From contig CAKQDQ010000009.1 in the NCBI GenBank assembly GCA_934229335.1, positions 1-49,964 of the forward strand: 49,964 nt of DNA. Reading direction: 5' to 3'. This DNA comes from an uncultured Prevotella sp. (GTDB taxonomy: Bacteria; Bacteroidota; Bacteroidia; Bacteroidales; Bacteroidaceae). Positions 1 through 49,964 of this stretch are shown here, one piece after another. Within the stretch, counting starts at the first letter, position 1. Every line of letters starts with the position of its first letter. The notes beneath the pieces are model-generated. The model was not told the DNA's origin. It searched no databases and saw nothing but the letters and a program-made list of their open reading frames with translations. The translations under genes and the position numbers were made by a program.

Positions 1-92
1 TGCTCCATCTTCATGTCTCCAAACTATCTCAAAAATCTATGACATAAATTATACCAATTTATTTTTTCACCGTCACTAAGTCGTGTTTGCAT

Positions 93-1316
93 TTAGAATC
101 TTACGTACATTTCAGCCCACAGCTCGCTGTAGTTCGTCTTCTGATTCTTAGCAGCCAAGGTGCGGTCGTGCACATAGTTGTATTGAATCTGGAACATAAG
201 GTTCTTGTGAAGCTGGAAGTTAGGGCATACAGAGTATATAGACTTCGTGGTGTTCCAAGAGGCATCATCACGATAGACATCATATTTCACGTATGTCTTG
301 AGCCATGGTGTACACGGCACCCCTACTGTGGCGTACCATGCGTCAGCCCTTCCATTACCGCTAACGGTATATGTGTTATCCTCATTTTTTGTAAAATCCT
401 TCACCTTGTGACCAGAAGAGTGAGCGTATTCTGCACGCACCGTCCAGTCGTTCTTGTCATATTTTGCTCCAATCAAGTATCTGTTGCGGTTAACCGTTAT
501 GCCTTTGGTGGTAAAGCTACCAGTCCAACCGAACACTCCAATGTATAAGCCCTGCACAGGTTGCACTTGTAATGTGGCAAGAACATCCTTCCTTGAGTCA
601 GCGTCCGAAGAGTTAATGCCCTGTCCGTTAGCCACCATCACCTGATAGTGCAGCAATCTATGCCCGTCCTTAGCGGTAGGAAACAAGTCACCTTGAACCT
701 GTATGCCCTGGTCACGACCGCCATTACTTGTTGTCTCCTCACCGATGTAGTCGTTATATCCAGCCAACTTCTGCGTAAGCTGCGCATAATCTCCTGCACC
801 CACATCCCACGGATTCATAGGATTTTCAAAACCGAAGGCACGCTTAAACTGACCTGCCTTTACGCGCAGCTCCTTGTATTTCTGCCACTCTAAGAAAAAG
901 TCCTTCATGTGAAACGATGAGTTGTTGGTCTGAACCTGTATGCGATATGCAAAGTCCTTCAGTATTCTACCGTCAACATACATCCTTATCAGTCTCTGGC
1001 TGAATCCCGTTCCTGAGTGCGCGTCGTCCTTATCAGTGTAGGCATACTTCCCGATGAAATATCCACCAAACTTAGGCGGAGTAACAAAGTCCGTAACCTT
1101 ACGTCCGTATGTCATCGTCTCTGTGTCATCAATCTTCTTCATGCTGGAAGCGATAGCACTATTGATGTAGTGTGTAATAATACCTTCTTCCAGTCTTTCG
1201 TCAGAAGAAAATTCCTCAGTTAGTTCAGTCTTGTCAGTGTTTAAGTCCTGTTCCGAGTTAGTTTCGGCAGTGGCAGGCAATGCTATTAGAGCCATGATAG
1301 GCAGCAGATGTTTCAT
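93..1316 (-). CDS. Phosphate-selective porin O/P-like outer-membrane protein
   Basis: A 407-residue outer-membrane beta-barrel protein of the OprO/OprP (Porin_O_P) type. Residues 1-17 look like a signal peptide (MKHLLPIMALIALPATA). The body has the alternating aromatic/polar pattern of a barrel and family-like stretches such as VKAGQFKRAFGFENP, and the chain ends in Phe (EMYVRF), the usual C-terminal signature for barrel assembly. Residues 18-75 are acidic and low in structure. The family forms trimeric channels for phosphate, pyrophosphate or other anions; the true substrate here cannot be read from sequence. The gene is monocistronic and faces away from the TPR gene; a CAAAATTA box at 1383-1390 (minus-strand TAATTTTG) is a likely -7 element. 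The 3' flank leaves the window. Confidence 0.85.
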   Translation of the reverse strand: MKHLLPIMALIALPATAETNSEQDLNTDKTELTEEFSSDERLEEGIITHYINSAIASSMKKIDDTETMTYGRKVTDFVTPPKFGGYFIGKYAYTDKDDAHSGTGFSQRLIRMYVDGRILKDFAYRIQVQTNNSSFHMKDFFLEWQKYKELRVKAGQFKRAFGFENPMNPWDVGAGDYAQLTQKLAGYNDYIGEETTSNGGRDQGIQVQGDLFPTAKDGHRLLHYQVMVANGQGINSSDADSRKDVLATLQVQPVQGLYIGVFGWTGSFTTKGITVNRNRYLIGAKYDKNDWTVRAEYAHSSGHKVKDFTKNEDNTYTVSGNGRADAWYATVGVPCTPWLKTYVKYDVYRDDASWNTTKSIYSVCPNFQLHKNLMFQIQYNYVHDRTLAAKNQKTNYSELWAEMYVRF

Positions 1317-1553
1317 CTTAGTAATAATACTTTAATTAGTAGTTGACATAGTGACCCCATAATAGTCACAAGAAATATACTGCAAAATTACACAAATGTT
1401 TTCAAAAACGTCAATGCGTGAGTACATAAATGTAAAAAATAAGCTAATATTTCTTTTTTCTCGAAAAAAAATACTACCTTTGCAGCGCAGTTGTTGGCGG
1501 AAACGTTAAAAATAACTGAAGTCTAAAAACTAAAACGAAAACAAATAATATAA
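1317..1553. promoter_or_regulatory. Divergent promoter region, porin and TPR gene
   Basis: This 237-bp AT-rich gap separates two divergent genes. A plus-strand TACCTTTG at 1475-1482 fits the Bacteroidetes -7 box for the TPR gene, with only a T-rich stretch at the -33 position. A minus-strand TAATTTTG (1383-1390) fits the porin gene. No other structure was seen. Confidence 0.5.
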
Positions 1554-2249
1554 ATGGCAAAACAAGAATCAATCGAGAAAACAAATGCGTCACTCTCAGT
1601 CTCTGGCGAGAAGACAGCATTTTTAGACAAGTACCGCAAACAGGTAGTCATTGCTGTAGTAGCTGTAGTTGTCATCATTTTGGGTGCGGTACTGTATAAC
1701 ACCGTTATAGCTGGTCCGCGCGAAGAAAAGGCGTCTACCGCTTTGGCAAAGGCGCAAGAAGCTTTTGGTCAGACAGATTATCAGAAGGCACTTAATGGAG
1801 ACAAAACTCAAGAAGGTTTCCTTGCCGTAGCAGAGAACTATAGTGGTACAGACGCTGCCAATCTCGCTAAGCTCTACGCAGGACTTTGTTACGCCAATAT
1901 GGGCAAGTGGCAGGACGCTGTAAAGTATCTTGACGGTTTCTCAGCTCAAGACGACGCTATGATAAGCCCAGCTGCAACAGCAGCTTTAGGCAACGCTTAC
2001 GCACACACAGGCGACATCGACAAGGCTATCGCTACACTGAAGAAGGCAGCTAAGATGGCAGACAGCGAGGCTGCTGACGGTGTAAACAATAGCTTGGCTC
2101 CTACATTCCTTATTCAGGCTGCACGTTTGCTCGAAAGCCAGAACAAGACAGACGAGGCGTTGGAGATATACAAGGAGATAAAGACCAAGTATGTAAATAG
2201 TAGCGCAGCGCAAGATATAGACAAGTATATCGAGCGTGCTACAAAGTAA
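1554..2249 (+). CDS. Membrane-anchored tetratricopeptide-repeat protein
   Basis: 231 residues. A short cytoplasmic N-terminus is followed by one hydrophobic helix (about residues 31-49) and then a soluble, helical domain with TPR-like helix pairs around residues 90-130, 139-172 and 185-225 (for example YAGLCYANMGKWQDAVKYL and ALEIYKEIKTKY). The layout resembles the YfgM/tetratricopeptide-21 group, anchored proteins that act as periplasmic adaptors or chaperone partners. I cannot name its partner. The ATG at 1554 follows a good -7 box by about 70 bp. It is followed after 80 bp by a lipoprotein gene on the same strand, so the two may be co-transcribed. Confidence 0.75.
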   Translation: MAKQESIEKTNASLSVSGEKTAFLDKYRKQVVIAVVAVVVIILGAVLYNTVIAGPREEKASTALAKAQEAFGQTDYQKALNGDKTQEGFLAVAENYSGTDAANLAKLYAGLCYANMGKWQDAVKYLDGFSAQDDAMISPAATAALGNAYAHTGDIDKAIATLKKAAKMADSEAADGVNNSLAPTFLIQAARLLESQNKTDEALEIYKEIKTKYVNSSAAQDIDKYIERATK

Positions 2250-2329
2250 GTCTGTGAGGGTCTGGCATACAGAACACATAGTGTGAACGGCATGTCAGAC
2301 CATCATACAAAAGCGTGTTGCAAAGAGAA

Positions 2330-2917
2330 ATGACTGATTTCGTGAAGATAAATCGTTCTACTATACTTCTTATCGTAATGCTGACGCTGTCTGTTGTCTC
2401 ATGCAAGAAAGAGCAGAAGCAGACAGAAGACATCATAGTAGAGAAGATAGTAGAGAAACCACAGAATACGCCACAGCGTATGTCGAAAGATGAACGTAAA
2501 GGGACAGTAAAATGGGTAGGCGACGCTCAATACACATATAGCATAATTAGAACTGCCAATGACTCTCTCGCGATGGTAGAAAACCATGGGGTGAAGTATC
2601 ATGACAACACTATTCAGCTAACGGTGTATAGAAACGATGGCACGGTATTCTTCAAGAAGACATTTACTAAGGCAAACTTCACGCCAGTATTGCCGTCGCA
2701 GTTTAAGGAACATGGAGTGCTGTTAGGCATGAATTTAGAAAAGGCTGAAGGCAATAACCTAAGTTTCATAGTAAGCGTAGGATCGCCAGACGACAGTAAT
2801 GAAGAGTTCTATTATGTAGTAATGAAACTCAACAACTTCGGTGCTACAAGTGCAGAGAAGTGTCAAGGCGTGGAGGAAGACGTGCAAGCAGACGCTGCCG
2901 ATGCTTCTAAGCAGTAG
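2330..2917 (+). CDS. DUF4738-type lipoprotein
   Basis: 195 residues from the ATG at 2330; an upstream in-frame GTG at 2315 would add five residues but the ATG has a better purine-rich leader. The N-terminus is a lipoprotein signal with lipobox LSVVSC (Cys25), followed by a charged linker and a beta-rich C-terminal domain of the type found in Bacteroidetes DUF4738 proteins. The function of this family is unknown. It probably sits in the periplasm or outer membrane. It may share a transcript with the TPR gene upstream. The family assignment is from memory and is moderate. Confidence 0.65.
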   Translation: MTDFVKINRSTILLIVMLTLSVVSCKKEQKQTEDIIVEKIVEKPQNTPQRMSKDERKGTVKWVGDAQYTYSIIRTANDSLAMVENHGVKYHDNTIQLTVYRNDGTVFFKKTFTKANFTPVLPSQFKEHGVLLGMNLEKAEGNNLSFIVSVGSPDDSNEEFYYVVMKLNNFGATSAEKCQGVEEDVQADAADASKQ

Positions 2918-3102
2918 AAGCTCTGACATGTTACTTAGGTTAGGTGACGGTAATATAGTTAATATGGGGAGAGAAAAAACAACTAACCAAATGAAATCCT
3001 AATAAAAACTACAATATAAAACAATAACCTTACAACAATTCAAAAAAAAAGACCTAAGAACCATTACCTTACTTTACTAAATCTATATCGAGTTTATACA
3101 AC

Positions 3103-3166
3103 AACCGACCATTGGTAGTCGCGCTTCAGCAAAGAGTGCTTCTCCCTATGGTCGGTTCCCTTTTTT
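3103..3166 (+). terminator. Rho-independent terminator with long stem
   Basis: AACCGACCAT at 3103-3112 pairs with ATGGTCGGTT at 3148-3157; an inner stem GCGCT/AGTGC closes the loop; a run of six T follows directly. It lies 186 bp past the lipoprotein stop codon, so it ends a long 3' UTR or a separate short transcript. Confidence 0.7.
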
Positions 3167-3243
3167 ATAGCACTATGTCTTGAATGAAGAAGTGGTAAAT
3201 AAGTTCTCTTCTGAGAATGACATATTATGGGCATTACGAACAC

Positions 3244-3309
3244 ATAGCTTTCGCAGTGCGATTAGATAGCTTTCGCAATGTGATTAGATAGCTTTCGTAG
3301 TGTGATGAG
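3244..3309 (-). repeat. 22-bp tandem array, GAAAGCTAT family (locus A)
   Basis: Three consecutive 22-bp units. Read on the minus strand each carries GAAAGCTATCTAATC or a variant, and the last unit reads GAAAGCTATGTGTTCGTA. The same unit and the same end unit occur at 38666-38775, where the array is on the plus strand. Confidence 0.9.
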
Positions 3310-3336
3310 ATAGTGATTGCAGAATGGGCGTTAAGA

Positions 3337-3432
3337 TATGGAGCCGAGGTTTTTAACCTCGGTTAGACTGTTAATATGTCTTTTACCGTAAGTTATGTTC
3401 TTCATACCGAGGTTGGAAACCTCGGCTCCATA
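3337..3432. repeat. Nested palindromic REP-like element
   Basis: Two 27-bp arms, 3337-3363 and 3406-3432, are inverted copies of each other with two differing bases. Each arm is itself a hairpin, CCGAGGTT...AACCTCGG, with outer TATGGAG/CTCCATA. The 42-bp spacer shows nothing. The design resembles bacterial REP/BIME or MITE elements. Confidence 0.75.
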
Positions 3433-3510
3433 ATGCAGCTACGCTGATATAACCGAATGGAAGTACCATATAAGATAGCGATTATCGTACTTCGTGGAGT
3501 TTATTTCAAC

Positions 3511-3549
3511 ATTAATCCCCATTTAATAAGACATTAATATCTCATTAAC
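3511..3549. repeat. 11-bp-phased ATTAAT-like boxes
   Basis: ATTAAT (3511), TTTAAT (3522), ATTAAT (3533) and ATTAAC (3544) start exactly 11 bp apart. The same boxes build the inverted repeat at 3626-3751. Confidence 0.7.
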
Positions 3550-3625
3550 GCTGTCTCTTGCCAGTATAATACTCAAACAAAAATATTTTGAGAATACCAA
3601 CAATATTTGTTGCTTTTATCTTTCT

Positions 3626-3751
3626 ACATTAATCACCATTAATCTAACATTAATCTTTCATTAATCTATCTCTGATGATGTTTTTGAGCATATATATACG
3701 AGAGCAAAGGCATTAATGAGAGATTAATGTTAGATTAATGGTGATTAATGT
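3626..3751. repeat. 40-bp inverted repeat of phased ATTAAT boxes
   Basis: Arms 3626-3665 and 3712-3751 are inverted copies with one or two differences, separated by 46 bp. Each arm holds four ATTAAT boxes at spacings of 10 or 11 bp. Transcribed, it would form a long hairpin; as DNA, the A/T boxes fall on one face of the helix. Confidence 0.85.
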
Positions 3752-3844
3752 TATAAAAGTAGTGCGAAGCACAATAATGACTTTTCTCAAATCATTCCTG
3801 TTTGACTATAAATAAAATATCTCGTCTGAGATATATTAATGAAA

Positions 3845-4333
3845 CTATTTCTCAATAGCCTTCAGCACCACCTTTCCAGAGTGCTTTTTGTCTACAATAA
3901 TCATCAGTAAAGGTTGAACAGAATATGACTGTTTCTCGCCCCTCTTAATGACATAGGTGAACGTAATGTCGCCATTAGCAGCCCTTTTAAGACTCTTGGG
4001 CTTCATTACGGTAGCCGTGTCAGTAACAGGTAGGGTTACGTCGATGACGTACTTCTTGTTGAAGTCAATCTCAGTAGGCTTACCATCCTTGCCCATTACG
4101 GTAGCCATGCCGAAGTACTTGTTTAGCTCCGCATCAGAAGTAATGACAGAAGGCGGCAGAGAGTCAAGGTTATTGTTTACGAAATATCCCTTTGCTTCGG
4201 TGTAAGAGACCGACATTGGTGTGGTAAGCTCAGACGCGCCAGTCCTTGCATCTATAGCCCCCATAGCCTTCTCTGTATTCAGAAAAGGAAAAGCGCAACA
4301 TACGGCGCACAGCGAGATGATAATCTTTTTCAT
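3845..4333 (-). CDS. Small secreted protein of unknown function
   Basis: 162 residues. The N-terminus (KKIIISLCAVCCAFPFLNTEKAMG) is a signal peptide with a likely signal peptidase I site near residue 25; the cysteines do not form a proper lipobox. The mature part of about 135 residues looks beta-rich, with a basic patch (KPKSLKRAANGD) and a C-terminal KKHSGKVVLKAIEK. I do not recognise the family. It is alone on its strand, converging with the lipoprotein gene across the repeat-filled gap. Confidence 0.7.
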   Translation of the reverse strand: MKKIIISLCAVCCAFPFLNTEKAMGAIDARTGASELTTPMSVSYTEAKGYFVNNNLDSLPPSVITSDAELNKYFGMATVMGKDGKPTEIDFNKKYVIDVTLPVTDTATVMKPKSLKRAANGDITFTYVIKRGEKQSYSVQPLLMIIVDKKHSGKVVLKAIEK

Positions 4334-4593
4334 TGTCCTGAATATTTTTAATACTTGCTTATGTAATGTTAAGAAAAATACTTAATCAATTTTATTATAG
4401 TTAGAGTAATGTCGTCTTACACATTCTTTATCTCATCTTGCTGGCTATTTTGTGGCTATTCATCAGTCACGATGCTCGCATCGTTCCATTTTTATATTCC
4501 CCCCAATATCTCAACAATCTGAGGTCAAAACAGCGCAAGTTATTTTCTCAACGTTACTTTGGTGTGAAAAATAACTAAAAATCTTTACGCAGA

Positions 4594-4625
4594 TTTGTTA
4601 AGATAGAGTATTTTTTATAAATTTG
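4594..4625 (+). promoter_or_regulatory. Bacteroidetes-type promoter of the deaminase gene
   Basis: TTTG at 4594-4597, a 20-bp spacer, and TAAATTTG at 4618-4625, matching the TTTG/TAnnTTTG consensus. The start codon follows 59 bp later. The rest of the 4334-4684 gap shows no feature. Confidence 0.75.
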
Positions 4626-4684
4626 CGATAGAGACGAAGTATAGAAAGATTATTTATCATCCATAAACTAAAAAATACTGACCT

Positions 4685-5152
4685 ATGAACAATAATGAAC
4701 TTATGAGACGTGCCATAGCCCTTGCTACAGCCAACGTGAAGAATGGCGGTGGTCCTTTTGCCGCATTGATAGTGAAGAATGGCGAGATAGTAGCAGAAGG
4801 TGTAAACCGTGTCACTGCCAATAATGACCCCACAGCCCACGCGGAGGTCAATGCCATACGTTCAGCGTGTGCTAAACTCTCTACCTTTGACCTTACAGGC
4901 TGTGAGATATACACTTCGTGTGAGCCGTGCCCTATGTGTCTTGGTGCAATATACTGGGCGCATTTAGACCATGTTTATTATGGTAACAATAAGGACGATG
5001 CAGCCGCCATAGGCTTTGACGATGCCTTTATATACGAGGAGCTGGCGGTAAAGCCGCAGTATCGTAAGACACCTTCCGAGATGTTGCTGCGTGATGAGGC
5101 TCTGTCCACCTTCCGACTATGGAGTGAGAAGACAGACAAAATAGAGTATTAG
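4685..5152 (+). CDS. guaD: Guanine deaminase-like nucleoside deaminase
   Basis: 155 residues, a full-length CDA-fold deaminase. The zinc site is complete: HAEVNAI supplies the His ligand and the proton-shuttle Glu, and PCPMCLGA supplies the two Cys. The C-terminal half (YYGNNKDDAAAIGFDDAFIYEEL) matches bacterial guanine deaminases (GuaD), which turn guanine into xanthine, better than the tRNA adenosine deaminase TadA. Guanine deaminase is therefore my call; another purine or tRNA substrate remains possible. It has its own promoter (4594-4625) and no partner gene. Confidence 0.8.
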   Translation: MNNNELMRRAIALATANVKNGGGPFAALIVKNGEIVAEGVNRVTANNDPTAHAEVNAIRSACAKLSTFDLTGCEIYTSCEPCPMCLGAIYWAHLDHVYYGNNKDDAAAIGFDDAFIYEELAVKPQYRKTPSEMLLRDEALSTFRLWSEKTDKIEY

Positions 5153-5165
5153 TGGGGCTTTGAGC

Positions 5166-5238
5166 TTGAGGTTGTTGGTAGCGGCAGCTCAGTAAGGTAC
5201 AAACTTGCCAACCAACACGCTGTAGCTAACAACCTCAA
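5166..5238. repeat. Long hairpin between convergent genes
   Basis: TTGAGGTTGTT at 5166-5176 pairs with AACAACCTCAA near 5228-5238; the stem may continue through GGTAGC/GCTA. It lies between the convergent deaminase and yicC genes. There is no T-run after either arm, so it may act as a barrier or 3' end processed by another route. Confidence 0.6.
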
Positions 5239-5248
5239 ACCGTAATGC

Positions 5249-6133
5249 CTATAGAGCGTTCAGCACCTGTTCCTTTATTTGTTCCAATTCGTCCTTCATC
5301 TGTACCACGATGTTCTGCATCTCAGCCTGGTTAGATTTAGAGCCAGTGGTATTGATTTCGCGCCCCATTTCCTGAGCGATGAATCCTAACTTCTTGCCCT
5401 GTGATGTAGCCTCGTTCATAGTGTCGCGGAAGTACTTGAGGTGATTTGCAAGACGTTGCTTCTCTTCAGAGATGTCAAGTTTCTCGATGTAGTAAATCAG
5501 TTCCTGCTCCAGTCTGCCAGCATCATATTCCACGTTAGGCAGAGCCTTGAGGTTATCCGTCAGCCTCTGTCTAATCTTCTCCACGCGTGACTGCTCAAAA
5601 GGCTCAATCTCCTTCATCAGTCGTGCTATGTTGTCAATCTTTTCGTCAAACTTCTTGCGCAGTGCTATGCCTTCTTGCAGTCTAAACTCCTTCAGTGCTT
5701 CAAGGGCATTACAAATTGCCTGACGCACAATGGTCCACTCTTCATCAGTCAACACCTCAATCTCCGTGCGGCTCATTACCTCAGGCATACGCATAATCAA
5801 TGGCAGAGCTTCGTCAATAGACATTGGCTTAGCTTCGCCCATAGCCTGACGTAGAGCAGTAAGCTGATTATAGTAGTTAGTCGCTGTGGCAACATTGATA
5901 GTGGCAGCATCGTTCGTCTCGTCCTTCTCAGTCCAAATAGAAAAATCGACCTTGCCCCTTACCACGCTTTCCTGTATCATGCGGCGTATCTCCATTTCCT
6001 TCTCACGGTATATCGGCGCAATGCGTGTAGAACAGTCAAAGGCTTTGGAATTCAGTGTCTTAATTTCAACGTGAACGGTCTTACCCGCCAGTGTTGCCAC
6101 GGCCTTGCCGTAGCCTGTCATTGATAATAGCAT
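5249..6133 (-). CDS. yicC: YicC-family endoribonuclease
   Basis: 294 residues with both conserved ends of the YicC/YloC family: MLLSMTGYGKA at the start and EIKEQVLNAL at the end. The N-terminal YicC domain is followed by a coiled, charged middle and the DUF1732 C-terminal domain (KKLGFIAQEMGREINT). Members are now regarded as endoribonucleases that act in RNA turnover. Length is normal. It is transcribed divergently from tsaB with overlapping promoters. Confidence 0.9.
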   Translation of the reverse strand: MLLSMTGYGKAVATLAGKTVHVEIKTLNSKAFDCSTRIAPIYREKEMEIRRMIQESVVRGKVDFSIWTEKDETNDAATINVATATNYYNQLTALRQAMGEAKPMSIDEALPLIMRMPEVMSRTEIEVLTDEEWTIVRQAICNALEALKEFRLQEGIALRKKFDEKIDNIARLMKEIEPFEQSRVEKIRQRLTDNLKALPNVEYDAGRLEQELIYYIEKLDISEEKQRLANHLKYFRDTMNEATSQGKKLGFIAQEMGREINTTGSKSNQAEMQNIVVQMKDELEQIKEQVLNAL

Positions 6134-6155
6134 AATTCTTTGATGTTAAATTTCT

Positions 6156-6194
6156 GCAAAAGTACAAAAAATCGGGGAAAAAGTTGTACTTTTG
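6156..6194. promoter_or_regulatory. Back-to-back yicC / tsaB promoters
   Basis: TACTTTTG at 6187-6194 (plus, toward tsaB) and its inverted copy CAAAAGTA at 6156-6163 (minus, toward yicC) form an inverted repeat, TGCAAAAGTACAA/TTGTACTTTTGCA. Both fit the TAnnTTTG -7 box. Neither has a clear TTTG at -33, and each polymerase site would cover the other. Confidence 0.6.
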
Positions 6195-6278
6195 CAAAAA
6201 TAAATTATTAAAAAGGTTTATATTCATGCACCTTTTTAACAGCAAGGATAAAAACAATTAATCAACCAAACAACCGAT

Positions 6279-7034
6279 ATGGCTTGCATTTTACATATAG
6301 AGACGAGTACTGATGTGTGTAGTGTGGCAGTGAGTAAAGATGGCTTCCTGCTATTTGAAAAGACGGATCATAGCGGTCCGAACCATGCGGAGAGCCTGGG
6401 TACGTATGTAGACGAGGCATTGGCGAAGGTAGAAGAGAAGAAACTAAAGTTAGAAGCTGTGGCTGTGAGCAGTGGTCCTGGTTCATATACAGGACTGCGT
6501 ATAGGTGTCTCTATGGCAAAAGGTGTGTGCTATGGCAGTGACGCTAAGTTGCTAAGTGTGCCTACCTTGAAGCTGCTCTGTGTGCCAGTGCTGTTGGGCG
6601 ACGGCATTAGATGCTATCAGTACGTAGATGGTAAGGCGGAGAAAATGGAGGCGCAGCTGGAAGAAGACGCGCTGTTGTGCCCTATGATAGACGCAAGACG
6701 TATGGAGGTATATGCCGCAATATACGACCGCGCGCTAAAGGAGGTAAGAGAACAGCGTGCCGATATAGTAGACGCTGAGACCTACAAGGAGATACTCGAC
6801 AAACATATAGTATACTTCTTCGGCAATGGAGCAGAGAAGTGTATGGAGGTGATAAACCACCCTAATGCACGCTTCATTAAGGGAATAGAGCCATTGGCAA
6901 AGAATATGTTGCCGTTGGCAGACATGAAGTGGAACAAAGGAGAGACAGAAGACGTAGCATATTTCGTGCCAGGGTATTTGAAAGACTATGTAGCCAAGAA
7001 GAGTGTGTCAAAGCTTCTAACGCCAAACAACTAA
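6279..7034 (+). CDS. tsaB: tRNA threonylcarbamoyladenosine synthesis protein TsaB
   Basis: 251 residues. TsaB is the dimerising, inactive relative of TsaD that supports formation of t6A37 in ANN-decoding tRNAs. The ASKHA-fold start ILHIETSTDVCSVAVSKDG and the SSGPGSYTGLRIGVSMAKG motif (about residues 64-82) are typical of TsaB. It opens a seven-gene operon that runs to gmk with short gaps, which couples tRNA modification to envelope and isoprenoid genes, an order I know from other Bacteroidales. Confidence 0.92.
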   Translation: MACILHIETSTDVCSVAVSKDGFLLFEKTDHSGPNHAESLGTYVDEALAKVEEKKLKLEAVAVSSGPGSYTGLRIGVSMAKGVCYGSDAKLLSVPTLKLLCVPVLLGDGIRCYQYVDGKAEKMEAQLEEDALLCPMIDARRMEVYAAIYDRALKEVREQRADIVDAETYKEILDKHIVYFFGNGAEKCMEVINHPNARFIKGIEPLAKNMLPLADMKWNKGETEDVAYFVPGYLKDYVAKKSVSKLLTPNN

Positions 7035-7047
7035 CCAACGTAAAGAT

Positions 7048-7692
7048 ATGGAGATAGAAGGACTGGACTATAACACTCAGAGAGAGAAGCTGAGGCTGAT
7101 GGCGTATGGCCGTAATATACAGCAGATGGTAGAGCAATGCGTAGCGTTGCCTACCAAGGCGGAGAGGCAACGATGCGCAAACAATATTATAGAGGTAATG
7201 AAAAGGGCTGTGCCGAGTCAGGTCGACAGCAGGGACAGAACGAAAACACTCTGGTATCACCTTGCGCTGATGAGTGATTTTAAGCTCGACATAGATTACC
7301 CCGTAGAGATAGTGCATGAGGATAAAATGGCGATACCTCCAGGGAAAATACCCTATACCAACAAGACGCTGGGCAACAGGGTGAGACATTACGGCAGACT
7401 GATGTTTGAAATGTTCGACACCCTGAAGACGATGCCTGCTGGAAAGGAACGCGACGCTTTAGCTGATAGAACGGCTGTGCAGATGTTTCACTGCCTCATG
7501 GCATGGGGAATGGGCACTGTCGACAAGGAGAAAGTGGCATCAGACATGGCGAAATATACCGACGGCGTAATACAGTTGGATGTTGATAAACTGAATTTCG
7601 ACAGCATAACGAAGAATAATAATCGCTACGGAAATAACGAACGCGGTAGGGCGGATTATCAGAATAGAAAGAAAAAGAAGAAACGTAAGTGA
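7048..7692 (+). CDS. DUF4290 protein
   Basis: 214 residues, 13 bp downstream of tsaB. It matches the Bacteroidetes-only DUF4290 family by its position between tsaB and murA and by the opening GLDYNTQREKLRLMAYGRNI and the helical, charged body. The C-terminus is a strongly basic tail (NRKKKKKRK), suggesting nucleic-acid or ribosome contact. No enzymatic motif is visible and the function is unknown. Confidence 0.8.
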   Translation: MEIEGLDYNTQREKLRLMAYGRNIQQMVEQCVALPTKAERQRCANNIIEVMKRAVPSQVDSRDRTKTLWYHLALMSDFKLDIDYPVEIVHEDKMAIPPGKIPYTNKTLGNRVRHYGRLMFEMFDTLKTMPAGKERDALADRTAVQMFHCLMAWGMGTVDKEKVASDMAKYTDGVIQLDVDKLNFDSITKNNNRYGNNERGRADYQNRKKKKKRK

Positions 7693-7782
7693 TTTCTTAA
7701 CTAACGTTTAGCGATTTTTTTACTGAAGTTTAGTGACTTCTTTACCGTCGCTAAGCAGACCCCCACAACAATAATGCTTAAC

Positions 7783-9090
7783 ATGGACAAATTCATTATA
7801 GAAGGCGGACACCCTCTAAAGGGAGAAATTATACCACAGGGAGCTAAGAACGAGGCACTGGAAGTTATCAGTGCCACGCTGTTAACAAGCTCGCCTGTTA
7901 CTATCAGTAATGTGCCTGACATTCTTGATGTAAACAACTTGATAAAGCTTCTGAAGGAGATTGGCGTGAAGGTTACTCCTGAAGGAAAGGGAACGTATAC
8001 CTTTGTGGCTGATGACTTGGACCTGGACTACCTCGCTTCTGACGAGTTCGTGAAGAAGTGCGCACAGCTGCGTGGCTCGGTGCTGATGATAGGACCGCTG
8101 CTCGGACGTTTCGGCAGGGCTACAGTGGCAAAGCCGGGAGGTGACAAGATAGGAAGAAGAAGGCTGGATACACATTTCTTAGGCTTTCATATGCTCGGCG
8201 CATCGTACACTCGCATAGATGGACGTGACGTCTATGAGCTGAAGGCAGAGAATGGATTGAAGGGCTGCTATATGCTGCTCGACGAAGCTTCGGTTACTGG
8301 TACGGCTAACATCATAATGGCATCGGTGATGGCAGAAGGCATTACTACTATATACAATGCCGCTTGTGAGCCTTACATTCAGCAACTGTGCCATATGCTA
8401 AACGATATGGGAGCGCAGATAGCGGGTATTGGTTCTAACCTGCTGACCGTGAAGGGAGTGAAGAAACTGCATGGCATTAAGCATAAGCTGCTGCCCGACA
8501 TGATTGAGGTAGGTTCGTTTATCGCTATGGCTGCAATGGTGGGCGAGGGCATATTGATAAAGAATGTGTCGGTACGTAACCTCGGTATTATCCCTGACGC
8601 TTTCAGAAGGCTCGGAGTGAAAATTGAACAGCAAGGCGACAACCTCTATATACCGAAGCAGGAGCACTATCAGATAGATTCGTTTATAGACGGAACGATA
8701 ATGACTCTCAGTGATGCACCATGGCCAGGACTGACACCTGACCTGCTGTCTGTGTTGCTGGTGGTGGCTACACAGGCGCAAGGTAGCGTGTTGATACACC
8801 AGAAGATGTTTGAGAGCAGGCTGTTCTTTGTCGACAAACTTATTGATATGGGCGCGCAGATAATACTTTGCGACCCTCACCGCGCGGTGGTAGTAGGTCA
8901 CGACAGAAAGATAAGGCTGAGAGCGGCACGTATGTCAAGTCCTGACATTAGGGCGGGTATAGCCCTGCTTATCGCGGCACTCTCTGCCGACGGAACGTCA
9001 AGTATCAGTAATATAGCGCAGATAGACCGTGGATATGAGAACATTGAAGCACGACTGAACGCTCTTGGAGCTAAAATAACACGCCAATGA
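7783..9090 (+). CDS. murA: UDP-N-acetylglucosamine 1-carboxyvinyltransferase MurA
   Basis: 435 residues from the ATG at 7783 (MDKFIIEGG); an in-frame ATG at 7774 adds three. MurA transfers enolpyruvyl from PEP to UDP-GlcNAc, the first committed step of peptidoglycan synthesis. The EPSP-synthase fold is complete, with PQGAKNEALEV near the start, LDEASVTGTANI, and LTPDLLS carrying the catalytic Asp. The active loop reads PGGDKIGRRRLD, so the usual Cys (Cys115 in E. coli) is Asp, encoded at 8143-8145. The same change in mycobacterial and chlamydial MurA prevents fosfomycin attack. The gene ends by overlapping rimM by 4 bp. Confidence 0.95.
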   Translation: MDKFIIEGGHPLKGEIIPQGAKNEALEVISATLLTSSPVTISNVPDILDVNNLIKLLKEIGVKVTPEGKGTYTFVADDLDLDYLASDEFVKKCAQLRGSVLMIGPLLGRFGRATVAKPGGDKIGRRRLDTHFLGFHMLGASYTRIDGRDVYELKAENGLKGCYMLLDEASVTGTANIIMASVMAEGITTIYNAACEPYIQQLCHMLNDMGAQIAGIGSNLLTVKGVKKLHGIKHKLLPDMIEVGSFIAMAAMVGEGILIKNVSVRNLGIIPDAFRRLGVKIEQQGDNLYIPKQEHYQIDSFIDGTIMTLSDAPWPGLTPDLLSVLLVVATQAQGSVLIHQKMFESRLFFVDKLIDMGAQIILCDPHRAVVVGHDRKIRLRAARMSSPDIRAGIALLIAALSADGTSSISNIAQIDRGYENIEARLNALGAKITRQ

Positions 9091-9599
9091 TAAGGAGAGA
9101 AGAGGTATATAAAATAGGACGATTAGGTAAAACGCACGGTATAAAGGGAGAGTTGTCAATGATGATTGACGATGATGTCTTCGACCGCGTTGATGCGGAA
9201 TACCTCGTGCTTGAACTGGATGGGATAATGGTTCCCTTCTTTATGGAGGAGTATAGGTTTAAGACTGACGATACCGTTTTGGTGAAGTTTGATGGCATTG
9301 ACACACAACAGCGTGCGAGAGAACTGACAGGTACCGACGTATATTTTCCAAGGGAGATGGCTGATAGCGACGACAGTGATGAGCTGCGTTATGCACAGCT
9401 TGTGGGGTTCACTGTCATAAATGCGGCTGACGGTAAAGCGGTAGGAGAGATAGCTGCCGTAGACGAACAAACTATTAACATAATGTTCGAACTGAAAGAT
9501 GGCAGATTGTTGCCAGCGTCAGAAGAACTGATAGTAGAGATAAATACGGAAAAGAAAGAGATAATGATGATTATCTCAGAAGGAATACTTGATTTATAA
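9087..9599 (+). CDS. rimM: Ribosome maturation factor RimM
   Basis: 170 residues. The N-terminal RimM barrel begins with the family motif VYKIGRLGKTHGIKGELS and is followed by a PRC-barrel domain (about residues 95-165, with QLVGFTVI and EELIVEINTEKKEI). RimM binds S19 and assists late 30S head assembly. The start ATG lies inside the last codons of murA (ATGA overlap), so the two are translationally coupled. Confidence 0.93.
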   Translation: MIRREEVYKIGRLGKTHGIKGELSMMIDDDVFDRVDAEYLVLELDGIMVPFFMEEYRFKTDDTVLVKFDGIDTQQRARELTGTDVYFPREMADSDDSDELRYAQLVGFTVINAADGKAVGEIAAVDEQTINIMFELKDGRLLPASEELIVEINTEKKEIMMIISEGILDL

Positions 9600-9626
9600 C
9601 GAAGAAATACCCGAACGACTTTTACG

Positions 9627-10778
9627 ATGAAGAAACAAATATGTATTCTTGGCAGTACGGGCAGTATAGGAACACAGGCTCTTGAGGTGATAGCGGAACA
9701 CAGTGACCGCTTTGAAGCCTATTGCCTTACAGCGAATAATAAGGTGGAACTGTTGGCGGAACAGGCGCGAAAGTATCGCCCTGCGGCTGTCGTCATTGCC
9801 AATGAGGATAAGTACGACGAATTGGTAAAGCTGTTGGAGGACTGTCCCGACATTAATGTATACGCTGGAGCACAGGCTCTTTGTGACGTGGTTGAGGCTC
9901 CACAGGTCGATATGGTGCTTACGGCTATGGTGGGTTTTGCAGGACTTGCCCCTACCATTCATGCTATAAAGGCACGTAAGAAAATATGTCTCGCTAATAA
10001 AGAGACACTTGTCGTGGCAGGAGAATTGGTGTGCAGACTGGCACAGCAGTACCATGCTCCGATACTGCCTGTTGACTCTGAGCATTCGGCTATATTCCAA
10101 AGTATAGTGGGAGAGGGCGATAATGAGATTGAGAAGATACTCTTAACAGCGTCGGGAGGACCTTTCAGACTGAAGACGTTGGACGAGATGCGCAACATGA
10201 CAGCGGCTGACGCGTTAAAGCATCCTACGTGGGAGATGGGGGCGAAGATAACTATTGACTCGGCTTCTATGATGAATAAGGGCTTTGAAGTGATAGAGGC
10301 TAAGTGGCTGTTTGGAGTAGAGGCAGAAAAGATACAGGTGCTTGTTCACCCTCAGTCCATAGTGCACAGTGCGGTACAGTTCCATGATGGGGCGGTGAAG
10401 GCGCAGCTTGGCGTGCCTGATATGAGGCTGCCTATACAGTATGCGTTTACATATCCTGACCGTTTAACAATGTCCGGAGAGCGTCTTGACTTGTTTAAAC
10501 AGCCGTTAGAGTTCTTTGAACCTGACCAAGACAAGTTCAAATGTCTTGCGCTCGCATTTGAAGCTTTGCGACGTAAGGGCAATGCCGCCTGTGTGGTTAA
10601 TGCAGCGAACGAGGTGGTTAACCTCGCTTTCAGACAAGGACGTATAGGCTTCCTTGATATGGGAGACATTATAGAGAAGACTCTTGACAAGGCTACGGTT
10701 ATACAAACACCAACCTATGAGGACTATATCAACAGTGATGCTGAGGCAAGAAGAATAGCGGAAGGCTTTATATCGTAA
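9627..10778 (+). CDS. dxr: 1-deoxy-D-xylulose 5-phosphate reductoisomerase
   Basis: 383 residues, normal length. Dxr makes 2-C-methyl-D-erythritol 4-phosphate from DXP with NADPH, the first committed step of the MEP isoprenoid pathway. The NADPH site is GSTGSIGTQALEVI near residue 8; NKETLVVAGELV, PVDSEHSAIFQ and ASGGPFR form the substrate and metal site, with the flexible loop around HPTWEMGAKITIDSASMMNK. Placed 27 bp after rimM and 18 bp before rseP. Confidence 0.96.
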   Translation: MKKQICILGSTGSIGTQALEVIAEHSDRFEAYCLTANNKVELLAEQARKYRPAAVVIANEDKYDELVKLLEDCPDINVYAGAQALCDVVEAPQVDMVLTAMVGFAGLAPTIHAIKARKKICLANKETLVVAGELVCRLAQQYHAPILPVDSEHSAIFQSIVGEGDNEIEKILLTASGGPFRLKTLDEMRNMTAADALKHPTWEMGAKITIDSASMMNKGFEVIEAKWLFGVEAEKIQVLVHPQSIVHSAVQFHDGAVKAQLGVPDMRLPIQYAFTYPDRLTMSGERLDLFKQPLEFFEPDQDKFKCLALAFEALRRKGNAACVVNAANEVVNLAFRQGRIGFLDMGDIIEKTLDKATVIQTPTYEDYINSDAEARRIAEGFIS

Positions 10779-10796
10779 ATCATGAATAATTAAAAA

Positions 10797-12239
10797 ATGG
10801 ATACTATTTTAATCAGAACGTTACAGTTTATTCTTGCAATAACAATACTTGTGGCTCTGCATGAGGGAGGACACTTCTTCTTCTCGAAGCTTTTTGGTGT
10901 GAGAGTGAACAAGTTTTATGTCTTCTTTGACTACAAGTTCTCACTCTTTAGCACAAAGTTCAACTGGTGGCGAAGGTTACGTGGCAAGGCACCAGCTAAG
11001 AAAAAAGCGGATGGAAGCTATGAGTATGAGGGAACGGAATATGGCATCGGATGGATTCCTCTTGGCGGTTACTGCCAGATTGAAGGCATGATAGACGAGA
11101 CACAGCATGACGCTGAAAAACTAAAAGAGCCTGCTAAACCGTGGGAATTTCGTGCAAAGCCATGCTGGCAACGCTTGTTGATAATGATAGGTGGTGTACT
11201 TGTCAACTTTATCCTTGCGCTTGTGATATACTGTGCCGTCTTCTTTACATGGGGAAATGATTATTATGCCGTAAAGGATATGCCCTATGGAATGAAGTTT
11301 AATGAGCAAGCTAAGGAGTTAGGATTCCGTGATGGGGATGTAATGGTATCGTCTGACAAGGGCGAGTTTAAGGCGTTTGACGCAAATATGCTGCGTGATG
11401 TCTCTACTGCTAAGACGGTAACGGTGAAGCGTAACGGTAAGATGGTGGATGTAACGCTGCCTGGCGACCTCTCATTGCTTGAGATGTTGAAGAGCACTCC
11501 TGTCTTCTGCCGTCCATTTGTGCCTGCAGAAGCTGACAGTGTTATACCTGGTTCTGCTGCGGATAAGGCGGGAATGAAGAAAGGTGACGTAATACTCGCC
11601 ATAGGAGGAAAACCTGTTGACTCTTGGAATACATTCACGTATGAGGCTGGACGTATATCTGACGCGTTGAGTGACTGCGCTACACGGGCTGATTCATTGA
11701 AGGTATTGACCACTACTGTGGTATACAAGGAGAAGGCTACGGGTATGGTCGACACTGCCGTAGTGACGCTCGATAATGAGGTTCACCTTGGGGTAGGCAT
11801 GACGACTATAGATAATTACATGAAGCCTACACATGAAGAGTATAACATTGTTACGTGTATCCCTGCCGGAATAGGTTATGCTATAGATATGCTCGGGGGA
11901 TATGTAAGTGACCTTAAATACGTATTCACATCGGAAGGGGCTAAACAGTTAGGCGGATTTGGTGCCATTGGCTCAATGTTCCCACCTGTATGGGATTGGC
12001 ATCTGTTCTGGTTGATGACGGCGTTCTTGTCTATCATTCTTGCCTTTATGAACATATTGCCTATTCCTGCACTTGATGGCGGACACGTAATGTTCCTGCT
12101 TTACGAGATGATTTTCCGCCGTAAGCCAGGCGACAACTTTATGGTACGTGCCGAATATATAGGTATGGGTATTCTGTTCCTGCTGATGTTTGTGGCTAAT
12201 ATGAATGACATCTTGCGATTTTTGGGAATAATGTATTAA
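10797..12239 (+). CDS. rseP: RseP-type site-2 membrane zinc metalloprotease
   Basis: 480 residues. The zinc motif HEGGH lies at residues 22-26 in the first transmembrane helix, and the third zinc ligand is Asp427 in PIPALDGGH. A PDZ region around residues 235-300 (PGSAADKAGMKKGDVILAIGGK) sits between the membrane helices. The family cuts anti-sigma factors or signal-peptide remnants in the inner membrane; no anti-sigma factor lies nearby. An insert of charged residues (RGKAPAKKKADGSYEYEG) after the first helix lengthens it compared with E. coli RseP. Confidence 0.92.
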   Translation: MDTILIRTLQFILAITILVALHEGGHFFFSKLFGVRVNKFYVFFDYKFSLFSTKFNWWRRLRGKAPAKKKADGSYEYEGTEYGIGWIPLGGYCQIEGMIDETQHDAEKLKEPAKPWEFRAKPCWQRLLIMIGGVLVNFILALVIYCAVFFTWGNDYYAVKDMPYGMKFNEQAKELGFRDGDVMVSSDKGEFKAFDANMLRDVSTAKTVTVKRNGKMVDVTLPGDLSLLEMLKSTPVFCRPFVPAEADSVIPGSAADKAGMKKGDVILAIGGKPVDSWNTFTYEAGRISDALSDCATRADSLKVLTTTVVYKEKATGMVDTAVVTLDNEVHLGVGMTTIDNYMKPTHEEYNIVTCIPAGIGYAIDMLGGYVSDLKYVFTSEGAKQLGGFGAIGSMFPPVWDWHLFWLMTAFLSIILAFMNILPIPALDGGHVMFLLYEMIFRRKPGDNFMVRAEYIGMGILFLLMFVANMNDILRFLGIMY

Positions 12240-12250
12240 ATGATTATTTG

Positions 12251-12305
12251 GTTGCTTGGTTGTTATGTGGCTTCGTTGTGCCATACAATGTAACAATCAA
12301 GCAAC
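12251..12305. repeat. Intra-operon hairpin between rseP and gmk
   Basis: GTTGCTTGGTTGTTA (12251-12265) pairs with TAACAATCAAGCAAC (12291-12305) over 15 positions with one G-T pair; TGGC/GCCA continues the stem inside. No T-run follows, so it is not a normal terminator. The 105-bp gap between the genes otherwise shows only an A-rich leader before gmk. Confidence 0.65.
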
Positions 12306-12344
12306 TAAAGTATAATGTAAACAAACAACCAAACAACAAAAATA

Positions 12345-12926
12345 ATGACCATGACGGGTAAACTTCTTATCTTTTCTGCGCCAAGTGGCTGCGGAAAATC
12401 AACTATTATCAACTGGCTAATGAATGAGCATCCAGAACTGAAGATGCATTTTTCTATCAGCTGTACGTCAAGAGCACCGCGCGGAACGGAGCAGAATGGG
12501 GTTGAATACTTCTTTCTTACGCCAGAGGAGTTTCGTGGTAAGATTGCGAATGACGAATTTGTAGAATATGAAGAGGTTTATGCTGACCGTTATTACGGTA
12601 CCTTGAAGTCGCAGGTCAAGAGGCAGTTGGACAATGGTGAGAATGTCGTTTTTGACGTAGACGTGCATGGTGCTATGAATATTAAGAAGGCATACGGTGA
12701 CAATGCGTTAAGCATCTTTATTATGCCACCGTCTGTTGAAGAGCTGAGACGTCGTCTGGAGCATCGTGGTACGGACGCACCTGAGGTGATAGAGCAGCGT
12801 GTAGGGCGCGCTCAGTATGAGCTTTCATACGCTGAGAAATTTGATACCGTTGTGGTAAATGATGACCTTGACAAAGCGAAACAAGATGCTTTGCAGGTGA
12901 TTGTCGACTTTATCGGAAAGGAATAA
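12345..12926 (+). CDS. gmk: Guanylate kinase
   Basis: 193 residues. Gmk phosphorylates GMP to GDP with ATP. The P-loop is SAPSGCGKST (residues 10-19), and the GMP-binding stretch SCTSRAPRGTEQNGVEYFF is typical. A second in-frame ATG two codons in (MTGKL) is an alternative start. It is the last gene of the tsaB-gmk run, followed by a strong terminator. Confidence 0.95.
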   Translation: MTMTGKLLIFSAPSGCGKSTIINWLMNEHPELKMHFSISCTSRAPRGTEQNGVEYFFLTPEEFRGKIANDEFVEYEEVYADRYYGTLKSQVKRQLDNGENVVFDVDVHGAMNIKKAYGDNALSIFIMPPSVEELRRRLEHRGTDAPEVIEQRVGRAQYELSYAEKFDTVVVNDDLDKAKQDALQVIVDFIGKE

Positions 12927-12976
12927 AAATGGTAATTCTTACCGAAGTATAAGGGTATGCTGAGTAAACAAAAAGA

Positions 12977-13016
12977 AAACCGCCGCTGACGCAATCTTGT
13001 CAGCGGCGGTTTTTTA
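12977..13016. terminator. Bidirectional terminator, gmk / acyl-CoA ligase
   Basis: AAACCGCCGCTGAC (12977-12990) pairs perfectly with GTCAGCGGCGGTTT (12999-13012); T-runs on both strands let it end both converging transcripts. Confidence 0.9.
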
Positions 13017-13054
13017 TCTATTTGTTGGACTTGTGACATTATATCACGTCGTTT

Positions 13055-14683
13055 TTACACCCTATACAGCAGACCATTCTTAAGGTCTATGTCGGCTGTT
13101 TTCTTTACCTTTACGTGTAGTTTCTTGCCAGTAGCGTTAAAAGGTATCTGGTTTACGAAACGATATAGGCGTGGTCGTTTGAAGTTCGCTATGGCAGGGC
13201 TTTCCTTGCAGAACTCGTCCAATTCCTCAGGAGTAAGACTTTCATCGTTTCTTACAACGTATGCGGTAACTAACTGTCCACGTATCTTATCTGGAACAGA
13301 AGTAACTATGCAGTCTTTTACCTTAGGATGCGTGTTCAATACCGCTTCTACCTCCGAAGGGTAGATATTCTCTCCTGACGATATTATCATGTCGTCCTTA
13401 CGGCCTACAATGGTTATGAATTGGTTTTCGTCCCATACTGCGAGGTCGTTTGTATAGATAAAGTCCTTGTAGAACTTCTTTTTCGTCTCTGCCTCGTTGT
13501 TATGATAGCTGTAAGATGATTTTGCTGGTGAACAAATAATAACCTCACCAACCTCTGTTGCGTCCTTGGCGATAAGGTCATCAGGCTCTGCTTTGCGGTC
13601 TTCATACACCTTTACAACGCGTACATCGTCGTCAACGCATGACGCACCTGCTGTACCTGCGTTCTCTGGTAGGTCGAATGGGCGTAGGAATGTGTTCCAA
13701 AAGGTCTCGGTAGTACCGTAACCGTTGAAGATGTTTGGCGTGAGTACGCGCTGGTAACGTATGCAAGCAGAACGCTCCAAGGGGCTTCCCATTGTTACGA
13801 TACCCTTCAATGATTCCAGATGGTAGGCTAAACGCTCCTGTTCATCGGCTAACTCTTCAAGTACGGTAGGTACGCCTATAACGAATGTTATCTTGTATTT
13901 GTCAATATATTTCAGCGTGTTTATGGCAGAGAATTTGCCCATAATCACCAGTGTTGCACCTGCATAGAAGATAGTACAAGGACCAGCACAGTGTATGCCA
14001 CCGCGGTGAAACCACGGCGTTGTGTTCATTGTTGTGTCTTTGTAGCTCATAGGAAAGTGCATCATTACGTCGTGAGCGGACAGCACTTCGTTGATAGACG
14101 TTAGTGAGACGCCCTTGGGTCTGCCTGTGGTTCCTGAGGTATAGAGACGTGTGGTCTCATCGTATATGTTGTATTCGCAGGTAAACGGTGGCTCTTCTGT
14201 ACTTGCATCCTTTACGTAGTCTGTATATGAAATGAAGTCTTCATCACTTTCTCCGCCTACGATAACAGCTCTCTTAGGCTTGAATTGCGACATCTGGATG
14301 GCTTCTTTGACCGTATTTCTGTATGTTGCGTCAAAGATTAGGACCAAAGGTTTGGAGTCATCGATGTTATATGCCAGCTCACCTGCGCTGAGTCTGTAGC
14401 TTGCTGGGCAGCAAACGCAGTGTGTTTTATGCGCTGCTACGTATGCGAAAGCAAACTCAGGACAGTTCATAAGGAGTGTCATCACGACGTCTCCCTTCTT
14501 GTAACCGTCTGCGATAAGCGAGTTGGACAGCCGGTTAACGTCAGCGTTCAGTTCTGTGTAGTTCCATTTTTGCGCCTTAACGGGATTAATCATAGCGGTC
14601 TTCTCTGGGTAACGTCTTACGTTTCTCATGAATCCTTCAATCCACGTATAACGGCTTTCAAAAATCTTTTTGAATTCAATCAT
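13055..14683 (-). CDS. Acyl-CoA ligase (AMP-binding, class I adenylate-forming)
   Basis: 542 residues. Core motifs of the ANL superfamily are present: the P-loop-like YTSGTTGRPKG (about residues 178-191), GYGTTETFWN (A5), TNDLAVWDE and VGRKDDMIISSGENIYPSEVE (A7/A8 hinge), and the catalytic Lys in PFNATGKKLH near the C-terminus. These enzymes activate a carboxylic acid to acyl-AMP and then acyl-CoA. Chain-length preference cannot be read. The acyl-CoA dehydrogenase and Etf genes 6 kb away suggest the product may feed that module, though the genes are not in one operon. Confidence 0.88.
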   Translation of the reverse strand: MIEFKKIFESRYTWIEGFMRNVRRYPEKTAMINPVKAQKWNYTELNADVNRLSNSLIADGYKKGDVVMTLLMNCPEFAFAYVAAHKTHCVCCPASYRLSAGELAYNIDDSKPLVLIFDATYRNTVKEAIQMSQFKPKRAVIVGGESDEDFISYTDYVKDASTEEPPFTCEYNIYDETTRLYTSGTTGRPKGVSLTSINEVLSAHDVMMHFPMSYKDTTMNTTPWFHRGGIHCAGPCTIFYAGATLVIMGKFSAINTLKYIDKYKITFVIGVPTVLEELADEQERLAYHLESLKGIVTMGSPLERSACIRYQRVLTPNIFNGYGTTETFWNTFLRPFDLPENAGTAGASCVDDDVRVVKVYEDRKAEPDDLIAKDATEVGEVIICSPAKSSYSYHNNEAETKKKFYKDFIYTNDLAVWDENQFITIVGRKDDMIISSGENIYPSEVEAVLNTHPKVKDCIVTSVPDKIRGQLVTAYVVRNDESLTPEELDEFCKESPAIANFKRPRLYRFVNQIPFNATGKKLHVKVKKTADIDLKNGLLYRV

Positions 14684-14822
14684 TTTCTTTTGCGTTATAA
14701 TATATTTCTTGGGGGCACATCAGAGTTATGGTACATTGCTTTTCCTTATCTATGATAATAGACAGTAATATTTCTGATAGTAGACAGTAACGCTGCCTTT
14801 ATAGTTGACGCACCATTGTTAC

Positions 14823-15108
14823 GATGCGTGTTTTGTATGTCTATTTCTTGGTTAGCCCATGTTTTTATTGTTGTAGTGCAATGTTTGGTTCGTTGTTATA
14901 CCAAGTTCCTATTGTTGTAGTGCAATGTTTGGTTCGTTGTTATACCAAGTTCCTATTGTTGTAGTGCAATGTCTGGCTCGTTGTTATACCAAGTTCCTAT
15001 TGTCGTAGTGCAATGTCTGGTTCGTTGTTATACCAAGTTCCTATTGTTGTAATACAATGTTTATTTCATGGCTAAACAATGTTTGTTTCGTGGTAATGCC
15101 GCATGGAT
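14823..15108. repeat. 44-bp repeat made of 22-bp half-units (locus F)
   Basis: The segment ATTGTTGTAGTGCAATG recurs at 14867, 14911, 14955, 14999 and (degenerate) 15043, exactly 44 bp apart. Each 44-bp unit splits into two related 22-bp halves, one starting ATTGTTGTAG and one starting TTCGTTGTTATACC. Degenerate 22-bp units extend the array to both sides, about 13 units in all. Confidence 0.9.
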
Positions 15109-15298
15109 GGCAGTTACGAAACGTAGAAATACGGTTAAGCATCATAGCAAGATATGCCCTTCCCAAATGCGATGCAAAGTTACATAAAGTGATTGTAAGG
15201 ATTCTACTTTGTTCATTATTAAAAACCGAAACGTCGTTTTGGTGGGACGAATTGTAACTGCTGTTCATTGAATTTGCTCACAATCTGATAAAAGATGC

Positions 15299-15474
15299 AA
15301 TCCGTTATCTTTGCTTCTACAATCCGTTATCTTTGCTTCTACAGTCCGTTATCTTTGCTTTTCTAATGCGTTATCCTTGCTTTTCTAATCCGTCATCCTT
15401 GCTTCTCTAATCCGTTATCATCCCTTTTGCCGTCTGTTATCTTTACTTTTCTAATCCGTTATTATTGCTTTTAC
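15299..15474. repeat. 22-bp tandem array, CCGTTATC family (locus E)
   Basis: Eight units of exactly 22 bp with core AATCCGTTATCTTTGCTT. The first two are identical; units 3-8 diverge by point changes only, with no insertion or deletion. The sequence is unrelated to the GAAAGCTAT arrays but has the same period. Confidence 0.92.
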
Positions 15475-15487
15475 GTGAAGTAGTAGT

Positions 15488-15762
15488 AATGAAAAAAACG
15501 CACCGCTACTCCTCACGAGCTGCGGTGCGTTTAAAGTATGTTTAACTTAAAAACCTTTTCATTGAAAAAGAAGAACCTCACGGTCTTTCTTAGTCATCCA
15601 AGAGTTAAACAATCTTTTCTAACCTAATAACTAAAACCTAAATCTATTATATATCTACTAACCTAAACAATCTTTGCGATATGTTACACATTGCGTAATA
15701 TGTAACCTTTTTGATATTGTCTTTTGAAATGTAGAACATTCGAGATGTCCTTTATTTCTTTT
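15488..15762 (-). ncRNA. Possible small RNA between promoter and terminator
   Basis: A consensus minus-strand promoter (15770-15801) predicts a start near 15762, and a minus-strand rho-independent terminator ends near 15488, giving a transcript of about 275 nt with no good reading frame apart from a 12-codon ATG frame (MTKKDREVLLFQ). The plus strand of this stretch also resembles Prevotella-type mRNA leaders (CTAATAACTAAAACC), so a leftover leader is a rival reading. No known RNA family was recognised. Confidence 0.35.
15495..15532 (-). terminator. Rho-independent terminator (minus strand)
   Basis: AAACGCACCGC pairs with GCGGTGCGTTT; on the minus strand the stem is followed by seven T. The plus-strand exit has only three T. 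Confidence 0.8.
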
Positions 15763-15769
15763 GACAATG

Positions 15770-15801
15770 CAAAGGTACTACGATTTATTTGTGTACGCAA
15801 A
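15770..15801 (-). promoter_or_regulatory. Consensus promoter inside the intergenic gap
   Basis: Minus-strand TACCTTTG (15770-15777) with TTTG (15798-15801) 20 bp upstream. The nearest gene it could drive, the acyl-CoA ligase, starts about 1.1 kb further on, beyond a terminator. Confidence 0.65.
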
Positions 15802-15915
15802 CAATTATAAATGTTTTTTGAAAAAATGTCGTTATAATTGATGTTTGTCAATGCTTGTGCTCGCACACACGTACACAAATGTCATATTTTCGCAAAATTT
15901 GCATTGTTATCCTTA

Positions 15916-16758
15916 TTACTTCTTATCGCTCTCTGGAGCCTTACCGATCAAGTCCATAAACTCATCCAGTTTAGGAGTAATGATAATCTGTGTGCGACGG
16001 TTTTTCATCTTTCCTGCTGCTGATAGGTTGTCAGCAATAGGATTGTACTCGCCACGTCCGCCAGCGGTAAGGCGTTTTGGGTCGACACCGAACTTGTTTT
16101 GCAGTGCTTGTACCACGCTTGAGGCGCGTAAGCATGACAAGTCCCAGTTATTTCTGATGTTCTGCTTGCTGATAGGCACGTTATCGGTGTTACCTTCAAT
16201 CAGCACATCATAGTCTTTATAGTCTGATATTATCTTAGCTATCTTAGCCAAGGTAGCTCCTGCGGCATCACTTATTTCGTAAGAACCACTCTTGTAGAGC
16301 ATATTGTCAGAGAGAGAGATGTATACAACACCCTTCATAACCTGTACATCAACGTCTTTCAGGTCTTCCTTAGAGAGTGAACGTGTGAGGTTATTGGTAA
16401 GAACCATGTTGAGAGAGTCACTCTTTGACTTTACTTCAACAAGATGTCTTATGTATTGGTTAGACTCGTTAATCTGGTCAACGAGTTTAGCTATGTTTAC
16501 GTTTCCGCTGTTAGCGTTGTTCAAGCTCTGCTCGAGGCTCTTCTGGAGTGCATCGTTATTGCCCTGACATGACTGCAACTGTTCAAGAAGGCTTGTTATG
16601 CGAGCGTTTGCAGCGGCTAATTGCTCACGTACACCTTGATACTGTGAGTTCAGCTCAACATTCTCTTTCTTACAGTTATCCAAGTCTTTCTTCATTGCAC
16701 AGCTGCTGACAGACATTACACCTGCAACCAAAGCTGCGTAAACCAAAGTTTTCTTCAT
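15916..16758 (-). CDS. OmpA-family peptidoglycan-binding lipoprotein
   Basis: 280 residues. A lipoprotein signal with lipobox VSSC (Cys20) leads into a long coiled coil (about residues 25-130, rich in N, L, Q, E) and a C-terminal OmpA-like domain (about 150-270). The domain carries the peptidoglycan-binding core EGNTDNVPIS...NNWDLSCLRASSVVQAL and the NRRTQIIITP end. It probably tethers the outer membrane or an envelope complex to the cell wall. It has its own promoter (16868-16899) and is divergent from tig. Confidence 0.88.
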   Translation of the reverse strand: MKKTLVYAALVAGVMSVSSCAMKKDLDNCKKENVELNSQYQGVREQLAAANARITSLLEQLQSCQGNNDALQKSLEQSLNNANSGNVNIAKLVDQINESNQYIRHLVEVKSKSDSLNMVLTNNLTRSLSKEDLKDVDVQVMKGVVYISLSDNMLYKSGSYEISDAAGATLAKIAKIISDYKDYDVLIEGNTDNVPISKQNIRNNWDLSCLRASSVVQALQNKFGVDPKRLTAGGRGEYNPIADNLSAAGKMKNRRTQIIITPKLDEFMDLIGKAPESDKK

Positions 16759-16867
16759 ATATACGTAATTTATTGTTTAGTGCTTTTGTTAGGTTGTTCG
16801 TTTCCTTGTTTTGGCGTTAATAGTGGTTCAATCCAAGGTTAACGTCAACATATTTGTTTCTTTGTTG

Positions 16868-16899
16868 CAAAGTTAAGGTAATTCTTTGAAACTACCAAA
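16868..16899 (-). promoter_or_regulatory. Promoter of the OmpA-like gene
   Basis: Minus-strand TAACTTTG (16868-16875) and TTTG (16896-16899) with a 20-bp spacer. The leader to the start codon is about 100 nt. Confidence 0.7.
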
Positions 16900-16988
16900 C
16901 TATTATATGATAAAAATCATTAGTTATTAATAAAATGCGTAAACAAATCTGTTTGATGTAATGTATGCGTGTTAAAAACGCTTAACTT

Positions 16989-17020
16989 TTTGCGTATTTC
17001 TGATAATATTGTTAACTTTG
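16989..17020 (+). promoter_or_regulatory. Promoter of tig
   Basis: TTTG at 16989-16992, 20-bp spacer, TAACTTTG at 17013-17020. The start codon of trigger factor follows after 83 bp. The 345-bp divergent gap holds nothing else that I can see. Confidence 0.75.
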
Positions 17021-17103
17021 CACTTCAAATGGGCTTATTTTACCAAGCCTCAATATATAGACTAAGTATATAATAAGGTATATAATAAGAAAAAAACAAA
17101 GAA

Positions 17104-18456
17104 ATGAAGATTACATTTGAAAACCCAGAGAAGGTCAGCGGCGTTTTGACTCTCACTGTAGAGGAAGCTGATTATCAGGACAACGTTCGCAAAGCCCTCA
17201 ACGAGTATCGTAAAAAGGCAAACATCCCTGGTTTCCGTCCAGGTCAGGCTCCTATGTCACTCATCAAGCGTCAGGTAGGTTCTCAGGTAAAGGTTGATGC
17301 TATCAACAAGCTTGTAGGCGAGAAGCTTTACGGTTATATAAGAGAGAACAAGATCAATATGCTTGGCGAGCCTGTTCAGCATCTTGGTCAGGAGCCTGTA
17401 GATCTTGATGCACCAGCTCCTTATACACTTCAGTTCGACATAGCCGTAGCACCAGAGTTCGACCTCAAGCTCGACAAGCGTAACAAGATTGTTTACTATG
17501 ATATCAAGGCAGACGATAAGCTGATTGACCAGCAGATAGACGCTTTCGCAAGCCGCACTGGTTCTTACGAGAAGGTAGACGCTTACGAAGACAACGATAT
17601 GTTGAAGGGTGACCTCCGCGAGTTGAACGAAGATGGCAGCACAAAGGAAGACGGTATCGCTGTTTCAGAGGCTGTGCTGATGCCTTCATACATCAAGGTA
17701 GTGGAGCAGAAAGACCTCTTCAACGGTGCAAAGGTAGGTGACATCATCACCTTCAACCCTAAGGCTGCATATCCAGAGAGCACTGTAGAGATTTCTTCTA
17801 TGCTCAAGATAACCAAGGAAGAGGCAGAGAAGGTAGAGTCAAGCTTCTCTTACCAGATTACAGAAATCACTCGTTACAAGAAGCACGAGGTAAACCAGGA
17901 GCTCTTTGACCAGGTTTTTGGTAAGGACGAAGTAAAGGACGAGGCAGCTTTCCGTGCTAAGGTAGCAGAGGGATTGCAGGAGCAGCTCAACACAAGTGCA
18001 GAGTATCGTTTCCTCTCTGACGTTCGTAAGTACGTAGAGGACAAGCTCGGTGAGGTGAAGTATGCTGACGATCTCATGAAGCGTATCATGCTTGCCAATA
18101 ACCAGGACAAGGGTCAGGAGTACGTAGACAAGAACTACGAGGCAAGCATCAAGGAGCTTACATGGCACCTTGCAAAGAACAAGCTCCTTGAGCAGTGTGA
18201 TGTTAAGATTGACGACGCAGACGTTAAGGAAGCCGCTAAGGACATGGCACGTATGCAGTTCGCTCAGTATGGCATGACAAACATTCCTGAGGAGTACCTT
18301 GACAACTACGCAGAGGAGATGCTGAAGAAGCCTGAGCAGGCAGACCAGTTTGTTAATCAGGCTGCTGACCGCAAGCTCATGACCGCTCTGAAGGACGTTG
18401 TTACTCTCGATACCAAGGAGGTTTCTTTCGAGGAGTTCTCTAAGCTCGAGGCGTAA
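17104..18456 (+). CDS. tig: Trigger factor
   Basis: 450 residues. Trigger factor is the ribosome-bound chaperone and prolyl isomerase that meets nascent chains. The ribosome-docking loop IPGFRPGQAPMSLIKR lies in the N-terminal domain (about residues 39-57). The middle PPIase region (about 150-245) is diverged, as usual in Bacteroidetes, and the C-terminal helical domain follows. Codon choice is strongly biased, as expected for a highly expressed gene. It is monocistronic with its own promoter and a strong terminator. Confidence 0.93.
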   Translation: MKITFENPEKVSGVLTLTVEEADYQDNVRKALNEYRKKANIPGFRPGQAPMSLIKRQVGSQVKVDAINKLVGEKLYGYIRENKINMLGEPVQHLGQEPVDLDAPAPYTLQFDIAVAPEFDLKLDKRNKIVYYDIKADDKLIDQQIDAFASRTGSYEKVDAYEDNDMLKGDLRELNEDGSTKEDGIAVSEAVLMPSYIKVVEQKDLFNGAKVGDIITFNPKAAYPESTVEISSMLKITKEEAEKVESSFSYQITEITRYKKHEVNQELFDQVFGKDEVKDEAAFRAKVAEGLQEQLNTSAEYRFLSDVRKYVEDKLGEVKYADDLMKRIMLANNQDKGQEYVDKNYEASIKELTWHLAKNKLLEQCDVKIDDADVKEAAKDMARMQFAQYGMTNIPEEYLDNYAEEMLKKPEQADQFVNQAADRKLMTALKDVVTLDTKEVSFEEFSKLEA

Positions 18457-18483
18457 TAGACATATTATAGCACTTTGAAAATA

Positions 18484-18531
18484 ATCTGTAAGCGAGACGA
18501 AAACAGTAGTCTCGCTTACAGATTTTTTTTG
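18484..18531 (+). terminator. Rho-independent terminator of tig
   Basis: ATCTGTAAGCGAGAC (18484-18498) pairs with GTCTCGCTTACAGAT (18509-18523), followed by eight T. Confidence 0.92.
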
Positions 18532-18575
18532 TCCCAATAGCTAATGCCGTGACAAATATAATTTGAAGGCTATTC

Positions 18576-18607
18576 TTTGGTAATGTCAAAATAAATAGCT
18601 AATTTTG
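18576..18607 (+). promoter_or_regulatory. Intact promoter of the broken AAA-ATPase gene
   Basis: TTTG at 18576-18579, 20-bp spacer, TAATTTTG at 18600-18607, with the start codon at 18635. The promoter is unaltered although the gene has two stop codons. Confidence 0.65.
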
Positions 18608-18634
18608 CAACATTAATATAAGTAGTATCATATT

Positions 18635-20194
18635 ATGGCACTAAAACTATATCCTATCGGCATACAGACCTTTGAGGAGATTCGTAATAAGGATTACTTT
18701 TATATAGACAAGACAGAATACATCTATCGTATGGCACATACCAACGGTAAATATTTCTTTTTAGGTCGTCCGCGACGTTTCGGCAAATCACTGTAAGTGT
18801 CAACTTTGCAGAGTTATTTCGAAGGCAAGAAAGAACTCTTCAAAGGACTTGAAATAGAACGATTGGAGACGGAATGGGCAGAATATCCTGTGCTTCATTT
18901 TGACATGAGTGGTGGCAAACACATGGAGAAAGAGCAATAGGAACGTTATCTTGCTGACATTATAGCAAAAGAAGAATCAAAATACGGATACGTCAGTAAT
19001 AAAACAGATACCAATCTTCGCCTTATAGACCTTATAGATATAGCGAACGAAAAGACAGGAAAACAGGTCGTAGTGCTAATAGATGAGTATGATGCGCCTA
19101 TGCTTGACGTAGCGCATGAAGAGGAGCAGCTTGACGTGTTACGCAACGTTATGCGTAACTTCTATAGTCCTTTGAAGATGCGTGAGTCCAAGTTGCGTTT
19201 CGTATTCCTTACAGGCATTACCAAGTTCTCCCAATTCAGCATATTCAGTGAACTGAATAATATAACCAACCTGTCGATGGTCGACAACTACGCTGGTATA
19301 TGTGGCATCACGAAAGAAGAGTTGCTTGGCAAAATGTCAGAGGATATAAAAGTATTATCCAAGGATTTGGAGTTAACAGAAGAAGAAACAATACACCAAC
19401 TAAAGGAGTATTACGACGGTTATCATTTCTCCCCTTGTTCCCCAGATATATTCAATCCGTTCAGCTTACTAAACTGTTTCGCTTGGAAAAACCTCGACGC
19501 TTATTGGTTCGCCTCTGGCACACCGACCTACCTTATAAATATGATGAAGAAGTATGGTGTTCTGCCTACGGATATAACCCGTGTAGAAGCCAGTGCCAGT
19601 GACTTTGACGCTCCAACAGAAAACATGACGACCATTATGCCGTTGTTGTATCAAAGTGGATATATAACAATAAAGGCGTATAATAAAAAGTATAAATATT
19701 TCACGCTTGACGTGCCCAATAAAGAGGTAAAAGTAGGGCTAACCAAGGCTCTCATACCGTCGTACGTCACTCGTAATACGTTGTCAACCAATAACACTGC
19801 GCGTCGTATAGCGCAGGCCCTTGATAATCGTGACATGGAGGGAGCGTTACGTTTGCTTCAGACATTCCTTGGTACCGTGCCATATTGTAACAATACCAAC
19901 TACGAAGGACATTACCAACAGGTGCTTTTCATCATCTTCTCGTTGTTGACCGACTACCTTATAGATGTAGAAGTGCATACGCCACACGGTAGGGTAGACA
20001 TAGTATTGCTTACCGATACAGACCTTTACGTCATAGAGATAAAACTTGATCAAGACGCTGGTGCCGCCATGTCGCAGATAGAACTAAAGGACTATCGCCA
20101 GCGTTTCGCACTCAGTGGTAAACCCGTTACTAAGGTTGGCGTGAATTTCGATACCGCTAAGGGAAATGTTGTAGATTGGATAATAAAAGCATAA
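18635..20194 (+). pseudogene. AAA-ATPase / PD-(D/E)XK nuclease with two in-frame stops
   Basis: 519 codons stay in one frame from ATG 18635 to the stop at 20192-20194, but TAA at 18794-18796 (codon 54) and TAG at 18938-18940 (codon 102) interrupt it. The family is the AAA-ATPase-like/DUF1703 group: GRPRRFGKSL is the Walker A region, VVVLIDEYDAPML the Walker B region, FLTGITKFSQFSIFSELNN a family hallmark, and the C-terminal nuclease-like domain has VDIVLL...YVIEIKLDQD. The first stop falls exactly where the family has a second Leu after GKSL, and TTA to TAA explains it; the second likewise fits TTG to TAG. The rest is undamaged, so inactivation is recent, or the stops are read through. The role of intact members is unknown. 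Confidence 0.85.
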
Positions 20195-20264
20195 TAAATA
20201 CTAATAAGATTGTATAGACCGTATAATATGTGCGAAAGTTCCATGGCTATACCGAAATAAACTA

Positions 20265-20304
20265 AAAAAGTCGCCCTGTCACAAACGTGGCAGGGCGACT
20301 TTTT
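20265..20304. terminator. Bidirectional terminator, AAA gene / acyl-CoA dehydrogenase
   Basis: AAAAAGTCGCCCTG pairs with CAGGGCGACTTTTT around an 11-base loop; A/T runs on both sides serve both converging genes. Confidence 0.9.
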
Positions 20305-20358
20305 GATTATTTTGTAATTTCTTTGTTCTTTTCTTTATATGTAAATTACTATGTAAAT

Positions 20359-22113
20359 TTACTTGCGATAGTCCGCAAGGTCTTCTGGAGTAGCGTTCAT
20401 CACAAAGTCATAGTGCTTCTCTACCTCTGCAGCAACGTAGCGAGTGTAGACACGTGCAGACTTGCCGAAGAGTTCAGGAGCCTTGCTTGCATCGCCAATG
20501 AGGAGGAGAGCCATGATGCAGTCGCCTGCCATCTCGTAAAGATGACGTATAGCGAAGTCCTTAAACTCATCGTTCTTGTGCTCGTTAACGAAAGATACAG
20601 CCTCGTTGTAACGCTCAGCCATCTTCGCTACACGCTCCTTCAGCGGTGCGAACTCAGCCGCGCACCAGTCTTCAGAGCCGATAGCTGCAGGAGCCTGACC
20701 GTACTTCAGCATGTCGGCAATGACCTGACCGTAGAAGCCGTTGGTGATATAACGGCCAGCAGCAACCGTCTGCAACTGCGTGGTGCCCTCGTAAATGGTG
20801 AGGATACGTGCGTCGCGGTACAGACGCTGACAAGCGTATTCAAGCATGAAGCCAGAGCCACCGTGTACCTGTATGCCGTCGTAGGTGTTGAGATTAGCAT
20901 ACTCTGATGTCATACCCTTGGCAATAGGAGTGAAAGCATCGGCAAGTTTTGAGTAGGTCTTACACTCGGTACGCTCCTCCGGTGTAAGTTTCTCACCGTT
21001 AGCCTTACGCTCACGCTCAATGTCTTCCAGTGTCTTGTACATATCGACATAGCGGCTTGTAGCGTAGAGAAGCGCGCGACCAGCATCGAGACGAGCCTTC
21101 ATAATAGACAGCATATCGTAGACAGCAGGGAACTCAATGATAGCTTTGCCGAACTGCTTACGGTCTTTGGCATAAGCCAGAGCCTCGTTGTATGCCATCT
21201 GGCTCACACCCGTGCTCTGTCCGGCGATGCCAAGACGTGCACCGTTCATAAGTCCCATGACGTACTTAATCAGTCCCAACTTGCGTGAACCGCACAGCTC
21301 TGCTTTAGCGTTCTTATAAACAAGTTCGCAGGTAGGTGAACCATGAATACCGAGTTTGTTCTCCAGTCGGCGCACGTCAACGCCACCATCGCGCTTGTCG
21401 TAGATGAACATAGAGAGACCTCTACCATCGTGTGTGCCCTCTTCAGAACGTGCCAGTACGAGGTGAATGTCCGAATCGCCGTTAGTTATGAAACGCTTGC
21501 AGCCGTTAAGACGCCAGCAGTCCTCCTTCTCATCGTATGTAGCCTTAAGCATAACAGACTGAAGGTCAGAACCAGCGTCAGGCTCTGTGAGGTCCATTGA
21601 CATCGTTTCGCCAGCGCAGACACGTGGAACGTAACGCTGTCTCTGGTCTTCGTCGCCAAATTCGTAAAGCGTCTCTATGCAATCCTGCAAAGACCATATA
21701 TTCTCAAAGCCTGTGTCGGCAGCTGCAACTATCTCGTTGATAGCGGAATATACAGCCATAGGGAAGTTAAGACCACCGTAGCGTCGTGGCATTGTGACAC
21801 CGTTAAGACCAGCCTTGACCGTAGCGTCAAGGTTCTCGTAAGTCTTTGAGGCATAAATCATGCGGTTATTCTCAAGGTGTGGACCCTCAGCGTCAACATC
21901 CTCAGCGTTAGGAGCCACAACGTTAGCCATAACGTCGCCAGCCAGTTCGAGTACGCGGTCGTATGAATCCATAGCGTCCTCAAAGTCCTCAGGGGCGTAG
22001 TCATACTTATCCTTATCAGCAAAGTCGCGCTCTTTCAGTGCGACGATGCGCTTAATCAGTGGGTGGCTGAGATGAAACTTTATCTCAGGGTTGTCTGTAT
22101 AGAAGTTTGGCAT
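20359..22113 (-). CDS. Long-form acyl-CoA dehydrogenase
   Basis: 584 residues, about 200 longer than the classical enzymes. FAD-dependent dehydrogenation of an acyl-CoA to the enoyl-CoA, passing electrons to Etf. Family motifs include MDLTEPDAGSDLQSV, FITNGDSDIHLVLARSEE, NKLGIHGSPTCELVY, and IQVHGGSGFMLEYACQRLYR leading to IYEGTTQLQ, in which the Glu is the likely catalytic base. The extra C-terminal part (about residues 440-584) is helical, like the C-terminal domain in the DmdC/long-form group. Substrate is not known. It starts 5 bp after etfA, so the two are coupled. Confidence 0.9.
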   Translation of the reverse strand: MPNFYTDNPEIKFHLSHPLIKRIVALKERDFADKDKYDYAPEDFEDAMDSYDRVLELAGDVMANVVAPNAEDVDAEGPHLENNRMIYASKTYENLDATVKAGLNGVTMPRRYGGLNFPMAVYSAINEIVAAADTGFENIWSLQDCIETLYEFGDEDQRQRYVPRVCAGETMSMDLTEPDAGSDLQSVMLKATYDEKEDCWRLNGCKRFITNGDSDIHLVLARSEEGTHDGRGLSMFIYDKRDGGVDVRRLENKLGIHGSPTCELVYKNAKAELCGSRKLGLIKYVMGLMNGARLGIAGQSTGVSQMAYNEALAYAKDRKQFGKAIIEFPAVYDMLSIMKARLDAGRALLYATSRYVDMYKTLEDIERERKANGEKLTPEERTECKTYSKLADAFTPIAKGMTSEYANLNTYDGIQVHGGSGFMLEYACQRLYRDARILTIYEGTTQLQTVAAGRYITNGFYGQVIADMLKYGQAPAAIGSEDWCAAEFAPLKERVAKMAERYNEAVSFVNEHKNDEFKDFAIRHLYEMAGDCIMALLLIGDASKAPELFGKSARVYTRYVAAEVEKHYDFVMNATPEDLADYRK

Positions 22114-22118
22114 TGTCG

Positions 22119-23159
22119 TTATTTATTATTCTGCTTGTAGTACTTAATGAGTTTTGGCACCACTTCCTCTACGGTACCGTTAATTACATAGTCAGCAATG
22201 GCGTTGATAGGAGCGTCAGGGTCGCTGTTGATAGATATAATAATACCCGCGTCCTGCATACCTGCGATGTGCTGTATCTGTCCAGATATGCCGCAGGCGA
22301 TGTAAACCTTAGGACGAACCGTTACGCCCGTCTGGCCTATCTGACGGTCGTGATCAATCCAGCCAGCGTCTACAGCCGCACGGCTTGCGCCAACCTCGGC
22401 GTGCAGTTCCTTAGCAAGTTCGAAGAGTTGGTCGAAGCCTTCCTTTGAGCCTACACCGTAACCACCGGCTACTACTATAGGGGCACCCTTCAGGTTATGC
22501 TTTGCTTCCTCTACGTGGCGGTCAAGAACCTTCACTACATACTCTGTCTGAGGAACATATTTCGCCACGTCGTGACGGATTACCTCCCCCTTATAGTTCT
22601 CGTCCAGTACCTCTTTCTTCATCACACCCTCACGTACGGTCGCCATCTGTGGGCGGTGCTCAGGGTTGACGATAGTAGCAACGATGTTGCCACCGAAGGC
22701 AGGACGTATCTGGTAGAGCTGCTGTTCGTAGTGCTTCGTCACCAGTTTGCCTGCCTCGTCCTTTACCTTCATGTCGAAGTCGCCAATCTCAAGCTCTGTA
22801 CAGTCAGCCGTAAGACCGCTGAAGAGTGCAGACGATACACGTGGACCGAGGTCACGACCTATCACCGTTGCACCCATGAGGCATATCTGCGGCTTCTCCT
22901 CCTTAAAGAGGTTTACCACCAATGCGGTGTGAGGATTAGAGGTATAAGGGAACAATCCCTCAGCGTCGAACACGTGAACCTTGTCAACGCCATACTTCAT
23001 CACCTGCTGTTCTACACCGTCAAGTCCGCTGCCAGCAATGATACATTCCAGTTCTACGCCAAGGGTGTTAGCCAGTTTGCGTCCCTTAGTGAGCAGTTCG
23101 AGCGACACATCCTTAACCTTTGTGCCCTCTATCTCGCAATATACAAAAACGTTATTCAT
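22119..23159 (-). CDS. etfA: Electron transfer flavoprotein subunit alpha
   Basis: 346 residues. The N-terminal half resembles the nucleotide-binding fold of EtfB. The C-terminal FAD domain is complete: GGYGVGSKEGFDQL, VGASRAAVDAGW, QIGQTGVTVRPKVYIACGI, SGQIQH and INSDPDAPI. With EtfB it carries electrons from the dehydrogenase to the quinone pool or to another acceptor. It lies between etfB and the dehydrogenase; the gap to etfB is unusually long (341 bp) and holds a repeat element. Confidence 0.94.
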   Translation of the reverse strand: MNNVFVYCEIEGTKVKDVSLELLTKGRKLANTLGVELECIIAGSGLDGVEQQVMKYGVDKVHVFDAEGLFPYTSNPHTALVVNLFKEEKPQICLMGATVIGRDLGPRVSSALFSGLTADCTELEIGDFDMKVKDEAGKLVTKHYEQQLYQIRPAFGGNIVATIVNPEHRPQMATVREGVMKKEVLDENYKGEVIRHDVAKYVPQTEYVVKVLDRHVEEAKHNLKGAPIVVAGGYGVGSKEGFDQLFELAKELHAEVGASRAAVDAGWIDHDRQIGQTGVTVRPKVYIACGISGQIQHIAGMQDAGIIISINSDPDAPINAIADYVINGTVEEVVPKLIKYYKQNNK

Positions 23160-23500
23160 AATTTTTGTTGTTTAGTCGTCTTCGTGTTTCTGTGATAGTG
23201 AAAAAAGATATTATCGTGTTCCGTATCAACTTACAATCTGAAAGCTGTAAAATCGCATTGCGATAACGTAGCTTTCATGTTGCGATTAGGGCTTAATCGT
23301 AATGCTATTGCACCCAAATCGTGCTGCGGCAATATAGCTATTAAAAATCGTAAGTAAAACGACGGTGTTTTCTTACAGATTATAACCTATAGCCGTATAG
23401 TCCCTCAGATGGTATATACAGGATATTGTAAAGCAATAATGCTATTGAAAAAACTCAGTTAGACAATAAATCACTATCTGTGGAAACACTAATAATCGAC
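23160..23500. other. Gap between etfB and etfA holding a repeat element
   Basis: 341 bp without a gene. Positions 23231-23385 are the locus-B repeat element; the flanks are AT-rich leader-like sequence. No second promoter with a full consensus was seen. Confidence 0.7.
23231..23385. repeat. 155-bp element with 22-bp periodicity (locus B)
   Basis: It begins TTACAATCTGAAAGC and ends CTTACAGATTATAA, near-inverted ends. Inside, five consecutive 22-bp blocks start at GAAAGCTG, GATAACGT, GATTAGGG, TATTGCAC and GGCAATAT, the first four ending in TGC. Block 2 carries TAGCTTTC, the inverse of GAAAGCTA in other loci. ATCGC-ATT-GCGAT forms a small hairpin. A sister copy lies at 45966-46119. Confidence 0.8.
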
Positions 23501-24382
23501 TTATCCAATAATCTTTTCGTTAAGCAGTTCGACAATAAGGTTGTTGATGTCCTCATCAGATCCCGTCATGGTGCGGCTCTCCTTCGCTTTAAACACGATG
23601 TTCTTCACCGCCTTCACGTTAGTAGGCGAGCCAGCCTTACCAATCTGCTTCGGGTCGCACTCAATGTCAGCCGCTCCCCACTGCGTGATGTTCAGGTACG
23701 GCTTGCGTGCTATCATCTCCTCTAACTTCTCTTTATTTTCTGGTGTACGCTCGGCAGGAACAGTAGCGTTCTTATATTTCATCACGAGTTTAGCGTTGCG
23801 TGGACGGCAAGGTGCGGCACTGCCATTAACGGTAACCACCAGTGGCAACGGAGCCTCTACAGTCTCCACGCCACCGTCGATGTGACGCTTAATAACCGTC
23901 TTGCGCTCCTTCTCATCAAGAGAAACAATCTCCTCAGCGTATGTCACCTGAGTCAGTCCGAGCTTCTCCGCTATCTGTGGTCCCACCTGTGCGGTGTCAC
24001 CATCAATAGCCTGGCGTCCACCGATGATGATGTCGAAGTCACCAATCTTCTTGATAGCCTGTGCCAGAGTGTATGATGTAGCGAGAGTGTCGGCACCACC
24101 GAGAGGTCTGTCAGTCACAACATAACCACAGTCAGCACCACGATAGAGAGCCTCCCTTATAACTTCCGCTGATTTTGGCAGTCCCATGGTAACGACAGAG
24201 ATAGTAGAACCAGGGAATTTGTCCTTCAAGATAAGAGCCTGTTCCAGTGCGTTGAGGTCGTCTGGGTTGAACACAGCAGGCAGAGCACTGCGGTTAACCG
24301 TACCTTCCGGAGTCATGGCGTCAGGTCCTACGTTTCTTGTGTCAGGTACTTGTTTGGCAAGTACAACGATTTTCAAACTCAT
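23501..24382 (-). CDS. etfB: Electron transfer flavoprotein subunit beta
   Basis: 293 residues. The Etf N-terminal fold starts LKIVVLAKQVPDT; GGADTLATSYTLAQA and GGRQAIDGDTAQVGPQIAE are the nucleotide-binding parts, and LPLVVTV with AAPCRPRN follow the family pattern. It pairs with etfA. It is the promoter-proximal gene of the Etf/dehydrogenase run, with a consensus promoter at 24510-24540. Whether this Etf bifurcates electrons cannot be decided from the sequence alone. Confidence 0.94.
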   Translation of the reverse strand: MSLKIVVLAKQVPDTRNVGPDAMTPEGTVNRSALPAVFNPDDLNALEQALILKDKFPGSTISVVTMGLPKSAEVIREALYRGADCGYVVTDRPLGGADTLATSYTLAQAIKKIGDFDIIIGGRQAIDGDTAQVGPQIAEKLGLTQVTYAEEIVSLDEKERKTVIKRHIDGGVETVEAPLPLVVTVNGSAAPCRPRNAKLVMKYKNATVPAERTPENKEKLEEMIARKPYLNITQWGAADIECDPKQIGKAGSPTNVKAVKNIVFKAKESRTMTGSDEDINNLIVELLNEKIIG

Positions 24383-24509
24383 AATTCTTTAGTTTTGTTA
24401 TTTCTTTTTTTAACGTTCAGTGTGTAAAGGCGTGGCGAAAGTTCATCGTATAGCCTCTTTATTATTATGAAATGTATAATAATAATGTTTAGTTTAGCGC
24501 AATTTGACG

Positions 24510-24540
24510 CAAAGTTAAGAAATAATTTTCATTCCGCAAA
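24510..24540 (-). promoter_or_regulatory. Promoter of etfB
   Basis: Minus-strand TAACTTTG (24510-24517) and TTTG (24537-24540), 19-bp spacer. The leader to the start codon is about 120 nt. Confidence 0.7.
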
Positions 24541-24893
24541 GAATAAAAACGTTTTTTGCTCATCTTTTATTCATCTGTGCAGTAAAAACGAAATATACTG
24601 CGAGAATACAGCGTTCTTTTTATCGTAAAAGGAAAAAAGTATAAACTTTGTGGATACATAGTAGAGTAAGAGTGGCAATTTCATCACCATACCAGTTTAC
24701 AGTCTTTATAGAAAGAGACACGCTCTGTATGTCCTTTCGTCATGCCGTACAGCGTCAGTAAGGCATTAGCAGGTGCATTATACTATGCAAACGGTGGTAA
24801 TAAGTATAGTTACTATTAACTCTTAGTTGATATAATTTCGCCAGCAGTTGATGCCCTAAGCCATAGAAAAGATAGAAAAATATGTAATAAATA

Positions 24894-24925
24894 TTTGGAA
24901 GAAAGCAATAAAAAACGTATATTTG
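24894..24925 (+). promoter_or_regulatory. Promoter of the Rpn-like gene
   Basis: TTTG at 24894-24897, 20-bp spacer, TATATTTG at 24918-24925; the ATG follows 32 bp later. Confidence 0.7.
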
Positions 24926-24957
24926 CAAAATAATAACAGAAAAGACTCAATACAGAT

Positions 24958-25857
24958 ATGAAAGACAGACTGGTACGTTTTGATTGGGCAATCAAACGGT
25001 TGTTACGTCAAAAGGCTAACTTTGATGTGCTTGAAGGCTTCCTTACTGTGTTCATTGGCGAGAAGGTGACAATAGTGGATATACTTGAAAGCGAGGGCAA
25101 CCAGTGTGATGAGAGTGACAAATTCAACCGAGTAGACATAAAAGCCAAGAATAGCAAGGGCGAGATAATAATAATAGAGGTGCAGAATACGAGTGAAGTA
25201 TTCTACCTTGAGCGTATACTATATGGCGTAGCCAAAGCCATAACAGAGCATATCAACCTTGGAGATTCTTATGAAGAGGTAAAGAAAGTGTACTCAATAA
25301 GTGTTCTCTACTTTGACTTGGGTGAGGGCGAAGACTATCTTTATAAAGGACAGACGAGCTTTGTGGGTATCCATACCAATGACGAGTTGAAGATAACAAC
25401 AAAGCAACGTGACGCTATAGTACGCAAGGCTCCTCAGGAGATATTTCCTACGTACTATCTCATTCGGGTCAATAACTTCGACAAGGTTGCGGTATCTCCT
25501 ATGGAAGAGTGGATGCGCTACTTGAAGAAGGGCGAGATTAGCGAAGATACTAAAGCACCTGGTCTTAGAGAGGCACGTGAAAAACTGCTTTACTATCAGA
25601 TGGATGCATCAGAGCGTCATGCTTATGATGAACACTTGAATGCTGTGATGATACAGCATGACGTGTTAGGTAATGCACGTGCAGAGGGATTAGCAGAGGG
25701 ACGTGCAGAGGGATTAGCAGAAGGCCGTGCAGAAGGTCGTGCAGAAGGCCGTGCAGAAATGGTACGGACTATGGCAGATAACGGTATGACAATAGAGCAG
25801 ATAGCAAAGTTCACGGCTATGACTGTTGATGAAATAAAAAAGATTGTAGAGAAATAA
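24958..25857 (+). CDS. Rpn-family PD-(D/E)XK nuclease / putative transposase
   Basis: 299 residues. The Rpn core is present: Asp60 in FNRVDIKAKN and Glu74-x-Gln76 in IIIIEVQN form the nuclease site, and YLERILYGVAKAI and YSISVLYFDL are typical. Rpn proteins are DNA nucleases tied to RecA-independent recombination and, in recent work, to phage defence. Residues 240-268 are a 4-residue repeat (RAEGLAEGRAEG) encoded by 12-bp DNA repeats, followed by a short helical end (MTIEQIAKFTAMTVDEI). Its stop codon lies in the left arm of an inverted-repeat element. Confidence 0.85.
   Translation: MKDRLVRFDWAIKRLLRQKANFDVLEGFLTVFIGEKVTIVDILESEGNQCDESDKFNRVDIKAKNSKGEIIIIEVQNTSEVFYLERILYGVAKAITEHINLGDSYEEVKKVYSISVLYFDLGEGEDYLYKGQTSFVGIHTNDELKITTKQRDAIVRKAPQEIFPTYYLIRVNNFDKVAVSPMEEWMRYLKKGEISEDTKAPGLREAREKLLYYQMDASERHAYDEHLNAVMIQHDVLGNARAEGLAEGRAEGLAEGRAEGRAEGRAEMVRTMADNGMTIEQIAKFTAMTVDEIKKIVEK
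25677..25760 (+). repeat. 12-bp in-frame repeats in the Rpn gene
   Basis: Seven degenerate copies of GCAGAAGGCCGT and GCAGAGGGATTA encode RAEG/LAEG. Because the unit is a multiple of three, slippage would change linker length without shifting the frame. Confidence 0.85.
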
Positions 25858-26053
25858 GTAAGTGTTCAAAATTATTTTTATATTTAATATAGGCTATTTG
25901 GATGCAGATGTTTTCTCTGTTTGAGGGAACAATGTAATCATTGTGACTGAAAACAGAGGAAGCAGATGCGCCAAAGAGACTGTATTAAATATAATTTCAG
26001 AAATAAAAATGTTCACTTACTGATATATATAAATAATTTTGAATACTTACTTA
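25855..26053. mobile_element. 199-bp inverted-repeat element (MITE-like)
   Basis: The ends TAAGTAAGTGTTCAAAATTA (from 25855) and TAATTTTGAATACTTACTTA (to 26053) are 25-bp inverted repeats with one or two differences. A third, internal copy lies near 25983-26021. The centre is a long hairpin: CTCTGTTT/AAACAGAG around ACAATG-TAAT-CATTGT, flanked by direct GCAGATG. TA sits at both outer ends. There is no gene inside. The right arm contains TAATTTTG, a possible -7 box pointing at the transporter gene. Confidence 0.65.
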
Positions 26054-26133
26054 AAATATAATACAAGGATAACAAAAGATGCCCCACGGCAATGAGAAGA
26101 GCGGAGCACCTCGGTAAAAACAAAGAAAAAACA

Positions 26134-27117
26134 ATGTACAAACAGTTACTGAAACTCAGCCAATGGCTGTCTAATTACACATCATGGTTCATAATAGCTG
26201 TTGCTATCGTGACGTATCTTGTTCCAAATCTTTTCACGTGGGTACACGGAACGACACAGTCTTGCATATTGGGCTTTATCATGCTAACCATGGGACTGAC
26301 GCTAACTGTGCAGGATATGAAGGTGCTGGCGGCACGACCATTGGACATCCTCATCGGTACCTGTGCACAGTTCTCACTTATGCCACTCATAGCTTGGACA
26401 CTGACAGTGGGTGTGAGCTATATAGGCATTACGATACCTAAGCCCATTATCGTTGGCATAATACTCGTAGGATGCTGTCCAGGTGGTGTGTCAAGCAACA
26501 TAATGTCTTACCTCTGTAGGGGAGACGTCGCGTTCTCTGTAGGTATGACAACTGCATCTACACTCCTCGCACCGATTATGACACCGCTGCTTGTGCTGTG
26601 GTTGGCAGGAGAACAGGTAGAGGTTGATGCAGTAGGAATGTTTCTTAATATACTGATTGTTACACTGATACCAGTAACGGTGGGTTTCTTCGCTAATGTG
26701 TTCTGGGGCAAGAACGATGCTTTTAAGAAGACACAGGCGGTAATGCCAGCCTTCAGCGTGTTGGGATTAGCGTGTATAGTAGGCGGAGTAATAGCCGCAG
26801 TCCATGACGAACTGCTGCGCGAAGGCGTAGGATTCTTCCTGATAGTCTTTGCGGTAGTGCTGTGCCATAACTCATTAGGCTACCTTACTGGCTATTCTGT
26901 GGGTAAGATATTCCATTTCTCAAAGGCTAAGAACAGAACCGTCTCTATAGAGGTGGGTATGCAGAATGCTGGTCTTGCCACTGTCTTAGCATCATCATTC
27001 TTTGCTGCCACGTGCCCATTGGCTGTTATTCCGTGTGCGGTAAGCTGCGCATGGCACTCTATCTCTGGCACTATACTTGCTACGTGGTTCAGAAGCAGAG
27101 ACAAAATTAGTGCATAA
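26134..27117 (+). CDS. BASS-family (bile acid:Na+ symporter) transporter
   Basis: 327 residues from the ATG at 26134; an upstream in-frame ATG (26092) would add 14 charged residues and is less likely. About ten hydrophobic segments. The signature VGCCPGGVSSNIMSYLCRGDVAFSV (helix 4 crossover) and the E-x-G-M-Q-N motif in VSIEVGMQNAGLATV are the two sodium-site motifs of the BASS family. Bacterial members carry bile acids, pantoate, pyruvate-like or other organic anions; the substrate here is open. It is 35 bp upstream of dnaX and probably co-transcribed with it. Confidence 0.88.
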   Translation: MYKQLLKLSQWLSNYTSWFIIAVAIVTYLVPNLFTWVHGTTQSCILGFIMLTMGLTLTVQDMKVLAARPLDILIGTCAQFSLMPLIAWTLTVGVSYIGITIPKPIIVGIILVGCCPGGVSSNIMSYLCRGDVAFSVGMTTASTLLAPIMTPLLVLWLAGEQVEVDAVGMFLNILIVTLIPVTVGFFANVFWGKNDAFKKTQAVMPAFSVLGLACIVGGVIAAVHDELLREGVGFFLIVFAVVLCHNSLGYLTGYSVGKIFHFSKAKNRTVSIEVGMQNAGLATVLASSFFAATCPLAVIPCAVSCAWHSISGTILATWFRSRDKISA

Positions 27118-27152
27118 CCACAAACAATATAAAGGAAAAAACATAACAAGTA

Positions 27153-28970
27153 ATGTCAAATTATATAGTATCCGCACGAAAATACCGACCTATGACGTTT
27201 GATAGCGTTGTGGGACAGTCGGCGCTTACCACTACGCTGAAGAATGCTGTGTTGACAGGAAAACTGGCACACGCATACCTCTTCTGTGGTCCACGAGGCG
27301 TGGGTAAGACCACTTGCGCACGTATTTTCGCAAAAGTAATAAACTGTCTGCACCCAACTTCTACTGGAGATGCCTGTGGAGAGTGTGAGAGCTGCAAAGC
27401 GTTTAATGAAGGACGTTCGCTGAATATCTTTGAGCTTGATGCCGCTTCAAATAATGGCGTGGAGCAGATTAAGACGCTGATGGAACAGACACGCATACCG
27501 CCACAGACGGGACGCTACAAGGTCTTCATAATAGACGAGGTGCACATGCTGTCTACTGCCGCCTTTAATGCCTTCCTTAAAACCCTGGAAGAGCCGCCAG
27601 CATACGTCGTCTTTATACTTGCTACAACGGAGAAGCATAAGATTCTGCCTACTATAATATCTCGATGTCAGGTATACGACTTCGAGAGAATGACGGTGCA
27701 GGGCATCATTGGACATCTTAAGCACGTGGCTGACAATGAAGGTATAACGTATGAGGACAAGGCTCTTACCGTTATCGCTGAGAAAGCTGACGGTGGTATG
27801 CGTGACGCATTGTCAATATTCGATCAGGCTGCCTCCTTCTGTAGTGGTAATATAACCTACGATAAGGTCATAGAAGACCTCAATGTGCTCGATGCAGATA
27901 ACTATTTCCATATCATAGACTGTTGCCTTGAAAATAAGGTCGCTGACGTTATGCTTGCCCTTGACGGCATATTGTCACGTGGATTTGATGCAGGACAGAC
28001 GGTGAATGGATTGGCATCTCACGTGCGTAACCTTTTGATGGCTCTCACACCGGATACTGTCAAGCTGATAGAGACAAGCGAACAGCAGCGCAAACTTTAT
28101 GCAGAACAGGCACAGAGATGTAAGGCTAAGTTCTTGTATAATGCGCTGAAGATATTGAATCAGTGTGACGTAAATTACAGACAAAGCAGTAACAAGCGAC
28201 TGCTTGTGGAGTTAACGCTGATTCAGGTAGCGCAGATTACGCAGCCTGACGACGCTGCTGATGCCAGTGGGCTTTGGCCCTGTAGACGCTTAAAAACGCT
28301 GTTCAGAAAACTGATGGAGGGAGTTGCTGGCGTTGCGGCGACTTCTTCTAACCGCTCCGAGGGGGTAGGGCAGCAACAAACAGAACTTGGCAACGCTGAT
28401 AATGTGTCGGAGATAAAGCGAGATTCTGCTGCTTCTGTGCCTTCTTCGGCAACGACAAACGTGGCTGTTGACGCTACGGACGGGCAGAAAAAGTCGCGTG
28501 TGGTGATATCTTCTGTGATGACCTTCAAGGGAATGAAGAACGCTGCGAAGGCGAAAGTGGAAAAAGAGAAACAGTATAACTTAGGGGAGACGGTCAACGA
28601 GCATAACAACTTTACTGATGATGATGTGCGAAGAGAGTGGCTTGCCATGTGTAACAGAATCTCGGTAAAGGTAAATGGCGCGTTAGGGGCACGTATGAAG
28701 AATGCTAAAGTAAGGATCTCGGAGTTTCCTAACATTGAGTGTATAGCGGAAAGCTCTACGTTGTATGAGGATATGCAGAAGATGTTAAAAGGTATTCAGA
28801 TTACGCTTGCTATGGTGTTACATAACGGTGACGTGAAGGTGAATCTGGTATTCAACGAGACAACAGAAAAGGTAGTGCGCTTGTCACCGAAAGAGTTTCT
28901 TGAGAAGTTGACTAAACAGAATCCTGCTTTTGCTAAGATGAAGGATGATTTGCAGCTCGTCTTGGGGTAG
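27153..28970 (+). CDS. dnaX: DNA polymerase III subunit gamma/tau
   Basis: 605 residues. Clamp-loader ATPase: Walker A in GPRGVGKTTC, a zinc module with spaced Cys (CLHPTSTGDACGECESC), DEVHMLS (Walker B) and TTEKHKILPTIISRCQ (sensor/arginine region) within the first 180 residues. Domain III and a low-complexity linker (about residues 395-445, rich in S, T, V) lead to a C-terminal tau-like region. No clear frameshift slippery run was identified. It ends before a terminator shared with queF. Confidence 0.95.
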   Translation: MSNYIVSARKYRPMTFDSVVGQSALTTTLKNAVLTGKLAHAYLFCGPRGVGKTTCARIFAKVINCLHPTSTGDACGECESCKAFNEGRSLNIFELDAASNNGVEQIKTLMEQTRIPPQTGRYKVFIIDEVHMLSTAAFNAFLKTLEEPPAYVVFILATTEKHKILPTIISRCQVYDFERMTVQGIIGHLKHVADNEGITYEDKALTVIAEKADGGMRDALSIFDQAASFCSGNITYDKVIEDLNVLDADNYFHIIDCCLENKVADVMLALDGILSRGFDAGQTVNGLASHVRNLLMALTPDTVKLIETSEQQRKLYAEQAQRCKAKFLYNALKILNQCDVNYRQSSNKRLLVELTLIQVAQITQPDDAADASGLWPCRRLKTLFRKLMEGVAGVAATSSNRSEGVGQQQTELGNADNVSEIKRDSAASVPSSATTNVAVDATDGQKKSRVVISSVMTFKGMKNAAKAKVEKEKQYNLGETVNEHNNFTDDDVRREWLAMCNRISVKVNGALGARMKNAKVRISEFPNIECIAESSTLYEDMQKMLKGIQITLAMVLHNGDVKVNLVFNETTEKVVRLSPKEFLEKLTKQNPAFAKMKDDLQLVLG

Positions 28971-29004
28971 AAGGGATAGAAAAAATACAATGATAATAAC
29001 CAAA

Positions 29005-29058
29005 AAGGTGGACAATAAGTAGCATTTGTCGTGCTCTTATTGTCCACCTTATTTTATT
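29005..29058. terminator. Terminator between dnaX and queF
   Basis: AAGGTGGACAATAAG (29005-29019) pairs with CTTATTGTCCACCTT (29036-29050), with inner AGCA/TGCT and T-rich exits. It serves both converging transcripts. Confidence 0.85.
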
Positions 29059-29094
29059 ATGTGATAATTAGTGTAATGCTAAAAGATAGCATTG

Positions 29095-29559
29095 CTACAT
29101 CGTTTCTTTTGTTTCCAGTCTTCTTATTGCCATCTCCTCATATTTAGTTCCTGGGCGTCCGTAGTTAGCATAAGGGTAGATAGAGATACCACCACGTGGC
29201 AAAAACAGTCCTGTTACCTCTATATACTTCGGATCCATGAGCTTAATGAGGTCCTTCATGATGATGTTCACGCAGTCTTCATGAAACGCTCCGTGGTTGC
29301 GGAAGGAGAAAAGATACAGCTTTAGGCTCTTACTCTCTACCATACGGTGGTCTGGTAGATACGAAATCTTTATCTCAGCGAAGTCTGGTTGGCCAGTGAT
29401 AGGGCAGAGAGATGTAAACTCTGGGCAGTTAAACTGTACCCAATAGTCATTCTCAGGGTGCTTATTCTCAAATGTTTCGAGAACCTCTGGCGCATAGTCT
29501 TGACGATATTCGGTCTTGCGTCCCAGCAGTTGTAGCCCCTCTTCTGTTCTGTCTGTCAT
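29095..29559 (-). CDS. queF: NADPH-dependent preQ0 reductase QueF
   Basis: 154 residues from the ATG at 29559; a GTG at 29595 would overlap the upstream gene and is less likely. QueF reduces 7-cyano-7-deazaguanine to preQ1 in queuosine synthesis. The catalytic Cys lies in [16 protein letters not shown], the NADPH motif in [17 protein letters not shown], and FHEDCVN follows. This is the short unimodular type. No other queuosine genes lie in the window. It is the last gene of the nusB run. Confidence 0.95.
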
Positions 29560-29566
29560 AGCTATA

Positions 29567-30007
29567 TTATTCTGCTCTGTCGTCAACGTTGTCACCGTTT
29601 GTTGGCTTTAACACCTCTTCAAAGTTGGTAATACCAGCAGCTACGAGGATGTCATACCACTGAAGGAGCTTCTTAATGTCGCTGTTGTGAACGCGGTCAC
29701 GGTCGAAGTTAGGAACGAATTTAGCGAAGTATTCCTGTAATTCCGCAGCGGAAGCCTTGCGCCAGTTGAGGCTTGACTTCTTACCCTCTTCCATATCGCG
29801 GAGTGCTGCCAATACGTTCATGAGGGGCATATCCTCCTCTTCTGTATACATCGCTATGTCAGCGAGTGATGTCACGCGGTCGCTTGCAAAGGCAGGAATA
29901 CGCTTATGGGTTCCGTCAAGAGCCTCTACGATAAGGCTCATCTTAGCGCGTGATACGAGTTCGTAAAGTCCTGGTTTGCCAGAAATGGCGAGAATTGTCT
30001 TTTGCAT
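29567..30007 (-). CDS. DUF5606 protein
   Basis: 146 residues. The N-terminal 75 residues are a small beta-rich domain ([17 protein letters not shown]...) conserved in Bacteroidetes as DUF5606; the rest is helical and charged. The function is unknown. Its place between coaE and queF in a run of translation and export genes is conserved in my memory of Bacteroidales genomes. Confidence 0.75.
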
Positions 30008-30059
30008 GTTTATAATATTAATGTTGTTTGGGTTAAATGTAATTGTCTTTTCTTGTCGG

Positions 30060-30623
30060 TTATTCGTTGTTTATCGCTGAAAGCAAATCCTTTATTTGCT
30101 TGTCAACATCAGAATCGTTGTCGTTTATTATTACGTAGTCTGCCCTTTCGGTTACCAAGCGTTGGTCCATTTGTTTCTCAACCCATTCCTTCGCTTTTTC
30201 GTAACTGATATTGTCGCGCTGCATAATGCGTCCGATTCTTGTGTCTGCTGATGCGTATACGGCTATCACCTTGTCTACGTACTGCTCTAAATGTGCTTCG
30301 TATAGTATGGCACTTTCCATCCATTGCATGCCAGAAGCGTAAAAGTCGTTCATCACGGCAGGGTGAACAATGGCGTTAATGCTTTGCTTGTGTTCCTCAG
30401 AAGCAAGCAGATACTTAGCGACAACAGCCTTGTTCAGGCTGCCATCTTCATTGTATGCATCGTTGCCAATAAGTCTTTTCAAAGCATCTTTCAGCTCAGT
30501 AGAGGTGGCAAGTAGTCGTTTTGCTCCATTGTCACAGTCGTAAATGGAAATGCCGTGTGCTTCAAGTCTTCGGCAGACAAATGATTTTCCTGCGCCGATT
30601 CCTCCTGTTATACAGTATCGCAT
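30060..30623 (-). CDS. coaE: Dephospho-CoA kinase
   Basis: 187 residues. CoaE phosphorylates the 3'-OH of dephospho-CoA, the last step of CoA synthesis. P-loop CITGGIGAGKS near residue 3; IYDCDNGAKRLL, the helix IVHPAVMNDF, and the lid stretch RIGRIMQRDNIS are family features. Length is slightly short but normal for Bacteroidales. It follows the YbbR gene by 21 bp. Confidence 0.93.
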   Translation of the reverse strand: MRYCITGGIGAGKSFVCRRLEAHGISIYDCDNGAKRLLATSTELKDALKRLIGNDAYNEDGSLNKAVVAKYLLASEEHKQSINAIVHPAVMNDFYASGMQWMESAILYEAHLEQYVDKVIAVYASADTRIGRIMQRDNISYEKAKEWVEKQMDQRLVTERADYVIINDNDSDVDKQIKDLLSAINNE

Positions 30624-30644
30624 GGTGTCTTATAGAGAGTTTTG

Positions 30645-31628
30645 TCAGTTATTTTCCAGCAGATAGTCAACGCTTGGCTGTATTAAATACGTTTTTACTG
30701 CGGTGCGAGGTTGTGACACTAACTTCAGTCTTAATTTCTCATCTTGTTCTGATGGAAGTTCGTTATAGTCGGCAACAACGCTGAACATCTCTGGTTTTAT
30801 AGAGCTACTGTTGCGCACTCCCACCGCAACTCTCAGGTCAACCTGTGCGGGGAAAGTCTTAAGTGATACTCCTGCCGGTACGTTGACAGTTCTTATGGGT
30901 ATCTTAAGCTGAACTTCCGTAAGCTGATCGGCAGTGATATTGAGTGTAGCTGTATTCTTTTCCAGCTTCGCGCCCTTTATATGTGTAAGCGAAATGGTGC
31001 GTACTGTTGATTCGGTAAGGTTCGATATGTTCACCGGAGTGGTGTAAACAGCGTATATAGTGTCTAACACTTCAGTCTCCGCCAATACCGTAATGCTGTC
31101 AGGAACCAGCGCACAGTGGTTGATATAGTAATTTGCTTTAGCGGAGATGTTACCGTTTAGCAACACAGGAACCTTCTTTCTATTGCCATGGCAGAAATAA
31201 AAATCCCAATGATCAGCCTTTACTGTCACTATGGTAGTGGATTCATCAAGTCTGCTTTTAATGATTTTCTGAATCTCTGTGGGCGTAACCGTTCCCTTAT
31301 TTTTTGTTTTCGCATATAAGATGAACTGTAAACGTACAGGTCTGATGTTATCATGGAAAACGTATTTCAGCAGGTTGAAGCCCTTATCTCGCAGGGTTAC
31401 CTTGATGCTATCAGGCAAATCATCTGTGATTACGATGTCCTTAGGAATGTCTGTCACCTCTATTGGCACTTTAATCTCCTTTTCGTAAGTCTCGTTAAGT
31501 GTAGATAGAAACCAGAAAGCTGTGCTGACGGAGAGAAAAAACAAGAAAACGAAGAACTCCTTATTCAGTAGTCCGAATAAGAAGTCCTTAGTATCCTTGT
31601 ATTTATGCTGCCATAGCAGTCTGTCCAT
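30645..31628 (-). CDS. YbbR/CdaR-like membrane protein
   Basis: 327 residues. One N-terminal membrane helix (about residues 27-45, FFVFLFFLSVSTAFWFLS) followed by a periplasmic region of YbbR-like beta domains. In Firmicutes CdaR proteins regulate the diadenylate cyclase CdaA; in Bacteroidales the gene is found beside coaE and yajC and no cdaA is present in this window. The function here is not established. Confidence 0.78.
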   Translation of the reverse strand: MDRLLWQHKYKDTKDFLFGLLNKEFFVFLFFLSVSTAFWFLSTLNETYEKEIKVPIEVTDIPKDIVITDDLPDSIKVTLRDKGFNLLKYVFHDNIRPVRLQFILYAKTKNKGTVTPTEIQKIIKSRLDESTTIVTVKADHWDFYFCHGNRKKVPVLLNGNISAKANYYINHCALVPDSITVLAETEVLDTIYAVYTTPVNISNLTESTVRTISLTHIKGAKLEKNTATLNITADQLTEVQLKIPIRTVNVPAGVSLKTFPAQVDLRVAVGVRNSSSIKPEMFSVVADYNELPSEQDEKLRLKLVSQPRTAVKTYLIQPSVDYLLENN

Positions 31629-31662
31629 AAGTAGTAATCGCTGTCAGAGCGGATGTATTTGT

Positions 31663-31995
31663 TTATTTCTTCTCGATAGGAGCGTTTTGCTGTGCTGCCG
31701 CATTTGCGAATACATAGCTACGGTCTACCGTGATAGTAACGCCCTTACTAATCTCTATTTCGAGTGTGTTGTTTTCCATTATAACACGGCGAACCTCGCC
31801 GTATACGCCACCAGCAGTAATAACTTTAGTGCCAGGCTGTATAGAGTTCTGGAAGTTCTTTATCTCTTTTTGTTTCTTCTGTTGTGGACGAATCATGAGA
31901 AAATACATGATAGCGAATATTACTACCATCATGATAATCATCTGATAACCGCCTCCAGCTGCACCTTGTGCGGCAAGAATCATGTTAGCTGTCAT
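31663..31995 (-). CDS. yajC: Preprotein translocase accessory subunit YajC
   Basis: 110 residues. One membrane helix (about residues 18-35) ends in the hallmark FLMIRPQQKKQKE, followed by a small cytoplasmic domain (GTKVITAGGVYGEV). YajC joins SecDF beside the Sec channel. It lies between nusB and the YbbR gene. Confidence 0.93.
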   Translation of the reverse strand: MTANMILAAQGAAGGGYQMIIMMVVIFAIMYFLMIRPQQKKQKEIKNFQNSIQPGTKVITAGGVYGEVRRVIMENNTLEIEISKGVTITVDRSYVFANAAAQQNAPIEKK

Positions 31996-32049
31996 TGTTA
32001 TTGTGTACTTATTTTGTTGTTATTATGTCTATTTATATTATGGCTTCCC

Positions 32050-32988
32050 TTATTTTTTTTCAGGGATACTCTTCAGTAGTTTTCCGCTGGTGATGAGGTT
32101 ACGTGCTATAGCGTCGAGCATACCGTTGATATATCCACCGCTTCGTGGTGTAGAGTATAACTTGGCGAGTTCTACAAACTCATTGATAGTGACATTGACA
32201 GGTATGTTTGGGAATGTCAGCATTTCCGCAATAGCGAGCTGCATGATAACGACGTCCATGTAAGCGAGACGTGACAAGTCCCAATGTCGGCTTACCTCCG
32301 CCATATATTCTTGGTATTGTGTAGCGTTAAGGATAGTAGCTCGGAAGAGCTTGCGTGCATATTCCTTATCCTCGTCGTCGTCATATTCTGGCAATAGCTC
32401 CTGCTTAGTGTTAGCCTTTGGGTCGAATCTCTTTATTGTTTTCAGTACAAAGGTGTCTACAACCTCCTTATCGTCGTTCCAATATAGGCTAATCTCTTCC
32501 AATACGGCGTCTAATTCATCATTGTTTTGAATAAACAATTTGTAGAGCTTGCGCCATAGTTCGCGGTGTACTTCATAGTCATCATCTTCAGACTCCATGA
32601 ACTTCTTGTATGCTTCGCTCTGTTCTATTTGCAGAAACAGTTTTTTTACGAATTCCGTTCTGTCCTCCCAGATGTCCTTTTGCTGTTCAGCGAACTCCTT
32701 GAGCATTTTGTTTTCCTCCAGCTGCATGGCGAATTTGTTGAATGCAAACTTCTGTGATGGCAATGGAGTTCCCTCACGCTCAGCTTTAGTAGTGGCGACA
32801 TTGTATCTCTTTCTTGCCATTTTGGTTACCGCGACAATCAGCAGCAGCAGACTGTTATACAAGTGATACGCTTTTGATAATGAGAAAAGCAGTTCTTTCT
32901 CTGCCTTGTCAATGTCTTGGTTACCGTTCTGAAAGTAAGCGTAGGTTAATTGTACCGTTTTGATGCGTATAAGTTCCCTGTTAATCAT
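32050..32988 (-). CDS. nusB: Transcription antitermination factor NusB
   Basis: 312 residues, about twice E. coli NusB. The C-terminal part (about residues 190-305) is the NusB fold, with ILNATQYQEYM, MDVVIMQLAIAEML and VTINEFVELAKLYSTPRSGGYINGMLD. The N-terminal half is a charged helical extension common to Bacteroidetes NusB. NusB binds boxA RNA with S10 and supports rRNA transcription. It is the first gene of the run, with a consensus promoter at 33066-33096. Confidence 0.92.
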   Translation of the reverse strand: MINRELIRIKTVQLTYAYFQNGNQDIDKAEKELLFSLSKAYHLYNSLLLLIVAVTKMARKRYNVATTKAEREGTPLPSQKFAFNKFAMQLEENKMLKEFAEQQKDIWEDRTEFVKKLFLQIEQSEAYKKFMESEDDDYEVHRELWRKLYKLFIQNNDELDAVLEEISLYWNDDKEVVDTFVLKTIKRFDPKANTKQELLPEYDDDEDKEYARKLFRATILNATQYQEYMAEVSRHWDLSRLAYMDVVIMQLAIAEMLTFPNIPVNVTINEFVELAKLYSTPRSGGYINGMLDAIARNLITSGKLLKSIPEKK

Positions 32989-33065
32989 TTTTTTGTAGTT
33001 TATAGACTATGCCACCGTAAATGTATTTTTTAAGAGCGCTTTGTCTTATTTCAAAGATATTGCTG

Positions 33066-33096
33066 CAAAGTTATATAAAAATGGTGGCATAGCAAA
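33066..33096 (-). promoter_or_regulatory. Promoter of the nusB operon
   Basis: Minus-strand TAACTTTG (33066-33073) and TTTG (33093-33096), 19-bp spacer. Confidence 0.7.
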
Positions 33097-33144
33097 GAAA
33101 AGACGTTGTTTTTAGGTAAATTTAATGCTATTTAGTAATAAAAC

Positions 33145-33176
33145 TTTGTGTATGTCAAGAAAAAGCCGTACCTTTG
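33145..33176 (+). promoter_or_regulatory. Promoter of rplY
   Basis: TTTG at 33145-33148, 20-bp spacer, TACCTTTG at 33169-33176. A leader of about 110 nt leads to the ATG. It is back to back with the nusB promoter in a 301-bp gap. Confidence 0.75.
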
Positions 33177-33289
33177 CACCGCTTTTTTAGGCACATCCTC
33201 CAGAAATGTGAGAATGTTTCTTCGTGTGATGGCGAATTAAGCAAGCAACAAACAATTATTATTAAACACTTAATTTAGAGTAACACAAA

Positions 33290-33886
33290 ATGTTAGAAAT
33301 TAATCTTTCAGGTAAGAAGCGTACCGAGATGGGTAAGAAGGCTTCAAAGTTGATGCGTAAAGAGGGTCTCATTCCATGTAATCTCTACGGAGAGAAGAAG
33401 GGTGAGAACGGTCTTCCAGAGGCAATCGCTTTCGCTATTCCTTTCTCAGAGCTTCGTAAGGCTATCTACACTCCTCACATCTACGTTATAAACCTTGACA
33501 TTGATGGTGAGAAGCACACAGCTATCATGAAGGAGATTCAGTTTGAGCCTGTAACAGACGCAGTGCTGCACGTTGACTTCTTCGAGGTAACTCCTGAGAA
33601 GCCTATCGTAGTAGCTATCCCTGTTAAGCTCAATGGTCTTGCTGCTGGTGTACGTCTCGGTGGTCGTATGAGCCTCTCTGTACGTCTTCTTAAGGTTAAG
33701 GCTCCTTACACTCAGATTCCTGAGAAGTTGGAGATTGACGTTACAAACCTTGAGATTGGTAAGACAATCAAGGTTGGTAGCCTCTCATTCGAGGGTCTTG
33801 AGCTTGTAACACCTGCAGAGGTTGTAGTATGCTCTGTCAAGATGACACGTGCCGCTCAAGCTGCTGCCGCTGCTGCTGGCAAGTAA
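33290..33886 (+). CDS. rplY: Ribosomal protein bL25 (Ctc form)
   Basis: 198 residues. The N-terminal L25 domain (about 1-90), which binds 5S rRNA, is followed by the TL5/Ctc C-terminal beta domain (VAIPVKLNGLAAGVRLGG...LEIDVTNLEIGKTIKVG). The end is an Ala-rich tail. Codon bias is strong, as for other ribosomal genes. A terminator separates it from pth. Confidence 0.95.
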   Translation: MLEINLSGKKRTEMGKKASKLMRKEGLIPCNLYGEKKGENGLPEAIAFAIPFSELRKAIYTPHIYVINLDIDGEKHTAIMKEIQFEPVTDAVLHVDFFEVTPEKPIVVAIPVKLNGLAAGVRLGGRMSLSVRLLKVKAPYTQIPEKLEIDVTNLEIGKTIKVGSLSFEGLELVTPAEVVVCSVKMTRAAQAAAAAAGK

Positions 33887-33924
33887 GGTATGCATGACCT
33901 TGCCATAAAAGGTAAGAAAAAACT

Positions 33925-33960
33925 GGGGTGCTCTTGGCAAAAGAGTACCCCTTTATTTTG
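33925..33960 (+). terminator. Terminator after rplY
   Basis: GGGGTGCTCTT pairs with AAGAGTACCCC with one G-T or mismatch position; TTTATTTTG follows. It lies 33 bp before pth, so it may only partly stop transcription. Confidence 0.75.
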
Positions 33961-33993
33961 TTTGTTCCAAAGACAATATAGAAGTATATACTT

Positions 33994-34557
33994 ATGGATA
34001 AATATCTTATAGTAGGTCTTGGTAATCCTGGACCTGAATATCACGAGACACGTCACAATGCGGGCTGGATGGTTATAGACGCTTTTGCTGCAGAGCAGGG
34101 TGTGACGTTTACCGACAAACGTTACGGTTTTGTTGCGGAGACAAGCGTAAAGGGACGCAAGCTCTTTCTGCTAAAGCCTACTACGTATATGAACCTCAGT
34201 GGTAACGCCGTGCGTTATTGGTTAGAAAAGGAGAATATCCCTACGGAAAACCTCCTCGTTATAGTTGATGACCTTGCCCTTCCGCTTGGTAAGATGCGCC
34301 TGAAGGGTAGTGGCAGTAATGGTGGTCACAACGGTTTAGGGCATATACAGCAGTTGATAGGTCAGAAATACGCTCGCTTACGTATGGGTATAGGAGCAGA
34401 TTTTCAGAAAGGACAGCAGGTAGACTGGGTGCTTGGTAAGTTCTCTGACGAGGATAAGGCGGTACTGAAACCACTGATAGAGACCTCCTGCGAGTTGATA
34501 AAATCGTTTGTCTTGGCAGGTGTCGACATCACAATGAACCAGTTTAACAAGAAGTAA
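33994..34557 (+). CDS. pth: Peptidyl-tRNA hydrolase
   Basis: 187 residues. Pth frees stalled peptidyl-tRNAs by cutting the ester bond. The catalytic residues are visible: Asn in [19 protein letters not shown] together with the His of RHNAG, and Asp in [26 protein letters not shown] is the tRNA-binding loop. Normal length. It is probably co-transcribed with the S4 protein 15 bp downstream. Confidence 0.96.
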
Positions 34558-34572
34558 GCGTAAAGAAAGCAG

Positions 34573-35019
34573 ATGGAAGAGAAGAAACTTAAATTTCAAG
34601 AGAGTGCCCGTCTCGACAAGTGGCTGTGGGCGGCACGTATCTTCAAAACCCGCTCCATTGCCGCAGACGCTTGTAAGAACGGTCGAGTTACGGTGAAAGG
34701 TGCCAATGCCAAGCCATCACGAACAGTAAAAGTAGGCGAGACCATTGATGTAAAAAAGCCACCGATAGTCTATTCCTTTAAGATAATAAACGCTATAGAG
34801 ACGAGGGTAGGGGCGAAGTTGATACCGCAGGTATATGAGAATGTGACATCGCCAAAACAGTATGAGCTGCTTGAAATGTCGCGTATCAGTGGTTTTGTAG
34901 ACCGTGCTCGCGGCACAGGACGTCCTACAAAGAAGGAGCGTCGTGCTATGGACTCCTTTGTTGACCCTGTAATGTTTGGCTGGGACGATGATGACGACGA
35001 TGATGATTGGGAGGAATAA
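34573..35019 (+). CDS. S4-domain RNA-binding protein (Hsp15/HslR type)
   Basis: 148 residues. The S4 domain is at the N-terminus (RLDKWLWAARIFKTRSIAADA...GRVTVKGANAKPSRTVKVG, about 13-65). The C-terminus ends in an acidic run (DDDDDDDDWEE). Hsp15 proteins bind free 50S subunits that carry peptidyl-tRNA, which fits the pairing with pth. Confidence 0.87.
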   Translation: MEEKKLKFQESARLDKWLWAARIFKTRSIAADACKNGRVTVKGANAKPSRTVKVGETIDVKKPPIVYSFKIINAIETRVGAKLIPQVYENVTSPKQYELLEMSRISGFVDRARGTGRPTKKERRAMDSFVDPVMFGWDDDDDDDDWEE

Positions 35020-35158
35020 GAAAAACGCCATTTCCCAAATTTACCATTTTCGCCACCATTGTGGCTAATATATATATATCATTGTATCACAGATGGTTAC
35101 GGAATGTGTAAATATGGTAGTCTTGATTATGCGGTAAAAGCATAGTGATTACCGTGTG

Positions 35159-35217
35159 AAAAGGGCTTAATTACCCAGTAAAAGCAATGCTTTTATAAGG
35201 TAATTAAGCCCTTTTTA
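35159..35217. terminator. 17-bp perfect-stem hairpin
   Basis: AAAAGGGCTTAATTACC (35159-35175) pairs without mismatch with GGTAATTAAGCCCTTTT (35199-35215), and AAAAGC-AAT-GCTTTT continues inside. It ends in five T. It likely terminates the rplY-pth-S4 transcript. Confidence 0.7.
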
Positions 35218-35309
35218 CGTAGCTATCAAAATTTACCATTTATAGAAATATTCGCAGTTAGGCCTCTTTGGTGGTAATAAGAACAGTAAAATGAAGGTAT
35301 ATATAACGA

Positions 35310-35352
35310 GAAAAAAGTCCAGTAAGCGTGAGTTACTTGCTGGACTTTTTTG
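35310..35352. terminator. Bidirectional terminator
   Basis: AAAAAAGTCCAGTAA pairs with TTACTTGCTGGACTTTTTT (stem AAGTCCAG.TAA/TTA.CTGGACTT), with A/T runs on both sides. It probably ends the TonB-receptor-like gene from the right and backs up the previous hairpin from the left. Confidence 0.82.
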
Positions 35353-35372
35353 CCGTTATAAGTGTCTTAGTG

Positions 35373-38300
35373 TTAGAATCTTCCTCCGCGAGGACCCCCA
35401 CCGAATCCTCCTGGCGGTGATCCCATAGGACGATCGCCACGCATACCCTCTCTGTCGCCGCCGCGATGTTGGTTTCTTCCATCCTTGCCACCAAAGGAAT
35501 TGAGGCGGAAAATCACGTGAAGCATAGCGTAACTGTTGATAGAGTTGTAGTAGGTATCGCTACGCATGGTTGATGATATGCTACGACTAAACGAACTCAT
35601 CTGGTGCAGGATGTCATAGAACTGTAGTGAAATGATGAGCGGTTTACCCTTCAGTAAGCTTTGTGACAGTTGTGCGTTCCAGATAAACTCATTGGTGTTT
35701 GCGGCATCATCGTCGTATCCGCGACGTGACTGCATATGCGCGCCAGTAGAGATACTCATGTTCCATGGGGTGTTAATGGTAATGTCAGTACCGTAGTTAA
35801 AGTTCCATGTGTCAAGATTTGTTGCAGGGCGCAGTTTGTTACGGTTGATACTGTATGTCACATTGCCATTCAGTTCCACCTCCAACCATTCGTTACGGTA
35901 GCTGAATCCCAGTCGTTCGTTAATCTCCGTACTGCGAGTGTAGTTCTTGTCGGGTTCAGCTGTGCGGTTAAGGTTTACGTAGCTCACGCTGTTAGTGTAC
36001 CTTGTCTTGAGGAAACTGTTAGCACTCCATACGCCAGTGGTATCAAGTGAGGTGTTATACATGAACGCTCCCTCAATGTTCCAGTTGCCGTTGATGTTCA
36101 TAGGCTGTGTAGTACGTCCACCCGTAGTAGCGTCATATCGCTCCATTGTCGACACGCTGTTGCGTGTGTTGCTATGGTTTATGAACGCCATGATAGCCCT
36201 TTGTCTCCTCTGTACGTAGTTATTGTATTGCAGTGAGAATCTGTTAGTGAACGATGGCTTCAGGTCAGGGTTACCCTTTGAAACATTCAGCGGGTCCGTA
36301 TTATCCGTAATCGGCATGAGGTCAGTCATAGAAGGCTGCGATGTGTAGCCACGGTAGTTTAGGCGCAGGCTCTTTTGCTTGCTGAAACGATAGCGGAAGT
36401 CGAACGTCGGTGTGAAGTTGCTCACGCTGCGCCTTGATATAGTGTCGAGACCGAGATGCTTATAGTGCAGTTCTGATGTCTGTGGCTGTATCATTGCGCC
36501 CACGTTGAGGTTGTAATGATCAGTGGTGCGACGCAGGGAGAGTTCTATCTCGTGGATATAGTTGTCGTATTCAGAGAAACGACTTTGGTCAGTGTCGAGG
36601 TAAGAAGATAGAGGATTCTCTGCGTTAACAAACGGGTTGAGGTATGACGCGAAGTCTCGATATACAGGAGTCAGTCCCTCACCGAAGTTTGCCAGGCGGC
36701 TAAAGTCGTGCGTCTGTCGGTCGCTACGGCTGTTCTGAAAGCGGTATTGGTAGCGCATCTGTATGAACGTGGCTCGCGCTATAGGCTCGCTGTACACGGC
36801 AGAGAGTTGATAACTCCAGTTCTTGTTAGGCGTAATGTTATATCGGTTGCGGTAATATGTAGAGTCTGCGGTGCTCGGACGGTACAGTGTAACAAACTGT
36901 GTAGAGAGGCTCTCGCTGTCAGAAGTACTGTTAGAGTAACGTCCCTGCACGGTGATGTTACGACCGTTTCTCGACAGACGTCGTGAGAGGGTAGCGTTAA
37001 TGTTAAAGTTTGTGTTGGTACTGTATGAGAGAGAGCTGTTGCGTGTGCTGTTAACAAGCATAGAGTCAAGCACGGCAGAAGCGTCCACCAACTGGTTTTC
37101 CTTCGCCTTCTCATAGAGAGCCTTGCTCAGTTCCGTCATCTCTATCATGTTCAGAGGGTCTGCCACAACAGCTCCAGTGTAAGGGTTCGTGATAGTATAT
37201 GGGTCATGCCTGAACGTAGCGTTAGCACTTGTAGAGCGCGAGTCGTTACTTGAGGTAGATAGGCTTGGTCGTATTTGAATCTTCGTCAGTGTGTCGGGAC
37301 GCCACTCTATGTTTGCGTTGAAGTTCCATCTGTTATTGCGTGTGTATCTCTGAGACAGTGAATTAGAGAATGACGGTGTGGTAGACAGAAAACGTTCCGT
37401 AGCCTGTGATGTGGTATTATCCGTGTCGCCATGATTCCATCGCATAGATATGTCGGCACGCAACTTGTCCTTCTTCTCATAGTTATAGTTCATGCCAAGC
37501 ATCTTAGGGGCAGAAAGTCCCTGATTGCCGTTCATGCCGCCACGACCACCAGGACTGAATCCGCGGTCACCAATGTTGTTAGCGTTGCCAAAAACCATCA
37601 GTCGGCTATCGGCCTTCATATATCCTGCAAACACGCGCTCTGCGTAGCGTGACTTCGTTCCCACGGCAAGGTCAATGTTAGTCATTATACCTTTGTTCAT
37701 GCCCGGCTTGATAGCGAAGTCGAGCACGGTGCTTTCCTCGCCATCGTCAACGCCCGTCATCTTCGCCAAGTCACTCTTTTCCTGATACGCCTTCACTTTG
37801 TCAACGATATTTGTTGGCAGATTCTTCAGAGCCGTCTCAGTGTCGCCAGTCATAAACTCCTTGCCGTCGACCTTGATTTTGTTCACCTCTTTGCCGTTAA
37901 TAGTAATCTTACCGTCGTCGCTAATCTGTGCTCCAGGCAAACGTCTTACGAGTTCTTCAAGCACCGAACCTTCAGGAGTGCGGTATGCGGCTGCGTTATA
38001 CACAAAGGTATCTTCCTTTACCACTACTTTGGCAGCGATGCCATTAGCGATTACTTCCTTTAAGAGTACGGCGTCAGTCTCAAGATTCATCTTGCCGAAG
38101 GCGAAGTCCTTGTCGTCTTGTATGGTGACGTTGCGAGTCACAGTCTTGTAGCCTACGTTTGACATCCTGATGATATACTTGCCGTTTTCTGGTGCTACAA
38201 GGGTGAAGTTACCCTCATCGTTGGTCACGGCTCCTGCCACGTAGACAGAGTCTTTCGCTTTAAGTAGCTGAATAGTTGCTTGTAGTACGGGTTCACGCGA

Positions 38301-38399
38301 CTCTCTGTCGAGCAGAGTACCCGTAATCTTTCTCTCTTGTGCCAAGGCTGTTGCTGCCGTGCAGACAAGTAGCATTAAGGCAAGAAGGGTCTTTTTCAT
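35373..38399 (-). CDS. TonB-receptor-like outer-membrane beta-barrel protein
   Basis: 1008 residues. Signal peptide 1-20 (ending ATALAQ), then a carboxypeptidase-regulatory-like Ig domain (about 22-105, with RKITGTLLDRESREPVLQA), a plug-like domain (about 110-230, LEELVRRLPGAQIS and KVKAYQEKSDLAKMTG), and a large barrel of the OMP_b-brl_3 kind with many N/S/R-rich strands. The last 40 residues are rich in Gly, Arg and Pro and end in Phe. No SusD partner is adjacent, so it is not a standard SusCD pair. Members are thought to import large ligands or act in export; the ligand is unknown. Confidence 0.85.
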   Translation of the reverse strand: MKKTLLALMLLVCTAATALAQERKITGTLLDRESREPVLQATIQLLKAKDSVYVAGAVTNDEGNFTLVAPENGKYIIRMSNVGYKTVTRNVTIQDDKDFAFGKMNLETDAVLLKEVIANGIAAKVVVKEDTFVYNAAAYRTPEGSVLEELVRRLPGAQISDDGKITINGKEVNKIKVDGKEFMTGDTETALKNLPTNIVDKVKAYQEKSDLAKMTGVDDGEESTVLDFAIKPGMNKGIMTNIDLAVGTKSRYAERVFAGYMKADSRLMVFGNANNIGDRGFSPGGRGGMNGNQGLSAPKMLGMNYNYEKKDKLRADISMRWNHGDTDNTTSQATERFLSTTPSFSNSLSQRYTRNNRWNFNANIEWRPDTLTKIQIRPSLSTSSNDSRSTSANATFRHDPYTITNPYTGAVVADPLNMIEMTELSKALYEKAKENQLVDASAVLDSMLVNSTRNSSLSYSTNTNFNINATLSRRLSRNGRNITVQGRYSNSTSDSESLSTQFVTLYRPSTADSTYYRNRYNITPNKNWSYQLSAVYSEPIARATFIQMRYQYRFQNSRSDRQTHDFSRLANFGEGLTPVYRDFASYLNPFVNAENPLSSYLDTDQSRFSEYDNYIHEIELSLRRTTDHYNLNVGAMIQPQTSELHYKHLGLDTISRRSVSNFTPTFDFRYRFSKQKSLRLNYRGYTSQPSMTDLMPITDNTDPLNVSKGNPDLKPSFTNRFSLQYNNYVQRRQRAIMAFINHSNTRNSVSTMERYDATTGGRTTQPMNINGNWNIEGAFMYNTSLDTTGVWSANSFLKTRYTNSVSYVNLNRTAEPDKNYTRSTEINERLGFSYRNEWLEVELNGNVTYSINRNKLRPATNLDTWNFNYGTDITINTPWNMSISTGAHMQSRRGYDDDAANTNEFIWNAQLSQSLLKGKPLIISLQFYDILHQMSSFSRSISSTMRSDTYYNSINSYAMLHVIFRLNSFGGKDGRNQHRGGDREGMRGDRPMGSPPGGFGGGPRGGRF

Positions 38400-38665
38400 C
38401 TTTGTATGTAATGGTTAATGTTTTTTTTCTTTTTTGTTTCGGAATTACATAACTATGACACGTAAAAATCATAAAAGTTTATATAGTGTCTGAATTTTTC
38501 TCAAAAAAAGTAATATGTAAGTAAATGTGCTGGGTTATTTGAGTAAAATTTTAGGGCAAAATATTCATGTTGCTCCTACAAAGAAAGAACGTTGCCACAT
38601 AAAAATAGGTGCTATCCTATATCAAAAATAATTCAAGGTACTTCCTTCTGAATAAAGATGGCTTT

Positions 38666-38775
38666 GCGAAAGCTATCTAATCGTGTTGCGAAAGCTATCT
38701 AATCGTGATGCGAAAGCTATCTAATCGTATTACGAAAGCTATGCAATCGTGTTACGAAAGCTATGTGTTCGTAGA
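38666..38775 (+). repeat. 22-bp tandem array, GAAAGCTAT family (locus C)
   Basis: Five exact-length 22-bp units, core GCGAAAGCTATCTAATCG. The first three differ by one or two bases, the fourth has GCAATCG, and the last reads GAAAGCTATGTGTTCGTA, the same end unit as in locus A (3244-3309). Confidence 0.93.
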
Positions 38776-38842
38776 GGGGCTATTGTGTGGAAGAAGAGTA
38801 AGAGCAGTTGTTAAAAATCTCTTATAGAATAACAACAAAAAA

Positions 38843-38886
38843 ACGCTGACATCATTTGGCATAGTAACCAAGATGATGTCAGCGTT
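38843..38886 (-). terminator. Terminator of the kinase gene
   Basis: AACGCTGACATCAT pairs with ATGATGTCAGCGTT; the minus-strand exit is a run of seven T. Confidence 0.85.
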
Positions 38887-38921
38887 CTGCGACGTGGCAT
38901 ATCCACCCTTCCTTCGGGTGT

Positions 38922-39776
38922 TTATTGTCCGCCTTCTATATGTGTTGTCTCTTGTTTTTCGTCTATCGGCAGACAGAACACAAAGCGTGCGCCGCCTGTA
39001 TATGATGTATCAAGGAATACTTCACCGTGCAGCTTTTCAGAAAGCATGAGGCAAATGTTGAGTCCCAGTCCCGTACCCTGAACGTAATCGTTCAGCTTAG
39101 TGAACCTGTGGAAGATGTTTTTCGCCTGTCCAACAGGCACTCCCTCACCAGTATCGGTAACAGCGAATGTCACCATTCCAGGGTGTTCTTCTAACGAGGT
39201 AGACAGAGTAATAGAGCCTACCTGCGTGTGTTTTATAGCATTGGTAAGGTAGTTTATCAGAATCTGCTGCACCCTTCGTGCGTCAGTATGCACCGTGTAG
39301 TCATCAGGAATCTTCGTTTCGTATTTTAATGCGATGTCTGAACGCACACGATACTTTACCGATGCCAGCGCCGTGTTGCAGAGAGCGTTGAGCGGATGGT
39401 CGTTGAGAGATATGGAGTAGTTGCCACTCTTTACGTCAGAGATGTTGAGTATGTCGTCAATAAGCATAGTCAGCATATTGCCGTTATGCTGTATGTGCTG
39501 CGCATATTCGTCGCGTTCCTCCTGTGTAAGGAACTCTGGTGGCATGGCAAGTAGTTGTGCGAATCCTACTACCGCATTGAGTGGAGTTCTCACTTCATGA
39601 CTCATGTTCTGCACGAACATATCTTTTGCCTTCGACTCTCTTATGGCTTCGTCACGTGAATGTTCCAGCTCCTTTAACTGTAGTTTTTGCTTTTGTTCAA
39701 GGAAACGTACGCGGCTGAGTGCTATGGATAAGCCCACTACTGCGCACGTCAGTACAAGATAGATTAAGAGATTCAT
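38922..39776 (-). CDS. Membrane histidine kinase without a sensor domain
   Basis: 284 residues. One membrane helix (about residues 3-20) leads straight into a short coiled coil and the HisKA domain: phospho-acceptor His60 in MSHEVRTPLNAVVGFAQLL. The ATPase domain has the N box NYLTNAIKHT, G1 TDTGEGVP and G2 GTGLGLNICLMLSE. There is no periplasmic or PAS sensor domain. The upstream gene is a lone receiver protein, likely its partner, 239 bp away. The signal it reads is unknown; another protein may supply it. Confidence 0.85.
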   Translation of the reverse strand: MNLLIYLVLTCAVVGLSIALSRVRFLEQKQKLQLKELEHSRDEAIRESKAKDMFVQNMSHEVRTPLNAVVGFAQLLAMPPEFLTQEERDEYAQHIQHNGNMLTMLIDDILNISDVKSGNYSISLNDHPLNALCNTALASVKYRVRSDIALKYETKIPDDYTVHTDARRVQQILINYLTNAIKHTQVGSITLSTSLEEHPGMVTFAVTDTGEGVPVGQAKNIFHRFTKLNDYVQGTGLGLNICLMLSEKLHGEVFLDTSYTGGARFVFCLPIDEKQETTHIEGGQ

Positions 39777-40015
39777 ACTTGATGGGTAATGATTATTGTT
39801 TAGGTGGTTGTAAGTCGCATTAGGTCATGCGTGTAAAATCTGTAATCTGTCAAGCGTTTTGCAAGTGTCTTCATGGTGTGATTATAGAGTTGACAGCTTG
39901 TTTGACTGCATACTTTACTGTGGGTCCTATGGATTTATTTCACTTATAACAATGAGTTTTACTATGTGTATTGGGATGTCAAAATCTAAAATGAAATTAC
40001 CGTGAGAGTTATTCG
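39777..40015. other. 239-bp gap between receiver and kinase genes
   Basis: AT-rich, no gene, no repeat or terminator found. It may hold a separate kinase promoter, but no full TTTG/TAnnTTTG pair was seen on the minus strand. Confidence 0.5.
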
Positions 40016-40438
40016 CTACGAGTTCTTCTTCTCCCATATCTGGTTAGCCTGTGTTGCTACGCAAGTTAAGAGGCGTTCCATGATGATCGGTTTCGTGATA
40101 AAGTCGTTGGCACCAAGTTGGAAGCCTTTGGTAACATCGTCACTTGAGTTCAGTGCAGACAGAATCACTACAGGCAGAGGCTTCGTTGTCTCGTTAGCAC
40201 GAAGCTGTCTGAGCACCTCGTAACCGTCAATACCTGGCATCATGAGGTCGAGCAGTACAAGGTCAACAGGTTGGCTGGCTATGATGTCAAGAGCCGCTTG
40301 GCCATTATTGGCTGTAAGGATATTAAATTTGAATCTGCCTAACATCTTCTGTATAAGCAGAACGTTAAGTGGAATGTCGTCAACAACAAGGATGTTAACC
40401 TTCGACTGGTCTACTTCTGGATTAATTTGTACGCCCAT
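40016..40438 (-). CDS. Single-domain response regulator (CheY-like receiver)
   Basis: 140 residues, one receiver domain and nothing else. Acidic pair Asp20-Asp21 (ILVVDD), phospho-acceptor Asp64 (VLLDLMMPG) and Lys116 (FITKP) are all present, so it should accept phosphate. It has no output domain, so it may relay phosphate or bind a target protein. It lies 64 bp after gpsA and upstream of the kinase gene, all on the minus strand. Confidence 0.88.
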   Translation of the reverse strand: MGVQINPEVDQSKVNILVVDDIPLNVLLIQKMLGRFKFNILTANNGQAALDIIASQPVDLVLLDLMMPGIDGYEVLRQLRANETTKPLPVVILSALNSSDDVTKGFQLGANDFITKPIIMERLLTCVATQANQIWEKKNS

Positions 40439-40502
40439 ATTCCTTTCGATTAGTTTAGATAATAGTTTTAATTTAGTGGATGTTCGTCATCTATCTCCTC
40501 TC

Positions 40503-41504
40503 TTATCTGAAAGAGTCAGTGAGGAGTTTTATCTCTACTTGCGGTGTAATACGCTCGTAGAGTATGTTGTATACAGCGTCAAGTATCGGCATATTAACGT
40601 GCATGTGCTTGTTAATCTCTTTCATACACTTAGTGCCGAAATAGCCTTCAGCTATCATCTCCATCTCTATCTGCGCTGATTTTACAGAGTATCCTTTACC
40701 AATCATGGTGCCGAATGTTCTGTTGCGCGAGAAGTTGGAGTAGCCCGTTACGAGCAAGTCGCCTATGTATACGCTGTCTTCCATATGGCGTTCTATCGGG
40801 TGCACGCACTGAAGGAAGCGTGACATCTCCTGAAGTGCGTTCGCCATTAGTACAGCTTGGAAGTTGTCGCCATATTTCAAGCCAGAGCAGATACCTGCTG
40901 CTATGGCGTAAACGTTTTTCAGTACCGATGAGTATTCTATGCCTATGACGTCGCTCGATACCTTAGTTTTGATGAAAGGTCCGCTTAGCACTCTTGCGAA
41001 AGCTTCGGCTTTGTCTGTATCAGAGCACCCTACGGTGAGGTAAGACAGACGTTCCAGTGCTACTTCTTCAGCGTGACTCGGACCGCCAATGCACGCAAGA
41101 TTATCGTAAGGCACGTCAAGTACTTCGTGAAAGTACTCAGAACATACCAGGTTTTCGTCAGGAACGATACCCTTGATGGCTGTTACTATGAATTTGTCGC
41201 GTAGTTTCACCTTCAGCTTCTTGAGGTGGCTCTTCAGGTATGGCGAAGGAGTCACAAAGACGAGAGTATCGTATGCTTGTGCAATCTTGTTGATGTCGGA
41301 GCTGAAGCAAATCTCGTCCATGTTGAAATGAACGCTTGTTAGGTATGCGGGATTGTGCCCAAGGCGTCTGAAGTCCTCTATACGGTCATCGCGACGCATA
41401 TACCATCCTATGTGATGAGTACTGCCTACAACAATCTTCGCAATAGCTGTTGCCCAGCTACCACCGCCAATAATCGCTATTTTTCCACAGTCAAACATTG
41501 TCAT
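40503..41504 (-). CDS. gpsA: Glycerol-3-phosphate dehydrogenase [NAD(P)+]
   Basis: 333 residues. GpsA reduces DHAP to sn-glycerol 3-phosphate for phospholipid synthesis. The nucleotide site is IAIIGGGSWATAIAKI near residue 8; FIVTAIKGIVPDE, ACIGGPSHAEEV and EYSSVLKNVYAIAAGI (with the catalytic Lys) are typical. It follows lysS by 76 bp, a gap with a strong hairpin (41513-41565). Confidence 0.94.
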   Translation of the reverse strand: MTMFDCGKIAIIGGGSWATAIAKIVVGSTHHIGWYMRRDDRIEDFRRLGHNPAYLTSVHFNMDEICFSSDINKIAQAYDTLVFVTPSPYLKSHLKKLKVKLRDKFIVTAIKGIVPDENLVCSEYFHEVLDVPYDNLACIGGPSHAEEVALERLSYLTVGCSDTDKAEAFARVLSGPFIKTKVSSDVIGIEYSSVLKNVYAIAAGICSGLKYGDNFQAVLMANALQEMSRFLQCVHPIERHMEDSVYIGDLLVTGYSNFSRNRTFGTMIGKGYSVKSAQIEMEMIAEGYFGTKCMKEINKHMHVNMPILDAVYNILYERITPQVEIKLLTDSFR

Positions 41505-41512
41505 TGTCAGTT

Positions 41513-41565
41513 ATGTTGCAGTCACGGTCTTATGTCTTCAGACCGTGACTGGCAACCTGCAACAT
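41513..41565. repeat. Hairpin in the lysS-gpsA gap
   Basis: CAGTCACGGTCT (41519-41530) pairs perfectly with AGACCGTGACTG (41540-41551); ATGTTG/CAACAT (41513/41565) adds an outer stem. No T-run follows on the minus strand, so it is not a plain terminator. Confidence 0.7.
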
Positions 41566-41580
41566 GAAAGTCACTGTCTG

Positions 41581-43368
41581 TTATTGTTTGCTATTAGCGG
41601 CATCTATATAGCTCTGGAACTCGTCTACCTTTGGATTCTCAAGTCCGAGCTTGTACTTTTTGTTTACTCCGCAGACGTCCATCTGTAGCTTTTGCGCCTT
41701 AACGTCCTTGAGGTCAGAGAGCAGATAGTAGCCAGCTTTGTTAAACAGAGGTATCCATTCTTCGCTGACGCCTATTGCCTGCCATTCCTCTTTGCTTGCC
41801 TTAGGCTGCTTTGGCTCTGGCTTCATCTGAGGGAAGAAAAGTACTTCCTGGATATAAGCGTTGCCAGTCATGAGCATTACGAGTCGGTCTATGCCGATAC
41901 CGATACCACTTGTTGGCGGCATTCCATACTGAAGGGCACGCAAGAAGTCGTAGTCGATAATCATAGCCTCATCATCTCCCTTGTCGGCAAGCTTCATCTG
42001 GTCAATGAAACGCTCCTCCTGATCTATAGGATCATTCAGCTCTGAGTAAGCGTTAGCAAGCTCTTTACCGTTCACCATCAGCTCAAAGCGTTCCGTAAGT
42101 CCTGGTTTGCTGCGGTGCATCTTGGTAAGTGGCGACATCTCTACAGGGTAGTCGGTGATGAATGTAGGCTGAATGAAAGTGCCTTCGCAGGTCTCTCCGA
42201 ATATCTCATCAATGAGTTTGCCCTTGCCCATGGTCTCATCAACCTCTATTCCGAGTTTCTTCGCAGTGTCACGCATCTCTTCTTCGCTCATGCCAGAGAG
42301 GTCATAGCCTGTCTTCTCTTTGATAGCGTCGAGGATAGGCAACCTGCGGAAAGGTGCCTTGAATGATATTGTCTTTCCGTCAATGACCGTTTCGGGTTTG
42401 CCATTCACCGCTACGCAAATCTCTTCAAGTAGCTTTTCGGTGAAAGACATCATCCAGTTGTAGTCCTTGTATGACACATACAGCTCCATACAAGTGAACT
42501 CTGGGTTGTGGTTCTTGTCCATTCCCTCGTTGCGGAAGTTCTTGCCTATCTCGTAAACACCCTCAAATCCGCCAACGATGAGTCGCTTCAAGTACAGCTC
42601 TGTGGCGATACGCATATACATAGGAATGTTAAGCGCGTTGAAATGAGTGATGAATGGACGTGCGCTTGCACCGCCAGCGATAGACTGTAAGGTTGGAGTC
42701 TCAACCTCAGTGTAACCGGCATTGTCAAGAACGCGACGCAATGTGCGCACTACTGTGGCACGTTTGAGGAACGTATCCTTTACTCCATCGTTGACAACTA
42801 AGTCTACATAACGCTGACGATAGCGCAACTCTGGGTCTTCAAACTTGTCGTAAGCCACGCCATCCTTATACTTTACTATAGGTAATGGCTTGAGTGACTT
42901 TGACAATAGCGTCAATTCCTTGGCGTGAACAGAAATCTCTCCTGTCTGTGTACGGAATACATAGCCTTTGATGCCAATGAAGTCGCCGATGTCAAGAAGC
43001 TTTTTGAACACCTTATTATAATAGTCCTTGTTCTCGCCAGGGCATATATCGTCACGTGTTATATATACTTGTATTCGACCTTTTGAATCTTGAAGCTCAA
43101 CGAAAGCCGCTTTACCCATGATACGGCGTCCCATCATTCTACCGGCAATGCACACGTTACGGCTGTTCTCTGCAGTGGCTTTACCTGGCACTTCATTACC
43201 TTCCTCGTCCTTTTCCTTTGGCAGGTCAACGAAGTTTTCAATTATTTCAGTTGAGAAAGCGTCTGTAGGGTACTCCGCAGCAGGGTAAGGTTCAATGCCC
43301 ATGTTGCGTAGTTCCTGTAAGCTTTCGCGTCTTCCAATCTCTTGTTCACTAAGTTCGAGTATGTTCAT
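41581..43368 (-). CDS. lysS: Lysyl-tRNA synthetase (class II)
   Basis: 595 residues. An N-terminal OB-fold anticodon-binding domain (about 60-165, [13 protein letters not shown]) precedes the class II catalytic core: motif 2 in [19 protein letters not shown] and motif 3 in [15 protein letters not shown]. After motif 3 the chain runs on for about 95 residues, ending [21 protein letters not shown]; this C-terminal extension is typical of Bacteroidetes LysS and absent in E. coli. A promoter-like element lies at 43431-43459. Confidence 0.95.
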
Positions 43369-43430
43369 ATTTATATCTTCTTGTTCGTATCGTTACCTGA
43401 AATGTATGTAGAAATATACATAATCAAGTG

Positions 43431-43459
43431 CAAAGTTAATAATTAAATCTGATAACAAA
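43431..43459 (-). promoter_or_regulatory. Probable lysS promoter
   Basis: Minus-strand TAACTTTG (43431-43438) with TTTG at 43456-43459; the spacer is 17 bp, shorter than the usual 19-21, so the -33 part is uncertain. Confidence 0.5.
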
Positions 43460-43502
43460 GAACTTTTTTAGGAAAAAGTGGTTGCAATAGCTACTTTTTA
43501 TC

Positions 43503-44168
43503 CTACTTAAAGCCTACCTTGCACAGTATATCAGAGAAAGTGTAAGGTTGTGATAGTATTGCGAATATGGTCAAAGTGATGGCTGTTGTCACCATCACTA
43601 CGCGTGCGTTGAGTATCTCTCGTTTGGTGGCGAAATGTAGGTAGTGCTCATTTATCCACATTAGTACGGCACTAACAATGTATGCGAGCACAAAGCCTCC
43701 AAGTATGTCGCCAGGGTAGTGGTAGCCAAGGTATACACGAGAATAACATACCAGTAATGCCGTTACTATCATTGTGCGCGAAACTATTTTGTCGCGGAAG
43801 AACCTAACAACCACGAATGTCAGTAGCCAAATGTTGGCAGAGTGGGCGGAAGGAAAGCCGCAGCCACTCCCTCGCTTTCCGTTGACGATGTGAACCATAC
43901 TGGAAATGGGGTTGTCGGGGTTGCTGGGGCGTAGTCTTCCAATCCAAGGGCGCAGCAGATGAGCGTTAGCCCAGTCGGTAAAGAGCATGCCTGCGCCTAT
44001 GGTTATCAGTATGATGGCGACGCCCTTCCATGAGTAGTTGCGCCAGACTATGTACAGAATGCTGAAGTAAAGCGGTATCCATACAGTCTTAAGACTGATG
44101 AAATACATGAAATTGTCAAGAAAGACGTTGTGGTGTCCGTTGATAAAAAAGAAAAGTTGAGTATCCAT
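43503..44168 (-). CDS. PAP2-family membrane phosphatase
   Basis: 221 residues from the ATG at 44168; a longer frame to 44255 would add 29 residues with no membrane character. Five or six hydrophobic helices. The three PAP2 motifs are RPWIGRLRP, PSAHSANIW and SRVYLGYHYPGDILGG, carrying the catalytic His residues. Substrates in the family include phosphatidate, undecaprenyl diphosphate and lipid A phosphates; the exact one is not clear. Confidence 0.85.
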   Translation of the reverse strand: MDTQLFFFINGHHNVFLDNFMYFISLKTVWIPLYFSILYIVWRNYSWKGVAIILITIGAGMLFTDWANAHLLRPWIGRLRPSNPDNPISSMVHIVNGKRGSGCGFPSAHSANIWLLTFVVVRFFRDKIVSRTMIVTALLVCYSRVYLGYHYPGDILGGFVLAYIVSAVLMWINEHYLHFATKREILNARVVMVTTAITLTIFAILSQPYTFSDILCKVGFK

Positions 44169-44467
44169 GATTTTGTGATGTGGTTGTATTTCTTTTACGC
44201 TGCAATGCTTTGAGTCATAGCAGTAACATCGAAGAAGAGTTTGCAAAGTTAGCAAAAATATCCAAAAAAGTTACAAAATATAAAAGTTTTCTACCAAAAG
44301 CGTGTGCGAATGAAAAAAAAAGTGTAACTTTGCCTTTGAATAAACCGATAACCAACACTTTCTTTTTCGTAGAGTCTTGTTGCGGAATGACAGAGCGAAG
44401 CCGTTGCGATAGTGTACGAAAAGGAAAATAAGAAACTAACTAACAGCTATTATTCACAAATACTACT
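44169..44467. promoter_or_regulatory. Divergent region and rhaB leader
   Basis: A -7 box TAACTTTG at 44325-44332 (plus) predicts a rhaB start near 44340, with no good TTTG upstream, as expected for a promoter that needs an activator. The 130-nt leader contains CTTTTTCGTA (44362-44371) opposite TACGAAAAGG (44415-44424), a stem that could fold in RNA. On the minus strand TAACTTTG at 44244-44251 may serve the PAP2 gene. Confidence 0.55.
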
Positions 44468-45943
44468 ATGGAAAATAAATATTTCTTTGCCGTTGATTTA
44501 GGCGCGACAAGTGGTCGTACTATTGTAGGCGGACTAAACGATGGTAAGATTGAACTAAAGGAACTGACACGCTTTGATAATAATCTTATAGAGGTGAACG
44601 GTCACTTCTATTGGGATATTTATGCCCTTTATTTTGAGATTATCAAGGGTCTAAAGGAAGCGAAACGTCAAAACCTTAGCATTACCAGTATCGGTATCGA
44701 CACATGGGGAGTAGATTTTGTGTGCGTGGCAGAAGACGGTAGCGTCAGTCAGCCAATCGCATACCGCGACCCTCACACCTTCGATGCGATGGAGGATTAT
44801 CTTGAAAACGTAATGTCAAAGGAGAAGGTGTACGACGTTACGGGTATACAGTTCATGAACTTCAACTCTATCTTCCAGTTGTATGCCATGAAGCGTGCTG
44901 GCAATTCTGCTCTTAAGAATGCTCAGAAGATACTCTTTATACCAGATGCCTTAAGCTATATGCTGACAGGAAATATGGTATGCGAATATACTATAGCATC
45001 AACAGCTCAGCTGCTCGACCCACGTACAAAGCAACTTGACCCACGTCTGCTTGCTTCTCTTGGTCTTACGCAGTCTAAGTTTGGCAGAATGGTGAACCCT
45101 GGCGATCTTATCGGTGCGCTGACAGATGCCGTTCAGAAGGAAACAGGTCTCGGTGCTGTACCAGTGGTAGCCGTTGCAGGTCACGATACAGGCTCTGCCG
45201 TAGCAGCGGTGCCAGCAAAGAACGAGAAGTTCGCTTACCTCTCAAGCGGCACATGGTCGCTGATGGGTATAGAGACCAAGGAGGCAATAATAAATAAAGT
45301 GTCATACGACCGTAACTTCACTAACGAAGGTGGCATAGAAGGCACTACACGCTTCTTGAAAAATATCTGCGGTATGTGGCTGTATGAGCGTTGTCGTAAG
45401 GAGTGGACCGATGCTCCTAAGTCGCACCCAGAGCTACAGGCAGAGGCAATGAAGCAGCCTGCGTTCCAGAGCATCATCAATCCAGACGATCCAATGTTCG
45501 CAAACCCAGTCTCAATGGTAGAGGCAATAAAGAGCTACTGTGAGCAGACGGGTCAGCACGTGCCACAGGGTTACGCAGAGACCTGTCGTTGCATCTTTGA
45601 GAGTCTTGCTCTGCGTTACCGTCAGGTGTTCAGCTATCTCACCGAGATGGCGTCGTTCCCAATCGACGTTCTCCACATCATTGGTGGCGGATCACTCAAT
45701 AATTACCTCAACCAGTTTACTTCTAACTCTCTCGGAGTAGAGGTTCTCGCTGGTCCACAGGAAGGAACAGCGTTAGGCAATATCATGGTTCAGGCAAAGG
45801 CTGCAGGCGAGGTGAAAGACCTTTGGGATATGCGTAAGGTAATAGCCAATAGTCTTGAGCTAAAGAGATTCACTCCAGCCGATAAGGAAGAGTGGGACAA
45901 GGCATACGAGAGATTCCTCGACATCGTAGCAAAGAAAGGGTAG
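44468..45943 (+). CDS. rhaB: L-rhamnulokinase
   Basis: 491 residues, FGGY kinase family. It phosphorylates L-rhamnulose at C1 with ATP. The phosphate-1 motif FAVDLGATSGRTIVGG starts near residue 7; GIDTWGVDFVCV and AVAGHDTGSAVAAVP hold catalytic and binding residues, and HIIGGGSLNNYLNQF is the adenosine motif. It is the first gene of the rhamnose operon; the gap to rhaA (257 bp) holds a repeat element. Confidence 0.94.
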   Translation: MENKYFFAVDLGATSGRTIVGGLNDGKIELKELTRFDNNLIEVNGHFYWDIYALYFEIIKGLKEAKRQNLSITSIGIDTWGVDFVCVAEDGSVSQPIAYRDPHTFDAMEDYLENVMSKEKVYDVTGIQFMNFNSIFQLYAMKRAGNSALKNAQKILFIPDALSYMLTGNMVCEYTIASTAQLLDPRTKQLDPRLLASLGLTQSKFGRMVNPGDLIGALTDAVQKETGLGAVPVVAVAGHDTGSAVAAVPAKNEKFAYLSSGTWSLMGIETKEAIINKVSYDRNFTNEGGIEGTTRFLKNICGMWLYERCRKEWTDAPKSHPELQAEAMKQPAFQSIINPDDPMFANPVSMVEAIKSYCEQTGQHVPQGYAETCRCIFESLALRYRQVFSYLTEMASFPIDVLHIIGGGSLNNYLNQFTSNSLGVEVLAGPQEGTALGNIMVQAKAAGEVKDLWDMRKVIANSLELKRFTPADKEEWDKAYERFLDIVAKKG

Positions 45944-46200
45944 CCCCGTTACGTTACATATCAACTTACAATCTGAAAGCAATCTAATCGCCTTGCGATT
46001 GCATAGCTTTCGCATGATGATTAGGTACAAATCGCAAGACGAAAGCACCCAAATAGCATAGCGGAAGTAAACTGGTGAAAATTGTAAGAAAAAGATGCGC
46101 TTTTACTTATAGATTGTAATAATTATGTGTATAGACAGCGTTATCAGATATAAACAAGAACTATAATACATCAAAATACAAAACAAAACTAACTAAGACA
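45944..46200. other. Gap between rhaB and rhaA holding a repeat element
   Basis: 257 bp with no gene. The locus-D repeat occupies 45966-46119; the remaining 80 bp before rhaA are A-rich leader sequence without a full promoter consensus. Confidence 0.7.
45966..46119. repeat. 154-bp element with 22-bp periodicity (locus D)
   Basis: It begins TTACAATCTGAAAGC and ends CTTATAGATTGTAA, close to inverted ends. Successive 22-bp blocks start GAAAGCAATC, GATTGCATAG, GATTAGGTAC, GAAAGCACCC and GGAAGTAAAC. Block 1 is nearly identical to the units of locus C; block 2 carries ATAGCTTTCGC, the inverse. AATCGC-CTT-GCGATT forms a hairpin. Its sister copy is 23231-23385. Confidence 0.82.
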
Positions 46201-47454
46201 ATGAAAGCAGAACTTATTTCACAAGCTTATGCCGTAGCCAAAGAACGCTACGCAGAAATTGGTATCGACACAGAAGCAGTCCTCAAGCAGTTGCAGGACT
46301 TTCACCTCTCTCTCCACTGCTGGCAGGCAGACGACGTAAAGGGTTTTGAGGTACAGGCAGGCGCAATGTCTGGTGGTATACAGTCAACAGGAAACTTCCC
46401 TGGAGCTGCTCGCAATATCGACGAACTGCGTCAGGATATCCTCAAGGCTAAGAGCCTTATCCCAGGTACCCACCGTTTGAACCTTCACGAGATTTATGGT
46501 GACTTCAAAGGTAAGGTAGTAGACCGTGACGAGGTAACAGTAGAGTACTTCCAGTCATGGATAGATTGGGCAAAGGAGAATAACACAAAGCTCGACTTCA
46601 ACTCATCAAGCTTCTCACACCCAAAGTCTGGTAATCTCTCTCTCGCTAACCCTGACGAGGGCATCCGCCAGTTCTGGGTAGAGCACACAAAGCGTTGCCG
46701 TGACATCGCTAACGCTATGGGTGAGGCACAGAATGACCCATGTATCATGAACCTCTGGGTGCATGATGGTTGCAAGGATGTATCAGTAAACCACGCTCTT
46801 TATCGTAACATCCTTAAGAAGTCACTCGACGAAATCTTTGCAAAGAAGCAGCCTATGATGAAGGACTGTATCGAGGGTAAGGTATTCGGCATCGGTCTTG
46901 AGTCATTCACAGTAGGTTCTCACGACTTCTACACAGCATACGCAGCACAGAACGACAAGATTCTGACTATCGATACAGGTCACTATCATCCAACAGAGTC
47001 TCCAGCAGACAAGGTATCTGCCGTTCTCCCATTCCTCAAGGAGCTCATGCTTCACGTATCTCGCCCAGTACGTTGGGACTCAGACCACGTAACCATCATG
47101 GACGATCCTACACAGGAGCTGTTCTTCGAGATAGTACGTGCAGGTGCTCTCGACCGTGTACACTATGGTCTTGACTTCTTCGATGGCTCAATCAACCGTA
47201 TCGGTGCTTACGTTATTGGTTCACGCGCTGCACAGAAGTGTATGCTTCGTGCTCTCCTTGAGCCACGTGAGACTCTCTCTAAGCTTGAGCTTGCTGGTGA
47301 AGGCTACAAGGTACTCGCTATCATGGAGGAGCAGAAGGCAATGCCTTGGCAGGCAGTATACGATGAGTTCTGCGTACGCAACAACGTTCCTGTAGGTCAG
47401 GAGTTCATCGCAGACATCGACCAGTACGTTGCTGACGTTACATCAAAGAGATAA
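46201..47454 (+). CDS. rhaA: L-rhamnose isomerase
   Basis: 417 residues. RhaA interconverts L-rhamnose and L-rhamnulose in a TIM barrel with two metal ions. Family stretches include LHCWQADDVKGFE, NLWVHDGCKDVSVN, TIDTGHYHPTESPADKVSA, RWDSDHVTIMDD and YGLDFFDGSINRIGA, which together hold the His, Asp and Glu metal ligands. Normal length. Codon bias is strong, like that of the ribosomal genes here, so it is probably highly expressed on rhamnose. Confidence 0.96.
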   Translation: MKAELISQAYAVAKERYAEIGIDTEAVLKQLQDFHLSLHCWQADDVKGFEVQAGAMSGGIQSTGNFPGAARNIDELRQDILKAKSLIPGTHRLNLHEIYGDFKGKVVDRDEVTVEYFQSWIDWAKENNTKLDFNSSSFSHPKSGNLSLANPDEGIRQFWVEHTKRCRDIANAMGEAQNDPCIMNLWVHDGCKDVSVNHALYRNILKKSLDEIFAKKQPMMKDCIEGKVFGIGLESFTVGSHDFYTAYAAQNDKILTIDTGHYHPTESPADKVSAVLPFLKELMLHVSRPVRWDSDHVTIMDDPTQELFFEIVRAGALDRVHYGLDFFDGSINRIGAYVIGSRAAQKCMLRALLEPRETLSKLELAGEGYKVLAIMEEQKAMPWQAVYDEFCVRNNVPVGQEFIADIDQYVADVTSKR

Positions 47455-47483
47455 TAACGAACTATAATTAATTCATAATAGAT

Positions 47484-47558
47484 AATTCACAATGCATAAT
47501 CGGCTTCGCACAGGCGTATTTATACCATTTGCGGGAGGCTGATGGTGCATTGTGAATT
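47484..47558. repeat. Hairpin between rhaA and rhaT
   Basis: AATTCACAATGCA (47484-47496) pairs perfectly with TGCATTGTGAATT (47546-47558) across a 49-base loop, with partial pairing outside (TTCATAAT/TTATGA). No T-run follows. It overlaps the upstream GTG frame at 47552, supporting the ATG at 47603 as the rhaT start. Confidence 0.7.
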
Positions 47559-47602
47559 TGTGTTATGAGTTGGATATTCACCCAATAACAGAAACCGCAG
47601 AT

Positions 47603-48637
47603 ATGGAAATCGTAATAGGATTATTAATCATTGCCATAGGAGCCTTCTGCCAGTCAAGCTGCTATGTTCCTATCAACAAGATAAAAAACTGGTCGTGGGA
47701 GTCATACTGGATAATACAGGGAGTCTTCGCATGGCTAATATGTCCGCTGCTCGGTGCCTTGCTCGCCGTGCCAGAGGGACGCTCTTTAATGGAGCTTTAT
47801 ACAGGAGCCAACCCATTTAACGTACTGATGACGCTCTTCTTTGGAGTACTGTGGGGCGTTGGTGGACTTACCTTCGGACTCTCCATGCGCTATCTCGGCG
47901 TAGCCCTCGGACAGTCTATCGCCCTCGGAACGTGCGCAGGACTCGGCACAATCATGGGGCCCGTGCTGCTTAATGTATTCTTCCCAGAGCAAGACGCATT
48001 ATCAAAACTCACCGCAGCCGTAATAATCGGTGTGGTAGTAACACTCATCGGTATCGCCATAATAGGTGTGGCAGGCTCAATGAAGAGTGCTTCACTCTCA
48101 GAAGAAGAGAAGAAAGAGGCTGTCAAGGACTTCAACTTCCCTAAGGGACTCGCCATTGCCCTGCTTGCAGGCTTTATGAGTGGCTGCTTCAATGTAGGAC
48201 TTGCTTTTGGTGGAGATATATGCTTTGCTGAGACAGACCCTATGTACAAGGCACTCCCTGCGATACTACTTGTGACGTTAGGCGGATTCGTTACCAACGC
48301 CATCTACTGCTTCTACCAGAATCAGAAGAACAATACATGGTGCGATTATGCCAAAGGTGAGGTGTGGGGCAACAACCTGCTCTTCTGTGCACTTGCAGGA
48401 GCACTGTGGTATAGTCAGTTCTTCGGACTATCATTAGGTCAGGGCTTCTTGCAGGATTCACCAGACTTGCTCACCTTCTCTTTCTGTATCCTCATGGCAC
48501 TCAACGTTACATTCTCTAACGTATGGGGCATCATACTGAAGGAATGGAAGGGATGTTCAGATAAGACGATACTCGTTCTTGTCATCGGACTGGTAGTCTT
48601 GGTAGTGTCAAGCTTCCTGCCACAGTTGATAGGGTGA
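47603..48637 (+). CDS. rhaT: L-rhamnose/proton symporter
   Basis: 344 residues from the ATG at 47603, chosen over a GTG at 47552 that lies inside a hairpin. About ten membrane helices and the RhaT signatures: IGAFCQSSCYVPINKIKNWSWE near the N-terminus, WGVGGLTFGLSMRYLGVALGQS and GFMSGCFNVGLAFG. It imports L-rhamnose with H+. It sits between the isomerase and aldolase, which is a usual Bacteroidales order. Confidence 0.93.
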   Translation: MEIVIGLLIIAIGAFCQSSCYVPINKIKNWSWESYWIIQGVFAWLICPLLGALLAVPEGRSLMELYTGANPFNVLMTLFFGVLWGVGGLTFGLSMRYLGVALGQSIALGTCAGLGTIMGPVLLNVFFPEQDALSKLTAAVIIGVVVTLIGIAIIGVAGSMKSASLSEEEKKEAVKDFNFPKGLAIALLAGFMSGCFNVGLAFGGDICFAETDPMYKALPAILLVTLGGFVTNAIYCFYQNQKNNTWCDYAKGEVWGNNLLFCALAGALWYSQFFGLSLGQGFLQDSPDLLTFSFCILMALNVTFSNVWGIILKEWKGCSDKTILVLVIGLVVLVVSSFLPQLIG

Positions 48638-48679
48638 TAAGAAAAACACATGAAATAGTTTAATAAAAAGCATAAAGAA

Positions 48680-49501
48680 ATGAAAAGCATCTTAGAAGGC
48701 CGTCCAGGACTTGAGGCGGTAGTAAATCAAATTGCGGAAGTAACAGGTTATCTCTGGCAGAAAGGTTGGGCAGAGCGTAACGGTGGTAATATCACAGTAA
48801 ACGTTACTGAGTTTATGGACGATGAGTGTAAGGCTCTTCCTGCCATCGCACCCGTAAAGCAAATAGGCATGACACTGCCACACCTAAAGGGTAAATACTT
48901 CTATTGCAAAGGCACAGGCAAGCGTATGCGCGACCTCGCCCGTTGGCCTATGCAGAACGGTTCTATCGTTCGCATCTGCGACGATTGTGCAAGTTACGAG
49001 ATAATTGCTGACGAACCTGTAATGCCTACATCAGAACTCCCAACACACCTTGCGCTACAGAACTACCTGTTGGAGACTGGTTCATGCTACAAGGCTACGT
49101 TACACACACACCCAATCGAACTCGTTGCAATGTCGCACATAGAACGTTTCTTGCGCGGTGACGAGATGACTCGTGTGCTGTGGTCTATGATTCCTGAGAC
49201 ACTCGCCTTCGCACCGCTCGGCATAGGCATCGTGCCTTACGGCCTGCCATCATCAGTAGAGCTGGCAAAGGATACACTGGAACAGATAAAGAAGCACGAC
49301 GTAGTATTGTGGGAGAAGCACGGAACCGTAGCTGTAGGTCAGGACATCATGGACGCTTTCGACCAGACTGACGTGCTCTGTAAGGCTGCCAACATCTATA
49401 TGTGCGCAAAGAACATGGGTAGCGAGCCAGACGGAATGACACCAGAAGCAATGAAAGAGGTACAGGATGTATTCAACCTGCCTAAGACACGCCCATGCTA
49501 A
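48680..49501 (+). CDS. rhaD: L-rhamnulose-1-phosphate aldolase
   Basis: 273 residues, class II (zinc) aldolase. It cleaves L-rhamnulose 1-phosphate to DHAP and L-lactaldehyde. The zinc His pair is in LHTHPIELVAMSH, with the third His in VVLWEKHGTVAVG, and GWAERNGGNITVN starts the substrate loop. It closes the operon; no lactaldehyde reductase (fucO) or rhaR/rhaS-type regulator lies in the window. Confidence 0.95.
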   Translation: MKSILEGRPGLEAVVNQIAEVTGYLWQKGWAERNGGNITVNVTEFMDDECKALPAIAPVKQIGMTLPHLKGKYFYCKGTGKRMRDLARWPMQNGSIVRICDDCASYEIIADEPVMPTSELPTHLALQNYLLETGSCYKATLHTHPIELVAMSHIERFLRGDEMTRVLWSMIPETLAFAPLGIGIVPYGLPSSVELAKDTLEQIKKHDVVLWEKHGTVAVGQDIMDAFDQTDVLCKAANIYMCAKNMGSEPDGMTPEAMKEVQDVFNLPKTRPC

Positions 49502-49565
49502 GCAGAGCAACAAAATAATACAGTAACGCAAAAGTAAACAAAACATAAGTTTACTACACACACAA

Positions 49566-49611
49566 CGAGGAAACGGAAGTACCTTTTACAGGTATCTCCG
49601 CTTCCTTTTTC
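49566..49611 (+). terminator. Terminator of the rha operon
   Basis: GGAAACGGAAGTACCT pairs with AGGTATCTCCGCTTCC with two or three imperfect positions, followed by five T. Confidence 0.82.
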
Positions 49612-49670
49612 ATTTTCTGTTACTATAGAACCACCCCTTTATTATTGTAACAAGAAAATCAAAGTAAAAG

Positions 49671-49702
49671 TTTGGCGGTTTGCGAAAAAGTCTGTACCTT
49701 TG
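49671..49702 (+). promoter_or_regulatory. Promoter of the terminal lipoprotein gene
   Basis: TTTG at 49671-49674, 20-bp spacer, TACCTTTG at 49695-49702, a full match to the Bacteroidetes consensus. The ATG follows 30 bp later. Confidence 0.75.
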
Positions 49703-49732
49703 CACCATATCCTAAAATAAGGTATTGATTCA

Positions 49733-49964
49733 ATGCGTAATAAGTATATAAAATTATTTTCTTTCGTATTCATATTGACATTAGTGATGGCAGGATGCCG
49801 TAAAGACCCCAAGGACGTAGAGGAGCTACAGTTAGAAGCCGAGACAACGTTTGTGGTGAAGAATGATTCTATGATATACGGTTTGACGTGCGATGGCACT
49901 ACTGATTCGGTGGTCGTTATATGGCCATTCGGTGGCGACCCCGTGACGTATAGCTGCATAGACG
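49733..49964 (+). CDS. Lipoprotein, 3' end outside the window
   Basis: The first 77 codons of a gene cut by the window edge. A lipoprotein signal with lipobox VMAGC (Cys22) and then an acidic stretch (KDPKDVEELQLEAE) and the start of a beta-rich domain. The consensus promoter just upstream supports it. The family cannot be called from this fragment. Confidence 0.75.
   Translation, partial: MRNKYIKLFSFVFILTLVMAGCRKDPKDVEELQLEAETTFVVKNDSMIYGLTCDGTTDSVVVIWPFGGDPVTYSCID

Follow-up and report, generated by a model that had tools for sequence, protein, structure and literature searches.

The window, by which we mean the whole 49,964-nucleotide stretch of an uncultured Prevotella sp. contig that was analyzed, carries intergenic repeats, for which an earlier note had claimed six arrays with an exact 22-bp period. 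At four of these six sites the array is clean, with a period of 22 or 44 bp, as claimed, and the other two are degenerate elements of about 155 bp, although lag 22 is the strongest in them as well. The first clean array (3244 to 3313, minus strand, 3.2 copies by Tandem Repeats Finder and direct reading) belongs to the GAAAGC family and lies between convergent open reading frames (ORFs); its plus-strand unit is ATAGCTTTCGCAGTGTGATTAG, and the GAAAGC unit matches the minus strand at 3235, 3257, and 3279. A second GAAAGC-family array (38664 to 38775, plus strand, 4.6 copies, called at 38664 to 38764 by Tandem Repeats Finder) is upstream of an outer membrane gene (35373 to 38399, minus strand), and the window holds four GAAAGC loci. 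Upstream of an AMP-binding gene (13055 to 14683, minus strand) is a 44-bp array of two alternating 22-bp units (14866 to 15062, plus strand, 4.5 near-identical copies), flanked on both sides by diverged 22-bp units, so that the total runs from about 14823 to 15108. The CCGTTATC-family array (15298 to 15474, plus strand, 8 copies of 22 bp) adjoins a stretch, 15494 to 15675, that is conserved with the relative G001. A weak 22-bp array between two ORFs (7688 to 7745, no strand assigned, 2.6 copies) and an 11-bp mirrored pair (3626 to 3668 and 3712 to 3753) were absent from the earlier note. In the clean arrays, copies vary by substitution only (0 to 5 per 22-bp copy and 0 to 2 per 44-bp copy), and the earlier observation that units never differ in length was therefore correct for them. 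All five intergenic arrays detected in the window have a period of 22 or 44, in four families. By another count there are three or four families of arrays in the window, and only for GAAAGC was the dispersed form seen.

The two degenerate sites have the terminal inverted repeats and noncoding body of MITEs in general. One is a MITE-like element of 155 bp (23231 to 23385, plus strand) between two ETF genes (23501 to 24382 and 22119 to 23159, both on the minus strand), with the ends TTACAATCTGAAAG and TTACAGATTATAA. The other, of 154 bp (45966 to 46119, plus strand), lies between an FGGY kinase gene (44468 to 45943, plus strand) and rhaA (46201 to 47454, plus strand) and has the same left end and a similar right end. 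In both, by eye, 9 of 10 bases of one end are matched by the inverse of the other, so that the ends form terminal inverted repeats, whereas the arrays at 3244 and 38664 have no such ends. Neither element was called as a tandem array by Tandem Repeats Finder; direct and inverted half-units are mixed in them, and no ORF of at least 90 amino acids covers either one. Lag 22 was the best lag in each body, with an identity of 0.45 at 23228 to 23345 and 0.51 at 45966 to 46072, and of the eight best dyad axes in each of these bodies, five have a spacing of exactly 11 bp. Scanning the window for Rfam families and tRNAs gave no match, two patterns had no match in viral contigs, and the plasmid records, where strain-level variation in unit number was sought, held no second strain. 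A promoter array, suggested by a TAnnTTTG-like box in the CCGTTATCTTTG units, was considered as a candidate reading and set aside.

Enrichment of 22 bp over other periods, which the earlier note had proposed as its check, was examined in relatives of the window genome and held in part. Lag 22 leads the intergenic spectra of the window (z = 6.2), the close relative G001 (z = 10.1), Prevotella nigrescens (z = 4.1), and Prevotella oral taxon 299 (z = 5.2); for a mixed sample of Bacteroidota its z was 0.7, and for other phyla 0.3. Of 11 Prevotella-type sets, four (G036, G021, G087, and G232) had another leading lag, and in the pooled genus sample lag 22 came first by a small margin (z = 2.6 versus 2.5 for the next lags). 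Periods of 21 and 23 occur too: at the rhaA loci, lag 21 was first and lag 22 second, and in Parabacteroides distasonis, lag 23 led (z = 2.2) and lag 22 was third (z = 2.0). Lag 22 was also first in Escherichia coli alone (z = 1.9 in 3.5 kb), which we took as noise.

Counted as independent array families in six Bacteroidota sets (2.5 Mb including the window, without the Y1 loci from the phylum or the small loci L081 to L100 used in searches, and with lags 44 and 66 folded into 22), period 22 accounted for 21 of 59, and among periods 18 to 24 for 21 of 36 (binomial P of about 1e-9 against a flat expectation). In the non-Bacteroidota control, this folding counted as 22 seven lag-66 pieces of one 65- to 68-bp array, which is probably a CRISPR; when the control was enlarged to 500 kb and left unfolded, none of its 19 arrays was at 22 or 44. 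Dinucleotide-shuffled intergenic DNA gave no arrays in any set, in a comparison that used stretches of at least 100 bp, on which the window has four arrays. Because 20 stretches (400 kb) of the phylum sample gave only one lag-22 array, we dropped a claim for the whole phylum.

In the relatives, such repeats form dispersed families that are private to their lineages. The G001 half-element had 141 plus 144 matches in G001 and 20 plus 15 in the relative G033, and the other 10 genomes searched had none. A unit from G004 had 72 plus 72 matches there, which, as its core is palindromic, largely count the same places on both strands, and a G036 family had 13 plus 8; each had none in seven other genomes, and the reversed-pattern controls gave none in the G001, G004, and G036 searches. 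The GAAAGC family of the window matched 1 of 398 genomes of the G001 genus, G278, with six matches, and two of the G278 arrays that were read finish in an inverted copy that keeps the register. The 44-bp array had no match in 12 related genomes, and the CCGTTATC family had eight scattered matches with two to three mismatches in four of those 12, compared with five for the reversed pattern. In P. nigrescens, lag 22 was the best lag in five of six segments tested of a dispersed repeat.

The ends of the elements were also compared. The G001 elements were searched for by their inverted 17-base ends, and in most of 71 flanks conservation is lost just beyond these ends; no target site duplication was seen by eye in the printed flanks of the window and G001 elements. 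When 400 kb of G001 was searched for longer paired ends, the only elements found were of 109 and 131 bp. The left end TTACAATCTGAAAGC, with at most two mismatches, occurred twice in the window, six times in G001, three times at the rhaA loci, twice in named Prevotella and Parabacteroides, four times at other loci, and twice in the control, whereas five control patterns gave 0 to 1 in G001 and 0 to 4 at the rhaA loci. Part of the excess in G001 lies within its own lattice copies, and a distant link between the window and G001 lineages through this end is possible, if unproven.

Within these families the spacing is rigid. With zero to two mismatches in 12 allowed (86, 55, and 64 matches), 108 of 110 neighboring half-sites in G001 were on the 22-bp lattice and two were off it, and in the list of 100 G004 places, all 52 neighboring pairs were multiples of 22 apart. 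Of 48 pairs of left and right ends in G001, with nested pairs included, 45 had a separation of 37, 59, 81, or 103 bp; the remaining three (234 to 278 bp) join different elements. The 21 G001 elements of 81 bp are nevertheless a mean of 12.2 positions off their column consensus, a divergence that is due in part to inverted inner blocks, and one element common to G001 and G033 aligned over 81 bp without an indel. Indels are rare rather than absent: one G004 array (L284) is visibly shifted by 1 bp. At one locus, G033 and G001 differ in length by 22 bp, and this difference falls outside the lattice and was left uncounted. In a comparison family of G001, GAGACGATGTA, the spacing between hairpins varies (6 of 11 at the mode), and its internal spacing is constant in 25 of 25, as fixed as the lattice; strict spacing alone is therefore not unique.

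Next, the same gene gaps were compared with G001, and elements present in one species were absent from the other. The ETF gap is 341 bp in the window versus 110 bp in G001, and the gap between the FGGY kinase gene and rhaA is 213 bp versus 14 bp, differences that fit insertion and deletion alike. In the gap that holds 38664 to 38775, G001 carries another 22-bp family. Upstream of the same AMP-binding gene, the window, G001, and G051 have 22-bp arrays of differing sequence, the one in G051 found at a looser threshold (25/33).

The mean best circular match between the units of different genomes was 10.23 of 22, versus 10.30 for shuffled units, which upholds the earlier claim of a shared period without a shared sequence. 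Pairs with at least 14 matches numbered 10 of 676, where shuffles gave 5.7 on average and up to 12. That the sequences are unrelated was true on average but not throughout, since some families are related: among hand-picked units, the window GAAAGC unit matched that of G278 at 18 of 22 positions and the oral taxon 299 unit matched that of G051 at 17 of 22. In 105 pairs of hand-picked units, 5 reached P < 0.01 and 13 reached P < 0.05, with about 1 and 5 expected. A few hand-picked pairs alone stand out above shuffles. A common hidden motif behind all families was tempting in an alignment by eye and was rejected, as shuffled units match equally well on average. Palindromy showed a modest excess over all families (mean of 11.7 versus 10.7). 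Given the shared period, unit likeness at the level of shuffles, and a spacing held far tighter than the sequence, the spacing constraint that the earlier note had suggested is a fair inference.

The statement that no described family fits was too strong, since BrickBuilt (PMC4596501) and probably PINSR (PMC4755523) are close. In the sections of PMC4596501 that describe it, BrickBuilt is a MITE of Porphyromonas gingivalis, intergenic, dispersed, and species restricted, with tandem 23-nucleotide units between a leader and a tail, short inverted ends, a unit number that varies between strains, and some copies without leader and tail; earlier 22- and 23-nucleotide tandem repeats in strain W83 are cited there. 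The GAAAGC family is likewise intergenic, dispersed, and species restricted, units in both cases span about two helical turns, and the arrays at 3244 and 38664 are, like some BrickBuilt copies described there, without leader and tail. BrickBuilt differs in its 23-nucleotide unit, against 22 (or 44) bp in the four clean window arrays, and the G001 elements differ in being lattice from end to end. Its terminal inverted repeats as tabulated there, GAGACCTTTGCA and variants, differ by eye from the TTACAATCTG end in the window, where both elements begin with TTACAATCTGAAAG and finish in a near inverse of it. PINSR, in the section on it, is a 188-bp, noncoding, intergenic repeat private to one Prevotella intermedia/nigrescens clade, with 177 and 184 copies in two strains, no terminal inverted repeat reported, and no internal period described (PMC4755523). 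The dispersed P. nigrescens repeat analyzed here, with 22 as its best lag, is probably PINSR.

Other known repeats are more distant. REP, BIME, and REPIN sequences of E. coli and Pseudomonas are short, palindromic, lineage-specific intergenic elements in direct and inverted clusters, in which we know of no fixed 22-bp lattice. Plasmid-origin iterons likewise repeat directly at close to 22 bp, in phase for binding to one face, but they occupy one locus per replicon together with a Rep gene, whereas the repeats here lie at many chromosomal places. No Rep and no Cas family was found among 30 window proteins scanned with Pfam; a CRISPR was rejected on the latter result and on units that run head to tail without spacers. 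In full-text searches of open-license papers, we found no report of a 22-bp lattice common to Bacteroidales repeat families.

We put at about even the chance that these are MITE- or REPIN-like dispersed intergenic elements with a 22-bp half-site lattice phased for a DNA-binding partner. Most sites would be copies or remnants of lineage-private, noncoding elements in which short direct and inverted half-sites make up the body as a lattice with 22-bp steps. One dyad per 22-bp period would put successive dyad axes 11 bp, or about one turn of the helix, apart, and the half-sites would therefore lie on one side of the DNA. Dispersal, private families, the rigid lattice, in-register inversion, and presence or absence between species were observed; from them we infer a partner that needs this phasing for such a helical-face reason, which could be the mobilizing factor, presumably an enzyme, or a nucleoid or topology protein. 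Substitutions would build up and families would turn over between species, while length changes would be lost. The arrays at 14866 to 15062 and 15298 to 15474 belong here less certainly; they are asymmetric, resemble tandem arrays that expanded locally with the same period, and may be of another kind, and the palindromy score of the CCGTTATC unit and of the 44-bp unit is 8, below the shuffle mean.

Common descent with neutral tandem expansion is a less probable but serious explanation: one ancestral 22-bp minisatellite or MITE would have grown by slippage or unequal exchange, its period inherited while its sequence drifted. The near-identical copies of the 44-bp array are consistent with this, as are G001 and G033, seemingly about one unit apart at one shared array, and the excess of related pairs, and because some families are related, the shared period is in part due to common descent. 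However, neutral drift with so many substitutions is expected to leave more small indels than a lattice kept by nearly all G001 neighbors, inverted copies keep the register, and the average likeness of units from different genomes does not exceed that of shuffles. It is improbable that a duplication mechanism with a fixed step of about 22 bp, such as long target site duplications of some element, followed by expansion, made a spacing that has no function. Such a mechanism would yield unrelated sequences with one period and agrees with the differing arrays upstream of the AMP-binding gene, yet it leaves the dispersed families with fixed ends and the in-register inversions unexplained, and the single-copy ancestral state was not found.

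A function in RNA or as cruciforms, with hairpins as terminators or mRNA stabilizers as proposed for other intergenic repeats, we also think unlikely. One complete G001 element gave a much better fold than shuffled sequence did (z = -11.1), several Bacteroidales units come close to being perfect palindromes, and the window 44-bp array has a z of -3.6, but the other three window stretches folded gave -1.7, -1.7, and 0.3. At linker positions in G001, compensatory pairing was lacking and the counts pointed the opposite way (31 A-T, 1 G-C, 23 A.C, and 19 G.T), and a bias of the G001 elements toward convergent genes (13 of 42, with four clusters within called ORFs dropped, versus 26 of 144 intergenic gaps) was not significant (P = 0.085). 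Mobilization as REPINs by a RAYT (Y1 transposase) is very improbable, even though REPINs are likewise lineage specific and Y1_Tnp matches occur in 83 of 118 sampled Bacteroidota genomes and 64 of 100 in the genus sample. The sole Y1 gene of G001 adjoins a 44-bp array and has a copy of a dispersed 22-bp family within about 700 bp, but its closest flanks are other palindromes. Arrays of 21 to 23 bp lay at 5 of 30 Y1 loci within the genus, versus 3 of 29 genus loci used for comparison (P = 0.71), and at none of 30 Y1 loci of the phylum. REPINs need a RAYT, and G036, which carries its own lattice family, had no Y1_Tnp match by Pfam search.

Repeats are usually grouped by sequence. Here the letters differ between species and the 22-base spacing, about two helix turns, is nearly constant, which suggests that spacing outweighs letters. 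Since period and register persist, BrickBuilt, probably PINSR, and the present families may be one kind, for which lag-22 autocorrelation of intergenic DNA is a simple marker. Tentatively, many Bacteroidales might carry fast-evolving dispersed elements that are read by geometry, from half-sites 11 or 22 bp apart on one face, so that the sequence preference of the partner would shift between species while the spacing code would stay, a repeat family conserved in spacing and free in sequence.

The earlier note had described six intergenic arrays with an exact 22-bp period. Four of them are clean arrays, at 3244 to 3313, 15298 to 15474, and 38664 to 38764 (22 bp) and at 14866 to 15062 (44 bp, or 2 x 22), and their copies differ by substitutions only, as the same note had said of the units. 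The other two, at 23231 to 23385 and 45966 to 46119, are not usual tandem arrays. They are elements of about 155 bp, each with the left end TTACAATCTGAAAGC (at 23231 and 45966), a near-inverse right end, and a body made of a mixture of direct and inverted half-units. The best lag (self-match offset) was 22 in both, and the eight best dyad axes included 23258, 23269, 23280, 23291, and 23302 in the first and 45993, 46004, 46015, 46026, and 46037 in the second. Because one dyad in a 22-bp period places axes every 11 bp, the 22-bp period and the 11-bp axes are a single property. In the arrays at 38664 to 38764, 15298 to 15474, and 14866 to 15062, one end tends to hold the most similar copies, with divergence growing toward the other (0, 0, 2, 3, and 5 differences per copy along the 38664 array), as if growth or renewal took place from one side. 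The window also holds an 11-bp repeat of about four copies at 3626 to 3668 (ATTAATCTAAC / ATTAATCACC) with its inverse 43 bp on, at 3712 to 3753, making a mirrored 11-bp array, and 24-bp and 12-bp repeats at 25677 to 25758, close to the 3' end of a PD-(D/E)XK nuclease-family transposase gene (24958 to 25857).

Using an array detector blind to sequence, which required 26 or more matches in a 33-base window, and genes from our own simple ORF calling, we found five intergenic arrays in the window, every one of period 22 or 44, and none in shuffled DNA. Of 59 independent families in six Bacteroidota DNA sets, 21 had period 22. We also averaged the self-match of intergenic DNA lag by lag, a test that involves no array detection. 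Lag 22 came first in the window (z 6.2; lags 44 and 11 next), in the close relative G001 (10.1), in P. nigrescens (4.1), and in oral taxon 299 (5.2), and marginally first in pooled Prevotella-genus stretches (2.6 versus 2.5 for the next lags). It reached 3.0, just below lag 21, in 79 Bacteroidales rhaA neighborhoods; a mixed Bacteroidota sample gave 0.7 and 500 kb from other phyla gave 0.3, the control intergenic DNA being small (39.7 kb). Among 11 Prevotella-type sets, including the window, lag 22 was first in six, came after lag 44 in one, and failed to lead in the other four. The lag-21 signal of several sets probably reflects a separate class, 7-bp repeats. Arrays of this other class, with periods 7, 14, and 21 and apparently a 7-bp unit, are abundant in intergenic DNA of several Bacteroidales loci.

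By its genes and protein matches, the window belongs in Bacteroidales, close to Prevotella. Among 80 loci retrieved with the window RhaA protein, the closest was L001 of G001, a Prevotella metagenome assembly collinear, with rearrangements, with much of window 5 to 49.5 kb (about 71 to 85% DNA identity). The 400 kb of G001 scanned held 23 period-22 arrays in four families, with 44 and 66 folded into 22, and most of the arrays listed belonged to one family. That family starts with AAAAGGGTGCTGATTAC and ends with its inverse, at end-to-end distances quantised in 22-bp steps in a search that would miss elements with indels in their ends. Conservation drops just beyond the ends (71 flanks, part of which belong to a larger composite repeat), and 108 of 110 neighboring half-site pairs lie on a lattice of direct and inverted sites in 22-bp steps. 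The figure of 12.2 differences per 81-bp element overstates substitution, since inverted inner blocks are counted in it. Internal spacing was fixed in a comparison family too (25/25). Across the whole G001 genome the half-element matched 285 times; the relative G033 had 35 matches, and ten other genomes had none. At L180, 11859 to 13155, other palindromes (CCCGGGG..., GCCCTTTCAGGGC) and a 44-bp array lie on the flanks of the Y1 (RAYT-like) gene of G001, and the dispersed 22-bp family has a copy farther out.

Other relatives carry other families. The unit of G004 (Prevotella sp. P3-122), CACGCAAAGCTTTGCA, differs from that of G001 and has 72 matches per strand and none in seven other genomes; among 100 places listed, 52 of 52 neighbor pairs were at multiples of 22, and one array had a 1-bp shift. 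A third family, in G036, has a longer element with direct steps of 44 bp (3 of 9 pairs) and inverted steps of 43 bp (6 of 9). The candidate Y1 transposase was ruled out as the agent in G036, which had no Y1_Tnp match. The GAAAGC unit family of the window was present in 1 of 398 genus genomes, G278, where an in-register inverted copy terminates two of the arrays read. In a dispersed intergenic repeat of P. nigrescens, lag 22 was best in five of six segments. Taken together, these results indicate that several lineages each have their own family on a nearly common lattice.

The same locus can also differ between genomes. At the AMP-binding gene, the window has 44-bp and CCGTTATC arrays, G001 has a different 22-bp array (CGGATATAAAAGAAGGACGAGG) adjoining a stretch conserved with the window, and the related genome G051 has a third family at a looser threshold. 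The G001 and window units there showed no significant relation (outside the 22 best of 105 pairs of hand-chosen units). Six genomes have a close homologue of this gene (69 to 85% identity), and an upstream array was present in two of the five readable loci (G001 and G051), the upstream stretch of the sixth, G033, being unreadable. Between the ompA-like and AMP-binding genes lies a conserved AT-rich noncoding stretch with a hairpin (window 15494 to 15675; L176, about 17548 to 17726) that matched no Rfam family. The window carries elements between the rhamnose genes and between the ETF genes, in places where G001 has short gaps; this fits insertion and deletion alike.

Substitutions come with hardly any length change, inversions stay in register, and element length is quantised, which suggests that selection preserves where a site sits along the helix. 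RNA structure behind the repeats is a poorer general explanation: one of four window stretches folds at z -3.6, but the other three fold scarcely better than shuffles, and pairs across the G001 linkers are without covariation. A length of 11 bp roughly matches one helical turn of DNA in living bacteria, and half-sites spaced by 11 or 22 bp would therefore lie on the same side of the DNA. We infer a partner that would bind successive half-sites along one face of the helix and thereby select for 22-bp spacing; it may be an enzyme mobilising the element, or it may organise DNA.

The nearest described element is BrickBuilt, a P. gingivalis MITE with 23-nt units, IS5-like ends, and promoter activity in E. 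coli (PMC4596501). The window elements differ from it in unit length and TIR and are therefore not filed under BrickBuilt, but they probably work like it. The P. nigrescens member is probably PINSR, the P. intermedia/nigrescens repeat, reported as 188 bp long, clade specific, and present in 177 and 184 copies (PMC4755523). No report of a common lattice under private sequences was found in the open-licence literature searched, and the new point is this common lattice beneath sequences that are private to each lineage.
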